From the IMG/VR virus record IMGVR_UViG_3300021425_004041, positions 22,116 to 86,115 of that record: a DNA stretch of 64,000 nucleotides, one strand, 5' to 3'. Origin of the DNA: a virus. The notes below the pieces were generated by a model. The model did not search any database and was not told the DNA's origin. It worked only from the letters and a program-made list of their open reading frames with translations. The position numbers and the translations under genes were made by a program. Positions 1-64,000 of this stretch are shown piece after piece. The stretch's first letter is position 1. Each line of letters starts with the position of its first letter.

Positions 1-3000
1 ATTAATATAGAATATTCCCCGCACTTATATTTTGATTTAACTAATCCTTATACATATAATTATGCAAGCTCTTTTCTTGAAAATGGACAACGAAGTCCAG
101 GTTGGTGGAGAGCTATTTATGAATATGTTTATGATACAGATAGGCCTCATACTCATCCCTGGGAAATGTTAGGATTCACAGGAAAACCAGACTGGTGGGA
201 TGCCGAATACGGCGTTGGACCTTATACAAACAATAATTTACCTTTGTGGCAAGATTTAGAAAATGGAATTATTAGAAAGCCTTTTTTTAAAATAGATGCA
301 AGATTTTCTAGACCAGGATTAAGCAAAATTATTCCTGTAGATCAAAATGGTAAATTACTCAATCCTGCTTTTGCAAATGTTATTAAACAATATAACAGGC
401 AAGAAATGCAAGAAAATTTTAAATTTGGAGACGGTGGTCCTGTTGAGACGGCTTGGAAAAGAACTAGTGAATATCCTTTTAGTTTGTTAAAAGCATCTAT
501 TTTGCTGCAACCTGCTTATGTTTTTTCAGGTAGTTTTGATAGGATACAACAAAAAAGAAATATTGCAGGACAAATAATTTATAATGTAAGTAAAAATCAT
601 ATACAGTTGTCTAGCTTACAGTTTCCAGATGAAGTATCAAATATGTTTGCAAGTGGGTTGATAAATTACATTGTAGAATATCAAAATAAACATTTTCTAA
701 ATAGGTTTAATGAGTATGTTAATATTGTAAAAAATTTAAAAAATCAGTTAGGATTTAAAGTAGGCGGCTTTACTGATAAAAGTAAATTTAAATTAATATT
801 AGATAGTAGATCACCGCTTAATAAAGGTAATGTATTTGTTCCTGATGAAAATTATGATGTTTATTTGAATACAAGTTTTCCAATAAATGAATTTGTTTAC
901 AGTGGAGTAATGATTCAAAAAGAGTCTAATGGATTTGTTATTAAAGGATATGATGAAAATTTTTCTAAATTTCCTTATTATAAACCTTATACAAAGAGTA
1001 GCAATGCAACATTCAATGTAGGAGGAATAAGCGAAACATTTGTTACATGGGATTCCGGAAAAACATATGCAAAAGACACTATAGTCAAGGTAGATACTGT
1101 ATATTATAGAACAAAAATTACTCATGTAAGTGGAGATAATTTTGACACTTCAAAATTTGCAAAATTACCAAGGTTACCGATAATTGGCGGAGCTGTAGCA
1201 AAGTATAGACACATTTATGATGGTTTTTTAAGTTATTTAGAGTATGGAACTCTGTTAACAGGAGTACAAGATGTTGTTGATTTTTTGTTTGGTTATGGTC
1301 ATTATTTAGAAACTGTAGGATTTAAATTTGAAAAATTTTTAGCAAATACTACAGAGATATCAGATTGGGTATATAGCATCAAGCAATTTTTGTTTTGGAC
1401 AACACAAAATTGGGGCGAAGGATCGATTATAACATTAAGTCCGGCTGCTGATGAAGTAAAGTTTCAAAATGATTATGCAGTTGTAGGCAATACCTTAGAA
1501 TCATCTATAGGATTTAGTGTTCTTAAAGCTGACGGAACGGTAATTCCTAAAGAAAACTGTAAATTTTTTAGAGATACAGATAATAGTTTTTCAGTTAAGG
1601 TTGTAAATTATACTGGAGGTATTTATTTTATTAAAATTCCGTTAGTTACAAAAGAGCACATTGTTTTAATTGATAATACAACAATTTTTAATGATATAAT
1701 TTATGATCCTACTCCTGGCTATAGGCAAGAAAGGATAAAAGTAGCTGGCTATAGAACAGCAAATTGGAATGGATCTTTAAATATTCCTGGATTTTTTTAT
1801 GACACAGCAACCGTCAAAAATTGGACTGTGTATACAGATTATAATGCAGGTGATGTTGTTAAATTTAAAGAATTTTATTATACTGCTAAACAAAAAATAT
1901 TTGGAAGCGATAAATTTGAATTTAATAGGTGGAAAAGATTAGCTGAACCACCGCAAGCGAAATTATATTCTAATTTTGATTATAAAATAGAGCAATTTAA
2001 AGATTTTTATGATTTAGATAGCGATAATCTTGATACAAATCAACAAAAGATAGCACAACATTTAATAGGTTATCAGAAACGGAAATATTTAGAAAATATT
2101 ATTAATAGCGATGTTAGTCAATATAAATTTTATCAAGGCTACATACAGGAAAAAGGTACTAAAAATGCATTGACAAAATTATTTGATGTTTTAGCAAGCT
2201 CTAGTAAAGATAGTTTAGAATTTTATGAAGAATGGGGTGTAAGAGTTGGACATTACGGTGGTACTGAAATTTTTGATGAATTTGATTATATTCTAAAAGA
2301 GAATGATTTTAATTTAAAACCACAACCTGTTGTATTAACAAACACAACTTCTAAAAATATAGATTATATAAATCGCATAAAAAAGTATGAAACGTACAAT
2401 TTTCCACCTAATTATGATCATAACCCATTTCCTGTGTTAGATAAAGAAAAAATTGATTACAAAACTTCGGGATATGTTTTTTCTGATGATGTTCATCATG
2501 TTAAAATTGATTACTTAGATTTACTACAAGAAGACATAACTTTATATAATTTAAATGATATTATCTGGATAGGTAATACTATAAAAAATGATTGGTCTGT
2601 TTATCAAGTTTCAAAGTATAAAAGAAGTATTGTGCAAGTAATTGAAGGTGAGGTTTATACAGAACTACATCTAGATGGTATGGCGGATGATTTAAATGTT
2701 GATGATATTATAGGAATATACGAAATCAACAGCATAGAATTAGGAATTTCAACAGTTTTTGAAACAAGTAAATTAACAGGTTTTTTTGTAATAAAACAAA
2801 TAGATAAATCTGTAATCTCAATTGATGTACCTGTTGAATTAAAAAGTGCTATAAATTACGATAAGTTACAAATATGCAAAGGTATAATTGTAAATTTACA
2901 ATCTCTCAGGGTAAATGCTTTAGACTCTGCAGCTTCGTTTAGTATAAAAAATCCTCAGCTTACTCGTTTGTGGTTAGATGACGATGGGCAAGGAAATTGG

Positions 3001-6000
3001 AAGGTTTTAGAAAAGGGTAGCAACTTTGTGGAGAAACATGTTATTTCTAATCCAATTATTGATTTTAACACAAACTTTGGTGTTTCTGTAGCTACAAATA
3101 GTAAAAACACTGTAATGATTGTAGGAGCACCTAACGATGGTGATGGAAAAGTTTATTTGTATAAACGAGATAGTTATGCAAGTAAATGGAAATTTTTAGA
3201 CGTATTTGAGCCTGATGCTCCTACTAAAGAAGAAGTGATTGTATTACCAATAAATGGGCAGACTATCTTCGAGATAGAAACAAATTTAGTACAACATATT
3301 AAACAAATATATGTAAATTCATTAAAAGTAAATAGCACCGAGTATACATTAAATTTAAATGCAAATCAAGTTGTGTTTGCTAATGTAATACCAAAAGATA
3401 CTCAAGTTATTTTTGATTTTAATTCTCATACAATTCCTTATCGATTTGGATCAAGCATAGACATTGCAGAAGATGGAAATTTTTTAATTATCGGAGCACC
3501 TGATGCATCAAATGTTCTAACAAGGTATGAAGGAGATTTTGATAATTATACTGCTTACAATGCTGGATCAATTGTAAAATACAATGGTTTATATTGGGAA
3601 GCCAGCGTTGACATTTCTCCAGGTACTAGTGCATATACTTTCGAAAGTTTTTTTAGTGTAAGTAATTTCTTAGCAGAAAATAATTTAGATACAGAAAATA
3701 GTCCTACGATTAGTATTTTGCTGACTGGAAATTATCCTTTCACTTATCAACAAGGAGAAGATCCTATAATTACAGATCATTTTTTAGTAAGATTAAAACA
3801 AGAAATGTATGACGGAATTGCAAAAAATGATGAAATTATTTTGAAATGGAATAAGTTAACTAATGCAAATCAAACACAAATAGATCTTACTGCTACAGAA
3901 CCTTTTGAAGGTAACCTAACATTTGTAAATGATGATACACTATTATGGAGTGATGTTATATCAAGAAGACACACTGTCCAAGAAAAAGTTGATCTTATTG
4001 TACAAATTGATAATGCATTGTTTACTCCTCAAGTAGGAGATACAGTAACATCGACAACAGGTATAGGAACAATAGTTTACATATATAGAGAAACTCCTAC
4101 TAGTAATAATTTTTTAATTTATATTAATGATGTTAGGGGATATTTTGAAACACTAAGTTATTTAGAAATTGATACAATTCTTTTAGGCGACTATCAAACT
4201 GTCACTCCTGCAGATAGCATGGACAGTTATTTTGGCGGTTATGCAATGATTTCCGTTGATGAATACTACTTATATCTTACTAATAGCGATGCGGCAAAAG
4301 GTCTCGTAATAACTGAAACAATCACTGACAGCAGTGATAGTGATCTTTATTTTTATAATATATTAGATTATCCTAACAATAGTTTAATTACAATCTTGAG
4401 TTACAAAGGAACTGAGATTATAGGCTCAGGAACGTATGCTGATATAGATTCAGAATTACGTTATATTGGTATTAGAGCACCTCAAGAATTAAGTAATACA
4501 CTAAATGTAGGCGACGGTTTTTCTTTTTATTATAATCAGCTTAAAAAAACAGTTACTTTCCTAAAGGTTAGAAATACAAGATTTACGTTTCCTCCTGTTG
4601 TTGAAAAAGGAGAAATTATCACACAAAAAAATACTAAAGCTTATGCAACGGTTTTCAGCTCTGAAGTATTAGAAGATCCAGATAGTGTCATTGCAGGGTC
4701 TTTTATTTTACAAGTACAATTTTTAAGTCAAAACGAAAATGGACCAGTATTCGATTTTATAAATGAACTAGTAGGAAGTGTAAGTGGAGAATTATTTTGT
4801 CGACCAATTGCTAATCCAGTCGAAGACATATATACTTCTATTCAAGAAATTGGAATACAAGAACCCGATCAATTGAATGTTAATGATAATAGTAAAATTG
4901 TTTGGAATATATGGGATGGTTTTATTGATTATAACGAAAATAGATTTAGCGAAGAAGGATTACCTTATCAGCCTTATCCAAAATATTATGAAGACGGAAC
5001 TGGATTTTTCCTAACAGATGCAGGACGTTCGGGGCAAATAATAAGAGAAAAAGGAACAACAAATACAGCAGAAGTAGTTTATCTACAGAGATTAAATCCT
5101 ACAACTGTTAGAGTATTTGTCGATAATTTACAAGGAGAATGGGGAACCGGTACCCAGATTGAAATGCTTGCTATTACAATTAATCCACCAACTGATCCTT
5201 GGAATAGACCTAATATATATTCAGTTAATAGAGAAATAGGAACTTTAATATCTCAATCTCTTTCTTCTAATGAAATAGGTAAATTAGTAATACTAGAAAA
5301 TTCTTACAATATTTCTGTTGCTTTTGATAGTTCTGGGTTGCCTTTTAGAGAATTAAAAGATCAAGAATATTGGATATATAAAAATGAGACAGTTGATGGA
5401 ATAGATCAATTACCGGAAATACCAAACAATCTTAGTAGAGTATGGAATGAAACATATAACATTCCTATAGATAATGCAAATGGGACTCCTAGTGTATTGG
5501 CCAAAGAAGGAGCAGTTTATGTGTATGCCAAAGTTGGTGTACAGTATTTGTTACAAAACACGTCTACATCTATTAACAAAAAAAATAATCACAGGTACGG
5601 ATCTAAAGTACAATTAACAAAAAGCAATGATTTTTATACAGGCTACATACTTGCTTTAGATGGGGATTTTGATTTTGATAATCCTGGTAAAATTTATTTT
5701 ATAGGTTATGGAGAGTATGACGGTAGAACATACAATTGGGACTCTACAAAAAATAAAAATTATAGAGGTGAGTTTAATGAATTGTTGACTTATTTTAAAG
5801 GTGATATAGTTTATGTAGATAAAATATTTTACGAAGCAAAAACAAATTTACTTCCTAATCTATTTAATGTTGTTTTTTGGACTCCAATAGAAGAATTAAT
5901 TGATTTTGTAGGTTACATTCCTAATGATCTAAATTTGCCTGTTACCTTTGATGGAGTAGATATTAGCACAATTCCAATGACTGGTATATATGATTATGCA

Positions 6001-9000
6001 ACGAATTTTGCTGTTAGCAAAGACGGAGAAGTATTAGCTGTTTTTGTCAAATATGATATAGCAAATCCAAACGTTGTTGCAATATATAGAAGATATGAAA
6101 ATACATTTACATGGAGCCAAAATATTAATGCACAAACTCCTGCATCAGCTTTTGGGGAAAGTTTAGAATTAAACGAAGACGGAACTTTATTGTTTATTGG
6201 TGCTCCTAAAGATGATTCATTTAATAATGACGGTGGAGTTGTTTACATTTATAAATTAGATAATTTAGCATTTAATCTTTATCAAATTATAAATAGCCCT
6301 TATTCCCATACTCTTGAAATGTTTGGTCATAATGTTAAAGTGTCTAATAATATTCTAGCAGTGACTTCTTTAAATGGAGACAGGGTAAAAGAAACAACAT
6401 TTGATGATAACAGTACTATTTTCGATAATAATTTTACAAAAATATCTTACACTGTTGTTGACACAGGTGTGATTCATTTTTATTCATACATTTTAGATAA
6501 ATTTGTGTATAGTCATAATATATCGTATGAAGATGGGTTTAATAAAATATATCAAATAGGAGATAGTTTTATTTTGAATAATAACTCTTTATTTTTAGGG
6601 GTTAATGATTCATTGTCCGGGCAGTCCATTGGTAATGTGATCCAATTTGATAAAGGAATCGATAATTTATATAATGTTCTTAGGGAAATAAAATCTCCTG
6701 TAGATGTTAGTAAAATTAAGAAGATTACACTATATGATAAGAGAAAAAATAAAGTAATAACAAATTTAGATTTTATAGATCCTTTACAAAATAAAATTCC
6801 TGGTCCTGCAGAACAAAATATTACGTATAAACTTTTGTATGACCCTGCAGTTTATAATGTAGGAAATATCAATATAGACCAAACAATGGCTTGGAATAAA
6901 GATCAAGTTGGACAGTTGTGGTGGGATTTAACAAATGTAAAATATTATTATCCATATTTAGGAGATGTTGAATTTTCATCAAATTATTGGGCAAAGCTTT
7001 TTCCTACTCATACAATAGATATTTACGAATGGGTTCAATCAGATGTGTTGCCTGAGGTTTGGGATGAGTTAACAGGAACTGTTGATGGTATAGCTGTTGG
7101 TATTACTGGAACAACAAAATATGGTAATAGTTCATATTCTACAGCAAGGGTTTATGATACTGTCGTTGGTACTTTTTTTAATCAATACTTTTTTTGGGTA
7201 AAAAATAAAACATCTATACCGCAGCTAGATAATAGAAGTTTAAGTGCAGCACAAGTCTCCAATCTTATAAGAGATCCAATTGGACAAGACTATTCCTTCA
7301 TTGGTTTTATTAGTGAGAATGAATTTGCTTGTTATAATTTAGAAAAATATCTAAATGATGATAATGTAATAATTAGTTTCCAAGTTTACAACGAAGCCAA
7401 GATAAAAGATATAAACCAGCATTTACAGTATAAATTAATTACTGAAAACTATGCATCAAGTTTGCCTAATGAACAGATAGAGCAAAAATGGATTGATAGT
7501 TTAGTCGGTTATGATCTATATGGTAGATCTGTTCCAGATCCTTCAGTAAGTGTAAAATATAGATATGGGGTTTTAGATAATCCAAGGCAAGGAATGTTCA
7601 AAAATAGACAAGAAGCATTAAAACAATATATTGAATATATTAATTTAAAATTAAAGTCTATTTTGATAAAAGATAATAAAAATTTATCAAATTTATATTC
7701 TGCTGATGAATATCCGACAGAAACCAGTAATTTTTATGATATTGCAGTAGATTTGCGTAGTGATTTAGATACCATAGGTATAGCTAAGGCTGAGCAAGCT
7801 GAAATATCTTTAAAAATTGTTAACGGGATTGTAATAGATTTTACTATTCTACAGTCTGGTAGAGGGTATTTAGTAAAACCTACTTACGTAGTTATTGGTA
7901 AAGGTGAAGGATTAGAAATTGATTATGATTTAAATTCTTTAGGAGGGATTACAAATTTTAGAATTATTAATGGAGGTGTAAATTATAATGATAGTGCATA
8001 TATAATAATCAGGAAATTCACTGCATTAGTAAAAACTGATGAATCTATATTAGGTAAATGGGCGCTTTATGAAAGAAATTATAAAGATAAAGATTGGATT
8101 AGGATACAGAGTCAAGGATATAACACTTCTTTATATTGGAATTTTATAGATTGGTATGCTGCCGATTTCAGTGCTAATACAAGGATAAATTACGCAATAG
8201 ATTATGCATATGAATTGACTTCTTTGACAGATAATATTAATGATATAATAAAAATTTCAAATATTGGTGATGGAACTTGGTTATTACTTCGTAAGATTAA
8301 TAATTTAGATGATGTTGATTACACTGTTAATTATGAAACAATAGGTAGACAAAACGGAACAATACAGTTTTCTAATATATTGTATGATCCTAATGTTGCA
8401 TTTATTAATTTTGATTTAATCAGTTATGATACTAATTTTTATGATAGTATACCAAGTTTAGAAATTAGAGAAATTGCTAAAGCAATTAAGAATGATATTT
8501 TTATAGATGACTTAGCAATAGAATATAATAAATTATTTTTTGCAACATTGAGATACGTGTTAAGTGAACAACCTCAGGTTGATTGGTTATTTAAAAGCAA
8601 TTTTTTAAAAATTGTACATAATGTAGGTGAGTTGAAACAAGAAATAAATTTTAAAAATGATAATTTAGAAAGTTATGAAGACTATGTAAACGAAGTTAAG
8701 CCTTACAAAGTAAAAATTAGAGAATTTATAAGTTCATATGAAAAGGTAGATGATATATTTGGAAAAATAGAAGATTTTGATTTACCTCCGAAGTATAGTA
8801 CTGTAGAAAACAAAATAGTTCCTTGGCCAATTACTGCTTTTTCAGATGGATTGTATAATGAAGAAATTATAAAATCAAATCCATATAAAAGTTGGTTAGA
8901 TAATTGCACTTATGAAGTAGTTGCTATAGAAATACACGATGGAGGTTCCGGATACAGTATTCCTCCTGTATTAAGGTTTGAAGGAGGAGGCGGCAATGGA

Positions 9001-12000
9001 TGTATCGCAAAAGCTAGAATTGGAGATAATGGATCTTTGGTAATGGTTGATATAATTAATAGCGGATCTGGTTATTTTTCAGCTCCTAAATTAATTATAG
9101 ACGGATCTATAGGAGAAACAGGTCGTCATGCTAGAGCAAGTGTAATTTTAGGTAATGGATTACCTAGATCAATCTTTACTAATATCAAATTTGATAGAAA
9201 CTCAAAAAAGTTTGAAATTTTAGCCTTAGAAACTTCAGAAAATTTTATAGGAACAGGATCAAAATATATTTTTGATTTATTATGGCCGTTATCACTAAAC
9301 AGTAAAAATATTTCGGTTATTGTTAATGGGAACAAATTGTTAAGAAATGAGTACACATATCGAAATATATTAGATAAATCAAAAAGTTCTAATTATTTTG
9401 GACAAATTATTTTTACATATCCAGTAGCAAATTATAGTAATATCCAAATTAATTATTTAAAAGACTCAAGTTTGCTCAAAGCACAAGATAGAATAAACCT
9501 TTTGTATACTGCTTCTCAAGGACAGTACGGTAATGATTTAGCGTTACTTATGGATGGTGTAGATTACGGAGGAGTAGAGGTAAAAAGTTTTGAATTTGGA
9601 ACATATAGCGGGTGGGATACTAGTGGTTATTTAGCAAATACATATGATACTTATGATGAGAATTACAATGATACATTTTATCGTATTCCTGTACATTTGT
9701 TAGATATAGATGTGATAGATTATAAAGTTCATGTCAATTTTATCAACATTGCAAATGCAGTAAACGCAATAGTTAAGGGAGATAGCACAGCAATTTTAAA
9801 ATATCAAAGATTTATAGAAATTTTTAGTGTAGATCAATTAGGTAATGCACTTGATAATTATTTAGACGGTAGTAGTATCTTAAATATTTTAGACGAATTA
9901 GTAGAAGTAATAGACGAAGATGGAAATATTAATTTAGTTTCCGCATTGACTTTCAAAAGTGCAGATCAATTCCAAAAATATGCAATAGGAACAGCAGATA
10001 ATCTTACAGCAATAACTAATATAGAATTGCAAATTATACCTAAATTAGTGACATTATCGTTAGTTGATGTAAATCAATTGTTGGTGGAAGGTATTTTGGA
10101 AGATTTAATTGTTAAATTTGTAAAACCGTTAGAAAATAATATTTCGTATAATGTTTACTATAACAATGTAAGAATAGATGATCCTAATTACATTGATGAT
10201 CTTACACCTGTTGGTAATCCTAATGCTACAATGACAACTATTATTGGAGATGGAATAACACAATCTGTTAATGTTAAAAATTTAAATATATCTCCTAATA
10301 CAGATGACATTATTATTATTAGGAGCGCATATAGTGATGGTAGTTTTTTACCTACTGATTTAGATTATGATACTTTATTATTAGGCGGAAATATTGATTA
10401 TAGTAATGCTAAAGGTATTGATGCTGCAGATATTATTGTTGACGGAGATAATTTTGTTACACCATTAAATTCAAAAGGTCCTGAAGAGCTAGTGCCAGGA
10501 TTAATTAAAGATTCGGTTAGCATAACAGTATATGAAAGACCTACAGCAGGTACAAGTAACATTGTAAGTAGAAACTATATTGGAGATGGGAACACAACAC
10601 TGTTTTCTATAGATTTTAGCCCAATAACTGAGTTCACTGTTTTTGTAAAAGTTAATAGAGAACTTAAAAAAGTAAATGAAGATTATACAGTTGATTTTAG
10701 GAATCAAAACATATTATTTATAACTGCACCTCCTGCATATTCTAAAATTAATATTACAACTTTAGATTATAGTGGTTCTAATATTTTAGACGTTGATACA
10801 ATTACAATAGAGGAAAGCTTAGGAACATTTATTGTAAATGCAAGATGGGAAGAAAATCTAAGTAGTCAAGTATCTGTTAACGGACAATCTTTACCATATG
10901 AGCTTGTGAAAGCAGATACAGAATTTTATGATAGCTCAAATAATATTTTAATTAAATTTGCAAATCCTTTACCGGTGGGTTCAGTCTTGCAATATTTGAT
11001 TTTATCAGGAGAAGAACAAAGCTACAGTACAGTTTATGTAGATGAATTTATTGCAGATGGAAGTACAAATACTTTTACGTTAGCACAAGCTCCTTTTAGG
11101 CAAAGACCATTAGAATGGCATACAATGGTAATTGTTAATGATAAATTGCTAAATCCTGGTTATGCTGAAACTTTTATCACTACAGATAGTTTAGAGTATA
11201 AATTAAAATTGTATCAAGTTCCAGTTGCTTCAGTAAGTTCTAAGAATATCAGAGTCTTTTTAAATGGTAGCGAGCTAGAGTTATTAACACAATGGACATT
11301 TTTAGCAGCTGATTCATATGATCTTTTATTAGATGCTGACGAACAATTTGGTAGTACTGTTATAATCAAAAGAGGAGTAAGTCAACCTGGAGATATTTTA
11401 AAAGTTTATATAAATGCGTGGGATGACAGCACTGATTCAGGAGGAGACTACAAATTTGGGTATTATGAAGATGAAATTTTTGTAGAAACTCCTGATACTG
11501 TAACTATAAATTTCGATTTGAATATTAGCGATAAAGTTAAAATTTATCAATTTAGTAATCATAATACACAAGACATCGATTGGCAAAGTTTTGATGTAAC
11601 AGAAAGAACAAGATTAAGTCCTGGAGTTAATCAAATATCTGCAATTAGGCGGGTCACAAGTACATTTGTTTTAGAATTAGATTTTGAACTCAACACAAAT
11701 CTTTATTATGCTGTTTATAGAAATGGTACAAGAATAGATGATAAAGAATATGGTACATCTAATGCTACAAATCCAAATGCAGAAATTCAAACTCCGAAAG
11801 GCAATGCTACATATAGATTAAATCTAATTGACTATGGTATACAGGCAAATGAAGGAGATGTGTTTAAGATAGTTGAATTAGGAAGTAGTATTACTCTAGA
11901 TGCAGGAACAGCAGATTGGTATGAACTTAGACAGTTAAGAAATGGTATTATACCGCTAAACAAAACTGCAATTGATGATCAATTTGTCTGGGTTGCAAAA

Positions 12001-12828
12001 AATGGAGTATTGTTGGATCCTAGCGTAGATTATTATGTTATGCAAGATAGGATGCATGTAAGATTAAATAATCCTTTACAAGAAAATGATAATATTCAAG
12101 TAGTTCATTTTAGCAATAGTTTACAAAAAAATAAATTTGGGTGGATTCAGTTTAATGATATTTTAAATAAAACACATTATCTTTCATTAGATGGCAAGCA
12201 AAATATAAAATTAGCTAAAGATTTGTATTGGTATGATAAAATAATTGAGGTAGTTGACGGCAGTGTCTTACCTCAGCCTGAAACAAATAGTAAATATCCT
12301 GGTGTGGTGTTGATACAAGGAGAAAGGATCGAGTTCCGTTTGAGAAACGGTAATATTTTAAGCCAATTAAAAAGAGGAACATTAGGAACTGGAGTAAAGG
12401 ATGTGTATCCCGCTGGTTTAGAAATTTATAATCAAAGTGTAAATATGGTTTTACCTTATAAGGACGAAACGCTTATTACTAGTTTTATAAGCGATGGGCA
12501 AACAAAAGATTTTCATTTGGATTTTGTAGCTAACAGTATAAATGAATTTGAAGTATTCGTAGCCGGTAGAAGGTTAAGAAAAACAGAAATACTGCAATAT
12601 AACATAGAATTAGGACCAAATTCGCCTAATGCAGATGTTATATTACCTCCAGAATTTGCATTAGATAACAATATGTTAAATTTGTTAGAAATACCTCAAA
12701 TAAATCAAAAGATAATGGTTGTGAGAAAAATAGGTAAATTATGGACTGACCCAGGTGTAAGATTAAGTGATAGTGATAATAATATATCTAAAAAAATACA
12801 ATCTGTGCAGGCAGACTTGCCAAGATAA
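1..12828 (+). CDS. Giant virion structural protein (tail/baseplate-associated), 5' end outside window
   Basis: The frame is open from base 1, so the first ATG at 166 is probably internal; 4,275 residues are visible and the start lies upstream. No enzyme motif was recognised. The protein is beta-rich and repetitive. There are several short modules of the type YNAGDVVKFKEFYYTAK (near bases 1060, 1840, 3550 and 5790), which resemble chitin-binding-like CBM5/12 repeats. FG-GAP-like propeller blades with a GAP core occur near 3070-3180, 3450-3520 and 6150-6270. Glycine-rich SGxGYxxPP motifs lie near 7850-8010 and 8935-9110. Tandem fibre-like units beginning GDG/SDG-T-x-x-F and followed by an F/V-x-V segment fill the last 2.5 kb. 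Proteins of this size next to fibre genes are known in marine T4-like phages as structural proteins; a role in adsorption or tail periphery is inferred. Confidence 0.75.
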   Translation: MNIEYSPHLYFDLTNPYTYNYASSFLENGQRSPGWWRAIYEYVYDTDRPHTHPWEMLGFTGKPDWWDAEYGVGPYTNNNLPLWQDLENGIIRKPFFKIDARFSRPGLSKIIPVDQNGKLLNPAFANVIKQYNRQEMQENFKFGDGGPVETAWKRTSEYPFSLLKASILLQPAYVFSGSFDRIQQKRNIAGQIIYNVSKNHIQLSSLQFPDEVSNMFASGLINYIVEYQNKHFLNRFNEYVNIVKNLKNQLGFKVGGFTDKSKFKLILDSRSPLNKGNVFVPDENYDVYLNTSFPINEFVYSGVMIQKESNGFVIKGYDENFSKFPYYKPYTKSSNATFNVGGISETFVTWDSGKTYAKDTIVKVDTVYYRTKITHVSGDNFDTSKFAKLPRLPIIGGAVAKYRHIYDGFLSYLEYGTLLTGVQDVVDFLFGYGHYLETVGFKFEKFLANTTEISDWVYSIKQFLFWTTQNWGEGSIITLSPAADEVKFQNDYAVVGNTLESSIGFSVLKADGTVIPKENCKFFRDTDNSFSVKVVNYTGGIYFIKIPLVTKEHIVLIDNTTIFNDIIYDPTPGYRQERIKVAGYRTANWNGSLNIPGFFYDTATVKNWTVYTDYNAGDVVKFKEFYYTAKQKIFGSDKFEFNRWKRLAEPPQAKLYSNFDYKIEQFKDFYDLDSDNLDTNQQKIAQHLIGYQKRKYLENIINSDVSQYKFYQGYIQEKGTKNALTKLFDVLASSSKDSLEFYEEWGVRVGHYGGTEIFDEFDYILKENDFNLKPQPVVLTNTTSKNIDYINRIKKYETYNFPPNYDHNPFPVLDKEKIDYKTSGYVFSDDVHHVKIDYLDLLQEDITLYNLNDIIWIGNTIKNDWSVYQVSKYKRSIVQVIEGEVYTELHLDGMADDLNVDDIIGIYEINSIELGISTVFETSKLTGFFVIKQIDKSVISIDVPVELKSAINYDKLQICKGIIVNLQSLRVNALDSAASFSIKNPQLTRLWLDDDGQGNWKVLEKGSNFVEKHVISNPIIDFNTNFGVSVATNSKNTVMIVGAPNDGDGKVYLYKRDSYASKWKFLDVFEPDAPTKEEVIVLPINGQTIFEIETNLVQHIKQIYVNSLKVNSTEYTLNLNANQVVFANVIPKDTQVIFDFNSHTIPYRFGSSIDIAEDGNFLIIGAPDASNVLTRYEGDFDNYTAYNAGSIVKYNGLYWEASVDISPGTSAYTFESFFSVSNFLAENNLDTENSPTISILLTGNYPFTYQQGEDPIITDHFLVRLKQEMYDGIAKNDEIILKWNKLTNANQTQIDLTATEPFEGNLTFVNDDTLLWSDVISRRHTVQEKVDLIVQIDNALFTPQVGDTVTSTTGIGTIVYIYRETPTSNNFLIYINDVRGYFETLSYLEIDTILLGDYQTVTPADSMDSYFGGYAMISVDEYYLYLTNSDAAKGLVITETITDSSDSDLYFYNILDYPNNSLITILSYKGTEIIGSGTYADIDSELRYIGIRAPQELSNTLNVGDGFSFYYNQLKKTVTFLKVRNTRFTFPPVVEKGEIITQKNTKAYATVFSSEVLEDPDSVIAGSFILQVQFLSQNENGPVFDFINELVGSVSGELFCRPIANPVEDIYTSIQEIGIQEPDQLNVNDNSKIVWNIWDGFIDYNENRFSEEGLPYQPYPKYYEDGTGFFLTDAGRSGQIIREKGTTNTAEVVYLQRLNPTTVRVFVDNLQGEWGTGTQIEMLAITINPPTDPWNRPNIYSVNREIGTLISQSLSSNEIGKLVILENSYNISVAFDSSGLPFRELKDQEYWIYKNETVDGIDQLPEIPNNLSRVWNETYNIPIDNANGTPSVLAKEGAVYVYAKVGVQYLLQNTSTSINKKNNHRYGSKVQLTKSNDFYTGYILALDGDFDFDNPGKIYFIGYGEYDGRTYNWDSTKNKNYRGEFNELLTYFKGDIVYVDKIFYEAKTNLLPNLFNVVFWTPIEELIDFVGYIPNDLNLPVTFDGVDISTIPMTGIYDYATNFAVSKDGEVLAVFVKYDIANPNVVAIYRRYENTFTWSQNINAQTPASAFGESLELNEDGTLLFIGAPKDDSFNNDGGVVYIYKLDNLAFNLYQIINSPYSHTLEMFGHNVKVSNNILAVTSLNGDRVKETTFDDNSTIFDNNFTKISYTVVDTGVIHFYSYILDKFVYSHNISYEDGFNKIYQIGDSFILNNNSLFLGVNDSLSGQSIGNVIQFDKGIDNLYNVLREIKSPVDVSKIKKITLYDKRKNKVITNLDFIDPLQNKIPGPAEQNITYKLLYDPAVYNVGNINIDQTMAWNKDQVGQLWWDLTNVKYYYPYLGDVEFSSNYWAKLFPTHTIDIYEWVQSDVLPEVWDELTGTVDGIAVGITGTTKYGNSSYSTARVYDTVVGTFFNQYFFWVKNKTSIPQLDNRSLSAAQVSNLIRDPIGQDYSFIGFISENEFACYNLEKYLNDDNVIISFQVYNEAKIKDINQHLQYKLITENYASSLPNEQIEQKWIDSLVGYDLYGRSVPDPSVSVKYRYGVLDNPRQGMFKNRQEALKQYIEYINLKLKSILIKDNKNLSNLYSADEYPTETSNFYDIAVDLRSDLDTIGIAKAEQAEISLKIVNGIVIDFTILQSGRGYLVKPTYVVIGKGEGLEIDYDLNSLGGITNFRIINGGVNYNDSAYIIIRKFTALVKTDESILGKWALYERNYKDKDWIRIQSQGYNTSLYWNFIDWYAADFSANTRINYAIDYAYELTSLTDNINDIIKISNIGDGTWLLLRKINNLDDVDYTVNYETIGRQNGTIQFSNILYDPNVAFINFDLISYDTNFYDSIPSLEIREIAKAIKNDIFIDDLAIEYNKLFFATLRYVLSEQPQVDWLFKSNFLKIVHNVGELKQEINFKNDNLESYEDYVNEVKPYKVKIREFISSYEKVDDIFGKIEDFDLPPKYSTVENKIVPWPITAFSDGLYNEEIIKSNPYKSWLDNCTYEVVAIEIHDGGSGYSIPPVLRFEGGGGNGCIAKARIGDNGSLVMVDIINSGSGYFSAPKLIIDGSIGETGRHARASVILGNGLPRSIFTNIKFDRNSKKFEILALETSENFIGTGSKYIFDLLWPLSLNSKNISVIVNGNKLLRNEYTYRNILDKSKSSNYFGQIIFTYPVANYSNIQINYLKDSSLLKAQDRINLLYTASQGQYGNDLALLMDGVDYGGVEVKSFEFGTYSGWDTSGYLANTYDTYDENYNDTFYRIPVHLLDIDVIDYKVHVNFINIANAVNAIVKGDSTAILKYQRFIEIFSVDQLGNALDNYLDGSSILNILDELVEVIDEDGNINLVSALTFKSADQFQKYAIGTADNLTAITNIELQIIPKLVTLSLVDVNQLLVEGILEDLIVKFVKPLENNISYNVYYNNVRIDDPNYIDDLTPVGNPNATMTTIIGDGITQSVNVKNLNISPNTDDIIIIRSAYSDGSFLPTDLDYDTLLLGGNIDYSNAKGIDAADIIVDGDNFVTPLNSKGPEELVPGLIKDSVSITVYERPTAGTSNIVSRNYIGDGNTTLFSIDFSPITEFTVFVKVNRELKKVNEDYTVDFRNQNILFITAPPAYSKINITTLDYSGSNILDVDTITIEESLGTFIVNARWEENLSSQVSVNGQSLPYELVKADTEFYDSSNNILIKFANPLPVGSVLQYLILSGEEQSYSTVYVDEFIADGSTNTFTLAQAPFRQRPLEWHTMVIVNDKLLNPGYAETFITTDSLEYKLKLYQVPVASVSSKNIRVFLNGSELELLTQWTFLAADSYDLLLDADEQFGSTVIIKRGVSQPGDILKVYINAWDDSTDSGGDYKFGYYEDEIFVETPDTVTINFDLNISDKVKIYQFSNHNTQDIDWQSFDVTERTRLSPGVNQISAIRRVTSTFVLELDFELNTNLYYAVYRNGTRIDDKEYGTSNATNPNAEIQTPKGNATYRLNLIDYGIQANEGDVFKIVELGSSITLDAGTADWYELRQLRNGIIPLNKTAIDDQFVWVAKNGVLLDPSVDYYVMQDRMHVRLNNPLQENDNIQVVHFSNSLQKNKFGWIQFNDILNKTHYLSLDGKQNIKLAKDLYWYDKIIEVVDGSVLPQPETNSKYPGVVLIQGERIEFRLRNGNILSQLKRGTLGTGVKDVYPAGLEIYNQSVNMVLPYKDETLITSFISDGQTKDFHLDFVANSINEFEVFVAGRRLRKTEILQYNIELGPNSPNADVILPPEFALDNNMLNLLEIPQINQKIMVVRKIGKLWTDPGVRLSDSDNNISKKIQSVQADLPR

Positions 12829-12832
12829 ATAA
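12825..12832 (+). promoter_or_regulatory. Possible T4-type late promoter box (GATAAATA)
   Basis: GATAAATA overlaps the stop codon of the giant gene and lies 17 bases before the ATG of the next structural gene. It differs by one base from the T4 late consensus TATAAATA. In such AT-rich DNA a one-mismatch hit is weak evidence. Confidence 0.3.
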
Positions 12833-12848
12833 CTTAGTAGGATAAAAT

Positions 12849-13463
12849 ATGATTGATAAAATTAATGATAAAAGTGGAACATTGATACAAGGGCATATAA
12901 AAATATTTGACCCTGAGACGCATAAAATTTTTGTTAATAAACGAAATGCTATACATTATGAAAATATGAGCATAGCATTGGCACAGTCGTTAAGCAATTC
13001 AGGTACTGGATTTATTTACTCAATGGGGTTTGGTAACGGTGGGACAAGTGTTGATCCTACAGGTATAATTACATATTTGAGTCCAAATAATACAGGAATA
13101 AATGCAAGTTTATATAATCAAACTTTTGAAAAGATAGTAGATGATCGCAATGTAAATAATATTGATCCATTTAGAAATAAAACTGAAGTAAGGCATGTTA
13201 GTGGAACTAATTATACAGATATACTTGTGACATGTTTGTTAGATTATGGAGAGCCTGCGGGACAAGATGCTTTTGACACTGCATTAAGTACAGAGGATTT
13301 GTATGTTTTTGATGAGTTAGGATTAAAAAGTTATGATACAAACCAAGAAACTATGTTACTGACGCATGTTTTATTCCATCCTGTGCAAAAAAGTTTAAAT
13401 AGACTAATTCAAATCGATTATACAGTAAGAATACAAAGCCTGTCCGGCGTTCTTGGAGAATAA
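12849..13463 (+). CDS. Putative virion structural protein, 204 aa
   Basis: I do not recognise a named family. The protein has an N-terminal segment with alternating hydrophobic residues (GTLIQGHIKIFDPETHKIFV), a glycine-rich stretch around residues 50-75 and further beta-like segments to the end, and no membrane segment or catalytic motif. It sits between the giant structural gene (20 bases upstream) and the first fibre gene (3 bases downstream), so a baseplate or fibre-attachment role is inferred from position. The ATG at 12849 is preceded by TAGGATAAAAT, an acceptable ribosome-binding sequence. Confidence 0.6.
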   Translation: MIDKINDKSGTLIQGHIKIFDPETHKIFVNKRNAIHYENMSIALAQSLSNSGTGFIYSMGFGNGGTSVDPTGIITYLSPNNTGINASLYNQTFEKIVDDRNVNNIDPFRNKTEVRHVSGTNYTDILVTCLLDYGEPAGQDAFDTALSTEDLYVFDELGLKSYDTNQETMLLTHVLFHPVQKSLNRLIQIDYTVRIQSLSGVLGE

Positions 13464-13466
13464 TAA

Positions 13467-15566
13467 ATGCCTTATCAAATAAATTTTACAGATGTAGATA
13501 ATAAATTAGGTATTGTAATAGAAGATGCTACTATTAATCAAGAAACGTCTTTAAAATTACCAGGAAAAAATACAACTGCGTATGGTACTATTATAGCAGA
13601 AAATTTTTTACACTTACTAGAAAATTTTGCAGCGACATCTGCTCCGTCTACTCCAGTTGAAGGTCAAATATGGTATGATTCTAACCCTGACATAGAACAA
13701 TTAATGGTATATAATGGTGTAAATTGGATACCAGTTAATGGTGTTAATAAATCTATTAATGCTCCAACGCTAAAACAAGAAGGAGATTTATGGATTGACA
13801 GAGAAAATTTACAATTATATATGTATACAGATGCAGGTGGTTGGATTCTAATTGGGCCAGAATACAGTGGAGGAGTTATAACTGGTGCAACTCCTAAGGT
13901 TGTATTAGGTATAGATGACAAAACTTATAATATCTTACAAATAGATGTAAATGGTATACCTGCAGCTTGTATATCAAATAAAGAATTTACGCCAAAAGCA
14001 AGAATTGATGGATTTGTAACTTTAAAACCTGGAATAAATTTAAGCACTGCGGCGTTACCGGGCGAAAGTAAATTAAAATATAACGGCGTTGCAGAAAAAG
14101 CAGAAAGTTTAATTGTTGGAAATGAAGTTATTGCAGCAGGCAACTTTTTAAGAGGAAACGCAGTAAGCTCAACCAGTTTTAAATTAAACGTTTTAAATAA
14201 TGATGGCATTGCTTATGGCAGGAATTCAGAATTAACAATTGGTATAGAAGGATCAATAGGGATAATAAAGCATAATGTGGCAGGATCTGCTATAGATGTT
14301 AAGGTTAAAAATGATGGCATTTTTAAAACTTTGATGCGTTATGACAGTTCGATGAAAGTTGGAATAGGTAAAGATAACCCCGATACAGAATTAGATGTTA
14401 ACGGCGATGTAACTATTACAGTTCCGGTAGATGATGCTTCTAAAGGTAAATTTATTGTTACTAGTACACACGATAGCACACAGATAGGTAACGGATCAAT
14501 TGTTACTGCTGGAGGAATAGGAATAGCGTTAAATGCATCAATTGGTGGCAATTTATACATGAATACAAGCAATAGTAGTACGATTGTAGTTGATAAAATT
14601 TTACCTGATACAGATGCAGATGATATTCTCGGTACTGAAAGCACTTATATAGGACAACCTAGTTTACGATATGAAGGTATTTATTCAAAAAGATTCTATG
14701 GAGATTTAACTGGAACTGTTACAGGATCTGTAACAGGTAGAGCAGGTTCAGCAAATAAATTAGCGAAAGCGTCTAGTTTTAAATTTATAGGCGATGTGGG
14801 ATTATTAAACAGTACTTCTGTCGAAGAAGGCGTTATAAATTTTACAGGGCAGGGCGAGTTAATTGAATTTGTAACACAAATCAATCGTGATGTAATAAAC
14901 TCTAAAGATGAAGTAATAACAACTCAGGTAGATGATGAATTGTTATTGGCCAGGGTTAGAGATGATATTGGTTTGAAAAAAATTACAGTATCAAATTTAT
15001 TATCATCCGTTCCTGTTATGCCAATCGGAACAGTTGTTCCATATGCAGGAGATGTTGCTCCCACAGGATGGTTGTTGTGTAACGGGCAAGAAGTTCAAAC
15101 AGTTGATTACCAAGAATTGTTTAGCGTAATAGGTTATACATATAAAGCTGTTGGATCTGTAAAGGTAGGGTTTTTTGCAGTTCCTGATTTGCGAGGTAGA
15201 GTTGCTTTAGGTTTGCACAATATGGGCAATTTAGAGCCTGATGAGATTATAACAGATAATCCTAACGCCGCAGAGTTAGGAGGAAAAGGTGGTGCTGATG
15301 AAGTTGTATTACAAGAATCAAATCTTCCAGATCACAAGCACGACTTATATTACAATGATACACAATTTTATGCAACAGCCCGTAAAGAGTTTGAAATCAT
15401 AGACGAGCAAGTAGAAAATTATCATTTCTACGAACAACAAACAGAGTTTACAGGAGTTGCATTAAAAAATACACAAGGTGTTAAAACCGAAAACATTCTT
15501 AGTACTCCGGTGGATATTTTAAATCCATTCTTAACTTTGAATTATATTATATATGCAGGAAATTAA
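13467..15566 (+). CDS. Tail fibre protein with C-terminal phage collar domain
   Basis: This 699-residue fibre-like protein begins with a module (about residues 1-140) shared with the next two genes: an early EDATINQETSL-type strand, a LENFAATSAPSTPVEGQIWYD-like segment and a GDLWID segment. The middle is a beta-rich repeat region (PDTELDVNGDV, then TGTVTGSVTG). Residues about 510-600 carry a Phage_Collar-type domain: PIGTVVPYAGDVAPTGWLLC, then an ELF-x-x-IGYTY segment and PDLRGRVALG. That domain is known from T4 gp12-like short tail fibres. A receptor-binding or baseplate fibre role follows from family and context. GGAG lies just before the ATG. Confidence 0.82.
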   Translation: MPYQINFTDVDNKLGIVIEDATINQETSLKLPGKNTTAYGTIIAENFLHLLENFAATSAPSTPVEGQIWYDSNPDIEQLMVYNGVNWIPVNGVNKSINAPTLKQEGDLWIDRENLQLYMYTDAGGWILIGPEYSGGVITGATPKVVLGIDDKTYNILQIDVNGIPAACISNKEFTPKARIDGFVTLKPGINLSTAALPGESKLKYNGVAEKAESLIVGNEVIAAGNFLRGNAVSSTSFKLNVLNNDGIAYGRNSELTIGIEGSIGIIKHNVAGSAIDVKVKNDGIFKTLMRYDSSMKVGIGKDNPDTELDVNGDVTITVPVDDASKGKFIVTSTHDSTQIGNGSIVTAGGIGIALNASIGGNLYMNTSNSSTIVVDKILPDTDADDILGTESTYIGQPSLRYEGIYSKRFYGDLTGTVTGSVTGRAGSANKLAKASSFKFIGDVGLLNSTSVEEGVINFTGQGELIEFVTQINRDVINSKDEVITTQVDDELLLARVRDDIGLKKITVSNLLSSVPVMPIGTVVPYAGDVAPTGWLLCNGQEVQTVDYQELFSVIGYTYKAVGSVKVGFFAVPDLRGRVALGLHNMGNLEPDEIITDNPNAAELGGKGGADEVVLQESNLPDHKHDLYYNDTQFYATARKEFEIIDEQVENYHFYEQQTEFTGVALKNTQGVKTENILSTPVDILNPFLTLNYIIYAGN

Positions 15567-17597
15567 ATGAGTTATCGGATCAATCGTACAGATGGAGAAT
15601 TATTAGTAGATCTTATTGACGGCGTCATAGATACTAGTTCAACAGATATTACATTAATTGGAAGAAATTATAAAGGATTTGGTGAGTGGATAAACGAAAA
15701 CTTTGTTAAAATTTTAGAAAATTTCGCAAGCACAAGTTCTCCTCCACATCCGTTGACAGGGCAATTATGGTACGACAAGCAAGATGAAAGACTAAAAATT
15801 TTTAACGGTACATCTTTCCGTTCTGCTACTGGTACTATTGTAAATAGCACACAACCTACTAATCTAGTTGCCGGAGATATTTGGATTGATAATGAAAATA
15901 ACAGGTTATATTTATATGATGGTAGTGACCTAACACTTGTAGGTCCTACATATGACGCAGGGCAAGGTAAGACTGGGTTTGAAGCAACAAGCCAAGTTGA
16001 TATTAATAATGTTACAAGAACAATATTAAAATTATTTCTAGGAAATGTTCTTGTTGGTATATATTCTCCTGCAGAATTTATTGTTCCAGTTTCTTTTAAA
16101 ATTCAAGGCTTTCATGTGTGGAGTGAAGATACACAAGCACAGAAAAGGCAAAAATTATATAAAGGTTTTAATATAGCAAATACAGATGCCGAAACTGGAA
16201 CAAATGGATTTTGGTATAGAGGAACGAGTGTTAATTCAAAATATTTGCTAGATGATTCGGGTGTTCAAAAAAGTGTAGTAAATTTCCTGCCTACTGATAA
16301 TAATGGCGTAACTACTGGATATATTAACATTAAAAATAGTCAAGGATTAATTATAGGAGTTGGAGATAGACCCTTTATTAATACACGAATATTAGGCTCG
16401 ACTACTACTATGGACAATTTAGAAGTTGACGCTAATTTTGGTATACGTGTAAAAACGTCTCAATATGCAAATAGTTTTGTAAGTGCTATGTTTATAGATA
16501 GTTCAACGTATACATTAAAGTTTTGGTCAAATCTTCCCCCTTTTGATACAACAGGTGCTCCTAGACCTAATATTACGTCTCATTCTGATATGACTTTAGA
16601 TGGTAATATGACCATAGGTGGCAAACTTACTGTTGGTGGTGAAGTTACTTATGTCAGTTCTGAAGATCTACGAATAAAAGATAAAACAATAGAGCTTGCA
16701 ATCGGTGAAGATAATGTTATAGGAGATGACTCGGCAATAGTAGGGGGTGGAATAATTATTAGAAGTTCTGACGGAGATAAAGAATTTCTTTTTCAATTAG
16801 ATGGTAATAGTGGACACGGATCATGGACAATAAACCAAAATTTAGAGTTATCTAGTACAGTAGCGAATTCTAATCCATCTTATAAGATAGATGGACAACT
16901 TGTTTTGTCTAATAATGAATTGCATCCTGTTGTAACGAAAGCAACTGGTTTAAATGAAATCGGAACATTGATCGAGCTAAACGTAGATAATGTTAATATT
17001 GACAGTGCAACTATAAGTAGGCAAAATGGCATTGGTCTTGTTATAGATGCAAATGGGACTGCTCAAACCGCTGGAACGGTAAGCTTTGCAACTCATAATA
17101 GAATAACAGATTTGGCTGATCCTGTTAATTTAAAGGACGGTGCTAATAAAGAATATGTTGATAGGGCAGTCGATGGTAAAGAAATACTTTTATCCTTAGA
17201 TATCAACGGATTAATAGCTGCAGGTGATCCTGATTATACACCTTTTTACGCAGCAACTATTGATAATGTACGGACAGTTTTAGAATACATGGTGCCTATA
17301 GAAGAATCGTTGCCAGGACAAAATGTTAAGATAATGGCTACACGAATTAGAGAGATAGTAGCGGTATTTCCAATTACAGTGTCTGAAGAAGAGACTGCTG
17401 TATTACAAAAATCAAGAGTTACTGTAAGGAATTTTGATAATTCTGGTACGGTTGCAGTTGTGCAAGATATTGTAGCTAATCCTGCATATTCAGGCTCTAC
17501 AACAAATATAGAATTTACTGTAGATCGATTTGTTTATAAATTTCAAAGTGACGGAAGTTATTGGAATAGCACAGGAGTAGATAGGATAGTTGTGTGA
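15567..17597 (+). CDS. Tail fibre-like protein sharing the N-terminal module
   Basis: A 676-residue protein starting directly after the stop of the previous fibre gene, with GCAGGAAATTAA before the ATG. Residues 1-130 repeat the module of the neighbours (LENFASTSSPPHPLTGQLWYD, then a GDIWIDNENNRLYLYDG segment). Around residues 345-400 are the motifs LDGNMTIGGKLTVGGEVTY and a DLRIKDKTIELAIGED segment, typical of phage fibre shafts. The C-terminal 150 residues hold a NLKDGANKEYVD strand and a final beta-rich knob. No collar domain was found. It is probably a second fibre or a shaft component; the receptor is unknown. Confidence 0.75.
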   Translation: MSYRINRTDGELLVDLIDGVIDTSSTDITLIGRNYKGFGEWINENFVKILENFASTSSPPHPLTGQLWYDKQDERLKIFNGTSFRSATGTIVNSTQPTNLVAGDIWIDNENNRLYLYDGSDLTLVGPTYDAGQGKTGFEATSQVDINNVTRTILKLFLGNVLVGIYSPAEFIVPVSFKIQGFHVWSEDTQAQKRQKLYKGFNIANTDAETGTNGFWYRGTSVNSKYLLDDSGVQKSVVNFLPTDNNGVTTGYINIKNSQGLIIGVGDRPFINTRILGSTTTMDNLEVDANFGIRVKTSQYANSFVSAMFIDSSTYTLKFWSNLPPFDTTGAPRPNITSHSDMTLDGNMTIGGKLTVGGEVTYVSSEDLRIKDKTIELAIGEDNVIGDDSAIVGGGIIIRSSDGDKEFLFQLDGNSGHGSWTINQNLELSSTVANSNPSYKIDGQLVLSNNELHPVVTKATGLNEIGTLIELNVDNVNIDSATISRQNGIGLVIDANGTAQTAGTVSFATHNRITDLADPVNLKDGANKEYVDRAVDGKEILLSLDINGLIAAGDPDYTPFYAATIDNVRTVLEYMVPIEESLPGQNVKIMATRIREIVAVFPITVSEEETAVLQKSRVTVRNFDNSGTVAVVQDIVANPAYSGSTTNIEFTVDRFVYKFQSDGSYWNSTGVDRIVV

Positions 17598-17633
17598 AAT
17601 ACGGTAAATACAACTAACAGATAGGGGAAATTA

Positions 17634-19208
17634 ATGGCGTATAATATTGATAATTATAATGGTGCACCACTTACTGTGGTTGAAGATGGAACTATTGATC
17701 AAACAACTGATCTAAAATTAGTTGGAAAAAATTATGCAGGATATGGAGAAATACAAAATGAAAATTTTGTATTCTTATTAGAAAATTTTGCAGGAGGCAA
17801 TAAACCTCCAAAAGCTTTATCAGGACAAGCTTGGTTTGATACTGTCAACAGCAAGTTTAAGTTTTATGACGGGAGCAAGTGGAGAACTGCTGGTGGTTCT
17901 GAAATAGGAGGACAAGCTCCTGCAGGTCTTACTATAGGAGATTTTTGGTGGGATACCACTAACGAGCAACTATACGCCTACAACGGAAACGAATGGATAT
18001 TGATAGGACCACAAGGCGCAGGAGAAGGCGTAACACAGTTTCAAAGTAGGACAATCCAAGATATAGGGGGTAATAATCGATATGTTATAGCAAGTGTTGT
18101 AAATGATGAAATAATCCACATTATAAGTGGGTCTGAGGATTTTACAATAGGCGAACAAGATAGGGCAAAATATATAGGATTTGATAAAATTCATAGAGGT
18201 CTTACCTTAAAAAATACTGAAAATGCAACAGGGGGAGTAACAAGTACTGACCATCGATGGTGGGGAACAGCATCAAACTCAGAGAGACTAGGTGGCCAGA
18301 CTTTTGATAAGTTTGTACAATTTGGCGAAAACTTGACATTTTCTAGTCAAGTTGGATTTGGTGATACAGGTATAGCTATAGGCGACAATGGTGCTTTACG
18401 TTTAAGAATTATAAACGATAATCAAGCAGTAATAGGAAATGAAATAGGGTATGATGTCTTTTTCCAAGTAAGAGATACTGATAATCAGATAAGAATGCCT
18501 TTAAGATTAACGCATGATAAAGTATTACCTGGATATCAAACAGTTATAAATCCAGCTAGCGATTCTTACAACACAGGTGCGGCTGGTGTAAGAATAGTTG
18601 ATATAGGAAGTTCTACGGCAAGTTTTCAAAATATTTATGCTGATAGATTCATTGGTACAGCAGATAAGGCAGATCAATTAGAAGTTTCATACCTTACGGC
18701 AGGCAGTACTTTACAAACTGGTTATTTTACAGCAGACACTAGAGCAACGTCTGGTGTGTCTATATGTGTAAGAGATATTACTGGAGATATACATGCAAAT
18801 GTTTTTAGGGGTACAGCAACTGCAGCACAATACGCAGATTTAGCTGAGATGTATTTAAGTGATGTTGAGTATGAACCTGGTACAGTCTTAGTGATAGGGG
18901 GTGAAGCAGAAGTGACTCAATCTACTTCTGATTTTGATCACAAAGTAGTCGGAGTAGTATCTACAAATCCAGCTCATGTAATGAACAGTGAATTAGAAGG
19001 ATGTACTGTCGCAGTAGCATTAAGAGGAAGGGTGCCTTGTAAGGTAGTAGGACCTGTATCTAAAGGTGATCTGTTAGTAACTTCTGCTGTAAGCGGAACA
19101 GCGAAAGCAGCTAATGATTTAGAAAATATTAGTGATTTCTGTATTATTGGAAAAAGTTTAGAAGATTTTTTATCAGATTCAGTTGGAATTGTAGAAATTA
19201 TTGTATAA
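17634..19208 (+). CDS. Tail fibre-like protein with Peptidase_G2-like C-terminus
   Basis: This 524-residue protein opens with the same module as the two genes before it (EDGTIDQTTDLKLVGKNYAG, then LENFAGGNKPPKALSGQAWFD and GDFWWDTTNEQLYAY). The C-terminal part from about residue 380 (FRGTATAAQYADLAEMYLSD, YEPGTVLVIGG, VVGVVSTNPAHVMN, ALRGRVPCKVVG) resembles the Peptidase_G2/IMC-type domain of phage fibres, some members of which self-cleave to mature the trimer. Cleavage here is not shown. TAGGGGAAATTA precedes the ATG. The 36-base gap before it contains no clear promoter. Confidence 0.75.
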   Translation: MAYNIDNYNGAPLTVVEDGTIDQTTDLKLVGKNYAGYGEIQNENFVFLLENFAGGNKPPKALSGQAWFDTVNSKFKFYDGSKWRTAGGSEIGGQAPAGLTIGDFWWDTTNEQLYAYNGNEWILIGPQGAGEGVTQFQSRTIQDIGGNNRYVIASVVNDEIIHIISGSEDFTIGEQDRAKYIGFDKIHRGLTLKNTENATGGVTSTDHRWWGTASNSERLGGQTFDKFVQFGENLTFSSQVGFGDTGIAIGDNGALRLRIINDNQAVIGNEIGYDVFFQVRDTDNQIRMPLRLTHDKVLPGYQTVINPASDSYNTGAAGVRIVDIGSSTASFQNIYADRFIGTADKADQLEVSYLTAGSTLQTGYFTADTRATSGVSICVRDITGDIHANVFRGTATAAQYADLAEMYLSDVEYEPGTVLVIGGEAEVTQSTSDFDHKVVGVVSTNPAHVMNSELEGCTVAVALRGRVPCKVVGPVSKGDLLVTSAVSGTAKAANDLENISDFCIIGKSLEDFLSDSVGIVEIIV

Positions 19209-19211
19209 ATA
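19204..19211 (+). promoter_or_regulatory. T4-type late promoter box TATAAATA
   Basis: An exact TATAAATA, the T4 late -10 consensus, overlaps the stop codon of the third fibre gene and lies 27 bases before the next start codon at 19239. No -35 element is expected for this promoter class. Its placement between two structural genes supports it, although AT-rich DNA produces chance matches. Confidence 0.5.
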
Positions 19212-19238
19212 AAACTAGTAGTTTACACGGAGTTAAGT

Positions 19239-20198
19239 ATGGTATCAACAGTTTCGCAAGCTGGGCCAATTAATGCACAGGATTATAATAACCTGCATAA
19301 TAAGGTTAATGAAATTTTAGGTCAAGGTTCAGGAGATTATGGCTATGGACAAACGGTAACAAGTAGTCCTGTAACAGCAACAAATTATCCAACTGTAGAC
19401 GGGGATTTAGTTACTGCAGCACAGTTAGATGCGTTACGGACTGATATAGAAAAATGTTGGAAGCATCAAACAAGTGCTAATTTCGGATTAGGAAACATAG
19501 GTGTTGGAGATGAAATAACAGCAGGTGCCCTTACAGGTGCAGATAATAACACCCATAATCAATATGTAAAGTATGTCAACGATATTGATGAAAATAGGCT
19601 TAGCATAGATGCCCCAAACCAGTCTATTACGTCATTAGGTAACTCTGCTCAATTTACTAATGCATGGGGTGTTGGAGCAGCTGGCACTGCAGTAGCTCAA
19701 ATTAGATATACTGCCAATGTAACATGGAGTAGTGCAACAGCTAGAAGGCATTATTTCAATGCAGGAGGTCAGATTACAATAGATGCTTCAATGAATACAT
19801 CTGAAGGAACAGGCACTAAAAATGGAAATTGGAAAGATTTGCTTAATAGGGCCGGTTTTAATTATGATAAAACAGCTGAGAATACACAGACAACAAGCGC
19901 AATATTAAGGCAAACTACTTATGGTTCTGCTGGAGTTTACAGCGATAACTACGCAAGAATTTATACAAAAAATCTTAGCGCCACTCAGTTGCAGTGTGTT
20001 ATAGAATTTATAGATGGTGATATAGGTGACGATACAACTCCAAGCGACGGTTATAATTACAGGGTAGACGAAGCGGTTACAGCAGCTATTACTGCAAGTT
20101 TAACAGACAGAACAGCTGGTGGATCATCAGGGGTCGTAGTTACTAAACCAACCTATGCTTTTGTAGGATTTTCGACTTTTACTGGCACTTACACTTAA
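19239..20198 (+). CDS. Putative virion structural protein, 319 aa
   Basis: The N-terminus has a short polar helix-like segment (INAQDYNNLHNKVNEILGQG) followed by serine/threonine- and glycine-rich sequence. The middle (residues about 150-215) reads as beta strands (AQIRYTANVTWSSATARRHY, then FNAGGQITIDASMN). No enzymatic motif was seen. Proteins of this type occur near fibre genes in marine T4-like phages. CACGGAGTTAAGT before the ATG is a good ribosome-binding site. It is the last evident structural gene before the enzyme island. Confidence 0.6.
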   Translation: MVSTVSQAGPINAQDYNNLHNKVNEILGQGSGDYGYGQTVTSSPVTATNYPTVDGDLVTAAQLDALRTDIEKCWKHQTSANFGLGNIGVGDEITAGALTGADNNTHNQYVKYVNDIDENRLSIDAPNQSITSLGNSAQFTNAWGVGAAGTAVAQIRYTANVTWSSATARRHYFNAGGQITIDASMNTSEGTGTKNGNWKDLLNRAGFNYDKTAENTQTTSAILRQTTYGSAGVYSDNYARIYTKNLSATQLQCVIEFIDGDIGDDTTPSDGYNYRVDEAVTAAITASLTDRTAGGSSGVVVTKPTYAFVGFSTFTGTYT

Positions 20199-20210
20199 AA
20201 AATAGAATTT

Positions 20211-20564
20211 ATGGATTCTAGATTAAAAGATGCACTCGATTTTTCTAATTATCTCTTTTCTTTAACTAAACAAAAAGAATTAGCATTACAAAAATTTGAA
20301 GAAAATTTAATTTTCTATAATAATGGCGGAACTTTTGTTATTACTTTAGATCTTATTAACTATTGTCAATTGTTAATAAATAATGATCAAAAACAAACAG
20401 TACTAATAGATAAAAATTCTATACCTATCTTCATTAATGATTTACTAAACTTTTTTGGAAACTTAGTGCAGCAATACGAAAGAGCAAAAGAAAATTATTT
20501 TGAAGAATATTCAAAAATTATTAAATCTAGATCCATAGAACAGATAATAGGTTTAGATGAATAA
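20211..20564 (+). CDS. Hypothetical protein, 117 aa, mostly helical
   Basis: Not recognised. The sequence is rich in Lys, Glu, Asn and Leu with long predicted amphipathic helices (residues 1-35 and 80-112) and a short hydrophobic beta-like centre (TFVITLDLINYCQLLI). Its last 8 bases overlap the first glycosyltransferase gene, so it is probably co-translated with the enzyme block. It could be a small assembly or adaptor protein, but nothing in the sequence proves this. Confidence 0.5.
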   Translation: MDSRLKDALDFSNYLFSLTKQKELALQKFEENLIFYNNGGTFVITLDLINYCQLLINNDQKQTVLIDKNSIPIFINDLLNFFGNLVQQYERAKENYFEEYSKIIKSRSIEQIIGLDE

Positions 20565-21378
20565 AGGTATTTTAGTTTTTGCTAAAAATAATAACTCTAT
20601 TAATTATGTAAATCAAGCTAAATTTTTAGCAAAACAATCACAAAAATATTTAGATTTACCTGTTTCAATTGTTACAGACAACCCAATAGATAATAATGTT
20701 TGGTTTGATAAAGTAATTTTATATGATAATTATGCAAAGCAATATAAAAAGTATAATGATGGATATTTAGAAGGAAAAGTTGATTATTTTTTTAATTCTG
20801 CTAGACAATTTGCTTTTGAGTTATCCCCATATGATCAAACTTTGATGTTAGATACTGACATTGTTATAATGAATGACAAATATTTACAATGTTTTGAACA
20901 AAGTGATGATTTTTTGATTTATGATGATGCAGTAGATATCGCAAATTCAAGAGATTACTATGAATTTACATACATTTCTGAAGAAAGTATAAAATTTTAT
21001 TGGGCTACTGCGGTTTATTTTACAAAATCTAAAAAAAATAAAATTTTCTTTAACTTACTTCAACATATATATGAAAATTGGAATCATTATAGTTTGATGT
21101 TTAAAATTAAACAAAAATATTTTAGAAATGATCATGCTTTTAGTATTGCAATTCATTTATTGCATAGCTATACTAATAGTGGTGTAAAATCTATGCCTGG
21201 AAAATTATTTTATACTATCGATAAAGACATTTGTGTAAGTATTAATGAAAATAAAATTTTTCTTTTATTAGAAAAATCTAACGAACCTATAAATTATTAT
21301 CCTGTTTCTGTAGGTAATTTAAATTTACATATAATGAACAAGTTTAGTTTAGATAAATGTATTGCTAATATGATATGA
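20557..21378 (+). CDS. Glycosyltransferase-like protein (GT-A fold, DTD motif)
   Basis: The 273-residue protein has an N-terminal GT-A-like alternation of strands and helices (KGILVFAKNN, LPVSIVTDN, VILYDN), followed by LMLDTDIVIMND with the metal/nucleotide-sugar DxD motif at about residues 99-101. A downstream NDHAFSIAIHLL segment fits the acceptor side of GT8-like enzymes. It would transfer a sugar from a nucleotide donor; donor and acceptor are unknown. The next gene is a paralogue overlapping by 4 bases. Its place behind the fibre genes is consistent with glycosylation of virion proteins or of host-surface glycans. Confidence 0.65.
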   Translation: MNKGILVFAKNNNSINYVNQAKFLAKQSQKYLDLPVSIVTDNPIDNNVWFDKVILYDNYAKQYKKYNDGYLEGKVDYFFNSARQFAFELSPYDQTLMLDTDIVIMNDKYLQCFEQSDDFLIYDDAVDIANSRDYYEFTYISEESIKFYWATAVYFTKSKKNKIFFNLLQHIYENWNHYSLMFKIKQKYFRNDHAFSIAIHLLHSYTNSGVKSMPGKLFYTIDKDICVSINENKIFLLLEKSNEPINYYPVSVGNLNLHIMNKFSLDKCIANMI

Positions 21379-22193
21379 AATTAGGTATTGTAATTTGTGC
21401 ATTTGGAAAAGATTATATAACGCAAGCAGAATTATTTGTTCTTAGCTTAAAATCTTGTAATGTAACCCTTCCTGTTACTATAATTACTTCTTGTAAAGAA
21501 AATATATCTTTAGATTATTTTTTTGATAATATAATTGAAATTCCTAACAATATAGAGGATACATTTTATCATGTAGATATAAGGTCTAATATATATTTTT
21601 TATCTCCTTATGATTTTACTTTTGTCTTTGATACAGATATATTAATTTTAGAGAATTTATATGATAATTTAGTCAACCTTTCTAATAAAGTTGATATGTT
21701 TTATACATCACAGGTTTTTACCTACAGAGGAGATGAAATAATTAAAGATTATTACTACCGTTCCGTTTTTTTAGATAATAATCTACCTAATATATATAAC
21801 GGGTTCTCTGCTTTTAAAAAAACAAACAAAAATGATATATTTTTTTCTTTACTAAAAAAAATTAATAAAAATTGGCAAGTTGTATATAAAATGTTTTGCC
21901 CATTAAATACACCTAAGAATGCAAGTATGGATGTGTCTACTGCAATTGTATGCAAAATATTAGATATTAATCCAATCTATAAATTTAATGCTAAATTTGT
22001 TCATATGAAAGCTAAAAATCAAAATTGGAAAACTAATCCTTATTATTGGCAAGATAAAGTGCAAACATTTTTAACACCAAATTTAGATTTTTATGTAGAA
22101 ACTTTTAAACAAAAAGGAATTTTTCATTATACTGAAAATTCTTTTTGTAACGAAAATATGGTTAATACATATAAAAGTTATTTAAGTTTATGA
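21375..22193 (+). CDS. Second glycosyltransferase-like protein (DTD motif), paralogue of the gene before it
   Basis: This 272-residue protein has the same plan as its neighbour: an N-terminal LGIVICAFGKDYITQAELF segment, LPVTIITSC, then FVFDTDILILEN with the DxD motif at about residues 86-88. YNGFSAFKKTNKNDIFFSLL parallels the neighbour's AVYFTKSKKNKIFFNLL, and both have the following Asn-Trp. Similarity in order and spacing suggests tandem duplication with strong divergence. It overlaps both flanking genes by 4 bases, so the three are translationally coupled. Substrates are unknown. Confidence 0.62.
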   Translation: MKLGIVICAFGKDYITQAELFVLSLKSCNVTLPVTIITSCKENISLDYFFDNIIEIPNNIEDTFYHVDIRSNIYFLSPYDFTFVFDTDILILENLYDNLVNLSNKVDMFYTSQVFTYRGDEIIKDYYYRSVFLDNNLPNIYNGFSAFKKTNKNDIFFSLLKKINKNWQVVYKMFCPLNTPKNASMDVSTAIVCKILDINPIYKFNAKFVHMKAKNQNWKTNPYYWQDKVQTFLTPNLDFYVETFKQKGIFHYTENSFCNENMVNTYKSYLSL

Positions 22194-22741
22194 ATTATAT
22201 ATCATTTACTCCGGATAATGGAGAAATTTATAAAATTGCTCCGCATGCACCTTTACAAAAAGAAACATATATATGTGTAAAAACTAGTGAAGTTGTTCCT
22301 ATTTTAACAGCTAAGTATCCTGTTTTATACAATTATCATGTTGTATATGATGAAAAGTCCTTTCAATATGTTTTAAAAAAGAAAGATGCAGAGATTGCAA
22401 AAGATAAAAGTCTAGGTAAATTATTTAATATACCTAATAAAAATAGCAATGCTAGCGTACAGATAACTGTAGATAAAGTTTCTAAACAATACATTGTAAA
22501 GATAAGTAAAACTGACGCAATAAAAATTTATGAAAAAAAAATATTGTTAAGTAAAATTTTCAGTGTTACAGCAGAAAATAATCCATTTATTCTTTACGAA
22601 TCATTTACAGTTTATTTTAATCAAAATAAATTACAAAGTACATATAAAATACCTATAACTGATTTAGATGTATATACAAAGAAAAATTTTAGTATTTTTA
22701 CAAAAAAACAATTTAGTTCATATTCTTATAAAATAAAATGA
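22190..22741 (+). CDS. Hypothetical protein, 183 aa
   Basis: Not recognised. It is a lysine-rich, beta-rich protein (many alternating hydrophobic positions, for example VQITVDKVSKQYIVKISK) with no signal peptide, membrane segment or metal-binding motif. The first residues (NYISFTPDNGEIYKIAPHAP) resemble small phage proteins encoded beside fibre genes, but this is only an impression. It overlaps the genes on both sides by 4 bases, which ties it to the glycosyltransferase block. Confidence 0.5.
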   Translation: MNYISFTPDNGEIYKIAPHAPLQKETYICVKTSEVVPILTAKYPVLYNYHVVYDEKSFQYVLKKKDAEIAKDKSLGKLFNIPNKNSNASVQITVDKVSKQYIVKISKTDAIKIYEKKILLSKIFSVTAENNPFILYESFTVYFNQNKLQSTYKIPITDLDVYTKKNFSIFTKKQFSSYSYKIK

Positions 22742-25221
22742 AAAATATACTACGTGTAATCGATAATGACGTCATTTTTTTGTCTTACGATGAACCAAAT
22801 GCTGAAAAGAACTATGCAGATTTATTAACAAAAATACCTTGGGCTAAACGAATTCATGGTGTACACGGATCAGATTCTGCACATAAAGAATGTGCAAAGA
22901 TAAGTGAAACAGAAAGATTAATAGTTATTGACGGTGATAATATTGTTGATAGTAATTTTGTAAACGAGGAAATAAAATTTAAAAAAAATGTTGATATAAC
23001 AAAAAATGTAATCAGTTGGCCAGGAAGGAATATTATAAATGGTTTAATTTATGGTAATGGAGGTATTAAATGTTGGGACAAGCAAACCTTGCTTAATATA
23101 AAGACGCACGAAAATGCTGATCCAGATAATGTACATGCACAAGTTGATTTTTGCTGGGATATAGAATATATTACAATGCAAAAGTCTATGAGTGTTGTAG
23201 AAAATAACTTTACACCTCAACAAGCATGGCGAGCTGGGTTTAGAGAAGGTGTTAAAATGTGCTTGTTAGAAGGTGTCAAACCGTCTATAGAAGAATTTAA
23301 TAAAATACATTGGAAAAATTTGCATAGATTATACATATGGTGTATGACAGGACAAGATGTAAAAAATGGAATATATGCTATATTAGGTGCTAGGCAGGGT
23401 TTGTACAAGACTATGTGTACCGATTGGAATTTTATAAATGTTAGAGATTTTGCTTATTTAAATTCTTTATGGAATGACGAATTAGCAGGCATAGATGAAG
23501 ATAGTGTTATTGATATTGCACAACAGGTTGGAGATAAAATTAAACAAAATTTAGATATACCTATTTCTAGTTTACCATTAAGCATAGATCAAAGTAAATT
23601 TCATAAAACTACATTTACAAATAGCATTAGACCAAAGCATCCTTCGTTGGCTACCGATAAAGAAACAGCAAGTTATGATATTGTAATGATAACATACAAT
23701 GAATTGAATGGAACAGAAAATTACAATAAATTAAAAAACAGATTTACAAATGTAAAAAGGATTCATAAAGTAAAAGGAATACATCAAGCCCATATAGCAG
23801 CCGCAGAGATATGCGAGACTGATATGATGTGGGTAGTAGACGGTGATGCAGAAATTGTAGAAGATTTTTGTTTTGATTATATAGTTCCTGACAATGAAAA
23901 ACAGTTTGTACATGTCTGGCGTAGTCGAAATCCTATAAACGATTTAGAATATGGTTACGGCGGTGTGAAATTATTACCTACAGATATGACACGTAATATG
24001 GATTTATCAAAACCAGACATGACCACAAGCATAAGTAGACATTTTAAGAAAATGGACGAAGTAAGTAATTACACACGATTTAATACAGATGAATTTACTA
24101 CTTGGCGGAGTGCGTTTAGGGAGTGTTGTAAGTTAGCAAGTGCAGTAATTGATAGACAAAAGCAACAAGAAACAGATGAAAGATTAGAACGTTGGTGCAG
24201 TGATTATGGCAAGGACAGGTTATTTGGAGAATATGCAATCAAAGGTGCTAATCAAGGTAAAGAATATGGTATTGAAAATACCGGTGATTATAATGCACTC
24301 TCAAAGATTAATGATTTTGATTGGCTTCTTTCTGTATTTAATAATGAAGATGTAAATAATTCCATTAATCAAAAAGAAAAAGATTTTGATAAAGTTAATA
24401 ATATAGAGTTTATTCATGGTTTGCATGAATATGCAGTATACAAATCTGAAAAAGATGTAGCAGAAAATTTAGATAATATTTTGAAAATATTATATTCTGA
24501 CAATATCTCTAAACATTTAATTTTAGATGTTTTAATGAATAGCGCAGGCGAGAATACAAGATATTTTAGATTTGCAAGAGATTTTGTAAAAAAAGGTAAG
24601 AATTTAAAAATTTTATCAGATGCATTTAGTCGTAGTCAAATGCGTAGTAAAATTTGGTTAGTTGATGAATTAGCTAAAATAATGCCTAATCCACGTAATG
24701 TTGTATTAATGGCAGGATGGTATGGACAGTTAATTGATTTGTTTGGTGACAAAGATATAGATAAAATAACCTTTAGGAAATTTAGAAATATAGAGATAGA
24801 TAAAGAATGTTGTATAGAAAGTGATTATAATTTTAATTTACGTAGACTAGAAGAGCATAAAGTTAAAGCAGTAAACGCAGATATTAATAATCTCACCCTA
24901 CATGAAAATGGATACGAATGGGAAGTGGAAACTTTTAAAACTGGAGAAAAATATGTAGAAAAATTTTTACCAGATTTAATTATTAATACAAGTTCTGAAC
25001 ATATGACAACTGAATGGTTTAATCAAATTCGTTTTAAAAAATGGACAAAAAAACCTTTGGTTGTAATTCAAAATAATAATTTTTTTGGAATACCCGAACA
25101 TGTAAATTGTGTGCATAGTGTTGATCATATGAAAAAAGTATTCCCTATGGAAAAAATATTATTTGAAGGAGAATTACAGCTTAAAGGTTATAAACGTGTA
25201 ATGTTAATAGGATATGTATGA
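22738..25221 (+). CDS. Large protein with two GT-like units and a methyltransferase-like C-terminus
   Basis: The 827-residue protein contains two related units. Unit 1 (residues about 1-200) has VIFLSYDEPNAEKNYADLL, then LIVIDGDNIVD, then GNGGIKCWDK. Unit 2 (about 315-480) has IVMITYNELNGTENYNKL, then MWVVDGDAEIVEDF with DGD at residues 368-370, then GYGGVKLLPTD. The DGD motifs and the surrounding layout fit a GT-A-like fold. From about residue 600 a Rossmann-like domain follows (RNVVLMAGWYGQLIDLFG, then an acidic IEIDKE), resembling a SAM-dependent methyltransferase. Two-unit GT-like proteins of this sort occur in marine phage genomes. The activity of either half is inferred. Confidence 0.55.
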   Translation: MKNILRVIDNDVIFLSYDEPNAEKNYADLLTKIPWAKRIHGVHGSDSAHKECAKISETERLIVIDGDNIVDSNFVNEEIKFKKNVDITKNVISWPGRNIINGLIYGNGGIKCWDKQTLLNIKTHENADPDNVHAQVDFCWDIEYITMQKSMSVVENNFTPQQAWRAGFREGVKMCLLEGVKPSIEEFNKIHWKNLHRLYIWCMTGQDVKNGIYAILGARQGLYKTMCTDWNFINVRDFAYLNSLWNDELAGIDEDSVIDIAQQVGDKIKQNLDIPISSLPLSIDQSKFHKTTFTNSIRPKHPSLATDKETASYDIVMITYNELNGTENYNKLKNRFTNVKRIHKVKGIHQAHIAAAEICETDMMWVVDGDAEIVEDFCFDYIVPDNEKQFVHVWRSRNPINDLEYGYGGVKLLPTDMTRNMDLSKPDMTTSISRHFKKMDEVSNYTRFNTDEFTTWRSAFRECCKLASAVIDRQKQQETDERLERWCSDYGKDRLFGEYAIKGANQGKEYGIENTGDYNALSKINDFDWLLSVFNNEDVNNSINQKEKDFDKVNNIEFIHGLHEYAVYKSEKDVAENLDNILKILYSDNISKHLILDVLMNSAGENTRYFRFARDFVKKGKNLKILSDAFSRSQMRSKIWLVDELAKIMPNPRNVVLMAGWYGQLIDLFGDKDIDKITFRKFRNIEIDKECCIESDYNFNLRRLEEHKVKAVNADINNLTLHENGYEWEVETFKTGEKYVEKFLPDLIINTSSEHMTTEWFNQIRFKKWTKKPLVVIQNNNFFGIPEHVNCVHSVDHMKKVFPMEKILFEGELQLKGYKRVMLIGYV

Positions 25222-25436
25222 ATTTAGAAAATTTTAGTCTAAGAAAACTGCAAAAAGAAAGTGCTCGTGCATTAGCTACGATAGAAGCTACAAACGATAA
25301 TATCTATCAATTTAATAAGCAAGCGCATCATGATAGTCAAAATTGGTATAAAACTGTAATTAAATGGTATGTAGGTAAATATAATGGTCTTCCAAGTGAG
25401 ATAGGTCCAGGAAAGGATATTAAGATAATATGTTAA
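25218..25436 (+). CDS. Small hypothetical protein, 72 aa, C-terminal Cys
   Basis: Not recognised. It overlaps the 827-residue gene by 4 bases and the next gene by 7. It has a helical, charged N-terminal half (LRKLQKESARALATIEATND) and a more hydrophobic C-terminal half containing GLPSEIGPGKD and ending in Ile-Ile-Cys. It is the only very small gene just before the radical SAM block, so a substrate or carrier peptide is conceivable; there is no known leader or core signature to support it. Confidence 0.45.
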   Translation: MNLENFSLRKLQKESARALATIEATNDNIYQFNKQAHHDSQNWYKTVIKWYVGKYNGLPSEIGPGKDIKIIC

Positions 25437-26167
25437 ATAAAGTCCCTAACATAATTGTTATAGGCTGTAGTTGGTCTAAATGGGGAGACAACGATTTTTT
25501 CAGCAATTCAGCCTTAAAAAAAGATAGTGTAAGTAGTTGGCCATTATTGCTGAGTGAGCAATATGATTGTAATGTTGAAAATTTCTCGCTATTAGGTAAC
25601 AGTATAGCTTTCCAGTTTTATACTTTTTTAGAAATACTAAAAAATTACAAATTAGAAGAAATTGATTTAATAATTTTACAAATAACATCTTTTTATAGGC
25701 AATCTTTTAAAATATCAAATAGTAAGTTTCAAAATACGAATATTAAAGAAGATTTAAAGACTATTACACCTAAATATAGAAGTTTAAAATGTGATAGAAT
25801 TGAACATCATAATCCTTATGCTCCGGCAAAATTTTTTAATCTTGGTAATAAGTCATTTTTTAGAAGATTATGTACAATGAATGCAAAATATTCTATTAAT
25901 GCTGCTATAGAATTTGAAATAGCATGGATTGATAAAATATTAATTTTATGTAAAGAAAAAAATATACCTTGTCTTCCTTGGCAATATCGCAATGGACATA
26001 ATTTTTGGGCATATGAAAAAGCTGAGTTTATTCTTGAAAAAGAATTATCTAATAAATTATGGCAAAAGTTTATAGTAGATGAAGGAAAACATTTTAACAC
26101 AAAAGGACAACAATATATATTAGATCATTTTTTGTTAGACAGAATACGTAAATATGTACAATTATGA
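25430..26167 (+). CDS. SGNH/GDSL-like hydrolase with altered block I (GCSWS)
   Basis: The 245-residue protein begins with a beta strand and nucleophile loop, NIIVIGCSWSKWGDNDFF, where the usual GDS is GCS. NFSLLGNSIAFQFYTFLEIL supplies the block II Gly and block III Asn, and DEGKHFNTKGQQYILDHFLL near the end supplies the catalytic Asp/His pair. SGNH enzymes cleave esters, often acetyl groups on glycans; some act as acyltransferases. The substrate here is unknown. A second SGNH-like protein is encoded at 42121-43005. It overlaps the next radical SAM gene by 14 bases. Confidence 0.58.
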   Translation: MLNKVPNIIVIGCSWSKWGDNDFFSNSALKKDSVSSWPLLLSEQYDCNVENFSLLGNSIAFQFYTFLEILKNYKLEEIDLIILQITSFYRQSFKISNSKFQNTNIKEDLKTITPKYRSLKCDRIEHHNPYAPAKFFNLGNKSFFRRLCTMNAKYSINAAIEFEIAWIDKILILCKEKNIPCLPWQYRNGHNFWAYEKAEFILEKELSNKLWQKFIVDEGKHFNTKGQQYILDHFLLDRIRKYVQL

Positions 26168-27227
26168 AGATATAAAAACAATTCATTTAGAAATAACACA
26201 AAATTGTCAAGCTTCATGTCCTATGTGTGATAGGAATCAAAATGGCGGCGCATTAAATCCTCATATTAATTTAGATGAATTGACAATAGATGATGTAAAA
26301 AATATATTCACAGTAGATTTTATTTCGCAATTATCTACTATGTATATGTGTGGTAATTTAGGCGATCCTATTGTTGCTCGTGATACTTTAGAAGTTTTTG
26401 AATATTTTAGGAGTAATAATTCTAAAATGTGGTTGAGTATGAATACAAATGCAGGTGCTAGAGATGAGAATTGGTGGCAAGAACTTGCTAAAATTTATGG
26501 CAGGATGGGTGCTGTTATTTTTAGTGTAGATGGATTGCAAGATACAAATCATATTTATAGGCAAGGTGTAGTTTGGGAAAATGTAGAACGGTCTATGCGT
26601 AGTTTTACAGGTGCAGGAGGTAGAGGCCGCTGGGATTTTTTAATTTTTGATCATAACCAACATCAAGTAGAAGAAGCAGAACGGTTAAGTAAAGAATGGG
26701 GTTTTGAAAAATTTATTAAGAAAAAAACTGGACGGTTTGTAACAGCAAATGTTGAAGCAAAGGACACACATCAAGCAGTCAACAAAAAAGGTAAAAAGAC
26801 TGCAGAGATAGCAAAACCTAAAGATGAATTTCAAAACATTGCAATTAAAAATTTACCAATATTATTAGAAAAATATGGCACTATGCATAATTATTATAAT
26901 AAAGTACCAATTTTTTGTAAAGTAAAAAAAGATGGTAGTTTATTCATTACTGCAGAAGGCTTAGCATTACCTTGTTGTTGGACAGCCGGCCGTATGTATA
27001 AATGGTGGCATGAAGATCCTAAAATAGAACAAATATGGAGTTTTATTGATAACAAATCTAAAATTAATGCAAAGAATGGCTTACATCAAGTATTTGCCAG
27101 TGGAATTTTTGAAACTATAGAACAAAGTTGGAAGAAAACTTCTTGTGATAATGGAAGATTAAAAGTTTGTGCAATGAAATGTGGAGTAGAATTTGATCCT
27201 TTTTCCGCTCAATTTATTAAAAGTTAA
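26154..27227 (+). CDS. Radical SAM protein with C-terminal SPASM-like Cys cluster
   Basis: A 357-residue protein with the radical SAM [4Fe-4S] motif CQASCPMC (Cys18, Cys22, Cys25) near the N-terminus and a GNLGDP segment in place of the usual GGEP. The C-terminal third has FCKVKKDGSLFITAEG, then LPCCWTAGR and a final CAMKCG, consistent with auxiliary iron-sulfur ligands of SPASM type. It lacks the N-terminal Cys region of the following eight paralogues. Family chemistry is reductive cleavage of SAM to a 5'-deoxyadenosyl radical; the substrate is unknown. It is the first gene of the radical SAM block. Confidence 0.82.
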   Translation: MYNYEDIKTIHLEITQNCQASCPMCDRNQNGGALNPHINLDELTIDDVKNIFTVDFISQLSTMYMCGNLGDPIVARDTLEVFEYFRSNNSKMWLSMNTNAGARDENWWQELAKIYGRMGAVIFSVDGLQDTNHIYRQGVVWENVERSMRSFTGAGGRGRWDFLIFDHNQHQVEEAERLSKEWGFEKFIKKKTGRFVTANVEAKDTHQAVNKKGKKTAEIAKPKDEFQNIAIKNLPILLEKYGTMHNYYNKVPIFCKVKKDGSLFITAEGLALPCCWTAGRMYKWWHEDPKIEQIWSFIDNKSKINAKNGLHQVFASGIFETIEQSWKKTSCDNGRLKVCAMKCGVEFDPFSAQFIKS

Positions 27228-27242
27228 TATGGGAAAAAATAA

Positions 27243-28649
27243 ATGACAAATATATCTAAAACATTTTGTGTTTTACCTTGGATACATTTAAGCAGTCGGC
27301 CAGATGGTAAAATGCGAACTTGTTGCACGTCTAACGCAAGTTCAGTGCAAAGTTCTGACAGTAGTAAGAAAATTGGAGGAGGAGAAGTAGGAGTAGTAAA
27401 AAATGACGACGGTATACCTGCAAATTTTAATCATACTTCTTTAGAAAATGCATGGAATTCTTCTTATATGCGTAATGTTAGAAAAAAAATGCTTGCAGGA
27501 GAAAAACCTGACAGTTGTTTGAAATGTTATAAAGAAGAAGATGCAGGACATTTAAGTAAAAGAAATTGGGAAACTGAATACTGGAGTCATAGATATGATA
27601 TTGGCAAGCTAATCAAGGATACTAATGCTGACGGAACTATACCTACAAAAATTAGATATATTGATTTACGTATGGGTTCAAAATGTCAACTTGCTTGTGT
27701 TATGTGCTCTCCGCATGATAGCTCTGGATGGATAACTGATTGGCAATCAATATATCCTAAAATAGAAAATAAAAAATTAAAAAATACAAGTCAATGGAAA
27801 AATAAAGGACAAGTTCACGGCGCAAGTTATAATTGGCATAAAAACAATCCTAAATTTTGGAAAGAATTAATGGAACAAGTTCCTAATATGTATCAGTTGT
27901 ATTTTGCAGGGGGCGAAAGTTTAATAATTGATGAGCATTATGAGCTATTAGAAGAATGTATTAAAAGAAATTATGCAAAAAACATTGAATTAAGATATAA
28001 TTCTAATGCAGTAGAATGGAGAGAAGATTTATTTGATTTGTGGAAGGAATTCAAAAGAGTTAGATTTCATTATAGCATAGACGCACATGGAGAGCAAAAT
28101 GATTACATACGATTTCCTAGTAATTGGACTCATCAAGAGAAAGTGTTTCATTTATTAGATAATTCTCCAGATCAAGTTGAAGTTACTACAGCTACTACAA
28201 TATTAGCTTTAAATATTGCTTATATTCCAGAATTTGTAAAATGGAAAGTTTCTCAAGGATTTAAAAAAATCAATCAATGGCCATTAGGTGCAGGAGGAAT
28301 AAATATGCATTTTGCTTATTGGCCTCCTCAATTAAATGTTAAAGTTTTACCAAAAAATATTAAAAAACAAATAACTGAAAAATATGAGAAAGAATTTTAT
28401 CCGTGGATAGATGAAAATTGGAATAAATTTACTGGAGTAGCAGAAAACAATATTTCTTATGATGAATTTCAAAATGCACCATACGGTAAAAAAAGATTCA
28501 AAGGAATTATAAATTTTATGAATGCTGAAGATTGGAGTGAAAGGCTACCTGAAACAAAAGAATATTTAAATTTAGTTAACGAACAAAGAGGATGGACTAA
28601 CAAATTTTTACAAGTATTTCCTATTTTTGAGGAGATAATATATGGGTAA
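27243..28649 (+). CDS. Radical SAM protein with N-terminal twitch-like Cys domain (copy 1 of 8)
   Basis: The 468-residue protein has an N-terminal region with Cys9 (FCVLPWIHL), a CC pair (27-28), and C-x2-C at 92-95 before the core. This is the plan of phage and bacterial N-terminal twitch radical SAM proteins, where these Cys probably hold an auxiliary Fe-S cluster. The radical SAM motif is CQLACVMC (148, 152, 155), followed by FAGGES at about residues 222-226. It is the longest of the eight because of a Ser/Gly-rich insertion after the CC pair (residues 31-60). GGGAAAAAATAA lies before the ATG. The substrate is unknown. Confidence 0.83.
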   Translation: MTNISKTFCVLPWIHLSSRPDGKMRTCCTSNASSVQSSDSSKKIGGGEVGVVKNDDGIPANFNHTSLENAWNSSYMRNVRKKMLAGEKPDSCLKCYKEEDAGHLSKRNWETEYWSHRYDIGKLIKDTNADGTIPTKIRYIDLRMGSKCQLACVMCSPHDSSGWITDWQSIYPKIENKKLKNTSQWKNKGQVHGASYNWHKNNPKFWKELMEQVPNMYQLYFAGGESLIIDEHYELLEECIKRNYAKNIELRYNSNAVEWREDLFDLWKEFKRVRFHYSIDAHGEQNDYIRFPSNWTHQEKVFHLLDNSPDQVEVTTATTILALNIAYIPEFVKWKVSQGFKKINQWPLGAGGINMHFAYWPPQLNVKVLPKNIKKQITEKYEKEFYPWIDENWNKFTGVAENNISYDEFQNAPYGKKRFKGIINFMNAEDWSERLPETKEYLNLVNEQRGWTNKFLQVFPIFEEIIYG

Positions 28650-29820
28650 GGGTATTTGCTCTGCAGTTCATCATGGTTTATGTATCACTGCTTACGGTGC
28701 AGTAAATCCTTGTTGTGCTACAACACAAGATTTTTCTAATTTAGAAAATACTTCAAATCTTGTTGATTATTTTTATAATGATGTAGAATTAGAAAAAGCT
28801 AGGAAAATAGAAATCGAAACCGAAGAATGGTTAGAAGCTTGTAAAGGTTGCGAAATAAAATCAAAATCTGGGCTAGTATCTCGAAAAGATAAATTTTCTA
28901 ATTGGTACAGATTCGTAAATCCTAAATGGACAGCAGAAAACAAACACGAGATACTTCATATGGATATAAGTTTTGGAAATTCTTGTAACCAAAAATGTAT
29001 TATGTGCAATAGCAACTTTTCAAGTCAATGGTTAGATGATGATTTAGAAATGAAAGAAACTGCTCCATATATAAGGAATTGGAATGGACTTAAATTAAAA
29101 AATTGGAGTTTGACATATGAGTATTTAGATCAAATTGCACTATTAGTAACAGATAAAACGCAAAAAATAGAAATTAAGGGCGGGGAACCTTTATATGATA
29201 AGAGATTTGAATATTTTGTATTAAAAGTTTTAGAGGTTAATGAGAATGTTATGTTTAATGTTAATACAAATGGTACACATTTTAGTATGAAAAATATAGA
29301 AATGCTGAATAAAATTAAAAATATTAACATTGATATTAGTTTTGACGGTATAAACAAAATATATGAATGGATAAGGGGGACCGAATGGAAAAAGTCAGAA
29401 GAAAATTTCCAAACATACCTACAACATTGTAAACATTCTTGCAACTTAAATTATACCACTAGTATGTATAATATAGATCATTTTGAAATTTTTTACAATT
29501 GGGCAGCAGATTTATCCGAAAAATATAAAAAAGCTGTTCCTTGTCTTTTTACCCAAGTAGTTATGACTCCATCTTTTCAACAAATTATGTACGCTGATAA
29601 AAAAAGAATACATCAAGGCTTAGAGCAGATAGAGCGTATTAAATACGATCCTCGAGGAACGCAATCAAGTACTAATTTATTTAGACCAAGATTAGAAATT
29701 ATTCAAAAATATTTAGAAAATCAATTATCTAAAACTGCTGATATTAACATATTTGAAAAAGCACATAATCATTTTGTAAAAATTAGGGGCTGGGATATAA
29801 GAGATTATGTTAACTTGTAA
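28642..29820 (+). CDS. Radical SAM protein with N-terminal twitch-like Cys domain (copy 2 of 8)
   Basis: A 392-residue paralogue. N-terminal Cys occur at 14, 24-25 (NPCC) and 67/70 (CKGC); the radical SAM motif is CNQKCIMC at 115, 119 and 122, inside a MDISFGNSC context, and KGGEPLY follows near residue 180. A NVNTNGTHFS strand and a DISFDGI strand complete the partial TIM-barrel signature. It overlaps the preceding gene by 8 bases and the following by 14. N-terminal twitch family members modify unidentified substrates; no dedicated substrate is visible nearby. Confidence 0.82.
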   Translation: MGKGICSAVHHGLCITAYGAVNPCCATTQDFSNLENTSNLVDYFYNDVELEKARKIEIETEEWLEACKGCEIKSKSGLVSRKDKFSNWYRFVNPKWTAENKHEILHMDISFGNSCNQKCIMCNSNFSSQWLDDDLEMKETAPYIRNWNGLKLKNWSLTYEYLDQIALLVTDKTQKIEIKGGEPLYDKRFEYFVLKVLEVNENVMFNVNTNGTHFSMKNIEMLNKIKNINIDISFDGINKIYEWIRGTEWKKSEENFQTYLQHCKHSCNLNYTTSMYNIDHFEIFYNWAADLSEKYKKAVPCLFTQVVMTPSFQQIMYADKKRIHQGLEQIERIKYDPRGTQSSTNLFRPRLEIIQKYLENQLSKTADINIFEKAHNHFVKIRGWDIRDYVNL

Positions 29821-30967
29821 GGTACCTTGGATCTCAATTACATTAAGCGGTAATGGAGACATTAAGCCGTGTTGTGTGTTTAAAGGAGGAGAGCATAGTA
29901 TTCATAAAGGAGATACGCTTGACTCGACGTGGAAAGATTTTGATAAACTTCGTGAACAATTTATTAAAGGATATAAACCTGATAAATGTAATCAATGTTG
30001 GAAAAGAGAAGAAACATTAGGATACAGTAGAAGAACATGGTATGATGATAAAATAAAAATTTGGCCAGAAACTTTTGATTTAAATCCTACAATGGAATTA
30101 CGACATATGGATTTAAATTTTGGAAATACTTGTAATTTAAAATGTCGTATGTGTGGTAGTTGGGGCAGTACTGCATGGTTTAAAGAAGAAGAAAAACTAA
30201 TGTCTTGTAATCCTGCATTACAAAGAGGAGTATCAAATCTTAAACCTACAATAATACCTGCTGATTATTGGGCTGATAAAAAAACGATGTTTCGATTTTT
30301 AGAACGAATAGATTTCAAGGGCGGAGAACCGATGATGCAAGAAGGTATGTATGATTTCCTTGAGTATCTTGTTTCATGGGGATATGCATCTAACATAACT
30401 ATTGCTTATACAACAAATGGTACTAAAACTCCTGAAAGGTTAAAAGAGCTTTGGCCAAAGTTTAAGAAAGTAAAATTAGTAATAAGTGTCGAAGCAACTG
30501 GTAAATTGTATGAATATATTAGAGGCGGTGACGTTCAATCTATAGATTCCTTAAAAGATAACATACATTGGTTTGATCAATTTAATAATTTAAATGGTAG
30601 TTTTAACAGTGCTATACAAATTTATAATATATTTGCTTTACCAAAATTACTTGAATGGTTTAGAGATACTGTAAATGCTAGCAAAAAATGGCACACAGAT
30701 CCAAATACTTTTAAATTTGATTGTTTAGTAGTTAATCCGCCGTATTTAGATATAAACATTATGCCAAACAGTTTAAAGAACAAAGCTATCTCAATAATAG
30801 AAGAAAAGAATTATAAAAGCCTTGGTGTTATAAAAAGTGCATTACAGAAAAAAAATACTTTTGATGATTATAACTGGAAATTGTTTATAGATTTTACCAA
30901 ACAATTAGATAAAATGCGGCATACAGATATTAAAGAAGTTGTTCCTGAGTTACAGGAGTATTTTTAA
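29807..30967 (+). CDS. Radical SAM protein with N-terminal twitch-like Cys domain (copy 3 of 8)
   Basis: A 386-residue paralogue with N-terminal CKVPWISI (Cys4), a CC pair at 22-23 (IKPCCVF), CNQC at 61/64, and the radical SAM motif CNLKCRMC at 109, 113 and 116 after MDLNFGN. FKGGEPMM and TTNGTK mark the next barrel strands. The Ser/Trp after the third Cys (GSWGSTAW) is shared with copies 1, 2, 4, 5 and 8 as a small-x-x-W pattern. Its last base is the first base of the next ATG. Confidence 0.83.
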   Translation: MLTCKVPWISITLSGNGDIKPCCVFKGGEHSIHKGDTLDSTWKDFDKLREQFIKGYKPDKCNQCWKREETLGYSRRTWYDDKIKIWPETFDLNPTMELRHMDLNFGNTCNLKCRMCGSWGSTAWFKEEEKLMSCNPALQRGVSNLKPTIIPADYWADKKTMFRFLERIDFKGGEPMMQEGMYDFLEYLVSWGYASNITIAYTTNGTKTPERLKELWPKFKKVKLVISVEATGKLYEYIRGGDVQSIDSLKDNIHWFDQFNNLNGSFNSAIQIYNIFALPKLLEWFRDTVNASKKWHTDPNTFKFDCLVVNPPYLDINIMPNSLKNKAISIIEEKNYKSLGVIKSALQKKNTFDDYNWKLFIDFTKQLDKMRHTDIKEVVPELQEYF

Positions 30968-32181
30968 TGTTTACTTTGAAAAATAGCTGTGTTTATATGA
31001 ATAATTTTCCTTTCATTAATAATAAAGGACAATTAAAGCTTTGTTGTAAAAATAATACGTATACAATGGAAGGAAATATCAAAACTCATTCGTTAAAAGA
31101 AATGTATTTTAGTTCTTTATACAATGAGTTAAGGGATAAAATGTTAGCAGAAAAGGTTATAGAAGGATGTGATATTTGTTATTCACAAGAAGCTCGTAAC
31201 GAAGATAGTTTTAGAATTAGAGCTTTGACAAATATTACTAGAGAAGATAGAGATAAGATAGTTCCCTTTCCAAAAGTAAAGATACAAAATTTAGATCTAA
31301 GGATAGGTTCTACTTGTAATTTAATGTGTTCAATGTGTCATCCTACAGATAGTAGTAAATGGTATGCAAATTATGAAACATTTGCAAAAGAAGTTCATAA
31401 TAAAAGTGACAATCATGTGAACATTATTAAATCAACAAATATTCCAACTGATTTAAATTGGGCAACATATGACGAAAGTTGGGATAATATTTTTAAAAGT
31501 ATTGATGATGAATTAAATTTTGTTTACATTGCGGGAGGAGAGCCTTTTTATATTAAAAAATTTCCTGAGTATTTAACACATTTAATTGAAAAATCTCCTA
31601 ATGCAATAATTGAAATAAACACTAATTCAACTGCTGCTATTCCAGAAAAGTATTTAGATAAATTAAAAGGAAAGTTACAATTACGTATTAGTATAGATGG
31701 TTTTAGAAAAACAGAAGAATATCAACGTGCAGGTACAAATTGGAATGAGAAAATTAAGATAATTGATTCATATTCAAAATATTTTGAAATTAAATGTTTT
31801 GATATTACTCTAACAAGTTTTACTATTAGATCTTTGCCTTCTCTTGTAAGTTTTTTAGAAAATAGATATCCAAAAGTTCGTTTTTTATTTAGACCTGTTG
31901 TAAATAGGCAAGGTCAAGATATTAGAAGTGTACCTAAAAAATTTTTAAGTCATGTAAAAACATTTTGTAAGGAAAAACAAGAAATAATTAATGAAAATAA
32001 GGAAATGCGCTGGCATTATAACAATATTAATCAAATTTTAAATTTTTTAAATCAAGATTATATTGATGAAAAAGAAACATTACAAAAACTTGTAAAATAT
32101 TGGGATGATTTAACAGGAATACATTTTAAATCTTTTGATACAGAATTTGGAAATTGGATAAATGAAAACCATAGCAGTTGA
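30967..32181 (+). CDS. Radical SAM protein with N-terminal twitch-like Cys domain (copy 4 of 8)
   Basis: A 404-residue paralogue with Cys8, a CC pair at 26-27 (LKLCCKNN), C-x2-C at 68/71, and radical SAM motif CNLMCSMC at 117, 121 and 124, then HPTDSSKW. AGGEPFY and INTNSTA follow. The final 20 bases overlap the next gene. Within the eight it is closest in layout to copy 5 by its HP-x-D-S region, a visual impression that an alignment should test. Confidence 0.82.
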   Translation: MFTLKNSCVYMNNFPFINNKGQLKLCCKNNTYTMEGNIKTHSLKEMYFSSLYNELRDKMLAEKVIEGCDICYSQEARNEDSFRIRALTNITREDRDKIVPFPKVKIQNLDLRIGSTCNLMCSMCHPTDSSKWYANYETFAKEVHNKSDNHVNIIKSTNIPTDLNWATYDESWDNIFKSIDDELNFVYIAGGEPFYIKKFPEYLTHLIEKSPNAIIEINTNSTAAIPEKYLDKLKGKLQLRISIDGFRKTEEYQRAGTNWNEKIKIIDSYSKYFEIKCFDITLTSFTIRSLPSLVSFLENRYPKVRFLFRPVVNRQGQDIRSVPKKFLSHVKTFCKEKQEIINENKEMRWHYNNINQILNFLNQDYIDEKETLQKLVKYWDDLTGIHFKSFDTEFGNWINENHSS

Positions 32182-32908
32182 GCATAGTAGTCCTAATCAA
32201 AGTAAAATTTTTAAAATAGAATGGAATTTAGGAAAACGTTGTAATTTTAATTGTAGCTATTGTGATGAATATACTCATGATAATTATAGTAAGCATATAC
32301 CTTTTGATATAGCAAAAAAAACTATAGATAAAATTATGGCTAAAACGCAAAATAAAAAAATTAAAATAAATTTAACAGGCGGAGAACCTACGGTAAATCC
32401 TGATATTGAAGAAATAATTTCTTATATGTATGATAATAATATAGATATAGGAATAACAACAAATGGAAGTAGGAAGCTAAATTTTTATCAAAAAATCCTG
32501 CCAAAATTAGCAAGCTTAATATTTAGTTATCATATGGAATATCATGCAAGAGAAGTCCTTCCGGAAAATATTGTTGAAATATATAATCTTGCTCAACAAC
32601 AAAAAAAATATATTCACGTGCATGTTCATATGATGATGCTACCTACAAAATTTGATGAAGCAATTAATGCGTTTGATTTTTTTAAACAGAATTCAGTTCC
32701 TGTTGTCATGCGCCGAATTAGACCAGCTTACAAAAAGGATAATGATGCAATTTATGAAAATAAAAAACTTATAGCTGGTAATATTGCAAGGCCTTTTTAT
32801 GACGGTGTTGTTACATTGAAAATGACCCCAAATGGGCCAGATTATTCAGGTGCTGATGATTATTATAGTAATGATGAGATAACATATTTAGAAAATAACA
32901 ATGTATAA
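32162..32908 (+). CDS. Radical SAM core protein, N-terminal part of a split gene
   Basis: A 248-residue radical SAM core: CNFNCSYC at 27, 31 and 34, LTGGEPTVNPD at about 71-81, and TTNGSRK. It lacks the N-terminal twitch region and stops before the C-terminal Cys domain that the similar 371-residue protein at 43005-44120 carries in one chain. The missing part is encoded in the next frame (32901-33290), overlapping by 8 bases. The two may be coupled subunits, a programmed +1 shift, a natural break or a sequencing error. Confidence 0.78.
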   Translation: MKTIAVEHSSPNQSKIFKIEWNLGKRCNFNCSYCDEYTHDNYSKHIPFDIAKKTIDKIMAKTQNKKIKINLTGGEPTVNPDIEEIISYMYDNNIDIGITTNGSRKLNFYQKILPKLASLIFSYHMEYHAREVLPENIVEIYNLAQQQKKYIHVHVHMMMLPTKFDEAINAFDFFKQNSVPVVMRRIRPAYKKDNDAIYENKKLIAGNIARPFYDGVVTLKMTPNGPDYSGADDYYSNDEITYLENNNV

Positions 32909-33290
32909 AATACTTAAAAATCAAAATAAAGCAGGTAGTTTTACGAATGTCGCTACTATAAGAAAAGATGGAAATGATATTTTTTATGTAGAAGAAAATG
33001 TAAATGATATCACTGTAAGGCGAGAAAATCAGTATAAAGGTTGGTTGTGCTGGTCAGGTATCGAAAGTTTAATGATAGATGCAGACGGAAATGTTTTTAC
33101 TGCAACTTGTAGGACAAAAAAGTTAGGCAACATATATACCGAGTTTACTCTACCCGATGAACCCATTATATGTACAAAAAATTGGTGTGCTTGTGCAGCC
33201 GATTTAAATACAAGTAAAGCAATTGATATAGAATCAGCAAAATTATTAAGGAGGGCTAATAATGCATATTCTCGAACGTTGGGAAGCTAG
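32901..33290 (+). CDS. C-terminal Cys domain of split radical SAM protein
   Basis: A 129-residue protein with KGWLCWSGIESLMIDADGNV, then FTATCRTKKLGNIY and CTKNWCACAADL. This matches, in order, the end of the protein at 43005-44120 (FKGWSCNAGFQGIIIREPDG, then YSCHDVPLGNIETG, then FCITDSCVSSAD). It therefore looks like the auxiliary-cluster (SPASM/twitch-like) half of the radical SAM protein encoded just upstream. Start at ATG 32901 within ATGTATAA, an overlap typical of translational coupling. No separate ribosome-binding site is obvious. Alone it would lack the SAM radical core. Confidence 0.68.
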   Translation: MYKILKNQNKAGSFTNVATIRKDGNDIFYVEENVNDITVRRENQYKGWLCWSGIESLMIDADGNVFTATCRTKKLGNIYTEFTLPDEPIICTKNWCACAADLNTSKAIDIESAKLLRRANNAYSRTLGS

Positions 33291-33867
33291 AAGAACAGAA
33301 CGATGGTTTTCAGATACACCTATAGAAGAAGAAAAAATTAAAATATTATGTAATATTATACCGTGTATTCCCGCTCAACAAGGAGAAGCAGATCATTTTT
33401 GGTTTTGTATTTCACGTAAAGAAATAAGACTTAGAACTTTTATTTCCGTTAATGTCTTTCAAAATAATAACGAAGATGGAAATTTTGGTTTTGGATCTGT
33501 TTATTCAGCTCCTTTTATGTTTCTCTCATGTGATAATCAAGCCAGTAGTTGTAATAATGCTTGTTTAAATATAGGGCTGCATACAGGCGTATTGCTTTCT
33601 GTTGCGCTTGAGCTAGGTTTAGATGTTGCTACAATAGGATGCACGGCTGGTTTCAATACAGATAAAGTTTCAGAGTTTAATACACTCATAAGGCAATGTA
33701 GATCTATACCCGGAGCTAAAGAATTATATCCTGTTACAGCAGTTTGTGTTGGTTATAAAGATAGGAAATATGCTAATAGAAATTATATTCAGATACATGG
33801 AAAATATGTTGCAACACAGTTATCTAAGCCCTATCGAAGGAAACCTAACAATTTTATAGGAAAATAA
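33262..33867 (+). CDS. Nitroreductase-like flavoprotein
   Basis: The 201-residue protein starts with RWEARRTERWFSDTPIEEEKI, the RRSxRxF-type FMN-binding opening of the nitroreductase family, followed by a CIPAQQGEADHFWF segment. NIGLHTGVLLSVALELGLDVATIGC matches the family's central helix and glycine-rich region. Family members use FMN and NAD(P)H to reduce varied substrates; a few act in natural-product pathways as oxidases or reductases. The start at 33262 is fixed by a strong AAGGAGG seven bases upstream, although it overlaps the previous gene by 29 bases. It may supply a redox step to the radical SAM products. Confidence 0.6.
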   Translation: MHILERWEARRTERWFSDTPIEEEKIKILCNIIPCIPAQQGEADHFWFCISRKEIRLRTFISVNVFQNNNEDGNFGFGSVYSAPFMFLSCDNQASSCNNACLNIGLHTGVLLSVALELGLDVATIGCTAGFNTDKVSEFNTLIRQCRSIPGAKELYPVTAVCVGYKDRKYANRNYIQIHGKYVATQLSKPYRRKPNNFIGK

Positions 33868-33868
33868 A

Positions 33869-35158
33869 ATGGATTATAAAGAAAAAGCATTGTCTAGTAG
33901 TACATTTTGTCTATTGCCTTTTATACATATGGCAACAAAAACTGACGGGGACTTAAAGTTATGTTGTAGAAGTTGGCCAATTGGTAATATATCTAAACAA
34001 AGTATAAAAAGTTTATGGAATGGTAATACATACAAAAGGGTAAGAATGCAAATGTTAAACAGTCAACGCCCTCCAGAATGTGATGCATGTTGGCGTCATG
34101 AAGACATAGGTGTCACAAGTATGCGACAAAGATACAATAAATCAAGATCAAAGCAATACCTAAATACCTTAGATAATTTGTCAGATAATTATACAATGCC
34201 TTTACAAATTCCTATAATAGAAGCCAAATTAAGTAACTTTTGTAATTTAAAATGTAGAATGTGTCATCCATTAGACAGTACAAGTTGGAGTAAGGATTGG
34301 AAAGCAATTGAGCATTTGATGAAGGATGCAAATGAAAGCACATATAAAAAAGTTATAGAATATGATTTAACAGAAAAACCTTATATAAATGCTTATGAAA
34401 ATAATAATGAATTTTGGAGTGAATTTAAAGAAATTGCTCCGTTTTTAGATAGGATAGAATTTGCAGGGGGAGAACCACTTATTGATCCCGTGCATTATAA
34501 AATTTTACATATACTTAAAGATTATGGAGATAATATAGAAATTAAGTATTCTACAAATTTAACTAGATTGAATTACAAGAAAGATGATGTAGAAGTGCTT
34601 TGGAATTACTTTAAATGTATTGATTTAAATATTAGTATTGACGGTATATATGATGTTTATAATTACATAAGACAGTTAGGTGATTATAATATTGTAAAAG
34701 AAAATATAAAAAAAATATCTAATCATAAAAAATTGCGTTATATAGGCGCAGCTATTACTTTACAAATTTATAATAGTTTTCAAATACCTGCCATGTTTGA
34801 CGAATTTGTAGAGGAATGTAATATTGACATACATACTCATAGAGTAAATTATCCTAAATTTTTAGATGCAAGGGTTATACCACAAGATATACGAAATAGT
34901 ATTATAAAAGATCTAGAAAAATATATACATACTGTATCACAAAAAACCCATACAAATTGGACAAAAGAAAGGAAAAATAAGGCTATATCTCATTTAGAGG
35001 ACGCAATAGCTATGTTTAAAGGAGGAGATATGTCAGCGCAAATAAACAATTTTATAGAATTTAGCGATATATTAGATAAAAAACAAGAGGTTAAAAAGAC
35101 GTGGAGAGAATTGCTGCCAATATTAGTAAAAGGTATTAATAAAAATGATCACAGCTAA
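33869..35158 (+). CDS. Radical SAM protein with N-terminal twitch-like Cys domain (copy 5 of 8)
   Basis: A 429-residue paralogue with the full N-terminal signature: FCLLPFIHMATKTDGDLKLCC (Cys14, 32, 33), SLWNGNTYKRVRMQML, CDAC at 71/74, then radical SAM CNLKCRMC at 125, 129 and 132 and HPLDSTSW. AGGEPLIDP and STNLT follow. The GD-L-K-L-CC and W-N-x-x-Y-x-x-x-R-x-x-M pattern is nearly the same in copies 1 and 6. It starts one base after the nitroreductase-like gene. Confidence 0.84.
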   Translation: MDYKEKALSSSTFCLLPFIHMATKTDGDLKLCCRSWPIGNISKQSIKSLWNGNTYKRVRMQMLNSQRPPECDACWRHEDIGVTSMRQRYNKSRSKQYLNTLDNLSDNYTMPLQIPIIEAKLSNFCNLKCRMCHPLDSTSWSKDWKAIEHLMKDANESTYKKVIEYDLTEKPYINAYENNNEFWSEFKEIAPFLDRIEFAGGEPLIDPVHYKILHILKDYGDNIEIKYSTNLTRLNYKKDDVEVLWNYFKCIDLNISIDGIYDVYNYIRQLGDYNIVKENIKKISNHKKLRYIGAAITLQIYNSFQIPAMFDEFVEECNIDIHTHRVNYPKFLDARVIPQDIRNSIIKDLEKYIHTVSQKTHTNWTKERKNKAISHLEDAIAMFKGGDMSAQINNFIEFSDILDKKQEVKKTWRELLPILVKGINKNDHS

Positions 35159-36509
35159 ACAACAAAGAGAAATTTTGCAATTTGGTTCTGTTGCTGTAAC
35201 CTATGTTGCAGAAAAAGAACATAGATACAGTGATAAAGTTTTTGCCAGACTTTGTAAAAATGTGGCAGAATATGATGTTATTCATCTTATAAAAAATGGA
35301 ATTGCAGCGTCTATAGAAAACAGTTTAGTAGATAGTCTAAAATTTGCAAAAGCATATGACAAAAAATTTCTTTTATATTGCCAAGTAGGAAATTTAATTA
35401 TTTGGGAAGAGATTGCAGAGCATTTAAAAGAAATTTTATTATTAAATCCTACGGTAAAATTTATAGGACATATTTTACAGCATAATAATAAAAGTTTTTA
35501 TATTCATCCTCAATTTTTTTTAATAGATGTGAAATGGGCTATTAGTAACAAATGCGTTACCATTTGTAATGAGCATTCGGATATTAAGTGGGAAGGCCCG
35601 TTATTAAGCAGGAGTAAAGAAAATTTTCATGATAATTACACTCCTATTTGGGTGCAGGCTACAGGTAAATATAAAAATTTTGTTGGAAGAGGTAAAGGAG
35701 CAAATATTATTGATATATTGGCACGATCTGCTGCAGATTTTATGCCTTGGCAAGTGAATGTTAGAAAAAATAAAAAATTTTTGTATCCTACAGTAAAACA
35801 AGAATTAATTAAACAAAAAAATGAGATTTTTGAGGAAATGTTGTTTACTAGACCGTATGTTGCTAATACAGAAAATATTACACCTAAAGCAATGTTATCA
35901 AACATAAATCCAAAAATAAAGTTTAATATATCTTTTTCTCCTGCTAGTGGAATATTTTGGTTTTTATTACCTTATTACTTAAAGGTCACGTCGTTTGTTT
36001 ATGATTCGTCGCCATATGCACTACGTATGGTTGAAAAAATTAGAATGGATTGGAATGGTAGGAATTATAAAGAGTTTGTAATTAAAAATTTTTTAAACGA
36101 AAGTCCTAATATAGGTTTGTATGCCGCTCATACAGGACCATTTTTAGATCAAGCAAATGATCTGATTGATTCTTTAGGGGAGGATTTTGTTAGATGGTGG
36201 CATAAAAATAATAAAGGTCCTTTACGACAAGTTAATTTATGTAATTTTTCTAATTTTCAAAGATTATTAGTAGATGATCATAAAAATTTAAATGTTTTTT
36301 TTAATTTTTCTAATATTTTTCATTTTAGACCAGTAGCTGTTTTTAATAGTTTACAAGAAAGGGTTAATTTGCTGAAGGAGCTAAGAAATTTTATGTTAGA
36401 AAATTATAAATTTGTACATTTTCTTGGTACATCTCCTATTGGAAAAGACAAGATAGATGGAGATATAATTGATGGAAAATTAGTTTGCCCCCTAAAATTA
36501 TTCGAATAA
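35145..36509 (+). CDS. Hypothetical protein, 454 aa, possible two-domain with methyltransferase-like C-terminus
   Basis: Not assigned with confidence. The first ~190 residues alternate strands and helices (YDVIHLIKNG, KKFLLYCQVGNLIIWEEI, VKFIGHILQ, FFLIDVKWAISN). The C-terminal half contains KFNISFSPASGIFWFLLPYY followed by VTSFVYDSSPYALRMVEKI; this spacing resembles motif I and the acidic motif of SAM-dependent methyltransferases, but no canonical GxGxG is present. It overlaps the upstream radical SAM gene by 14 bases. A partner enzyme in the island is plausible; a methyl transfer role is a guess. Confidence 0.5.
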   Translation: MITAKQQREILQFGSVAVTYVAEKEHRYSDKVFARLCKNVAEYDVIHLIKNGIAASIENSLVDSLKFAKAYDKKFLLYCQVGNLIIWEEIAEHLKEILLLNPTVKFIGHILQHNNKSFYIHPQFFLIDVKWAISNKCVTICNEHSDIKWEGPLLSRSKENFHDNYTPIWVQATGKYKNFVGRGKGANIIDILARSAADFMPWQVNVRKNKKFLYPTVKQELIKQKNEIFEEMLFTRPYVANTENITPKAMLSNINPKIKFNISFSPASGIFWFLLPYYLKVTSFVYDSSPYALRMVEKIRMDWNGRNYKEFVIKNFLNESPNIGLYAAHTGPFLDQANDLIDSLGEDFVRWWHKNNKGPLRQVNLCNFSNFQRLLVDDHKNLNVFFNFSNIFHFRPVAVFNSLQERVNLLKELRNFMLENYKFVHFLGTSPIGKDKIDGDIIDGKLVCPLKLFE

Positions 36510-36518
36510 ATAAAATAT

Positions 36519-37238
36519 ATGGATAAAAATATAATAGATTTATTTGAAAAGAACAAATCAATTGGTCATTATTCTAAAGGTGTGCCTGCCTTGCCAAAAG
36601 AAATGATTCCTTGGCAAGGCAATTATGATCAAGCTGCAATGTGGATAATAAAAAATAGTTATATACCTACTTTACTTTTAGATTTAGAAATTCCATTTAA
36701 TGAAATGCTTGCAGAATCTGTAACCAATGACGAATATTACGTAAAACATAGAGGTAATAGATCACCTGGGTGGTATAGCATGGCTATACATGGAACTGCA
36801 GTAAACCATACCCAACCTGCAGAATATTATTACAAAAAAAATAAACCTAAATATGATTGGACTGATTTAGCAGAAAAATGTCCTATAACAAAAGATTGGT
36901 TAAAAAGTTTAGAATTTGAATCTTTTAGTAGGGTTAGATTTATGAAATTATCTCCAGGAGGATGGATAGAACCACATCAAGATACACATATTGCAGGAAT
37001 TCAGGCATGGAATGTTGCTTTGAATCATCCCCCAGGACATGAATTTGTAATGGATAATTATGGGTTGGTTCCTTGGCAAGAAGGGCAAGTTAGAGGAATA
37101 GATATTAGTTCTTTGCACAGTGTAAGAAATGTAGGAAAAAAGGATAGAATACATATAATTATTCATGGTAGTATTGGAGATAAATTTAAAAAGATAATTT
37201 GTAAAAGTTATTTAGATCTGTATGAAAAAACCTATTGA
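36519..37238 (+). CDS. 2OG-Fe(II) oxygenase, Asp/Asn beta-hydroxylase-like
   Basis: The 239-residue protein has FMKLSPGGWIEPHQDTH with the iron-binding H-x-D at residues 153 and 155, a HEFVMDNYG segment, and SLHSVRNVG with the distal His at about 200, followed by KKDRIHIIIHG with the likely 2-oxoglutarate-binding Arg. This is the double-stranded beta-helix pattern of the aspartyl/asparaginyl beta-hydroxylase family, which hydroxylates side chains or small molecules using Fe(II), oxygen and 2-oxoglutarate. It lies alone among radical SAM genes, apart from the later cluster of relatives. It overlaps the next gene by 17 bases. Confidence 0.72.
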   Translation: MDKNIIDLFEKNKSIGHYSKGVPALPKEMIPWQGNYDQAAMWIIKNSYIPTLLLDLEIPFNEMLAESVTNDEYYVKHRGNRSPGWYSMAIHGTAVNHTQPAEYYYKKNKPKYDWTDLAEKCPITKDWLKSLEFESFSRVRFMKLSPGGWIEPHQDTHIAGIQAWNVALNHPPGHEFVMDNYGLVPWQEGQVRGIDISSLHSVRNVGKKDRIHIIIHGSIGDKFKKIICKSYLDLYEKTY

Positions 37239-38709
37239 TATTGTGTTGTTAAGCACACCAGTAATGGAAACAAGAGTGCCTGCGCCTGCAATTTATTATC
37301 TAAAAGGCGCATTAAATCCGCATGGATTTAAATCTCGGTGTTTTGACTTAGTAAGAGATAGTGAAGAAAAATTTGGTGTAGAAGACAATAAGAAAATAAA
37401 CAGTTTTTTGTTAGCTAATTGGCATGCTGGAATGCTTGTTGATGAAGATGATAGAAGTATTTATAATAAAATTTTTCAATATTATAGAGAATATGTAAAA
37501 GAAAAAATATTATGTTTAAATCCTAAATATATCGGTGTGAGCGTTTTCAGTCAAAATAGTCAAAAATCAAGTCACATATTATGTAAAGCTTTGAAAGAAT
37601 TTTTACCGCATACTAAAATTATTTTAGGAGGAACTGGGTTAGGTATTTCTATGGGCGGAAAAAAAGAGTTTGGATCTAATTTAATCGATCAAGGCTTAGC
37701 TGATTATTTTATTGACGGAGAAGGCGAAATTGCTTTAGTTGAACTGTTAAAAGGTAATTTAAACTATCCGGGAATAAATTCTACAGTCTATAAACAAATT
37801 GATAACATAAATGATTTGCCTTTTCCTGATTATAGTGATTACATGCAAGATTACGGTAATATTAATAAAATTACTTTGACAGGATCTAGAGGGTGCGTAA
37901 GGCGTTGTAGTTTTTGTGATATAGGAGCATTTTGGAAAAAATTTAGATATAGATCTGGTGAAAATATTGCTGAAGAAATTATTAGAAATAAAGAATTGTA
38001 TAAATCCCGAACGCACTTTTTTTCAGACAGTCTTATAAATGGAAGCATGAAAGCATTTAGAGATTTTTGTAATGTTATGGCAGATTATCATAAAAAGTAT
38101 CCAAGAGCCAAGGACCGAATTAGATGGGGAGGACAGTTCATAATAAGGAGTGAAATGCAGAGTCCTGCAGAAGATTATGAATTAATGCGTAAAGCAGGTA
38201 TGTCTTGGGCTAGCATAGGAATAGAGAGTGCAAGTGAAAAAGTTAGAGATCATATGGATAAACAATTTAGTAATAAAGATATGTATTTTAGTATTGATAG
38301 ATTAATAGAGAATGACATACCTGTTACTGCTATGTTTATAGTAGGCTATCCTACAGAGACTGAGGAAGAATTTAAAGAAAATATAAGATGGCTACAGTAT
38401 TATGCAGATAGAAATAGCAGTAAAGTAAAACAGGAATGGAAAGGGCAAATTAAAGATATAAATTTAGGACAAACCTTAGGTGTCTTATCGGATAGTCCGT
38501 TAGGAAACATGGACATTTTTGAGGGAAAAGATACGTGGGTGTCAAAAGTTGTACCTGGTTTGGATTTTGAAGAACGGGTAAATAGACGTAAATTGTTATC
38601 AAAAATTGCTAAAGACTTAGGCTACACAGTAAGGTGGGACGAAAAACAATTACATTTTTTAAATAAAAAATTAGAAAGATGGCAGAGTAAAGGACGTCCT
38701 ATAACATGA
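37222..38709 (+). CDS. B12-binding-type radical SAM protein (copy 1 of 3)
   Basis: A 495-residue protein with an N-terminal Rossmann-like region (IDIVLLSTPVMETRVPAPAI, YIGVSVFSQNS, KIILGGTGLG, FIDGEGEIALVELL) in the order of a cobalamin-binding domain, and the radical SAM motif CVRRCSFC at 225, 229 and 232 in GSRGCVRRC. The lower-ligand DxHxxG motif of B12 proteins was not seen. YxSIGIESASEKVR-like and MFIVGYPTETEEEF segments are typical of this class, which includes methylases and cyclases. The protein at 51549-53108 has the same Cys numbering and a similar post-cluster sequence. Confidence 0.8.
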   Translation: MKKPIDIVLLSTPVMETRVPAPAIYYLKGALNPHGFKSRCFDLVRDSEEKFGVEDNKKINSFLLANWHAGMLVDEDDRSIYNKIFQYYREYVKEKILCLNPKYIGVSVFSQNSQKSSHILCKALKEFLPHTKIILGGTGLGISMGGKKEFGSNLIDQGLADYFIDGEGEIALVELLKGNLNYPGINSTVYKQIDNINDLPFPDYSDYMQDYGNINKITLTGSRGCVRRCSFCDIGAFWKKFRYRSGENIAEEIIRNKELYKSRTHFFSDSLINGSMKAFRDFCNVMADYHKKYPRAKDRIRWGGQFIIRSEMQSPAEDYELMRKAGMSWASIGIESASEKVRDHMDKQFSNKDMYFSIDRLIENDIPVTAMFIVGYPTETEEEFKENIRWLQYYADRNSSKVKQEWKGQIKDINLGQTLGVLSDSPLGNMDIFEGKDTWVSKVVPGLDFEERVNRRKLLSKIAKDLGYTVRWDEKQLHFLNKKLERWQSKGRPIT

Positions 38710-39869
38710 ATACTAAAACGTTTTGTATATTGCCGTGGATGCATCTTGCAACTAATGCTAGTGGGAATTTACGAGTATGCTGTAATTCGCTTCCTGGAAA
38801 AAATTTTGTAACAAAAGATAACGGTCAACCTTATAAAATTTATAAAGATAACTTAATTGAAGCCTGGAATAGTGATGTTTACACTAAAATAAGGGAAGAA
38901 ATGTTAAATGGTATAAGACCTGAAATGTGTACCCGTTGTTTTAGAGAAGAAGATACTGGAATAAAAAGTTCTAGGCAGGCCTGGAATGAAAAATGGATGG
39001 AAAATAAAATTTACAGTAAGAATCCTGATTTTGAAATTAAATATGTAGATCTAAGATTAGGCAATTTATGTAATTTAAAATGTAGGATGTGTAATCCTTA
39101 TGCAAGTAATCAATGGGTAAAGGAATGGAATTTAGTAGAAGAAGCTCTGTCGCCAAGTGAATATGATAGGTTAAGTAATATGAATTGGCCTTCTGCAGAA
39201 AAAACTTGGATAAATTTATTTGCGATAGCAGAAACAGTTGATGAAATATATCTTACAGGAGGCGAACCTACTATTATTAAAGAACAGCATAGATTATTAG
39301 ATTATTTTATTGATAATAATATTTCTCATAAAATCAAATTAAAATATAATACAAATTTAACAAATATTCCTGCAAAGCTTATAGAAAAATGGAAAAAATT
39401 TAAAACAGTTCAATTAAATTGTAGTATTGATGCAGTAGGTGATTTAGATAGATACATACGTTTTCCTAGTAATTGGAATCAAATACAAGAGAATTTTAAT
39501 CAGGTTAGACTGTTAAAAAATGTAAATATAGAAATACATTGTACAGTGCAAATGTATAACATTTTGCGATTAGATGAATTTTTAGATTGGGCAGGACCTT
39601 ATAATAATAAAATTTATTTAAACATATTGAATCATCCTGAATATCTTAATATAAGGGTTTTACCTGTAGAGTTAAAATTTATTGTAGAAAAAAAATTAAA
39701 AAAGTATTTACATTTTCCTAAAGTTAAAGGGGTTATTGATTATATGTTAGCTGAAGACTGGGTTGACCAATACAAAAATTTTGTTGATTATACGTGTAAA
39801 ATTGATAAATCAAGAGAGCAAAATTTTGCAAACTTTGTACCTGAATTTCATTTAGAGAAATATGTATAA
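38706..39869 (+). CDS. Radical SAM protein with N-terminal twitch-like Cys domain (copy 6 of 8)
   Basis: A 387-residue paralogue with FCILPWMHLATNASGNLRVCC (Cys7, 25, 26), EAWNSDVYTKIREEML, CTRC at 75/78, and CNLKCRMC at 122, 126 and 129. LTGGEPTII, TNLTNIP and NCSIDAVGDLDRYIRFPSNW follow; the IRFPSNW segment also occurs in copy 1, suggesting a closer relationship between these two. It overlaps both neighbours by 4-8 bases. Confidence 0.84.
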   Translation: MNTKTFCILPWMHLATNASGNLRVCCNSLPGKNFVTKDNGQPYKIYKDNLIEAWNSDVYTKIREEMLNGIRPEMCTRCFREEDTGIKSSRQAWNEKWMENKIYSKNPDFEIKYVDLRLGNLCNLKCRMCNPYASNQWVKEWNLVEEALSPSEYDRLSNMNWPSAEKTWINLFAIAETVDEIYLTGGEPTIIKEQHRLLDYFIDNNISHKIKLKYNTNLTNIPAKLIEKWKKFKTVQLNCSIDAVGDLDRYIRFPSNWNQIQENFNQVRLLKNVNIEIHCTVQMYNILRLDEFLDWAGPYNNKIYLNILNHPEYLNIRVLPVELKFIVEKKLKKYLHFPKVKGVIDYMLAEDWVDQYKNFVDYTCKIDKSREQNFANFVPEFHLEKYV

Positions 39870-41076
39870 TAAAAAAACATATTGTCCTATGCCTTTTGTG
39901 ACAATGACTGTGAATCCAGGAAATTACATTTCACGATGTATGATGAGTGTAAAATCAATGGGAGAAATACAATCAAAAACTTTGCAAAATTTAGCGTTTG
40001 AAACGCTTAGATCTAATATGCTAAATGGAGTTTGGGATAAAGAAGGTTGTAAAGTTTGTTATAGTAGAGAAAATGCAAATTTAGATAGTCAAAGGTTAAA
40101 ATGGTTAAAAAATGAAAAAATATATTTAGATGAAGAAGGTATATATGAAAAAAATATTAATTTAAGCAGAAATAAAATTTATCATTTATATTTAAATTTT
40201 AGTAATATTTGTAATTTTAAATGTAGAATGTGCGGACCGCATTTTAGTAATGCATGGTTAAGTGACCATAGGAAATTGTTAGAGAAAGGAATATATAAAG
40301 AAATTTATATTCCACCTAAAAGTCAAGTAGATATAGATAAATTTTTATTAGAATTTGGTAATGATTTACAAAATTTACGGCAAATTTGGATCACAGGAGG
40401 AGAACCGTTTATTGATAATAAATTATTTGATTTCTTTGAAAAGCTAGAAAGTTATGCAGATTTAAAAAATATAAAGGTAAGTGTAAACACAAATGGTAGC
40501 AAGTTAGATGTTAATAAATTGAAAATTTTAAGGAATTTAAAACAAATTGTAATTAATTTTAGTGTAGACGCTGTAGGTGATTTGTATAAGTACATGCGTG
40601 GTTATAATTATGATTTTAAAGAAATTGATAAAAAGATAAACAATTGTTTAAAATTACAGAATGAGCAAAATAATTTAAATATTGCTGTAAATGGAACTTA
40701 TCAATTATATAATATTTTGAATGTAGAAGATTTTTGGCTATGGGGTAAAAAAGTTGCTAATTCTAAAAAAGGAAATTGGATAGAATATAGAACACTTTCT
40801 GGTCCAAATTTTCTTGCTGCTCGTCATGCACCTTTAACAGTAAAAAATAAAGCAGTAAAAATTTTGCAAAAACTAATAGATGACGATAAAGATTTTATTC
40901 ATAATCATTATTTGCAACAGGCTATTTGTGAATGTAAATTAAATGCTGTACCAGAGTATATAAAAAAATTTGTTAATTTTAATAACGAACTTGATAATAT
41001 AAGGAATGAAAAGTTAAATGATTATTGCGAGTTTTTATTAAAAGGCTGGCGTGAAGAAGGTAATTTAGATGAATAG
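39862..41076 (+). CDS. Radical SAM protein with N-terminal twitch-like Cys domain (copy 7 of 8, altered CC pair)
   Basis: A 404-residue paralogue. N-terminal Cys8 (YCPMPFVTM) and CKVC at 63/66 are present, but the usual CC pair is reduced to RCMM, leaving one Cys at 26. The radical SAM motif CNFKCRMC is intact at 117, 121 and 124; TGGEPFIDN and NTNGSKL follow. If the CC pair helps to hold an auxiliary cluster, this copy may bind it differently or not at all. It overlaps the next gene by 8 bases. Confidence 0.82.
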   Translation: MYNKKTYCPMPFVTMTVNPGNYISRCMMSVKSMGEIQSKTLQNLAFETLRSNMLNGVWDKEGCKVCYSRENANLDSQRLKWLKNEKIYLDEEGIYEKNINLSRNKIYHLYLNFSNICNFKCRMCGPHFSNAWLSDHRKLLEKGIYKEIYIPPKSQVDIDKFLLEFGNDLQNLRQIWITGGEPFIDNKLFDFFEKLESYADLKNIKVSVNTNGSKLDVNKLKILRNLKQIVINFSVDAVGDLYKYMRGYNYDFKEIDKKINNCLKLQNEQNNLNIAVNGTYQLYNILNVEDFWLWGKKVANSKKGNWIEYRTLSGPNFLAARHAPLTVKNKAVKILQKLIDDDKDFIHNHYLQQAICECKLNAVPEYIKKFVNFNNELDNIRNEKLNDYCEFLLKGWREEGNLDE

Positions 41077-42124
41077 GTATTGCGAAGCAGGCAAAAATCA
41101 TGTATGGATACGGTCTATGGGTGTAGGACCAATGGCTCAATTGTGTTGTAGTTTAGACAGGAGTGATATACATAGATATCCATTAGATAAGGTATCTGAT
41201 TTTTTAACATTGTTAGATTCTGCAGAATGGAAAAAAAAGTATGATGTGCTTGAAAAAGAAAGATTAGACGAATGTAGTAATTGCTATAAAGCTGATCAAC
41301 AAAAAAAAGATAGTCAAAGAAGAAAAATAAATAGTTTTTGTAAAAATGGCAAGTTTTTTTTAAAAATTGATTTTAGTAATAAATGTAATTTAAAATGTTT
41401 AATGTGTAGCAGTGCTAGAAGCACATCTTGGATTAAAGATGAATACCAATTAAAAAAAGATTTAGATTGGTGGGATTGGGTGCCTATAAAGTATTCTACA
41501 TTAGGAGACGATTGGTGGCATAATTTACCAAACTTGTTTTGGAATAGTGTAAGCACAGTTGAAATTTCAGGAGGCGAACCATTATATCAAGAAGATGCAA
41601 TTGCTTTTTTAGAGTTTTTTGCTCATTCTTATCCAAATATCACAATAAGAATAATAACAAATGCAACTTTGTTAAATGACAATGTTAAAAAAATTTTTAC
41701 AAAAATAAAAACATTAGATGTTTTAACAAGTATAGATGCATGGGAAGATGAAATTTATAGATATAGTAGAGGCGGAGTACATTCGTTAGATAAAATAAAA
41801 GAAAATCTTAAAATAATTAATTCTATTGTTACAAGGCATGCTGTTGTAGATACCTTACATCCAGTAAACTACGATCAATCTCTTATTGGAAAGCAATGGC
41901 TTAGGCAAAATGGTTTAAAAGTTGATTATCATGCCTCGTATGTGTTTTCGCCAGATTTTTTAGATCCAAGAAAAGTATTACCTGCTAATTTATTGCCCGG
42001 AAAAAAAGATTATAAATTAATGAAAAGATTTAAAGAATTTATTTTAGCATTAGATAAAATACGAAATACAAATATTTTTGATATAAGACCAGAATTTGAA
42101 AAATGGTTTCTGGAGATAGGATGA
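41069..42124 (+). CDS. Radical SAM protein with N-terminal twitch-like Cys domain (copy 8 of 8)
   Basis: The shortest of the eight at 351 residues: Cys5, a CC pair at 26-27 (AQLCCSLD), CSNC at 69/72, and CNLKCLMC at 106, 110 and 113 with SSARSTSW. SGGEPLYQE and TNATLLN follow. The opening lacks the FC-x-LPW-x-H motif seen in copies 1, 5 and 6. Its last 4 bases overlap the SGNH-like gene (ATGA), so translation is probably coupled. Confidence 0.82.
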   Translation: MNRYCEAGKNHVWIRSMGVGPMAQLCCSLDRSDIHRYPLDKVSDFLTLLDSAEWKKKYDVLEKERLDECSNCYKADQQKKDSQRRKINSFCKNGKFFLKIDFSNKCNLKCLMCSSARSTSWIKDEYQLKKDLDWWDWVPIKYSTLGDDWWHNLPNLFWNSVSTVEISGGEPLYQEDAIAFLEFFAHSYPNITIRIITNATLLNDNVKKIFTKIKTLDVLTSIDAWEDEIYRYSRGGVHSLDKIKENLKIINSIVTRHAVVDTLHPVNYDQSLIGKQWLRQNGLKVDYHASYVFSPDFLDPRKVLPANLLPGKKDYKLMKRFKEFILALDKIRNTNIFDIRPEFEKWFLEIG

Positions 42125-43005
42125 AAATAGGAATTTTTGGAGATAGTTTTGCAGAAAAAGTTAATCCTGCATTGTGGATTTGTTCAACCTTACAGGAAAA
42201 CAAGTATACAAATTACTTAAGAGAAAAAATAAGGGAGGATACTTATATTTGGCATGATTATTTTGCTGAACAGGGGCATACAGTGCATGATTATGGTAGG
42301 GGTGGTACCGATATCTATTATTCCTATTATCAGTGGCTGCATAATCATGAAAAATATGATTGTTGTATATTTCTTGAAACAGGTTTTCGTAGGCTCTCGG
42401 TAAGGCACAAGAACTTTAATGCAAAACATGAAAAAGATCTTTGGTATTCTGTTGTAAATGTGCAAGATGCGTTACGCAAATCAAATCCAAATAAAAGTCT
42501 ATTTAAAGGAAGCAAGAATAAAAAAAATGTCTATTATAATAACTTTGCAAAAGCTGCAATATATTATTATAAAATTATTGATAGCTACGATCCTTTTAGG
42601 CATATACATTTTTGTGAGTTAATGTTGAAAGAAGTACAACAAAAGAGGCCTGATACGTTATTTGTACCAGCAGTATATAATGATCCTTTAAACAATTCAC
42701 CTACTTTGACAGACATTTATCTTATGGAAACAGCGGCAATGGGAGAAGTATATCAGAAAGAGTTAGAAAACAATACATGTTTTATTGGTGAAGGTAAAGG
42801 ATTCGCTGATATAAGAGTTGCTCATTTAAGTAAGAAAAATCATGAAATACTAGGAAAAAAGATATATGATAGTATTATGAATAAGGTAACAAATTTTAAA
42901 ATAATTATTGAAGATTATATAATGGAATTTTCTCAAGACGAAATAGACAAATGTTGGATTTCGAAACAAGAATGGAAGAATATAATTGAAAAAAGATATG
43001 CATAA
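42121..43005 (+). CDS. SGNH/GDSL-like hydrolase
   Basis: I start this gene at ATG 42121, in an ATGA overlap with the preceding gene and after GGAGATAGG, rather than at an in-frame ATG 18 bases further upstream; this puts the nucleophile strand MKIGIFGDSFAE at the very N-terminus, as usual in the family. GDS gives the Ser, GRGGTDIYYSYYQW the block II Gly, and FADIRVAHLSKKNHEILGKKI the terminal Asp/His pair. It is 294 residues long. Likely an esterase or O-acyl-handling enzyme; the substrate is unknown. It is embedded between radical SAM genes. Confidence 0.62.
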   Translation: MKIGIFGDSFAEKVNPALWICSTLQENKYTNYLREKIREDTYIWHDYFAEQGHTVHDYGRGGTDIYYSYYQWLHNHEKYDCCIFLETGFRRLSVRHKNFNAKHEKDLWYSVVNVQDALRKSNPNKSLFKGSKNKKNVYYNNFAKAAIYYYKIIDSYDPFRHIHFCELMLKEVQQKRPDTLFVPAVYNDPLNNSPTLTDIYLMETAAMGEVYQKELENNTCFIGEGKGFADIRVAHLSKKNHEILGKKIYDSIMNKVTNFKIIIEDYIMEFSQDEIDKCWISKQEWKNIIEKRYA

Positions 43006-44120
43006 TGAATACAGATTTAAAATATAGTAATTATGATTTTACAAAAATACCTTTTAAAGATTTAGTACAAGTTGGTCAACGAACTTTATTATATAGAGAT
43101 ATTTTTACAGTATCTTGGTTACTAGGTAGATATTGTAATTATCGTTGCTCATACTGTTGGCCGTATGCTAGATCTAATTCAAAAGATCATCGACCTACAA
43201 AATTATGTCTATTGACCATAGATGAAATAAAGAGGCAAGCAAGGACTAACGGATTTAATAGTTTCCATTTTAGCTTGTCAGGAGGTGAGCCGACATTTCA
43301 TCCTGGATACTTAGATATCTTAAAATATCTGGCAGATGATGTTCCTAACACGAATTATACAAGCATACACATGACTAGTAATTGTTCTAGACCATTAGAA
43401 TGGTTTAAACAATATGTTGAATATGCAAAACCATTTCATAGGGCAAGTATTACAGCGAGTTTACATACAGAACATGTATGCACAAAAGATCAGATGCAAG
43501 ATTTCGCGGATAAATTAATCCTATGTCAAGAAAACGATGTTCAAATTACAATAAATCAAGTTATGGTACCTGAATGGTTTGACAGAGATTGGGAGAATGC
43601 TTTATTTTTCCATGAACAAGGAATAAATGTAACACTAAAACCGCAAAGTGATCCTACTGCTAGTCGTGTTGTTGATGGGTATACAGATGAACAATTAAAA
43701 AAATTATGGAATGGAATGCCACAGCGTGCCTATACAGAATCTAAACGTAAATGGGATGATAGACCAAAGCCGTCTTATGATATCAATCCAGGAATAATGG
43801 GTAAAAATGATGCGAGTGTGCCTTGGCATATGCAAGTAGAGTTTACTGATAAAGATGGAAAAAAATGGTATATAGATCAGGCGGAAAGATTTAATGCTTT
43901 TAATTTTAATAAATTTAAAGGATGGAGCTGTAATGCAGGATTTCAGGGTATAATTATTAGAGAACCAGATGGAAGTGTAAAAAGAAGTTATAGCTGTCAT
44001 GATGTGCCTTTAGGAAATATTGAAACAGGTTTTAATTTGTTTAAAAAACCGGAATTTTGTATAACTGATAGTTGTGTGTCAAGTGCTGACAGCAAAATTC
44101 CAAAAAGGAAAGTTTTATGA
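43005..44120 (+). CDS. Radical SAM protein with C-terminal auxiliary Cys domain
   Basis: A 371-residue protein with CNYRCSYC at 44, 48 and 51, HFSLSGGEPTFHPG near residue 88, and MTSNCSRPLEW. The C-terminus carries KGWSCNAG, YSCHDVPLGN and CITDSC, a likely auxiliary Fe-S region. It is the single-chain counterpart of the split gene at 32162-33290. It starts on the last base of the SGNH stop codon (TAATG) and overlaps the SDR gene by 4 bases. Confidence 0.8.
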   Translation: MNTDLKYSNYDFTKIPFKDLVQVGQRTLLYRDIFTVSWLLGRYCNYRCSYCWPYARSNSKDHRPTKLCLLTIDEIKRQARTNGFNSFHFSLSGGEPTFHPGYLDILKYLADDVPNTNYTSIHMTSNCSRPLEWFKQYVEYAKPFHRASITASLHTEHVCTKDQMQDFADKLILCQENDVQITINQVMVPEWFDRDWENALFFHEQGINVTLKPQSDPTASRVVDGYTDEQLKKLWNGMPQRAYTESKRKWDDRPKPSYDINPGIMGKNDASVPWHMQVEFTDKDGKKWYIDQAERFNAFNFNKFKGWSCNAGFQGIIIREPDGSVKRSYSCHDVPLGNIETGFNLFKKPEFCITDSCVSSADSKIPKRKVL

Positions 44121-44542
44121 AATTTTACATTACAGGAGTAAGAAGAGGTTTAGGAAAAGCGTTAAGTACTAAATATGGAAATTGTGGTTCTTTAGAAGAA
44201 TGCGATATCTTTATTAATTGTAAGCACGATGGATTTCAACAGGTTGAAATGCTGTACAAGGCAGCAGAATTAGGTAAACGTATTATTAACATTGGATCAC
44301 ATGCAAGCGACTATACATACTTAATGAAATATTCTGTTGAAAAGAAGGCATTACGTGAAGCAAACCATCATTTATTCACTACTGGAGTTAATACGACATG
44401 TGTAAATTTCGGATATATAGATACTGAAAGTCAAGCACATAAAGATGTTTCTAAAATGAGTGTGGATTACTGTGTTGGCGTAATAGATTGGGTGCTAAGC
44501 CAGCCATATCGGATTAAAGACATTACAGTAACGCCTACGTAA
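44117..44542 (+). CDS. Miniature short-chain dehydrogenase/reductase-like protein
   Basis: Only 141 residues, against about 250 for typical SDR enzymes, yet it keeps TGVRRGLGKAL (nucleotide-binding TGxxxGxG, residues 6-13), the catalytic Ser61 (NIGSHASDY), and Tyr72-x3-Lys76 (YSVEK). CVNFGYIDTESQ resembles the PGxxxT region after the active site. The part between the first strand and the catalytic Ser is strongly shortened. It may be a compact oxidoreductase working on an island product, or a degenerating remnant. The gene is intact and has a good upstream AAGGAAAG. Confidence 0.62.
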   Translation: MKFYITGVRRGLGKALSTKYGNCGSLEECDIFINCKHDGFQQVEMLYKAAELGKRIINIGSHASDYTYLMKYSVEKKALREANHHLFTTGVNTTCVNFGYIDTESQAHKDVSKMSVDYCVGVIDWVLSQPYRIKDITVTPT

Positions 44543-44569
44543 TGTCTAACTTATGGACAATTTTTACTA

Positions 44570-46396
44570 ATGAAAAAAAATGTTTTATTATGTACTTTTA
44601 GTATTCAATTTCAAGATTGGTTGCCTTATGCTGTAGGGTGCCTTATATCTTACTGCAAAAGAAATGCTAAAATAAATGAACAATTTAATTTTTTAGAACC
44701 AGAATTTTTACAGAGATCTGTTTTTGATACACAAATGACCAAAAAGTTACAAAAAACAAATATTTTAGGACTTACTTGTTATATATGGAATCAAGAAATA
44801 AATGATAGGTTAGCAAAAAGATTTAAAAAAATTAATCCAAATGGTTTAGTAGTGTATGGAGGACCACAAATACCAGAAGATAAAGAAGAGGCACAAGAAT
44901 ATTGTAAAGAAAGACAATATGTTGATATATGTTTTGTTGGACCAGCTGAAGAAAATTTCAAACAATTTTTACTTAAACTAGATGATCCTATAGATAGTCA
45001 TGAAGGCACTGTTGGTATAGGATGGAATAATGTAAATGTTGACAGAAAATTGTATAAAGTAAATTATACTCCTACACCTTATACTGATGGAACGTTAACT
45101 AAAATGTTTTTCCTTACAGGAGATAATTATGTTATACCTATGGAAACAAACAGGGGGTGTCCGTATGCTTGTGCATTTTGTGATTGGGGAAGTGTAATAA
45201 AAAGTAAAATAACAAGATTTGATACAGATGTTATTATGAAAGTTTTTGAACTAGCATTTAAGGGTAACATTAATAGAATCGAATTTATAGATGCAAATTA
45301 TGGGGTTTTCCCTGTAGATTTGGATTATGTAAATGAAATGATACGATTGAAATACGAGTATAAAAGAAACGATATGAAAGTAACGTTTTGTGGACTTGCT
45401 AAAAACGGAAGTAAATACCTTGCTGAAATAATGACAAAAGTACAAAAAGAGTTTGAAGAGAATAATAATACTATGAAATTAAGTATACAAACTCATACAA
45501 AAGAAGCTTTAGAAGTTGCAAGTAGGCAAAACATCAGTAATGAAAAAATGTTAGAAATTTATAACAATGTAAAAAAACAAGGTTATGAAATTAATAGTGA
45601 ATTAATTATAGGTATGCCAGGCGAAACAGATGAAACGTGGTTAGATGTTTTACAAAAAGATATCGATAATGGTTGTAAATTTAACAGATGCTATCCGTTA
45701 AGTGTAATGCCTAATACTACATATTATTCAAAAGAATTTAGAAAAAAATATAATGCAAATTTAATAAAAATTTTTGCACCAAAAGACCTTTTGAATATGA
45801 AATTAACCGATTATCATAAAAATCGACAAAATGCTCGATTTATTAAAACTAATGTTAGCATGACAGATACATTACAATGGCGCAGTATGACTATGTTTAA
45901 TTCGTGTTACAGTTATACGAATGAACAATTAGAAAAAATGTACATGTATTGGTGGTGGTTCAGTACTTTGTTTAATACAGGATTTGCTAGAAAGTTTATG
46001 TTAATTTCTAAAAAATCGATTCGTTATCAAGCTTATGATTTTTTTGATAAAATTGATAAAATGCCGTTATTTAAATCATTTTTTGATGATCAGCAGTATG
46101 CCTTTAAACAAAATTTAAGCACTAAGGAGGAAATTGTATATTTGACTGATCTATTGAGTGTCCAGTATATTATTAAAAATCATATGCGGCTTAGAGAAGT
46201 AGTTGATATTTATGATAATTTAGATATAGCAGCAAATGAAATTCGTTTAGTTTATAAAGATTTTACGTTAGATCATATTGATAATTTTTTAACAAAAAAA
46301 CATTATTATAAATTATATTCTGCAGACGGAAATATGGAAAAAAAATATGCCAACAGTTTTGTATCAGACACCACCGTTGATTTACTTGCGAACTAA
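44570..46396 (+). CDS. B12-binding-type radical SAM protein (copy 2 of 3)
   Basis: The 608-residue protein has an N-terminal B12-binding-like region (NVLLCTFSIQFQDWLPYAVG, NILGLTCYIWNQEI, GLVVYGGPQIP, CFVGPAEENFKQFL) and the radical SAM motif CPYACAFC at 197, 201 and 204 in NRGCPYACAFCDWGS. No DxHxxG was found. KLSIQTHTKEALEVA and ELIIGMPGETDETWLDVL are typical later strands. The C-terminal ~200 residues are of unknown fold. It is preceded by a 27-base gap, one of the few in the island, and its end overlaps the next gene by 50 bases. Confidence 0.78.
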   Translation: MKKNVLLCTFSIQFQDWLPYAVGCLISYCKRNAKINEQFNFLEPEFLQRSVFDTQMTKKLQKTNILGLTCYIWNQEINDRLAKRFKKINPNGLVVYGGPQIPEDKEEAQEYCKERQYVDICFVGPAEENFKQFLLKLDDPIDSHEGTVGIGWNNVNVDRKLYKVNYTPTPYTDGTLTKMFFLTGDNYVIPMETNRGCPYACAFCDWGSVIKSKITRFDTDVIMKVFELAFKGNINRIEFIDANYGVFPVDLDYVNEMIRLKYEYKRNDMKVTFCGLAKNGSKYLAEIMTKVQKEFEENNNTMKLSIQTHTKEALEVASRQNISNEKMLEIYNNVKKQGYEINSELIIGMPGETDETWLDVLQKDIDNGCKFNRCYPLSVMPNTTYYSKEFRKKYNANLIKIFAPKDLLNMKLTDYHKNRQNARFIKTNVSMTDTLQWRSMTMFNSCYSYTNEQLEKMYMYWWWFSTLFNTGFARKFMLISKKSIRYQAYDFFDKIDKMPLFKSFFDDQQYAFKQNLSTKEEIVYLTDLLSVQYIIKNHMRLREVVDIYDNLDIAANEIRLVYKDFTLDHIDNFLTKKHYYKLYSADGNMEKKYANSFVSDTTVDLLAN

Positions 46397-46967
46397 AAAA
46401 ACAGGAAGTTTTTCTTTAAAATTTTGTATGAGAGAATATGCATATAATAATCAAATTACTATTTTAGATGTTAAAAGTAAATATACTGATACGCTAGACA
46501 CGCATAAGTTTATAAGTCATATGCCAGCTAAAGATTTAAGTAAAAGACTTGATGTATGGAATAGTGCTTACAAATTTACGTTTGTTCGTAATCCATGGAA
46601 AGTAATATACAGTTATTATATTTATATAAAATACACATTACCAATGTATAATTATCAAGTAAAAGAATCTTATTGTGTTAATAATTTAAATGACTTTGTG
46701 CTAAGTTTGCAAGACGTACACGGAACAATAAATTTTAATAGAGAAATTTATACAATTGATAATCAAGTTTGTGCAAATGTTTTTGATATATCAAGTATTC
46801 CTATAGTTATGAAAAAACTATTTATGATAGACAATGTTCCGTGTAAAAATACACAAAAATATAATTTTAATATAAATGAGTTTACATCAAGATTAGATAA
46901 CTATGTTTATAATGATTATGAATGGGAAATAAATGAGTTTGATTACACAAAACCTACCTTGGATTGA
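46347..46967 (+). CDS. Sulfotransferase-like protein (copy 1 of 2)
   Basis: A 206-residue protein with LIYLRTKKTGSFSLKFCM at residues ~11-28, in the place of the 5'-phosphosulfate-binding loop, and FTFVRNPWKVIYSYYIY (about 72-88), matching the 3'-phosphate-binding VRNPxxxxxSxY signature of PAPS-dependent sulfotransferases. HGTINFNREIYTID later is shared in order with the second copy at 53096-53722 (RGTLNPGKDYYTLD). It would move sulfate from PAPS to a hydroxyl or amine acceptor. The start overlaps the preceding gene by 50 bases. Confidence 0.66.
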   Translation: MPTVLYQTPPLIYLRTKKTGSFSLKFCMREYAYNNQITILDVKSKYTDTLDTHKFISHMPAKDLSKRLDVWNSAYKFTFVRNPWKVIYSYYIYIKYTLPMYNYQVKESYCVNNLNDFVLSLQDVHGTINFNREIYTIDNQVCANVFDISSIPIVMKKLFMIDNVPCKNTQKYNFNINEFTSRLDNYVYNDYEWEINEFDYTKPTLD

Positions 46968-47535
46968 TGTTGACTATGACATTCCTAATAAAAAAGAATT
47001 ATTAAGGTTAATCAAAACAGTTGAGTTTGTATTAGCTGACAACAAAGTTGACGAATCGTACGACGGCATTTATCGCCGAGCTCATAATCTTACTATTGGT
47101 AAACTATGGGATCAGCAAAATATTAATGCTGAAGGCTATGACATGAAGCCATTACCTGATCAAAAACCTTATAAAGAACTGCTAGAACTTACTTACGAAA
47201 CTTCAGTTAGGGTCAAAAAAGATTTAGACTTACCAGAAAAATTACTTTACCATTGTGGGCTATTTATATTTGTTCCTAAGCAGACTAGAATAGCTTATCA
47301 TGTTGATAGTTTTAGAAACTGCAATGTAAGTATGCCATTAGCAAATGAAGGTTCTTATACTCGTTGGAAATTGCCAAATGGTGAAATAGTAGAAACTTTA
47401 TATGCCCGAACAGCAGTACTAGACACACATACACCGCATTGTGTTGATAATAAATCAGATAACGATCGTTATAACTATCAGTTGACATTTCACGCAGATG
47501 TATATATTGATGATATAAGGAGTCTATTTGAATGA
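46933..47535 (+). CDS. 2OG-Fe(II) oxygenase, Asp/Asn beta-hydroxylase-like
   Basis: A 200-residue protein with RIAYHVDSFRN (His123, Asp125), a NVSMPLANEG strand, and LDTHTPHCVDNKSDNDRYN with the distal His at about 169 and a downstream Arg that fits 2-oxoglutarate binding. It is the first of six consecutive members of this family (46933-51552). GGGAAATAA precedes the ATG. Family chemistry is side-chain or small-molecule hydroxylation; the substrate is not known. Confidence 0.68.
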   Translation: MSLITQNLPWIDVDYDIPNKKELLRLIKTVEFVLADNKVDESYDGIYRRAHNLTIGKLWDQQNINAEGYDMKPLPDQKPYKELLELTYETSVRVKKDLDLPEKLLYHCGLFIFVPKQTRIAYHVDSFRNCNVSMPLANEGSYTRWKLPNGEIVETLYARTAVLDTHTPHCVDNKSDNDRYNYQLTFHADVYIDDIRSLFE

Positions 47536-47582
47536 ATCCTTGGAATCAAATAACAGATTTACCAAATTATGAGTATGCTTGA
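47532..47582 (+). other. Short 16-codon reading frame, possible broken N-terminus of the next oxygenase
   Basis: From an ATGA overlap with the previous stop, a frame reads MNPWNQITDLPNYEYA and ends at TGA (47580-47582). The wording resembles N-termini of sister proteins in the cluster (LPKFDYEQAW at 48913-49806, where Trp follows Ala). The main oxygenase frame (47569-48228) is +1 relative to it. It may be a leader for translational coupling, a +1 frameshift site at GCTTGA, or damage by indel. Confidence 0.35.
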
Positions 47583-48228
47583 AAGACAGTTGAATTATAC
47601 TGCTATAGTTAGCTGTGGAGATTTTCTCGAAACATTGTATCCTAAATTTGATTACGAAACTGTTGCATGTATTGTTTTTGAATATGGAGATAAACACGGT
47701 TGGTATGAGCGTGGAAATCACGGAGTTAGTGGATTGTCTATTATTAATAAAGACGGCCGCACAATTAGTCCAGCAGTTGATAGTATACGTAGTTACAATA
47801 AGGAAAACAACACAAACTGGATCGAAACAGACTTTAGACAAAAAACAGAGTTATATAATGATGTTATAGATCATATACCGTTGTTAAAAGATGCAGAGCC
47901 TTTTTTGTGTCGTAGTCACTTTATTAAAATGTCTCAAGGTGGAATATTTCCGCCACATCATGATGGCTTAGATGCTATTAGAATTGCAATTCCTATTTGG
48001 AATTGCGGAACAAATGACTTTAAATGGGGATACGAAGACAAAGTCCTTCAGATGAAAGAAGGTCATTGTTATTATATGAACACATTAAAAAAACATTGGG
48101 TTGTGAGTTTTACTGACGATTGTTTGTTTTTACTTTTAAATATAGAACCTACACCAGAAGCATGTTACTGGTTATGGGATACAGCATTAGGAGGACGTAA
48201 TGCACCGAAGCGAAGAACTAGGCCTTAG
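47569..48228 (+). CDS. 2OG-Fe(II) oxygenase, Asp/Asn beta-hydroxylase-like
   Basis: The 219-residue protein has FIKMSQGGIFPPHHDGLD with H-x-D at His130 and Asp132, IAIPIWNCGTNDFKWGY, and TLKKHWVVSFTDD with the distal His at about 176. The layout matches the family, though the Arg after the distal His is not obvious. The start is uncertain: ATG 47569 and 47575 have no clear ribosome-binding site, and a better-placed start at 47532 is out of frame. It overlaps the next gene by 29 bases. Confidence 0.66.
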   Translation: MSMLERQLNYTAIVSCGDFLETLYPKFDYETVACIVFEYGDKHGWYERGNHGVSGLSIINKDGRTISPAVDSIRSYNKENNTNWIETDFRQKTELYNDVIDHIPLLKDAEPFLCRSHFIKMSQGGIFPPHHDGLDAIRIAIPIWNCGTNDFKWGYEDKVLQMKEGHCYYMNTLKKHWVVSFTDDCLFLLLNIEPTPEACYWLWDTALGGRNAPKRRTRP

Positions 48229-48916
48229 TCGAGTTGTTGACGTTGGAATGACTGAAGAATGGTATAATGATATAGTAAGTGATTTACAACCTGCAATAGA
48301 CTTAATAGAAAAACACCTCAATAGTGGTTACGATAATCCAGGCGGCGAATACTTTAATTTAAGCTGGCCGCTTGGTCATACTCCGTACATGCCTGCAGAA
48401 CAAAAGAAAGAACGCACAGAGCAAGGCTTATACGAAGAAATTGAATTTGATGATTATGTATTAAATTGTAATTACTTTCGAAAAGGTACACCTGAAGAAT
48501 ATATTGTGCATGGTATACGCCCAAAGTATACTAGTGTCGAAGTAGGTGAACATGTAAAAAGATATATCGATACAATTGCAGAAATAGACGGTCATCAAGA
48601 CAAAAATAAAGTTATGTTAGTTATGTACAAAGGCCCAGAATTTAGTATGCAGTGGCACAACGATACTTATACATATAATAGATATCAGTTTCCGATCACT
48701 ACTACACCATTTGGACAGTTCGGTTGGCGATACAAGCATAATGATAAAAATGTTGAAGAAGTTTGGTTAAGCATGGACAAAGGTACAACTTACTGGGTAA
48801 ATACACAAAATATACATATTTTTGATAACAGTCGTCCTGGCTGTACAGGACGTATACACTTTATGATAGATTACTTAGATTGGGAACCTCATTACGAAAA
48901 GGGATTTAAGCCATGA
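48200..48916 (+). CDS. 2OG-Fe(II) oxygenase, Asp/Asn beta-hydroxylase-like
   Basis: A 238-residue protein with EFSMQWHNDTYTYNRYQFPI (His153, Asp155), GQFGWRYKHNDKNVEE, and WVNTQNIHIFDNSRPGCTGRIHFMID, giving the distal His at about 206 and a following Arg-Ile-His strand. The ATG at 48200 follows TTAGGAGGACGTA, a near-perfect ribosome-binding site, which fixes the start despite a 29-base overlap. The 4-base overlap with the next gene indicates coupling. Confidence 0.7.
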   Translation: MHRSEELGLSRVVDVGMTEEWYNDIVSDLQPAIDLIEKHLNSGYDNPGGEYFNLSWPLGHTPYMPAEQKKERTEQGLYEEIEFDDYVLNCNYFRKGTPEEYIVHGIRPKYTSVEVGEHVKRYIDTIAEIDGHQDKNKVMLVMYKGPEFSMQWHNDTYTYNRYQFPITTTPFGQFGWRYKHNDKNVEEVWLSMDKGTTYWVNTQNIHIFDNSRPGCTGRIHFMIDYLDWEPHYEKGFKP

Positions 48917-49806
48917 AGATAATAGATGAAAGTACTATACATCCTAATTTACAGGTTCCTTGGAAAAGTCAAGAAGATGAATTTGTACCTGACTTCGATA
49001 AAAAAGTTGACTTGGAAGAAAAACAAAGATACGAAGCGCAAATTGCAAAGTACGAACAAGAGAATCCAGTTAGTGCTAGAATAAAAGAAATCCCGCATAT
49101 TAAATTAAACTTACCAAAGTTTGATTACGAACAGGCGTGGAACGAAGTTCAGCAACTTGACGAAGATACTTACAGCAGATGCAATTTGCGAAACTACAAA
49201 GAAACACAAGAAAAAGGACCGTTGTTGCATCCTCATTGGTATAGTAAAACAATAGTTAACTACACTCCGCACAGTTGGGTAGGTCAAGGCAAACAAGCAA
49301 AAGAAGAAGCAGCTTGGGCATATCCAGAGTACCAGTCTTATGCAGCAAGTATTGTAGATGATGTTGCCCGACTAAACAGCGAAGATATGGAGTTTTATAA
49401 AACTGAAATATATGATCAATTGCCTACTATAACAAGTTTTATTAATAAACACATTGCAGATACAACTTATCGTATGCATGTATGGAAAATAAAAGATGGC
49501 GGCTATCTAAACTGGCACAATCATGCAAGATTGCCTTGGCATAGTGATGTTATTGTAAACGATAAAGCAATTGTACATTTGCCTCTATACACACACCCCG
49601 ATGTGAACATGCTTGTTCGTAAAGAAGGAAAAATCTACGCAGAGCATTATACTCCCGGCGAAGCGTGGATCTTTAATTACATATACGATCATGCTGTAGA
49701 TAATCCTACAGATGTGTTTAGGTGTCATATTGTTTTTTATGTACCTTTAACGGATAAAAAGTTTGCAAAGCTAGTAGAGGAGTCTTTAAATGTTAACAAA
49801 AATTAA
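48913..49806 (+). CDS. 2OG-Fe(II) oxygenase-like protein with His-rich metal site
   Basis: A 297-residue protein. Residues 1-60 are charged and helical. The core has MHVWKIKDGGYLNWHNHARL, then PWHSDVIVND and AIVHLPLYTHPD, and later GEAWIFNYIYDHAVDNPTDVFRCHIVF. The spacing from HSD to the HLPL strand fits the H-x-D motif of its neighbours, but WHNH lies where others place their H-x-D, so the metal ligands are ambiguous. The distal His is in DHAVDNP. It is the longest single-domain member of the cluster. Confidence 0.62.
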   Translation: MKIIDESTIHPNLQVPWKSQEDEFVPDFDKKVDLEEKQRYEAQIAKYEQENPVSARIKEIPHIKLNLPKFDYEQAWNEVQQLDEDTYSRCNLRNYKETQEKGPLLHPHWYSKTIVNYTPHSWVGQGKQAKEEAAWAYPEYQSYAASIVDDVARLNSEDMEFYKTEIYDQLPTITSFINKHIADTTYRMHVWKIKDGGYLNWHNHARLPWHSDVIVNDKAIVHLPLYTHPDVNMLVRKEGKIYAEHYTPGEAWIFNYIYDHAVDNPTDVFRCHIVFYVPLTDKKFAKLVEESLNVNKN

Positions 49807-50923
49807 AGACGTTGTAGACGATGCTACTTTATTAGAAAGCGAAATTGCAAGTTTAGAAGCAGATTTAGAATTTGCTGCATCTCTCATTAATGAACCAAGT
49901 AGGGTATTTACTAGCTTTCCGAGAGGATCTAAACATAGAAGCCTTACTACACTTGCTCGTTGCAAAGTTTTATATACTGACGAAAGGATGGAAGTTTTTA
50001 AAAGACCTCATGCAAATATTTTGTTTGTTACATTTGTAGAAAAGGAAACATCTAAGTTTAGAGATCAGTTTGAAAAAGAAATAAAAATTAATCAAATAGG
50101 TATTGCACTTTTTACACCAGGATTTAGTTTTAATTGGCACACTGACCATTTTCCAACACTTAGATGGCATATACCTATTAAAACAAATAGAAAATGTTTT
50201 TTAGAATCTAGAGAAGCAAAAGTGCATATGGAAAAATTTTCTTTATGGACACTAGATAGCAGTAAAGACCATCGTGCATATAATAACGGAAAGGATAACA
50301 GATTGCATTTAATTGCGGATTACGCTGAACCGCCGGTGTGTGAAAAATTAGATGTAAGTTTTAATTTTGAAGAAGTATACAAATGTGTTAAACCAGTATG
50401 CGATAAAATTAAAGGATATAGGAAAGAATATCACTCCACGGATATTGTTAGGATAATGAGTGCATATCCTATAGGGTGTCCGCATTATACGAGTCAAAAA
50501 CGTAAAGACGAAACTTGGGAAGTTATCGATAACGATGAAGTTACGACGTATACTCGTTCAACTAAGTTTGGTACAATTATGGTTAGTGCGTACTGGAAAG
50601 GTACAGTTGTATGGGATCAACCAGTATTAGATCTTATAGAAAAGATTCGCACATTGTACAATGAAGAAGGCATAGCACAAGTTGCAGTGATTATGGCAGG
50701 CGAAAATTTTAGATTAGAACGACATGTTGATACTAAAGGATTGACACGATATCACGTTCCGCTAGAAACTAACGAACACAGTTATTTTGTAACTTATGAT
50801 CCTGAAACTAAGTGGTGGCCAAAAGAAGGTGACGTATGGCGTTTAGAGACTGATAAATATCATGCAGCAATGAACGATAGTGAAACAGAAACAAGAATAC
50901 ATATGATAATAGATTTTATCTAA
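49790..50923 (+). CDS. Tandem double-domain Asp/Asn beta-hydroxylase-like protein
   Basis: This 377-residue protein holds two complete-looking oxygenase units. Unit 1: FSFNWHTDHFPTLRWHIPI (His117, Asp119) and SKDHRAYNNGKDNRLHLIADY (distal His about 161). Unit 2: FRLERHVDTKGLTRYHVPLE (His312, Asp314), WWPKEGDVWRLETDKYHAAMN (distal His about 358) and ETETRIHMIIDF. Both keep H-x-D...H and the following Arg. Fusion or duplication within one chain could create a paired active site. It overlaps the previous gene by 17 bases and the next by 1. Confidence 0.7.
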   Translation: MLTKIKDVVDDATLLESEIASLEADLEFAASLINEPSRVFTSFPRGSKHRSLTTLARCKVLYTDERMEVFKRPHANILFVTFVEKETSKFRDQFEKEIKINQIGIALFTPGFSFNWHTDHFPTLRWHIPIKTNRKCFLESREAKVHMEKFSLWTLDSSKDHRAYNNGKDNRLHLIADYAEPPVCEKLDVSFNFEEVYKCVKPVCDKIKGYRKEYHSTDIVRIMSAYPIGCPHYTSQKRKDETWEVIDNDEVTTYTRSTKFGTIMVSAYWKGTVVWDQPVLDLIEKIRTLYNEEGIAQVAVIMAGENFRLERHVDTKGLTRYHVPLETNEHSYFVTYDPETKWWPKEGDVWRLETDKYHAAMNDSETETRIHMIIDFI

Positions 50924-51552
50924 TGACTAATATAACGCTATTAAACACAAATTTTAAAGATATGTTAACTGAGTTAAAAATTGAGCTAGCGCCTTATCTT
51001 GCAGCAATGCAAGATTATGAGCAATATTTAGATTTTAGTAAATACCCAAATAGAGTAGCAATTGTATACCCTGTAGGCAATACACAAAAAAGTTTATATG
51101 CAAGCAGAAATCTTGATGAAAAGAAACCAGTACACAGAGATTTTGAAACATACAAAAGTTTTCAATTATTTTTCCCCCAACATCAAACTTTAAACCATAC
51201 ACTCCAACTTAAAGGAGGAAAATATCCTGTTGATATAATTAATAAAATAAAGTTTATTATTTTTAAAGAAACTGGATATGATGTATTAGAGTGCGAAGCA
51301 GCAATTGCAACAAAGTATAAAAACTACACATTGCAGCCGCACATTGACGGTGATAAGGAAGAAAGTGGAGTAACGAACAGAATTCATTTGGTATTAGAGT
51401 CTAATGAAACAAATTACTTTGAAGATGAAAATAAAATGAAATACAATCTTAAAGAAGGAGAAGTTTGGGATATAGATGTTACACGTACACATGGTGCTGG
51501 AAACTTTTCAGATGCTAGAGCTACTCATCTAGTTCTCGATTACAAAGGATGA
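50923..51552 (+). CDS. 2OG-Fe(II) oxygenase, Asp/Asn beta-hydroxylase-like
   Basis: A 209-residue protein with YTLQPHIDGDKEE (His140, Asp142), TNRIHLVLESNETNYFEDE, LKEGEVWDIDVTRTHGAGN with the distal His at about 190, and ATHLVLDY at the end. The LESNETNYF segment resembles LETNEHSYF in unit 2 of the preceding protein, so the two are probably closest relatives. It is the last oxygenase of the plus-strand run and overlaps the B12-type radical SAM gene by 4 bases. Confidence 0.7.
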   Translation: MTNITLLNTNFKDMLTELKIELAPYLAAMQDYEQYLDFSKYPNRVAIVYPVGNTQKSLYASRNLDEKKPVHRDFETYKSFQLFFPQHQTLNHTLQLKGGKYPVDIINKIKFIIFKETGYDVLECEAAIATKYKNYTLQPHIDGDKEESGVTNRIHLVLESNETNYFEDENKMKYNLKEGEVWDIDVTRTHGAGNFSDARATHLVLDYKG

Positions 51553-53108
51553 AACTTTTACTATGTACTATACCTAAAAATGGAGTCAATACTCCTAGTC
51601 TAGCAATCGGATACCTCCAAGCGGCTTGTAAGCAGCAAGGTATAGCCGTAGAAGTAAGAGATTTTAACTGGGACCTCTGGAATGCTACTATACATACGGA
51701 CTGGTGGGAAATATGGAAAGAGTCTAACACAGATTTATACAAAGGTAATCGATTTAATCAGTTTGTTAATGAAGTATACGACAACTTTCTTGATAAGTGG
51801 GCAGAAGAAATAGCAAACAACAATGCTGAATGGATCGGCATCAGTTGTTTTAGCTATCGTAGCTTGCCTAGTTTGAAACTTCTGTCTCCTAAAATCCGCA
51901 AACTTGCTCCTACTAAAAAGATAATTGTGGGCGGCGCTCCTATAGCAACATATGCAAATTGGATTATAGCAAATAATATAGCAGATTATGCAGTTGAAAG
52001 CGAAGGCGATGTTGTGCTTCCTAAAATACTTAAAGGAGAAATACAGCCCGGAATTGTTAAATCTATACAAATTGATGACCTTAACTCCTTACCGCCAGCA
52101 GATTATACAGGACTAGATTTTTCTAAATATATCCCAGGAGATCCAGGCGGACTACGAGTACATCATAATTCAGCCTGGACTAGTGATAGAGTTGAAGCAG
52201 GAATAATGGGTAGTAGAGGATGCGTTCGTAAATGTACATTCTGTGATGTAGAACAGTATTGGCCTAAATTTAGATGGCGCAGTGCCGAAAGCATTTATGA
52301 CGAAATGCTAATGCTATACAACAAAGGCATAAACGAAATATATTTTTACGATAGTTTAATAAATGGTAATCAAGGCGAGTTTGAAAAGTTGCTAGATTTA
52401 ATTATCTCAGATGGTTCTAAGTTTAGAAGTATCAAAGGTTTAGCAATTTTTAAATTTCAGCCTGAAAGGTTGTATGAAAAAATGTCTAAAGCAAATGTGA
52501 AACAACTAAGTATCGGGGTAGAAAGTTTCTCAGAAGAAATTCGTACACAGATGCGTAAAAAGTTTAGCAATGCTACTATGGAAGAAAATCTTGAAATGTA
52601 CAAAAAGTACAAAATAAGAGTAGTACTGCTAATGTTAATAGGGTATCCTAGTGAACGAGAAAAACATCATAAAGAAAATCTTAAATGGATAAGAGAACAT
52701 GCCAGCATGGCACAAGGAAAACCAATTAGTAGAATTGAAATAGGCGGAACAATGATTATACTACCTGGAGCTCCTGTGTTCAAAGATCATATGTTTGATT
52801 ATTATATTGACAAAAAAAATGAATGGATTTCACTAAATGGTAGAGAATCTAATACGATGGATGTTAGAGTGAGACGTAGAAAAGAAACTGAAGACTATTG
52901 TACTCGTTATGGATTTGCTACTGGAAGTGTATATGGAGAAGGAGGAATTGTTTTAGGTGATCATGAAAAAAATAATGCTGCTGACTATAAACGCCCGCAA
53001 GATAGTTTGACACCATTAACAAATATTAATAAGTTAAATTTTGAAGAAGACGGCATTGTATTAGGATGGGAAAGTGATCCAACTCGACCATTACATCAAA
53101 ATTCGTAG
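51549..53108 (+). CDS. B12-binding-type radical SAM protein (copy 3 of 3)
   Basis: The 519-residue protein begins LLLCTIPKNGVNTPSLAIGYL, a B12-binding-domain opening, with EWIGISCFSYRSL and KIIVGGAPIATYANW further on. The radical SAM motif is CVRKCTFC at 225, 229 and 232; the surrounding GSRGCVRKC and KFRWRSAESI nearly repeat those of copy 1 (37222-38709). QLSIGVESFSEEIRTQMRKKF and LLMLIGYPSEREKHHKE follow. The C-terminus overlaps the convergent minus-strand sulfotransferase gene by 13 bases, and no terminator hairpin was seen there. Confidence 0.8.
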   Translation: MKLLLCTIPKNGVNTPSLAIGYLQAACKQQGIAVEVRDFNWDLWNATIHTDWWEIWKESNTDLYKGNRFNQFVNEVYDNFLDKWAEEIANNNAEWIGISCFSYRSLPSLKLLSPKIRKLAPTKKIIVGGAPIATYANWIIANNIADYAVESEGDVVLPKILKGEIQPGIVKSIQIDDLNSLPPADYTGLDFSKYIPGDPGGLRVHHNSAWTSDRVEAGIMGSRGCVRKCTFCDVEQYWPKFRWRSAESIYDEMLMLYNKGINEIYFYDSLINGNQGEFEKLLDLIISDGSKFRSIKGLAIFKFQPERLYEKMSKANVKQLSIGVESFSEEIRTQMRKKFSNATMEENLEMYKKYKIRVVLLMLIGYPSEREKHHKENLKWIREHASMAQGKPISRIEIGGTMIILPGAPVFKDHMFDYYIDKKNEWISLNGRESNTMDVRVRRRKETEDYCTRYGFATGSVYGEGGIVLGDHEKNNAADYKRPQDSLTPLTNINKLNFEEDGIVLGWESDPTRPLHQNS

Positions 53109-53722
53109 TCAAATAGTTTTATTTCGTATGCAAAATCTTTTAAGATTTGGTCGTGCATCCAATCTTTGTACAACGTTTTATATGTAGCCTTGCTGTGTGT
53201 ACCTGTGTTTAAAACTGGTAAATCTGGTAATATATATCCGCTAAAGATACTATTTAAATAATTACGTAGATGTTCTATAGGAAGGATGTGTTTGGCTACT
53301 ATAGTTCCGTCTAATGTGTAGTAATCTTTACCTGGATTCAATGTGCCACGTAGTTCTAAAAGTCCTTGACAGAAGCGGTTAAATGTGTCTGTAGGTACTT
53401 GTGTAACTCCTAGCTTTTTCATATGATAAAATTTACTTGCTAATAAATTCCATGGGTTGCGGACAGTAACTATTATTTCCATTTTATTCCACCACTGTGG
53501 AAATGTTTCTTTGGCTCTCGCCGCAGTCATGTGATGCGTAATTATAGTGTCTTGTTCGATGTCAACATTAAAGTTGCTTTGTTTATAATTTAAACTTGTT
53601 AAATAGGGACGATGATTAATTTTAGCAAACTCTACAAGCCAGTGTGTCATGCTAAGACTTGCACTTTTTGGCTGGCGTAAGTAACAAATAAATTTTCCAG
53701 GCGGAAAGATTATACTAGTCAC
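53096..53722 (-). CDS. Sulfotransferase-like protein (copy 2 of 2)
   Basis: A 208-residue protein with FICYLRQPKSASLSMTHWLV at residues ~11-30 (5'-phosphosulfate loop position), TIITHHMTA, and IIVTVRNPWNLLASKFYHM (3'-phosphate VRNP signature, about 83-101). LRGTLNPGKDYYTLDG and a following LPIEHL segment parallel the copy at 46347-46967. It is the last gene of the minus-strand operon that starts with a fibre gene. A PAPS-dependent sulfate transfer is expected; the acceptor is unknown. Confidence 0.68.
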   Translation of the reverse strand: MTSIIFPPGKFICYLRQPKSASLSMTHWLVEFAKINHRPYLTSLNYKQSNFNVDIEQDTIITHHMTAARAKETFPQWWNKMEIIVTVRNPWNLLASKFYHMKKLGVTQVPTDTFNRFCQGLLELRGTLNPGKDYYTLDGTIVAKHILPIEHLRNYLNSIFSGYILPDLPVLNTGTHSKATYKTLYKDWMHDQILKDFAYEIKLFDYEF

Positions 53723-54183
53723 ATTATTCTCATAATAAATTGATGTCCGCCATAGTGCAATTGTTCATGTGAAATATTCCAAAGGTATTTTGAGAATTTA
53801 GCAAAATATTCAAATAGTTTAGGACTTTCCTCTCTACTTAGCCAGATACTGGTATAGCCTAAGGCTAATGCATACTCTGTACTAAGATCCAAAGTTTCTA
53901 ATCCTCTTGCTAAATCATTAGACTTAGTGCCAAAATTGTAAGTTCTTTCTCGAGTATGTCGGCTCATAATTCTTATTGATTTATTATATTCTGGTCTTTC
54001 TATTCCAGCACTATAATAAATTAGTTCTCCATTATAGTATGCCATTCTAGCAAATTTAGTGTATTCAAATAAAGGCCATTTTAAGTAATTATCTGCGTGT
54101 CTGTGAGTAGAATTTTTTTCAAATAGAGCTTTTATTGCATTTAAATGGTTGTCTATAGGCTCTAAATACCATTTTAGGGGCAT
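53719..54183 (-). CDS. GNAT-like acetyltransferase candidate
   Basis: A 154-residue protein. FARMAYYNGELIYYSAGIERPE and SIRIMSRHTRERTYNFG resemble the strands of a GNAT fold before the acyl-CoA site, and STEYALALGYTSIWLSREES resembles the later helix-strand unit (ALxxGYxxI). The Q/RxxGxG/A loop of typical GNAT proteins is not clear, so this is tentative. It overlaps flanking genes by 4 and 10 bases and is read with the hydroxylase and sulfotransferase genes. Confidence 0.45.
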   Translation of the reverse strand: MPLKWYLEPIDNHLNAIKALFEKNSTHRHADNYLKWPLFEYTKFARMAYYNGELIYYSAGIERPEYNKSIRIMSRHTRERTYNFGTKSNDLARGLETLDLSTEYALALGYTSIWLSREESPKLFEYFAKFSKYLWNISHEQLHYGGHQFIMRIM

Positions 54184-54806
54184 AAATTATTTTGCAAGAA
54201 ATTTAAATCTTCAGTGCCTTTTAATGAAAACATCAAAGCAGTCCTATCATTTAGACTATCATTTACAACAGAATGCGGAAAACCTACATTTAAAAAATAA
54301 ATTTTTCCAGCTTTTAAATTGTATTCTTCAATCTTGTTTTTTCTTTTAAAAAGATTTTTTACATTTTTATCTGTTTCAATGGGATAGATACATCTTACAG
54401 CATAATCTACGTTATAATCTACATGGAAAGGAATAGTTTTTCCTGCTGACAATTTTGTTATACGTATGCGACTTACAGGAGCTTTAAAAAGTTTTTTTAA
54501 ATTATTTTCTAGCCAAGTATCTTTGAAAAAAGGTGTAGCTACATTGTACAAATGTTCTTCTTGTCTTTTCAATCTTTCTTTAATATTTTCTGTGTAAGGC
54601 AAAATTTTTGAAGGGTTAGTTAAATTTATTTGTTCAAAATTATCATAAACATCTTTAACTAATTCTTCGTGATTCATACAAAGCATAGGATTAGCAGACT
54701 TAACATCTATAAATTTGTCTTTTATGGTTAAAAAATATTCATTGACTTTATTAAAATCAATAGTAAATGGAAATTCTGCAACGTTAGGTAATACATGTTT
54801 ATTCAT
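54174..54806 (-). CDS. 2OG-Fe(II) oxygenase, Asp/Asn beta-hydroxylase-like
   Basis: A 210-residue protein with ITKLSAGKTIPFHVDYNVD (His128, Asp130), AVRCIYPIETDKNVKNLF, AGKIYFLNVGFPHSVVNDS (distal His178) and NDRTALMFSLKG with the expected Arg. It is a clear member of the family clustered at 46933-51552, but on the opposite strand. It overlaps the aminotransferase-like gene by 8 bases. Confidence 0.72.
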   Translation of the reverse strand: MNKHVLPNVAEFPFTIDFNKVNEYFLTIKDKFIDVKSANPMLCMNHEELVKDVYDNFEQINLTNPSKILPYTENIKERLKRQEEHLYNVATPFFKDTWLENNLKKLFKAPVSRIRITKLSAGKTIPFHVDYNVDYAVRCIYPIETDKNVKNLFKRKNKIEEYNLKAGKIYFLNVGFPHSVVNDSLNDRTALMFSLKGTEDLNFLQNNLCP

Positions 54807-55575
54807 TATATTCTGCCATTAATGGTGATAAGCTAATTCTATTTATGTTGTTTGTACGTTTGAATTTATTGTAAATTGGATTAGTTGATGTTGCAAGCCA
54901 AACTGAATCGCTAGGTGTTAAATCTAATTTATCACAAATTTTGTATTGTAAGTTGTTAAGTCGGTCGTATACATAGTTAATATTAAATGTTTTTATAATT
55001 TCTTCAGCTGCATTATGAGCAATATAATTATAATATTTTGCACTGTTTATTAGGTTTTCTAATTTATTATCTTGTGTCCTAGAAAAAAACCATCCTGTTC
55101 TAATGTTTCTAATGCCAAATGATTTACTTAAACTATAAAATACATATTCGATATTATCACTATTTTTTATTTCAATAATTTTGGTACTACCTATATATGC
55201 TAAGTCTAAAGCAACAGGAACATCATTAGGAATGTTTCTATAATTACCATGTATACTACTAGGACAACTTATATAATGGATATATGCATCATGTATTGTA
55301 GCTGTTTTTGGAACCCATTGATAATCGCCGTCGTCTAAAAAAATTTTTCGTTTTTCATTTGACAACCACCAATCTAAGCCTTGTGTGATACCATTCATTG
55401 GATAAACATAAAAATTAGATAAATCTATTATAGGATGTAACCATTGAACTATATTTGTTTTGTACGGAGTTACGTTGTCCAAATCATAAGGTATACGAGA
55501 TATTGTTTTCCGAACCTCGCTAAGAACGTTTGTTCTTACTGCTGTGCTTTGAGCTAGTAATTTATTTACTTGCAT
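54799..55575 (-). CDS. PLP-dependent aminotransferase-like protein (short, fold type I)
   Basis: A 258-residue protein with YPMNGITQGLDWWL (cofactor phosphate-binding region), VALDLAYIGST with the likely pyridine-N Asp124, and YSLSKSFGIRNIRTGWFF with the Schiff-base Lys151 and phosphate-binding Arg. Class I/II aminotransferases are normally near 380-400 residues, so the N-terminal arm and much of the small domain are missing. It may still bind PLP. It overlaps the desaturase gene by 14 bases. Role in the operon could be amino-sugar or amino-acid modification; this is a guess. Confidence 0.66.
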   Translation of the reverse strand: MQVNKLLAQSTAVRTNVLSEVRKTISRIPYDLDNVTPYKTNIVQWLHPIIDLSNFYVYPMNGITQGLDWWLSNEKRKIFLDDGDYQWVPKTATIHDAYIHYISCPSSIHGNYRNIPNDVPVALDLAYIGSTKIIEIKNSDNIEYVFYSLSKSFGIRNIRTGWFFSRTQDNKLENLINSAKYYNYIAHNAAEEIIKTFNINYVYDRLNNLQYKICDKLDLTPSDSVWLATSTNPIYNKFKRTNNINRISLSPLMAEYNE

Positions 55576-56140
55576 TTATGTGATGAGTATGATGGTCTCC
55601 TTCAAAAGGAGCAATAAAATTTAACCAAAAACAATTCTTTGCAGTGCCAGTGGAGGTATGGCCCCACAAATTTAATGCACCAAAACCTATGTATGATAAT
55701 AGAGAAATTAAAGATAAAATTATTATCGAATCAATTCCAAATAATAAAAATAGAATGAAAGCATTTACAGCATATAATAGATAGATATTTTTGTGAACAA
55801 ATACAATGTATTGATTTTTTATTACATCTTTTATAAATTTTCTAGGAATGTTTTTTACTTTCCAAAGACTGAATAAAATTACATACCATTTTAAATATTT
55901 TCTACTATGAGGATCTTTTGGAGTGTCTGAATAGGTATGATGCATTCTGTGAACACCAACCCAAGTCAAGGGAGATTTACATCCGCAGAGCATGCCACAG
56001 TATAAAATTAAAATTTCGTGGAATACACTAGTTGTAAATGTTTGATGGGCATAAAAGCGATGATAACCAAAGGTAATACCAATTGTAGAAGTAATAAAAT
56101 ATAAAAGATATGACAGTAATGTTAGACTTAATACATCCAT
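55562..56140 (-). CDS. Fatty-acid desaturase-like protein (short)
   Basis: A 192-residue membrane protein with the three His boxes of acyl-CoA/acyl-lipid delta-9-type desaturases: HRFYAH (27-32), HRMHH (64-68) and DHHTHH (182-187). Hydrophobic segments at about 4-25 and 115-150 are consistent with membrane insertion. The chain ends five residues after the last box, so it is much shorter than typical desaturases (over 250 residues). It would introduce a double bond into host membrane lipids, or modify another acyl chain. It follows the fibre gene by 9 bases. Confidence 0.76.
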   Translation of the reverse strand: MDVLSLTLLSYLLYFITSTIGITFGYHRFYAHQTFTTSVFHEILILYCGMLCGCKSPLTWVGVHRMHHTYSDTPKDPHSRKYLKWYVILFSLWKVKNIPRKFIKDVIKNQYIVFVHKNIYLLYAVNAFILFLLFGIDSIIILSLISLLSYIGFGALNLWGHTSTGTAKNCFWLNFIAPFEGDHHTHHINASK

Positions 56141-56149
56141 TATATTTTT

Positions 56150-57733
56150 TTATGATAGATTTACCCATCCGCTACCATCATACCCTTGGAATTTTGGCAC
56201 AGCAGGAGAGCCACCTTGAGATCCATCATCAAGAAGAAAAATTATCATTCCTGCAGCAGGAGAAGTAATATCTGCATCTCTTGCAGTGCTGTCAGCATAA
56301 GTACCTAAGTTAACAGGCCCACCAAATGCAGCGTCACCGTCTACAGTTAATCTAGCAGTAGCAACGTCTGTTCCTATTGATAAGGACCCGTCTTCTTGTA
56401 TGTAAACTCTAGCTGTTGCAGGAAAATTTTGTAGCGGTCCTCGACAGAAAAATTTAAATCCATCTGTTCCGCCTTTGATAAAAGCATCTGTTATATCTTC
56501 TCCATTAAGATCTGATCGGGTGAAATCTAATCTGCCATGGTCGTTACCAGTACCTGACAGATCTAGATCAGAGCGGTCATAATTCAATTGGAATCTAGTT
56601 TGTCCTTGTCCTCTTACTCTAATGTACCAAAAACCGTTTACTCCGGTTGAATCTACTATTTCTAAATTTTTAGTCGGAACAGCGATAAGTTGAGTGTTTA
56701 AAGAGTCTGATGTTACAATATTGGCAGTTACATTACCAGTTAAGTCACCATTAACAGTCCCGAACACGTCTCCAAATAAGTCACCAGTAACATTCCCTGA
56801 CACGTTTCCAGTCAAGTCACCAGTAACATCCCCGAACACGTCTCCAGTAACATTTCCGATCACGTCTCCAGTAACATCACCTTGTATATCAATATAACCT
56901 ATTCTTGTTACGTGATCAATCAACACACTAGAATCTGTACCTATTAGGCTTGCTTCTATTGTCAATGCTTCTATGAAAGGAGTGTGTATTGTGGTATTTA
57001 CCTCTAAGGTGTCTACAGTAGTATTTGTTGCAGTTAAAGTATTAATAGTTGCAGTGTCAGAGATCGTTATGGTACTCAAAGTTAAGACATTTGGAACTAC
57101 AGGTCCAGGAATCCATTTGTTTGTTGAGCTGTCCCATTTTAATACATCTCCAGGATATATAGTGCCAGGATAAGAAATATCCTTTAAATCCTCAATAGAA
57201 TTATTGCCTAAATATACATTTTCGCTAGTTCTGCTAACTAAGACTTGACCATTGACACCTTGTATAGATGCTGTAATACTGTTTGTTGGTATCCAAGTAC
57301 TTGAGGATGCTGAATACCTAAGTACATCATTGTTAGCTGGATTCTCTGCATCTACATCAGGAAGATCAGAAAGCACATTATTATCTAGCACTATTTTGCT
57401 ATTTGCTCCGTCAACTAATGGCTGAGAATCGTCGCCAAAAATACTACCCGTTACATCTGTTATAATGTTTGGAATGGTAAGTGTTCCTGTAGCTGAAATA
57501 TCTCCGTTAATGTTAATATTACCAAAACCTACAATATCTTGTCCATTTAGGTCTATATCGGCACCTAGTTGTGGAGATGTGTCATTTATTAGATCTGAAA
57601 CGCTAACACCACCTGCAGTAACTCCGTCACCTATATATAATCTTTTTGTATCAGTTGAGTACACTAGCTCACCTTCTACGAAAACTATTCCAATGCGCTC
57701 TAAATCTGTTCCTCTACGTATTCTTAACGCCAT
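56150..57733 (-). CDS. Fibre-like structural protein with Mtd_N-type N-terminus and GDVTG repeats
   Basis: The 527-residue protein begins MALRIRRGTDLERIGIVFVE, followed by GELVYSTDTKRLYIGDG, matching the N-terminal domain of major tropism determinant-like fibres (Mtd_N). Residues about 100-270 are beta-rich; about 285-340 is a run of four-residue turns (GDVTG, GNVTG, GDLFG). The C-terminus has a GxWYIRVRGQGQTRFQ-like strand and LTVDGDAAFGGPVN, then SPAAGMIIFLLDDG. TTAGGAGTTATAAGAC before the ATG is a good ribosome-binding site, and a late-type promoter box lies upstream. A receptor-binding or accessory fibre role is inferred. Confidence 0.75.
   Translation of the reverse strand: MALRIRRGTDLERIGIVFVEGELVYSTDTKRLYIGDGVTAGGVSVSDLINDTSPQLGADIDLNGQDIVGFGNININGDISATGTLTIPNIITDVTGSIFGDDSQPLVDGANSKIVLDNNVLSDLPDVDAENPANNDVLRYSASSSTWIPTNSITASIQGVNGQVLVSRTSENVYLGNNSIEDLKDISYPGTIYPGDVLKWDSSTNKWIPGPVVPNVLTLSTITISDTATINTLTATNTTVDTLEVNTTIHTPFIEALTIEASLIGTDSSVLIDHVTRIGYIDIQGDVTGDVIGNVTGDVFGDVTGDLTGNVSGNVTGDLFGDVFGTVNGDLTGNVTANIVTSDSLNTQLIAVPTKNLEIVDSTGVNGFWYIRVRGQGQTRFQLNYDRSDLDLSGTGNDHGRLDFTRSDLNGEDITDAFIKGGTDGFKFFCRGPLQNFPATARVYIQEDGSLSIGTDVATARLTVDGDAAFGGPVNLGTYADSTARDADITSPAAGMIIFLLDDGSQGGSPAVPKFQGYDGSGWVNLS
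56722..56880 (-). repeat. Tandem 12-base degenerate repeat encoding GDVT/GNVT units
   Basis: Inside the fibre gene, about a dozen imperfect 12-base units of the form ACGTCTCCAGTA (plus strand) encode Gly-Asp/Asn-Val/Leu-Thr/Phe. The units differ at few positions, so the array can expand or contract by replication slippage and change shaft length. Confidence 0.7.
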
Positions 57734-57765
57734 GTCTTATAACTCCTAATATTCCTTGCTTTATA

Positions 57766-57773
57766 TATTTATA
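57766..57773 (-). promoter_or_regulatory. T4-type late promoter box TATAAATA
   Basis: On the minus strand TATAAATA is exact and stands in the 47-base gap before the fibre gene, 33 bases from its ATG. It is flanked by further TA-rich sequence. It would drive the fibre gene and, through overlaps, the desaturase-to-sulfotransferase genes. Confidence 0.55.
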
Positions 57774-57780
57774 TAAAATC

Positions 57781-58065
57781 CTATTTTCTTTTTTTTAGAA
57801 AAGTAGTAGTTTTTTTTTGGATATCTTTTTTAATTTTTTTTGTGTCTAATCTAAAATCAATATCTTGGATAGTGTCTTCGTATTCTTCAAAAAGCTTATA
57901 TAATGATTCTTCTATATTTGTGTTATCATTATTTAGTTTACTTTTTTTTACATCTATATCCCAAATTTTATTATCGTTAAATGTTATTCTAACAGAATGC
58001 AAATATTTAATAGGTATAGTTGTAAGTTCTAAATTCTTAAAAATTTCAACCCATTGATCATCCAT
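57781..58065 (-). CDS. Hypothetical protein, 94 aa
   Basis: Not recognised. It is highly charged with a KKIKKDIQKKTTTFLKKRK basic tail and a short beta-rich N-terminal part (VRITFNDNKIWDIDVKKS). The basic end could bind nucleic acid or a structural partner. It lies one base after the gene at 58067 and precedes the late-type promoter, probably ending the upstream operon. Confidence 0.55.
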   Translation of the reverse strand: MDDQWVEIFKNLELTTIPIKYLHSVRITFNDNKIWDIDVKKSKLNNDNTNIEESLYKLFEEYEDTIQDIDFRLDTKKIKKDIQKKTTTFLKKRK

Positions 58066-58066
58066 T

Positions 58067-58672
58067 TTAAGACTCTAGAATTTTTTTTACTGTTTTCTTT
58101 TTAGTTGGGTGTAGTTTTTCAGCCTCTTCTCTTAATCTTTTTGCTTCTTTAAACATTGTATCAGCTTGTGATCTATAGTTTGCAGCTAATGCTTCGTCAG
58201 TTAGTGCCTCATTATCAGTTGTAGGTAAATTATCCTGTATGTCTATTGATTTAGAATTGGCTTTTTTTGATTGAGTAGGTTCTTGATTATCTTCTGTTAG
58301 TGCTAAATCGTCTATAGTAACACCTTTTTGCTCTGCAATTAGTTTGTTTAATTCATCTAAAGATATTGAGTTGTTGGTATCAGGAGTCATTTCTACTTCA
58401 CTTGTTTTGACTTTGATCATTTTTCCAGTAGTATGAAATCTAGCAAGCATGTTGCTACCATCAGATAATGTACCTCTTGCCATTACTTGGGCAAATTCAT
58501 ATGAATTTTGCCCAGCATTTGATTCTACTAGTTTTATTAAACTGTCGTGATCTGCTGCTTCTAAATTTTCTGTAGAAACACATACACATGAAGAAGAATC
58601 TCCTGGTAATGTTCGGTACGCAACTATTACTTTCCTTTTAGATTTTTTAAGTCTACCGATGTGTTTAAGCAT
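58067..58672 (-). CDS. Conserved phage hypothetical protein, 201 aa
   Basis: I choose the ATG at 58672, placed 4 bases after GGAGG at the end of the upstream gene, over a start 39 bases further out. The N-terminal half (LKHIGRLKKSKRKVIVAYRT, then CVCVSTENL and AQVMARGTLSDGSNMLARFH) is beta-rich; the C-terminal half is acidic and low in complexity, ending in a basic KKKTVKKILES. Similar two-part proteins occur in marine T4-like phages, function unknown. It overlaps the next gene upstream by 8 bases. Confidence 0.62.
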   Translation of the reverse strand: MLKHIGRLKKSKRKVIVAYRTLPGDSSSCVCVSTENLEAADHDSLIKLVESNAGQNSYEFAQVMARGTLSDGSNMLARFHTTGKMIKVKTSEVEMTPDTNNSISLDELNKLIAEQKGVTIDDLALTEDNQEPTQSKKANSKSIDIQDNLPTTDNEALTDEALAANYRSQADTMFKEAKRLREEAEKLHPTKKKTVKKILES

Positions 58673-58898
58673 TCTGTCCTCCGGCTGCTTGTTGTTGAGC
58701 AGCAACAGCATTTAGGAAAGTTTCTAATTTGTTGTAAACTGTACCAATAGTAGTCATTTCATTTGGTTTAAAAGCTCCTCTGCTACTAGCAACATCGATA
58801 ATTTGCTTCAGCGCATTTAGGTCATTCACAGTTAATTCTACATTTTGATCCTGTTCTGGTGTTTCTGCTTTTTTTTCTTCTACTTGTTTTTCTGACAT
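58665..58898 (-). CDS. Small acidic hypothetical protein, 77 aa
   Basis: The ATG at 58898, preceded by GAAAGGAAATATT, is preferred over an in-frame TTG at 58913. After a charged N-terminus (SEKQVEEKKAETPEQDQNVE) there is one helical unit (NDLNALKQIIDVASSRGAFK, NEMTTIGTVYNKLETFLN) and a Gln/Ala/Gly tail. Conserved in appearance with proteins of marine T4-like phages; function unknown. Its end contains the ribosome-binding site of the next gene. Confidence 0.6.
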   Translation of the reverse strand: MSEKQVEEKKAETPEQDQNVELTVNDLNALKQIIDVASSRGAFKPNEMTTIGTVYNKLETFLNAVAAQQQAAGGQNA

Positions 58899-58929
58899 AA
58901 TATTTCCTTTCAAAAAATGTGTGTTATAT

Positions 58930-59217
58930 TTAATAATATTTTAAATGCGGACAAGCTAATGTGAAATAGGAAAGTTCTTTTGGATCTTCAAATCCTATTT
59001 GTAGGCATTCTTCAATTTTTTTGTTGTTTGTATACATTAATGAATTTGAAACATAGAATCTACCTTTTAAATTATTTAATATCCATCTTGAAATTGTTTC
59101 TTTCAAGTTATATTGTAACGGAATATAGATGTATTCAAAATACGACGGAGCAGTATTCGGTTGCCTTACATTATATATGTTAAGATGATTAGGTCTTTTT
59201 ATTTTAAGCATTGTCAT
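58930..59217 (-). CDS. Hypothetical protein, 95 aa
   Basis: Not recognised. It is a basic, beta-rich protein (SYFEYIYIPLQYNLKETISRW) with no known motif. It starts inside the last codons of the VWA gene (14-base overlap); ATG at 59217 and 59211 are both possible. Its location in the VWA/MoxR operon suggests coregulation but does not show a function. Confidence 0.5.
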   Translation of the reverse strand: MTMLKIKRPNHLNIYNVRQPNTAPSYFEYIYIPLQYNLKETISRWILNNLKGRFYVSNSLMYTNNKKIEECLQIGFEDPKELSYFTLACPHLKYY

Positions 59218-60487
59218 AATGTGTTGTTAATCCAAATGGTGCTTGAAAATTTTTGTCATGATAATCGTGTATCATAAAGATTGTATCACAGTAATCCTCG
59301 TCGCCCCAACTATCCCAAGGATAGCCATCTGTAAACATAATGAATTTCTTAGGCTCAATGTCATTCTGTTTCATATATTCCCAATTACACATAAAATCTG
59401 TACCACCGCCACCTTTTGGTTCGTATGTATTTACATCATCACCGTTATCTGATGAAAAATCTTGTTCATTATAAACTTGTGTGTCAAAGCACCAAACTTT
59501 AATTTTATAATCTTTGTATTGTTGCATAATACCTTGTAGCTCGCTGAGCATGTCTCGTGCTTGATCTCCACTAATAGAGCCGCTCATGTCAAGTGCAACA
59601 CATACATCAATTGTGTCTTCGAAATTCATGCCTGGTAATACTGCACCTGTATGCCAACCTTTTCTACTTGGACGAGCAAAAGTATAATCATTTCTAATTG
59701 TAGACTGGATTTGGGTTTGGATGATCTCACGCCAGTTCATTTTAGGCTCAGTAAGTTCCTTTATCATTCGTGCAATTTCTCCCGGAACATTACCTGCACC
59801 TGCAGCTTGTGCAGCCTGCAACATGCCTTCTTTTACTTCGTCTTTGATTGCTTTGATCTCTTCTGCTGTTAGTTTGCGTGGTCTGCCATTTTCAGTATCG
59901 CCATCTCCTGTTCCGGATCCTTGATCATTTTGCTCACCGCCGTCTGACCAGTCCATATGTTCGTCAAGTAAATCTCCTAGCTCTTTAATAAATTCTTCGC
60001 CTTGGGCATCTGCTTGTTTTTTCAATTCGTCATAGACTTCTTCGCTGGTCCATCCATCATATTTGTAGTCTTGGAAAATAGGAATTTGTGTGACTTTTTC
60101 TCCAATTCGTTCACGTAATAATAGATTGTTTACAAGATAGTCACAGGCAACGTTGTACAACATAGGATTTCGATCATCTCTGCGACTCATGTGATCATAT
60201 ACACAATGGAGGATTTCGTGTGCAATTACAAATTCGATTTGTTTTTCTGTAAGCTCGTTAAAGAATTGTGTATTGTAGTAAAGATGTCTGCCGTCTGTTG
60301 CAGCAGTAGGACACCACGCATCGCAGGATTTGATTTTAAGACGAGTTGCCATATTGCCGAAAAATGGATGTCTTAGCAGAAGACCTACACGAGCAACAAT
60401 AATTTTGTCTTCGACCTCCTTGCTCATTTTAGCAAGTTCTTCTGGAGATAAGTCTTTTGGTTTGAATTCTTCAGTGTCAACAGTCAT
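59204..60487 (-). CDS. VWA-domain metallopeptidase-like protein (DUF2201/CoxE type)
   Basis: The 427-residue protein has a zinc-peptidase-like HEILH at residues 90-94 in EFVIAHEILHCVYDHM, an acidic Gly/Asp/Gln-rich linker (about 170-205), and a C-terminal VWA domain with MIDAS motif DMSGS at 300-304, then GGGGTDF and FTDGYPW. This is the known DUF2201-VWA arrangement, usually paired with a MoxR ATPase, here encoded directly upstream (60578-61657). MoxR/VWA pairs act as chaperone-like metal- or cofactor-insertion or remodelling systems. Whether HEILH is proteolytic is unknown. CATAGGAGACTTT gives a strong ribosome-binding site. Confidence 0.82.
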   Translation of the reverse strand: MTVDTEEFKPKDLSPEELAKMSKEVEDKIIVARVGLLLRHPFFGNMATRLKIKSCDAWCPTAATDGRHLYYNTQFFNELTEKQIEFVIAHEILHCVYDHMSRRDDRNPMLYNVACDYLVNNLLLRERIGEKVTQIPIFQDYKYDGWTSEEVYDELKKQADAQGEEFIKELGDLLDEHMDWSDGGEQNDQGSGTGDGDTENGRPRKLTAEEIKAIKDEVKEGMLQAAQAAGAGNVPGEIARMIKELTEPKMNWREIIQTQIQSTIRNDYTFARPSRKGWHTGAVLPGMNFEDTIDVCVALDMSGSISGDQARDMLSELQGIMQQYKDYKIKVWCFDTQVYNEQDFSSDNGDDVNTYEPKGGGGTDFMCNWEYMKQNDIEPKKFIMFTDGYPWDSWGDEDYCDTIFMIHDYHDKNFQAPFGLTTHYDNA

Positions 60488-60516
60488 AAAGTCTCCTATG
60501 TTTTAAGTATACTTAT

Positions 60517-60545
60517 ATTATATGAGAATGCGAGCAGGAAGTCAA
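60517..60545 (-). promoter_or_regulatory. Sigma70-type promoter for the VWA gene
   Basis: On the minus strand TTGACT (60540-60545) and TATAAT (60517-60522) are separated by 17 bases, near the bacterial consensus. The site lies 30 bases before the VWA ATG and just after the MoxR terminator, so the host polymerase could read this operon early. Confidence 0.8.
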
Positions 60546-60547
60546 GG

Positions 60548-60570
60548 AAAAAAGGGCGCATGTGGCGCCC
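60548..60570 (-). terminator. Rho-independent terminator after the MoxR gene
   Basis: Minus-strand GGGCGC / GCGCCC (60565-60570 and 60554-60559) forms a 6-bp GC-only stem with a 5-base CACAT loop, followed by six T (60548-60553). It starts 8 bases after the MoxR stop. It is an unusually GC-rich element in this AT-rich genome. Confidence 0.85.
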
Positions 60571-60577
60571 GGCAGGA

Positions 60578-61657
60578 TTAAGCTTGTTGAGCTTTTGTAA
60601 TGTAACGTCCGAAACGCTCGTGGAATTCGTCAAAGCATTCAATTTCGTCCGGATCGATTGGAAGCTGATATTGTGTAAGTGCAAGCTTCACGCCCATAAC
60701 AACAAGTTCAGTTTCAAAATTATCCATCATAAAACGTAAAAACTTGTCAACTTTAGAATCGAATTTCTTGTCACCTTTGTCGCATGCTTCTTTTAGTTCG
60801 TAGCATAGTGAAACAGTAAGTGAGTACATTGCAGAGACTTCTTTAGACTTGATTTCTTTGATCTTGCCTTCGAGGATGTCAGTTGGGTTAGGCATGCTTG
60901 CAGCAACTTTGCGATGTGCAACAAATTTAATTGCAAGACCCTCGCCGACACAACCTGATACAAGATCAGTTGTAGTTTCGTCGTCGAGATTATCTTCGAG
61001 CAATTCACTCACAAAACTCCAACTGCGAGGTGTAGCAAACGAACGATTAGGACTCTTAGGATCAAAATCATACAAATCACGCTTGGCAAACTGAAGGAAG
61101 CCTACAACGTCTTTGTGGATTTTGTTGTCAACAGCCCAATTAAACCAGTCGTCGAAGCTGACAGCAAGTTCCAAGTGAACAAAACGATTAGCAAGCGGAG
61201 CAGGCATGCGATAAGTAACACCCTTGTCAGTTTCTCTGTTACCTGCAGCCACAATATAAACGTTGTCTGGCAGTTCGTAAGCGCCTACACGTCGATTAAG
61301 GATAAGTTGATATGCAGCAGCCTGTACAGCAGGTGCAGCAGAATTCATCTCATCTAAGAACAAGATAATAGCCTTGTGTTGTGAAGCCATAGCAGCGTCG
61401 GGCAATTCAACTGGAGGAGCCCAACTCATCTTGTTGTCTTCTGCAGAGTAATAAGGAATGCCTTTGATGTCAGTAGGCTCCCACAAGCTCAATCGAACAT
61501 CAATGACGTGAGCATCAAGTGCATCGCCAATCTGATGCACAATGTCACTCTTGCCAATGCCTGGAGGCCCCCAAATGAATACTGGACGCTTCTTAGTGAT
61601 AGCATGTGAAATACGTGACTTGGCTTTGTTTGGGGAAAGTGTACGTGCAGTATCCAT
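60578..61657 (-). CDS. MoxR-type AAA+ ATPase
   Basis: The 359-residue protein has Walker A GPPGIGKS at 30-37, Walker B ILFLDEMN at about 98-105, sensor-1-like YIVAAGNRETD near 140, and an ANRFVHLELAVSFDDW region with the arginine-finger position. Order and spacing fit the MoxR subfamily, which partners with VWA proteins. Codon use and GC look somewhat richer than in the plus-strand island. GGAGATACTAA precedes the ATG. It has its own promoter and terminator, so it can be expressed independently of the VWA gene. Confidence 0.85.
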   Translation of the reverse strand: MDTARTLSPNKAKSRISHAITKKRPVFIWGPPGIGKSDIVHQIGDALDAHVIDVRLSLWEPTDIKGIPYYSAEDNKMSWAPPVELPDAAMASQHKAIILFLDEMNSAAPAVQAAAYQLILNRRVGAYELPDNVYIVAAGNRETDKGVTYRMPAPLANRFVHLELAVSFDDWFNWAVDNKIHKDVVGFLQFAKRDLYDFDPKSPNRSFATPRSWSFVSELLEDNLDDETTTDLVSGCVGEGLAIKFVAHRKVAASMPNPTDILEGKIKEIKSKEVSAMYSLTVSLCYELKEACDKGDKKFDSKVDKFLRFMMDNFETELVVMGVKLALTQYQLPIDPDEIECFDEFHERFGRYITKAQQA

Positions 61658-61685
61658 TTAGTATCTCCTGGTAGTGTTGAAATGC

Positions 61686-61705
61686 GTTGCGCTCTGTTAC
61701 GCAAC
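61686..61705 (-). other. Hairpin in the 5' leader of the MoxR transcript
   Basis: GTTGCG / CGCAAC form a perfect 6-bp inverted repeat with an 8-base loop. It lies between the putative -10 box and the ribosome-binding site, so it would be in the first bases of the mRNA. It could stabilise the transcript or serve as an operator. It is not followed by a T-run, so it is not a terminator. Confidence 0.55.
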
Positions 61706-61713
61706 ATAATAAT

Positions 61714-61741
61714 AGTATAGCAGGTGTGCAGAAAAGGTCAA
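61714..61741 (-). promoter_or_regulatory. Sigma70-type promoter for the MoxR gene
   Basis: Minus-strand TTGACC (61736-61741) and TATACT (61714-61719) are separated by 16 bases. The -35 box overlaps the stop codon of the upstream gene. It lies about 57 bases before the MoxR ATG and resembles the promoter of the VWA gene. Confidence 0.7.
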
Positions 61742-61983
61742 GGGTTTTTTTGAGAATTTTTTGCTAAAATTTGATTAACAAGTTCAGTTTCAATGTCCCA
61801 TTGCAAGTCTTCTAGCATTATGTCTAGCTTCTCTAAATTTTCTTTGGCTTGTTTAATTTGTTCGCCTAATTCTCGCTTAAGATCGGAATCGGACATATTT
61901 TTGTATGTCTCTATAGCAGTCTTGAAGGTAGATGGACCATCAGAAAGTTCAGCTAGTATGTCCTGCAACTCTTTATCAGTCAT
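61738..61983 (-). CDS. Small coiled-coil hypothetical protein, 81 aa
   Basis: Not recognised. The sequence is almost wholly helical and acidic, with heptad-like Leu/Ile spacing (ELGEQIKQAKENLEKLDIML and further). No catalytic motif. It overlaps the upstream gene by 8 bases and its stop codon overlaps the MoxR promoter. A small interaction protein is likely. Confidence 0.55.
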   Translation of the reverse strand: MTDKELQDILAELSDGPSTFKTAIETYKNMSDSDLKRELGEQIKQAKENLEKLDIMLEDLQWDIETELVNQILAKNSQKNP

Positions 61984-62356
61984 ATCTACTCATCGCCTTT
62001 GTTAATCCGTATTTTTCTAAATCACCACTAAAAAGATGTAGTTCCATAGATTTCTTTTCATCTGTCACAAAAATACTACTTTGCTCTAGGAAGTAAGGAC
62101 AAGTTATAAATTGATCAAGGAAAATAATAGTTTGTGTGGTCAACTTGAATGTCCTAGGCAACGGTATTTCGTAAAATCTTAAATCTATTTGATTGCTTAG
62201 AAAATTAAATCCTTCTTCGGTTAAACGCAGGCCGCCTTTATCTTTATCTCTAGTATTTTGCCACCATTTTCTTGTGTAAAGTTTTAAGGTTGGAGGAGAT
62301 ATAGCTATATCAGCTTGTTTTAAAAAAATTTTTGTAAATATTTCTTTATTAGTCAT
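61976..62356 (-). CDS. Conserved phage hypothetical protein, 126 aa
   Basis: Function unknown. Segments RKWWQNTRDKDKGGLRLTEE, FLSNQIDLRFYEIPLP and TQTIIFLDQFITCPYFLEQ resemble a small conserved protein of marine T4-like phages that I recall as unnamed. No metal or nucleotide motif. It overlaps the genes on both sides by 8 bases. Confidence 0.58.
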   Translation of the reverse strand: MTNKEIFTKIFLKQADIAISPPTLKLYTRKWWQNTRDKDKGGLRLTEEGFNFLSNQIDLRFYEIPLPRTFKLTTQTIIFLDQFITCPYFLEQSSIFVTDEKKSMELHLFSGDLEKYGLTKAMSRYD

Positions 62357-62630
62357 TTGTAAAATCTACAATCTTTTTTACAGAAAAATCATTTGTTTCA
62401 AATAATGAATTTAATTTTTTGGCAAGGTTATAAGCATGTCCAGGATTAGTAAAACTTGTTTTTTTATATTTTGGTCCGGGATGACTTAACAAGCTATGTC
62501 CACTTCTAAGATTAAATGGTTTGTTTTTATATACAACCATCCATACAGCTTCTGCATCTAATATTTGTTCGACTCTATAATTTACTTTATTGGTATGCTC
62601 AAGTAATATATTTGGTTTTGGTCTACTCAT
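62349..62630 (-). CDS. Conserved phage hypothetical protein, 93 aa
   Basis: I place the start at the ATG 62630 (MSRPKPNILLEHTNK), because this wording is what I recall at the start of related marine phage proteins and AAGGATGG lies about 11 bases before it; an in-frame ATG at 62645 is possible. Conserved-looking segments are EQILDAEAVWMVVYKNKPFN and LSHPGPKYKKTSFTNPGHAY. Function unknown. Confidence 0.58.
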   Translation of the reverse strand: MSRPKPNILLEHTNKVNYRVEQILDAEAVWMVVYKNKPFNLRSGHSLLSHPGPKYKKTSFTNPGHAYNLAKKLNSLFETNDFSVKKIVDFTND

Positions 62631-62638
62631 AAGTGTAT

Positions 62639-62872
62639 TTACCATCCTTTACCACCGTCTACAGTTATTGATATTATTTCTTCTTGTGTTGACTCCTTAT
62701 CCTTTATTTTTTTATTATATAAATCTGCCAGTAATAATGTTAAAACATACGTCAAATTCTTTGCATCTTGGATAGAAAGTCTAATTTCTCTGTCGCGTTT
62801 TGCATCTGCTGCTTTTATTAATTTTATAAAATTTTCTATTGGTATTGTATTTAAAGGTGTATTATTTTGCAT
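62639..62872 (-). CDS. Hypothetical protein, 77 aa
   Basis: Not recognised. Mostly helical (NFIKLIKAADAKRDREIRLS, then NLTYVLTLLLADLYNK), with no enzymatic motif and no clear membrane segment. Overlaps the upstream gene by 11 bases. Small helical proteins of this kind are common in the early regions of T4-like phages. Confidence 0.52.
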   Translation of the reverse strand: MQNNTPLNTIPIENFIKLIKAADAKRDREIRLSIQDAKNLTYVLTLLLADLYNKKIKDKESTQEEIISITVDGGKGW

Positions 62873-63329
62873 TTTTGTTAGCCAACGCAGATCTCATTTC
62901 GATTTTATTTTTAAAAGGTCCTTCGTACTGATATTTTTCTAATGTAATTAATTTAGGACAATAACTTTTAACCCATCCTTTATCAAACTTTATAATATAG
63001 TATCCTGCACAATAAATGCTTTTTGAATTTTCACTTTTTGTGAACAAAGGTAATTTTTTTTGTATATTATACATTGCATTATATGGTTTAACAGACGCTT
63101 GATAACCATGTACTTCATTAAAGTGATGTTCGACAATTTCTAAATTTTCCCAAACAATTTGTTTCCCAAAATCTGTTTCTACAGAAACAGTGTTATCAAA
63201 AAATCTAGTGCCTTTACGATCAGCTAATAAAAATTTGTCATCAGCTAGTGATAATGTAGCAATTTTTTCACCCTCGTCTTCTAGTATCCAAAACTTACCA
63301 TTGATAATTTCTTTAGCATGTACTGTCAT
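62862..63329 (-). CDS. Conserved phage hypothetical protein, 155 aa
   Basis: Function unknown. The N-terminus (GKFWILEDEGEKIATLSLAD, DKFLLADRKGTRFF) is beta-rich, and the centre (HHFNEVHGYQASVKPYNAMY) and end (IKFDKGWVKSYCPKLITLEK) look like a small conserved T4-like phage protein. AAGGAGACACACA before the ATG is a strong ribosome-binding site. It overlaps the exonuclease gene stop by 4 bases. Confidence 0.6.
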   Translation of the reverse strand: MTVHAKEIINGKFWILEDEGEKIATLSLADDKFLLADRKGTRFFDNTVSVETDFGKQIVWENLEIVEHHFNEVHGYQASVKPYNAMYNIQKKLPLFTKSENSKSIYCAGYYIIKFDKGWVKSYCPKLITLEKYQYEGPFKNKIEMRSALANKNAK

Positions 63330-64000
63330 TGTGTGTCTCCTTGATAACTTGAGTTAAGTATTTTAGCATATGCTTCTGCTTGTTCAGATAACCTGTTTAG
63401 TTCGTTCTTTGCACAAAATTTCATAAATTTTATGCCTACTTGACCTGCAGATTTATTAGGTGTACCTAGTATTTTGTCACTTATTATTTTTTTTATTTCT
63501 TTTGGCTGGGCAGTTAGGTCACATAACATAACATTCCTATTGTAGTCATCTAGTACACGATGTTCAACACCTTCGTGGTCAACCCAGCGTTGTAACATTA
63601 GGTTATTCCAATTAAAGCCTTTTGATTTTTTATCGTCAAATGCTTCAAGCAATCCTACTTTATTTTTTGTACCTTTCTTACGGACACCAGGATATGCACT
63701 AAACACATTGTCACTGGTGTCTCCCCGCATACATTTTTCAAATAGTAGCCATTCAGGATCGGGTGCAGGTTTAGGTTTTCCTGTTTTGCGATCTTTTACA
63801 GGATTTCCTTTTTCTGTTAAGTATCCGTCTATTGTTGTAGTTTGATTAGTCACACCGTTATATTGTCGGACATTTGCTGCAATTAGTTGAGCAAAGTCTC
63901 CGTCGGTAGAAATAATAACGTGTTGGTCATTAGGATGATGTTGTATCCAACCTGCAATAAGATCATCTGCTTCTAATTGCGGATCCTGTAATACTGTACA
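63326..64000 (-). CDS. rnh: 5'-3' exonuclease / RNase H (T4 Rnh-like), 5' end outside window
   Basis: The frame is open to the window edge, so the first 5' codons are missing; 224 residues are visible. LEADDLIAGW and VIISTDGDFAQLI carry acidic metal-binding residues of the FEN/5'-3' exonuclease family, and CMRGDTSDNVFSAYPGVRKKGTKN is the helix-hairpin-helix (H3TH) region with the DTSDN acid cluster. In T4 the enzyme removes RNA primers and trims 5' flaps during lagging-strand synthesis. An internal GTG at 63853 is not the true start. Confidence 0.83.
   Translation of the reverse strand, partial: CTVLQDPQLEADDLIAGWIQHHPNDQHVIISTDGDFAQLIAANVRQYNGVTNQTTTIDGYLTEKGNPVKDRKTGKPKPAPDPEWLLFEKCMRGDTSDNVFSAYPGVRKKGTKNKVGLLEAFDDKKSKGFNWNNLMLQRWVDHEGVEHRVLDDYNRNVMLCDLTAQPKEIKKIISDKILGTPNKSAGQVGIKFMKFCAKNELNRLSEQAEAYAKILNSSYQGDTQ

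Follow-up and report, generated by a model that had tools for sequence, protein, structure and literature searches.

Why does a phage carry fourteen radical SAM (rSAM) genes almost end to end, and on what do their products act? The genes lie in IMG/VR virus record IMGVR_UViG_3300021425_004041, 86,115 bases of a large, water-borne T4-like phage, of which we analysed positions 22116–86115 (the window, 64,000 bases; genes are designated by w and their window position). The original prediction, made from the letters alone, had placed a modification island at window positions 26154–53108 and left its substrate open between glycan, lipid, protein and peptide. A modification island remains the likely interpretation, and the evidence now leans towards glycan-type chemistry without settling the matter.

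Gene content of the rSAM island

A PF04055 (Radical_SAM) search of the whole record returned 14 matches, all above the family cut-off and all inside the island, in agreement with the fourteen rSAM proteins first counted. In single-protein Pfam scans w26154 and w27243 scored 29.0 and 29.5 against a cut-off of 29.5, and are therefore borderline by Pfam alone. The motif CxxxCxxC is present in 14 of the 28 island ORFs, against a mean of 0.09 and at most 1 in 200 residue shuffles. The proposed division into eight N-terminal-twitch proteins, three of B12 type and three others holds, and the array is indeed nearly gapless, its largest gap being 33 bases. The features of the region, with window coordinates and strand, are:

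12849..20198, +: w12849 (phrog_11259, a PHROG of unknown function), three fibre paralogues (13467, 15567, 17634; common N-terminal domain) and w19239; PHROG tail matches for the fibres, order kept in relatives
20557..22193, +: w20557 and w21375, two homologous, predicted GT8-like GT-A glycosyltransferases (predicted structure; hhalign)
22738..25221, +: w22738, with homologous GT-A-like parts GT1 and GT2 and a predicted C-terminal class I methyltransferase-like part, MTC (AF2, Foldseek, VIA, hhalign)
25218..25433, +: P74, conserved 72-aa protein, starts the island in this phage lineage
25430..26167, +: w25430, SGNH-like by motif reading only; no Pfam match; relatives in some other islands
26154..27227, +: w26154, rSAM (R26), conserved head gene of the island (PF04055)
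27243..28649, +: w27243, N-twitch rSAM, conserved second core gene (NF033640)
28642..32181, +: three N-twitch rSAM genes (28642, 29807, 30967; profile matches, Cys alignment)
32162..33290, +: R43-like two-gene rSAM, catalytic part 32162–32908 and Cys-containing tail 32901–33290 (matches to parts of w43005)
33262..33867, +: weakly nitroreductase-like (PF00881, E 0.003, under cut-off)
33869..35158, +: N-twitch rSAM (profile matches, Cys alignment)
35145..37238, +: unknown w35145, then 2OG hydroxylase-like w36519 (PF05118, E 1.6e-12)
37222..38709, +: w37222, B12-type rSAM (profile matches)
38706..42124, +: three N-twitch rSAM genes (38706, 39862, 41069; PF04055, Cys alignment)
42103..43005, +: w42103, SGNH-like by motif reading only; no Pfam match above cut-off
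43005..44120, +: w43005, rSAM (R43), third core gene (PF04055)
44117..44542, +: weakly SDR-like (PF00106, E 6.4e-4, under cut-off)
44570..46396, +: w44570, B12-type rSAM, KedN5-like (profile matches)
46347..46967, +: weakly sulfotransferase-like (profile matches w53096, itself PF00685, E 3.1e-4, under cut-off)
46933..51552, +: 2OG-oxygenase-like run (46933, 47569, 48200, 48913, 49790, 50923; PF05118 or motif)
51549..53108, +: w51549, B12-type rSAM, closes the plus-strand run (PF04055; similarity to w37222)
53096..57733, −: rest of the flexible region: sulfotransferase-like, one 2OG-like and unknown genes
57781..63853, −: conserved phage backbone (PHROG HNH endonuclease, ATPase), collinear in relatives and in locus L289

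All seven cysteines expected of the twitch class, four N-terminal and three of the rSAM motif, are invariant in the alignment of the eight proteins. Five of these were scanned and exceeded the 170-bit cut-off of NF033640 (N_Twi_rSAM) at 175.9 to 413.8 bits, the last value being that of w27243; the other three were assigned by alignment only. The B12-type pair w37222 and w51549 share 29% identity over 489 aa, with a B12-binding match under cut-off in w37222, and the third, w44570, has KedN5 as its best profile at 168.8 bits against a cut-off of 700. Among the ten of the 14 rSAM proteins scanned for Viperin (NF038283, cut-off 180) none reached the threshold (w32162, 58.1; w43005, 38.9; w33869, 26.7; w29807, 25.6). 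The seemingly split gene w32162+w32901 matches the N and C parts of w43005. Because an identical two-gene arrangement recurs in phages (L022, L057) and in bacterial loci (L097, L113, L143), it is probably a natural form.

The labels first given to the interleaved genes fared unequally. The 2OG assignment stands, with Asp_Arg_Hydrox (PF05118) above cut-off in w36519, w48913, w49790 (two domains) and w50923; w47569 falls under it, and w46933 and w48200 carry the label by motif only. The nitroreductase, SDR and sulfotransferase labels are sub-threshold. Neighbouring pairs related to w35145/w36519 recur in phages and in Bdellovibrionota.

A chimeric assembly had been named as one danger to the prediction. 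An independent contig (L175), 94.5% identical over 13,250 bases, spans the fibre-to-island junction (15222–28453), and comparable islands occupy the corresponding place in seven related phage records, which together reduce this worry; for the remaining 28.5–53.1 kb, no near-identical second contig was found among the loci compared. The island is real, and it is striking.

A swappable block at a hypervariable site

The island is a swappable block at a hypervariable site behind the tail fibres, the two GT8-like glycosyltransferases and w22738. Eight phage records share one direction, from fibres through w20557/w21375 and the GT1 and GT2 parts to the island, with P74 in seven of them and 9 to 20 rSAM-labelled ORFs in each; in G007, G019 and G031 extra genes, some of them rSAM, lie between the GT parts. 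Twelve of 38 related records have 14–23 Radical_SAM matches. Adjacency to the fibres is not universal, since GT1 and GT2 are 24 to about 149 kb apart in five genomes (G005, G010, G016, G018, G023), where the rSAM core adjoins GT2. Islands change their gene content quickly (mean Jaccard 0.16 among 22 loci), and no co-variation with fibre sequence was found (partial Mantel r −0.11, p 0.76, n 22). Seven of the 54 judged loci from a GT2 scan are free of rSAM genes; in L289, which has no CxxxCxxC ORF, a single gene links GT2 to the backbone, replacing both the island and the 53096..57733 stretch. Judged from the mapped records and these rSAM-free alleles, the layout is that of a pelagimyophage-type host recognition cluster, a hypervariable fibre region between the baseplate/giant protein and the conserved backbone, in a phage of another lineage, whose gp6 is nearest to jumbo phages.

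The AF2 model of w20557 (pLDDT 91.3) superposes on glycogenin-1 (VIA Z 16.1, 198 aligned, rmsd 3.4), predicting a GT-A fold across its full length and a GT8-like glycosyltransferase; D99 and D101 are invariant in A8, and w21375 matches w20557 by hhalign (prob 99.8). For w22738 (AF2, pLDDT 77.6) Foldseek returned the chondroitin polymerase K4CP (E 1.7e-6), but with TM of only 0.13/0.17 for this two-domain model. Its GT1 and GT2 domains are homologous (hhalign prob 100), and the predicted methyltransferase domain resembles NodS (VIA Z 14.4, 163 aligned, rmsd 2.7).

A conserved core with a Bdellovibrionota counterpart

Behind the turnover stands a core of w26154, w27243 and w43005 plus the GT and methyltransferase parts. 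The R26 family occurs within 9.5 kb after P74 in all 22 loci and the w27243 family in 19. Loci fetched by the twitch query alone gave 44 distinct w27243 orthologues that have 9 kb or more of upstream sequence. Upstream of these lie R26 in 41 cases, MTC in 39, GT2 in 36 and P74 in 25; GT2 and MTC thus travel with the rSAM core.

An orthologous rSAM trio is found in a chromosomal w27243-w43005-w26154 locus of Bdellovibrionota, the phylum to which predatory bacteria belong, together with GT1/GT2-like genes and, in some, an MTC-like one. This locus differs in that P74 and fibre-domain genes were not called and in having genes on both strands. Every one of eight newly drawn Bdellovibrionota genomes with a w27243 orthologue (51–60% identity) has a w43005 orthologue (55–65%) nearby. 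Of 135 sampled neighbours of chromosomal twitch rSAM genes, counted with no background control, most fell into the families glycosyl transferase 2 (5 genes), carbamoyltransferase (3) and DegT aminotransferase (3), the commonest three.

Comparison with published phage rSAM sets

The original prediction knew of no well-described phage system of this size. Phage rSAM arrays have been on record since 2010 and large sets are in print (PMC2853527, PMC5332604, PMC7029224), so rSAM-rich islands are not unique to this phage; no function for such arrays was found in print. In the available text of PMC2853527, Campylobacter phages CP220 and CPt10 have 11 and 12 rSAM proteins. They resemble our phage in this number and in an interchangeable module, and CP220 also in having two nucleotide-diphospho-sugar transferases next to five of its rSAM genes. 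Unlike our island, however, CP220 has a best match to w26154 of just 24.6% identity, is absent from the tblastn matches of w27243 and has no Asp_Arg_Hydrox match. The marine T4-like environmental genome TARA_ERS488813_N000010 is comparable by published count, the portion of PMC5332604 available to us listing 12 rSAM genes among its Fe-S genes. Pelagimyophages, as described in the accessible part of PMC7029224, carry rSAM cassettes in a host recognition cluster, likewise a variable region, next to VrlC, that combines fibres and rSAM genes with Asp_Arg_Hydrox, nitroreductase and sugar enzymes. In the cultured Mosig EXVC030M, MoaA-like, Asp_Arg_Hydrox, nitroreductase, ArnB-like aminotransferase and carbamoyltransferase genes lie between the tail fibres and VrlC, but only two PF04055 matches were obtained, one of them above cut-off.

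What the island may make

In the reading that we tentatively favour, the island encodes a pathway that works in the cytosol, probably late in infection, to assemble a sugar-based modification and then tailor it; the likeliest acceptors are the tail fibres of the phage itself or its giant baseplate-region protein. Here the GT8-like enzymes, the two-domain GT-A-like one and the methyltransferase would put the sugar in place, the three-rSAM core would perform radical steps shared between islands, and the variable rest (other twitch and B12-type rSAM, Asp/Asn-hydroxylase-like 2OG and sulfotransferase-like enzymes) would make the product differ from phage to phage. In favour of this reading stand the position behind fibres and glycosyltransferases, the predicted GT and methyltransferase folds, the company that GT2 and MTC keep with the rSAM core, the Bdellovibrionota counterpart, the lack of membrane-like proteins in the island and the similar ingredients of CP220 and Mosig. 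Against it count the genomes in which the core lies away from the fibres, the low TM-scores of the K4CP match and island content that does not follow fibre sequence.

Late timing is inferred. The record encodes a late sigma factor homologue, and a late-promoter-like motif of the T4 type was seen upstream of w19239-family genes (5/12), gp25 (3/8) and rSAM genes (2/106) against a background of 0.28% per 70 bases. The motif is unspecific, preceding also 8 of 107 other opposite-strand genes, and it stands before only 1 of 21 fibre genes and 0 of 7 giant genes, which counts against the favoured reading.

Alternatively, the enzymes may alter host sugars or the O-chain during infection, blocking superinfection. 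Such remodelling was proposed, in the part of PMC7029224 at hand, for the glycosyltransferases of the similarly placed pelagimyophage cluster; the sugar enzymes nearby in Mosig and the homologous bacterial core, in some chromosomes near surface-glycan-type genes, also speak for it. We nevertheless regard it as rather unlikely. Hydropathy analysis found a membrane-like segment in 0 of 35 window ORFs (20.2–53.2 kb), so that no flippase, polymerase or phosphoglycosyl transferase of a lipid-linked surface polysaccharide pathway was seen there, although the phage might still supply or redirect the sugar pools of its host. In seven relatives 152 of 154 island ORFs lack such segments, whereas four bacterial loci have 4 to 6 ORFs each with them; the whole record, probably incomplete, has 3 in 72 ORFs, none in the island. 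The island also closes the series of virion genes.

Polypeptides, too, are acted on by rSAM enzymes and Asp/Asn hydroxylases, which counts against a sugar substrate. Twitch/SPASM and B12-type rSAM with 2OG hydroxylase-like enzymes could modify the backbone or side chains of the fibres or of a small precursor, P74, in a RiPP-like manner. Among the related rSAM profiles many belong to peptide maturases (all under their own cut-offs), SkfB is the best solved relative by sequence, and the combination of B12-type rSAM with hydroxylases resembles the polytheonamide toolkit. P74, the sole small island-linked ORF examined, is strictly linked to islands, 77 of 78 P74-called loci holding rSAM genes. Yet P74 is conserved over its whole length with no variable core seen (alignment of 25) and is missing in several phages and in core-bearing Bdellovibrionota loci, and GT and methyltransferase parts accompany the core; we think direct polypeptide modification unlikely. 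An Fe-S enzyme set supporting host metabolism during infection, as offered in the available text for CP220 (PMC2853527) and Fe-S-rich marine phage genomes (PMC5332604), is very improbable given the fast turnover, the host-recognition-type site and an island in which no known metabolic pathway was recognised.

Returning to a sugar-based virion modification, we would venture, as a speculation that we think unlikely, that this phage lineage, whose hosts may be Bdellovibrionota, uses the Bdellovibrionota rSAM trio and GT/methyltransferase parts to make, on its adhesive fibres, a glycan (or glycopeptide) of a new kind, tailored by radical chemistry and varied through an exchangeable rSAM, B12 and 2OG set. 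What is new here is the hypervariable site behind fibres and glycosyltransferases, its alleles without rSAM genes, the conserved core and the Bdellovibrionota counterpart. With this setting defined, the question can be tested in cultured phages such as Mosig and CP220. If the product sits on virions, a virus would be using radical chemistry to vary its adhesive surface.

Radical SAM content of the island

A PF04055 search of the 86,115-base record gave 14 matches, all above the family cut-off and all within 26154–53108, which bears out the original prediction of fourteen radical SAM (rSAM) proteins. The CxxxCxxC motif was present in 14 of the 28 island ORFs, whereas shuffled proteins averaged 0.09. 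We also obtained the same division into classes. Eight proteins are of the N-twitch type, with seven Cys invariant in an alignment of the eight, and all five that were scanned passed NF033640; the remaining six are three B12-type and three others:

w37222, B12-type rSAM
w51549, B12-type rSAM
w44570, B12-type rSAM
w26154, other rSAM type
w43005, other rSAM type
w32162/w32901, other rSAM type, two genes

An assembly error is an unlikely cause of the w32162/w32901 split, because the two-gene form recurs elsewhere. At window positions 32162–33290 the rSAM consists of a catalytic gene and a Cys-containing tail gene, as it does in two phages (L022, L057) and three bacterial loci (L097, L113, L143). 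Viperin identity was rejected on scores under the cut-off in a scan of ten of the 14 rSAM proteins.

Base composition does not break sharply at the island start, and G+C is somewhat higher in the island's last part, 47–53 kb. The concern that the island might be a chimera with bacterial DNA was lessened by contig L175; 28.5–53.1 kb may still be chimeric.

The record holds gp46/47-like, late sigma, gp5, gp25 and gp6 homologues and three fibre paralogues. The nearest gp6 proteins, at 33–37% identity, are from jumbo phages (Salicola SCTP-2, PA5oct-like phages and Atu_ph07 among them), so that the 86 kb are probably part of a larger genome. A gene of 5,452 aa (window 1–12828 plus upstream sequence; record 18585–34943) lies between gp6/baseplate and the fibres and has virion structural PHROG matches; FG-GAP and CBM matches fall in its window part.

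The island occupies a defined site with rSAM-free alleles

Related contigs were proposed in the original prediction as the place to look for the same gene order, and one order is indeed shared by eight mapped phage records (the window's and seven relatives): gp6, the giant gene, w12849, one to three fibres, a w19239-like gene, w20211, the GT8-like glycosyltransferases w20557 and w21375, the parts of w22738 (the GT-A-like domains GT1 and GT2 and the methyltransferase-like domain MTC) and the island. P74, the conserved 72-aa protein at the island start (25218..25433, +), occurs in seven of the eight. The number of rSAM-labelled ORFs ranges from 9 to 20, and three records (G007, G019, G031) carry extra genes, rSAM among them, between the w22738 parts. 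Beyond the island, the window's opposite-strand backbone recurs in all four relatives that extend far enough (G007, G012, G025, G032).

The site can also be occupied differently. Locus L289 has fibres, glycosyltransferases, GT1 and GT2, then a single 227-aa gene, followed by backbone collinear with w57781 to w63326; L288 and L326 resemble it across a shorter stretch. No CxxxCxxC ORF was found in L288, L289, L290 or L326. A scan with GT2 gave 79 loci, 25 of which were excluded as the sequence past GT2 was too short. Among the 54 judged, 40 had at least two rSAM-labelled ORFs, 7 had one and 7 had none, with labels from window-derived profiles that distant rSAM may escape.

A conserved core and variable parts

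The core comprises w26154, the N-twitch protein w27243 and w43005 (R26 and R43 denote the w26154 and w43005 families). P74 was called in 78 of 80 P74 loci, and rSAM genes accompany it in 77 of these; the one locus without them extends 2.5 kb past P74. Over the 9.5 kb next to P74, all 22 loci compared have R26 and 19 have the w27243 family; no other family is present in more than 7. Upstream of 44 distinct w27243 orthologues, taken from twitch-query loci only and each with at least 9 kb upstream, we found R26 in 41, MTC in 39, GT2 in 36 and P74 in 25. The count over all scans (73 distinct orthologues: R26 70, MTC 68, GT2 65, P74 52) is biased because P74 or GT2 had served as the query for some of its loci, and the twitch-query count was therefore used instead.

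P74 was considered and rejected as a universal precursor, as some phages and bacteria have core loci that lack it. Its PDB profile matches were to short segments from designed and antibody proteins and were disregarded.

Some contigs share stretches within 22.7–28.4 kb at 80–94% nucleotide identity, although their fibre proteins are mostly only 47–61% identical and the rest of their islands differs. This pattern is a sign of recombination.

Between rSAM genes, the commonest unlabelled non-rSAM gene belongs to a QueC-like family (representative L066:6753–7565; the QueC match is weak and sub-threshold). It occurs in 54 of 154 loci with at least four rSAM, some of which share a contig, and was not seen in the window. 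For a marine-island family (L052:16342–17400), an amidinotransferase guess was dropped in view of no Pfam or NCBIfam match.

Bacterial counterparts

A genome scan identified a w27243 relative together with R26, R43 and MTC and/or GT2 on five contigs of up to 937 kb (L085, L087, L088, L089, L104). In the phylum of the L087 genome, w27243 has matches at 1e-40 in 30 of 240 genomes and below 1e-150 in 14 (six known from the scan and eight new). In the contrast phylum, that of a Chloroflexi-labelled MAG, the only match among 251 genomes was the seed itself. All eight new Bdellovibrionota genomes have a w43005 orthologue (55–65%) near the w27243 orthologue, the contigs being between 24 kb and 1.6 Mb long; six have a w26154 relative (40–46%), five GT1/GT2-type genes and two MTC.

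In a quick midpoint-rooted tree, 36 of 51 phage rows fell inside a Bdellovibrionota grade and 15 across the root; nested among the phages were L086, L090 and L091, which carry other phylum labels. Given the Bdellovibrionota core loci and this placement, exchange between phages and Bdellovibrionota is likely. Bdellovibrionota as hosts are only a lead. The MAG labels of P74 loci conflict (Rickettsiales, Gammaproteobacteria, Neisseriaceae), and these loci are probably mis-binned phage contigs.

Four further bacterial loci (L095, L103, L134, L143) hold 7–12 rSAM-labelled ORFs in about 21 kb, and w35145- and w36519-like genes also occur in L103 and L143. Five contigs probably of phage origin (L083, L084, L106, L128, L129), found in bacterial MAG bins of a species-level genome collection, contain P74 or the lineage's fibre domain.

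Glycosyltransferases, function and timing

The predicted model of w20557 (pLDDT 91.3) matches glycogenin with a Z-score of 16.1, and w21375 is its homologue. In w22738, two domains are homologous to each other and resemble the chondroitin polymerase K4CP at low TM-score, and the methyltransferase-like domain matches NodS (Z 14.4). Profile searches of the PDB with GT1 and MTC gave nothing significant, and the folds are derived from AF2; VIA with w22738 returned methyltransferase-type rows only, a result that bears little on its GT domains. In relatives of w22738 (L023:1273–4941 and G012), tandem repeats of roughly 16 residues lie in the linker that joins GT2 to the methyltransferase domain. Their number varies among phages; the window's linker is short, with no obvious array.

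By simple hydropathy, none of 35 window ORFs and 2 of 154 ORFs in the relatives' islands have membrane-like segments; four bacterial loci have them in 5/20, 4/16, 4/21 and 6/18 ORFs. The cultured phages Mosig and CP220 have sugar enzymes, and such enzymes also lie near some chromosomal relatives, in a tally that had no background control. Because of these enzymes and the glycosyltransferases at its head, we tentatively favour the island as a cytosolic glycan-type pathway with a phage protein as acceptor, a reading we hold at somewhat less than even confidence. Three points stand against it. Fibre modification should make fibre and island co-vary, but a partial Mantel test showed no such link (r −0.11, p 0.76 with 22 loci; p 0.71 in a thinned set of 17). 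In five records (G005, G010, G016, G018, G023) GT1 is separated from GT2 by 24 to about 149 kb, and the rSAM core adjoins GT2 and MTC. Finally, rSAM and 2OG enzymes are able to modify peptides.

Strand and position suggest late expression. A late-promoter-like motif points weakly the same way: it was found upstream of 5/12 w19239 relatives and 3/8 gp25 genes, but also of 8/107 other opposite-strand genes, and upstream of 2/106 rSAM genes.

rSAM-rich phages

Scanning viral contigs with the twitch alignment gave at least 590 relatives, of which 80 were retained. The 40 loci holding about 20 kb or more have 2 to 13 rSAM-labelled ORFs each. Whole-record searches of 38 of the 80, selected for long contigs, gave 1 to 23 PF04055 matches (E up to 0.001; median 11), with at least 14 in 12 records.

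The original prediction knew of no well-described phage system of this size. Published passages describe sizeable rSAM sets in phages: 11 rSAM in CP220 and 12 in CPt10 (PMC2853527), a T4-like genome with 12 (PMC5332604) and, for the host recognition cluster of pelagimyophages, both rSAM cassettes and glycosyltransferases (PMC7029224). Our own PF04055 search of CP220 gave 11 matches, 9 above the cut-off. In the literature searched, which took in no preprints and few subscription papers, no listed paper seemed to address what a phage rSAM array does. rSAM-rich phages as such are not new. What is new relative to the published passages is the anatomy: the conserved core, the rSAM-free alleles and the link to Bdellovibrionota.

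Follow-up and report, generated by a model that had tools for sequence, protein, structure and literature searches.

Marine phages encode many 2-oxoglutarate (2OG) oxygenases and radical-SAM enzymes for which, to our knowledge, no function has been agreed upon; older ideas point to DNA repair or nitrogen signalling. For the 64,000-nucleotide stretch analysed (the window; positions 22116-86115 within a virus record of 86,115 bases), a first-pass annotation had called six adjacent Asp/Asn hydroxylase-like genes, one of them with two domains, and this is borne out by open reading frames A-F, an array of six plus-strand genes at 46933-51552 that encode seven Fe(II)/2OG domains of the double-stranded beta-helix (DSBH) type. 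What might a virus make with such a series of enzymes, and are they different enzymes or a single one multiplied? The analysis supports the former, in the shape of distinct oxidative tailoring steps, and leads us, with moderate confidence, to read the array as the most hydroxylase-rich form seen of an exchangeable oxidative-tailoring island that lies beside the tail-fibre genes in a marine lineage of jumbo myophages.

Nine hydroxylase domains, their family and their divergence

By computation, the window contains nine domains of the DSBH type, of the kind of PF05118 and Cpz10 and each with a complete HxD...H site, packed closely into 18 kb: the seven contiguous domains of the array, whose genes overlap or are separated by gaps of at most 33 nt, and the single members G and H (Table 1). 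The existence of both single members, at 36519 and 54174, and the total of nine domains agree with the first-pass annotation, with the correction that H lies on the minus strand. Retention of the H-x-D...H motif, also claimed there, holds by sequence for 9/9 domains, the distal His lying 44-53 residues past HxD, and the metal-ligand His and Asp residues are conserved in 339-341 of the 341 family members used for alignment and tree building. The Cpz10-type combination of a metal triad and a 2OG-binding Arg on a jelly roll is likewise found, with the Arg, which follows the distal His, occupying the aligned column in seven of the nine domains, displaced by one residue in F and absent from B.

Table 1. 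Hydroxylase genes and neighbouring features of the island (positions in the window)
Feature	Position	Strand	Description
Left border	166-20198	+	4220-aa baseplate (VrlC-like) protein, tail-fibre/collar genes
Radical-SAM block	26154-44120	+	N-terminal twitch NF033640 and MoaA-like types
Hydroxylase G	36519-37238	+	239 aa; H153/D155/H200; PF05118 1.6e-12
B12-type radical-SAM enzyme upstream of array	44570-46396	+	Pfam; KedN5-like 1.4e-49, below cut-off
Sulfotransferase-like gene overlapping A	46347-46967	+	PHROG galactose-3-O-sulfotransferase 1e-4
Hydroxylase A	46933-47535	+	200 aa, one DSBH domain; H123, D125, H169, R179
Hydroxylase B	47569-48228	+	219 aa; H130, D132, H176; usual-position Arg missing
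Hydroxylase C	48200-48916	+	238 aa; H153, D155, H206, R218
Hydroxylase D	48913-49806	+	297 aa; H210, D212, H260, R270; PF05118 1.1e-5
Hydroxylase E	49790-50923	+	377 aa; E1 H117/D119/H161, E2 H312/D314/H358, Arg in both
Hydroxylase F	50923-51552	+	209 aa; H140, D142, H190; Arg one residue off; PF05118 8e-5
B12-binding radical-SAM enzyme	51549-53108	+	Pfam; directly 3' of F
Sulfotransferase-like gene past array	53096-53722	-	PF00685 3e-4, just under cut-off
Cassette	53719-56140	-	Small protein 53719, hydroxylase H, aminotransferase-like 54799, desaturase-like 55562
Hydroxylase H	54174-54806	-	210 aa; H128/D130/H178; PF05118 7e-7
Right border	56150-61657	-	Mtd_N tail-fibre gene, DUF2201 metallopeptidase/VWA, MoxR-type AAA; Pfam

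Six of the domains (D, E1, E2, F, G and H) pass the Pfam cut-off for PF05118 (Asp_Arg_Hydrox); the E protein scores 3e-22 over two stretches, and both of its domains are also detected in the genome scan. Below the cut-off, B gives a weak score (0.03) and A and C give no match. A leave-out profile, seeded with only the six passing domains and iterated solely on proteins of other viruses, recovered B at 4e-10 and A and C at 2e-5 each, and had zero matches in a control against reversed sequences. Because A, B and C are recovered solely through this profile, they are placed as distant relatives of PF05118. In addition, B shares 32-35% identity with the pelagiphage protein Mosig_00081, which is annotated as Asp_Arg_Hydrox and retains the H130/D132/H176 ligands of B, and a relative of A is found at L113:15210-15752 (E=2.5e-8).

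The PF05118 features, HxD...H ligands on a DSBH, are thus present by sequence in all nine domains as regards the ligands, and the fold was modelled for A and C. The first-pass annotation had named a cupin-like barrel as the structure to look for, and the models came out in its favour: A and C are predicted to adopt the DSBH barrel in AlphaFold models of moderate confidence (mean pLDDT 66 for A and 62 for C, higher in the core) that display the DSBH strand order, and Foldseek matched both to 2OG oxygenases. For A, the matches were prolyl hydroxylases and proline cis-4-hydroxylase (prob 1.00, TM about 0.3-0.5); for C, the top match was Cpz10 (7v4f, prob 1.00), with a full-model TM of just 0.3-0.5. 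Alignment profiles, which contain other family members and so test the family rather than A or C alone, matched the solved structures of Cpz10 at 1e-20 and 8e-24 and of proline cis-4-hydroxylase at 3e-11 and 5e-12. The aspartate/asparagine beta-hydroxylase proper, AspH, has a two-His site without a carboxylate ligand (HxG). As all nine domains possess the Asp of HxD, they are not AspH orthologues, and 'Asp/Asn hydroxylase' is for A-H a family label and not a demonstrated activity.

The domains are far apart from one another. Their core identities are 13-32%. The tree of 341 sequences unites just E1, E2 and F, with F grouping with E2 (support 0.84), whereas each of the other six (A, B, C, D, G and H) has a closer neighbour in another virus than among these six. 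Several branch supports in this tree are low, and the exact sisters are uncertain. The divergence nevertheless argues strongly against a recent amplification of A-D. The first-pass annotation had offered repeated hydroxylation of one polymer or of several sites; identities and tree do not support repetition on a single polymer, and of the two options 'several sites' is the better one. Third-position GC is 0.20-0.30 across 46933-53722, whereas H and the radical-SAM block have 0.17-0.19; this weakly suggests that 46933-53722 arrived as a cassette.

An island in a probable jumbo phage and its recurrence in other viruses

The virus record is most likely a fragment of a marine jumbo myophage. The 4220-aa protein (166-12828) is ~24-30% identical to giant structural proteins of PA5oct, Atu_ph07, Phosso, SCTP-2 and RaK2-like phages, and its gene is followed by collar and tail-fibre genes in the order found in these jumbo myophages; match and gene order together make the assignment probable. 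All main genes between 166 and 53108 share one strand with the tail genes. The placement of the array beside radical-SAM genes, noted in the first pass, extends to 14 radical-SAM matches in the record and to a setting among virion genes, although the tie between hydroxylases and tail fibres is one of position alone.

Besides G, the radical-SAM block holds the adjoining gene 35145-36509, conserved and of no assigned function, as well as SGNH-like and nitroreductase-like genes; it is syntenic in locus L072 and partly so in G001 and G007. Among the members scanned against NF033640 (cut-off 170 bits), 33869 (330 bits) and 28642 (176 bits) pass and 26154 and 43005 fail. The pairing of G with 35145 is conserved in other viruses and relatives of G are widespread (160 viral stretches); profiles of genes 35145 and 22738 found no match in the PDB. 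For the B12-type radical-SAM genes, the nearest families are C-methyltransferases or related families, all below cut-off; that nearest to 51549 among NCBIfam entries is the RiPP C-methyltransferase TIGR03975 (8e-29, below cut-off), and a viral scan with 51549 as the single query returned one distant contig, L012. The island further encodes sulfotransferase-like (the two, 53096 and 46347, being 25% identical), aminotransferase-like, desaturase-like and nitroreductase-like proteins. Relatives of the minus-strand cassette occur in pelagiphage Mosig and in L097, L113 and L230, and H itself is 56% identical to Mosig_00072 and 48-63% identical to its counterparts in 44 viral loci. Two side observations concern gene calls: resemblance of some island genes to glycosyltransferases or SGNH was judged by motif alone, and 32162/32901 was dropped as a candidate frameshifted gene, an identical split being present in L072.

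To what extent does the combination of enzymes recur? Viral loci were picked by the N-twitch radical-SAM family (79 loci) or by hydroxylase H (the 44 loci above); as these are best matches chosen by similarity, the frequencies that follow are no population estimates. At least one hydroxylase domain was present in 70/79 of the radical-SAM loci and at least two in 52/79; tandem pairs occurred in 29 and tandem runs of three or more in 7. The longest run is that of the window, with six genes and seven domains, and the next longest across the 79 loci has four genes. The linkage also holds in the reverse direction: the N-twitch radical-SAM family was found in 33 of 42 long loci selected for hydroxylase G, versus one of eight comparison stretches, and Phosso was the only one of the eight with both families.

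The island itself is fixed and contains radical-SAM enzymes, and its hydroxylase content varies between related phages. In G001 and G007, which belong to the same lineage as the window, left border, core and right border are kept and the hydroxylases in between differ. Identities are 63-68% for radical-SAM gene 26154, 59-60% for 27243 and 81-83% for 43005 in the core, and 76-80% for MoxR and 64% for DUF2201 at the right border. In the corresponding stretch of G001 the order is different: distantly related counterparts of A, D and E1 (E <= 1e-7), together with a weaker E2/C counterpart, cluster there near the equivalent of a radical-SAM gene of the window. In L230, a full-length relative of D (10001-10870, 49%) stands directly before a relative of 51549 (60% over 517 aa), and the pair adjoins a block shared with Mosig. 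Jumbo phages Atu_ph07 and Phosso carry DSBH/cupin and radical-SAM genes directly behind their tail-fibre genes. Searches of phage records gave no match to the region at the nucleotide level or to D, E and G by tblastn; viral scans with E, G or C as the single query brought up no relatives, and E found no cellular relative in a scan of genome contigs.

A putative tailoring pathway and its alternatives

These arrangements lead to the following proposal. Each domain would bind Fe(II) and 2OG and, with O2, hydroxylate a substrate or position of its own, and the hydroxylases may act jointly with the radical-SAM, B12-radical-SAM, sulfotransferase-, aminotransferase- and glycosyltransferase-like proteins. 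Their joint output could be one multiply modified product, built or decorated late in infection, a timing suggested because the main genes lie on the tail-gene strand. D and 51549 would probably hydroxylate and methylate one common intermediate. The product most likely belongs or attaches to the adsorption apparatus, or else alters the host surface that this apparatus recognises. The direct substrate could be a side chain of an adhesin, a building block of a glycan or a small amino-acid derivative, and we lean slightly towards the building-block or glycan type. A multi-step tailoring pathway is favoured because the closest characterised relatives use small molecules and EreI uses a peptide.

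The alternative that survives best, possible though on the unlikely side, is that the hydroxylases act directly on phage tail-fibre or baseplate proteins after translation, with the side chains or repeats divided up among the domains. Such a role would suit the tail-fibre genes that flank the array on both sides, the similar placement of DSBH/cupin and radical-SAM genes in Atu_ph07 and Phosso, and the precedent of the PF05118-family enzyme EreI, which hydroxylates a peptide alongside a radical-SAM maturase (PMC9259500). It sits less well with the small-molecule substrates of the nearest solved relatives and with the many neighbours that resemble sugar- or metabolite-modifying enzymes, and no fibre motif or repeat was linked to the enzymes. 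We consider it improbable that the island encodes a small ribosomal peptide that its hydroxylases and B12-radical-SAM enzymes mature. The affinity of 51549 to TIGR03975, the pairing of D with a 51549-type enzyme in L230 and the precedent of a marine proteusin pathway (PMC9259500) would fit a RiPP-like pathway, but the matches to RiPP families are all below cut-off and no precursor was found in the one small ORF family examined: the conserved 72-aa product of 25218-25436 was rejected as a precursor, being conserved along its whole length without a variable core.

Very improbable, in our view, is metabolic steering, put forward for cyanophage 2OG oxygenases (Sullivan et al. 2010, PMC3037559), in which the hydroxylases would mainly drain 2OG or make succinate and so alter host nitrogen signalling or energy; a single active copy would be enough, and nine diverged, radical-SAM-linked domains at a tail-fibre island are left unexplained. 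Least probable of all, and as regards A-D already contradicted, is the recent tandem amplification of one hydroxylase for dosage or for repeated hydroxylation of one polymer, which would account for the adjacency of the array genes on one strand and the mutual relatedness of E1, E2 and F, but which conflicts with the low core identities, with the position of A, B, C and D nearest to domains of other viruses, and with the close D relative that stands in L230 without E and F.

Rather than to DNA repair or nitrogen signalling, the two-way linkage of the enzymes, the fixed location at the tail-fibre side and the pairing of D with a B12-radical-SAM enzyme point to a common tailoring pathway. More speculatively, jumbo and pelagic myophages might share a swappable toolkit of radical-SAM and Fe/2OG enzymes that writes a heavily oxidised, methylated and phage-specific decoration on the adsorption machinery or its target, such that hydroxylase exchange between lineages would change host recognition; we regard this extension as doubtful. 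The linkage and the pairing supply defined enzyme pairs for testing, and the question can be taken to the bench in cultured rhizobial jumbo phages, which have a smaller arrangement of like kind.

Comparison with known systems

Among characterised enzymes, Cpz10, the caprazamycin beta-hydroxylase of Streptomyces, acts on a nucleoside-antibiotic intermediate, and its crystal structure identifies H115, D117 and H160 as ligands and R170 as the 2OG contact (PMC9814697). The array domains share the DSBH fold, and their HxD...H and Arg align with these four residues; Cpz10 differs in its substrate and in that it does not stand in an array with radical-SAM genes. The same family and metal motif are found in proline cis-4-hydroxylase (4p7w) and proline 3-hydroxylase (1e5r), but these two enzymes are longer and have free proline as their substrate. 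EreI hydroxylates a proteusin core, only once it has been methylated, in a pathway that includes a radical-SAM maturase (PMC9259500). It is like the array in its PF05118 assignment (by family name), its radical-SAM partner and its multiply modified product, and differs in the proteusin core, a counterpart of which was not found at the array in the one small ORF family examined.

Cyanophages carry up to five small 2OG-Fe(II) oxygenases per phage, and P-HM1 and P-HM2 carry two asparaginyl beta-hydroxylases (PMC3037559); cyanophages thus have several such enzymes per phage, whereas the window has nine domains in 18 kb that are linked to radical-SAM genes. A T4-like TARA marine virus has 12 radical-SAM genes (PMC5332604). 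The open-access literature searched yielded no description of an equally long array or of the linkage between hydroxylases and radical-SAM genes.

As an island, the locus has a likeness in the pelagimyophages, whose hypervariable host-recognition islands contain radical-SAM cassettes and whose core genes include an Asp/Asn hydroxylase (PMC7029224). The window likewise has a hypervariable island by a VrlC baseplate gene and tail fibres, with radical-SAM cassettes, and shares four genes with pelagiphage Mosig. The pelagimyophage cluster, however, is bordered on the right by the neck gene gp14, whereas the window has an Mtd-type fibre and MoxR/DUF2201, a jumbo-phage backbone and a far longer hydroxylase run. 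The island therefore resembles the pelagimyophage host recognition cluster but does not count as one, since its left border fits and its right border does not. Islands of this type are already known and the enzyme family is an ordinary one; it is the number and arrangement of the hydroxylases that are unusual.

Split and composite genes in and beside the radical-SAM block

Two overlapping ORFs (32162-32908 and 32901-33290) together make up one radical-SAM protein, whose counterpart in locus L012 is a single unsplit protein of 295 aa. Because the same split recurs in a second viral locus (L072, ORFs 8915-9616 and 9613-9951), sequencing error is rejected as its cause, and the arrangement is regarded as a conserved gene fission. 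Pieces of the 827-aa protein occur as separate genes in related viruses, and to the eye its repeated halves appear glycosyltransferase-like. The 454-aa protein has relatives in more than 30 viral loci; nothing matched it in Pfam, NCBIfam or PDB.

Features of the island and its surroundings
Feature	Position	Remarks
827-aa protein	22738-25221	two repeated halves with DGD motifs; C-terminal part resembling a methyltransferase of pelagiphage Mosig
72-aa protein	25218-25436	56-65% conserved over its whole length in related islands
454-aa protein	35145-36509	adjoins hydroxylase G and N-twitch radical-SAM genes; neighbourhood conserved
Sulfotransferase-like genes	46347-46967 and 53096-53722	opposite strands, one on each side of the hydroxylase array
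Tail-fibre gene	56150-57733	Mtd_N (major tropism determinant) domain

Composition and flanks of the hydroxylase array

Third-position GC is 0.20-0.30 across 46933-53722 as against 0.17-0.19 in the neighbouring radical-SAM block, hinting that the former is a cassette acquired separately. The two sulfotransferase-like proteins share 25% identity with each other, and neither has relatives among the fetched loci.

Related islands in other phages

A block in a jumbo-phage contig (L230:2-6493), encoding a carbamoyltransferase, a MoaA-like protein and an aminotransferase, is 30-58% identical to pelagiphage Mosig, which is evidence that islands are exchanged among groups of phages. In the cultured rhizobial jumbo phages Atu_ph07 (L014:34730-41468) and Phosso (L017:33335-41484), genes for a cupin/JmjC-like or DSBH protein and radical-SAM proteins lie directly behind a tail-fibre gene, an arrangement that parallels the island described here at smaller size.
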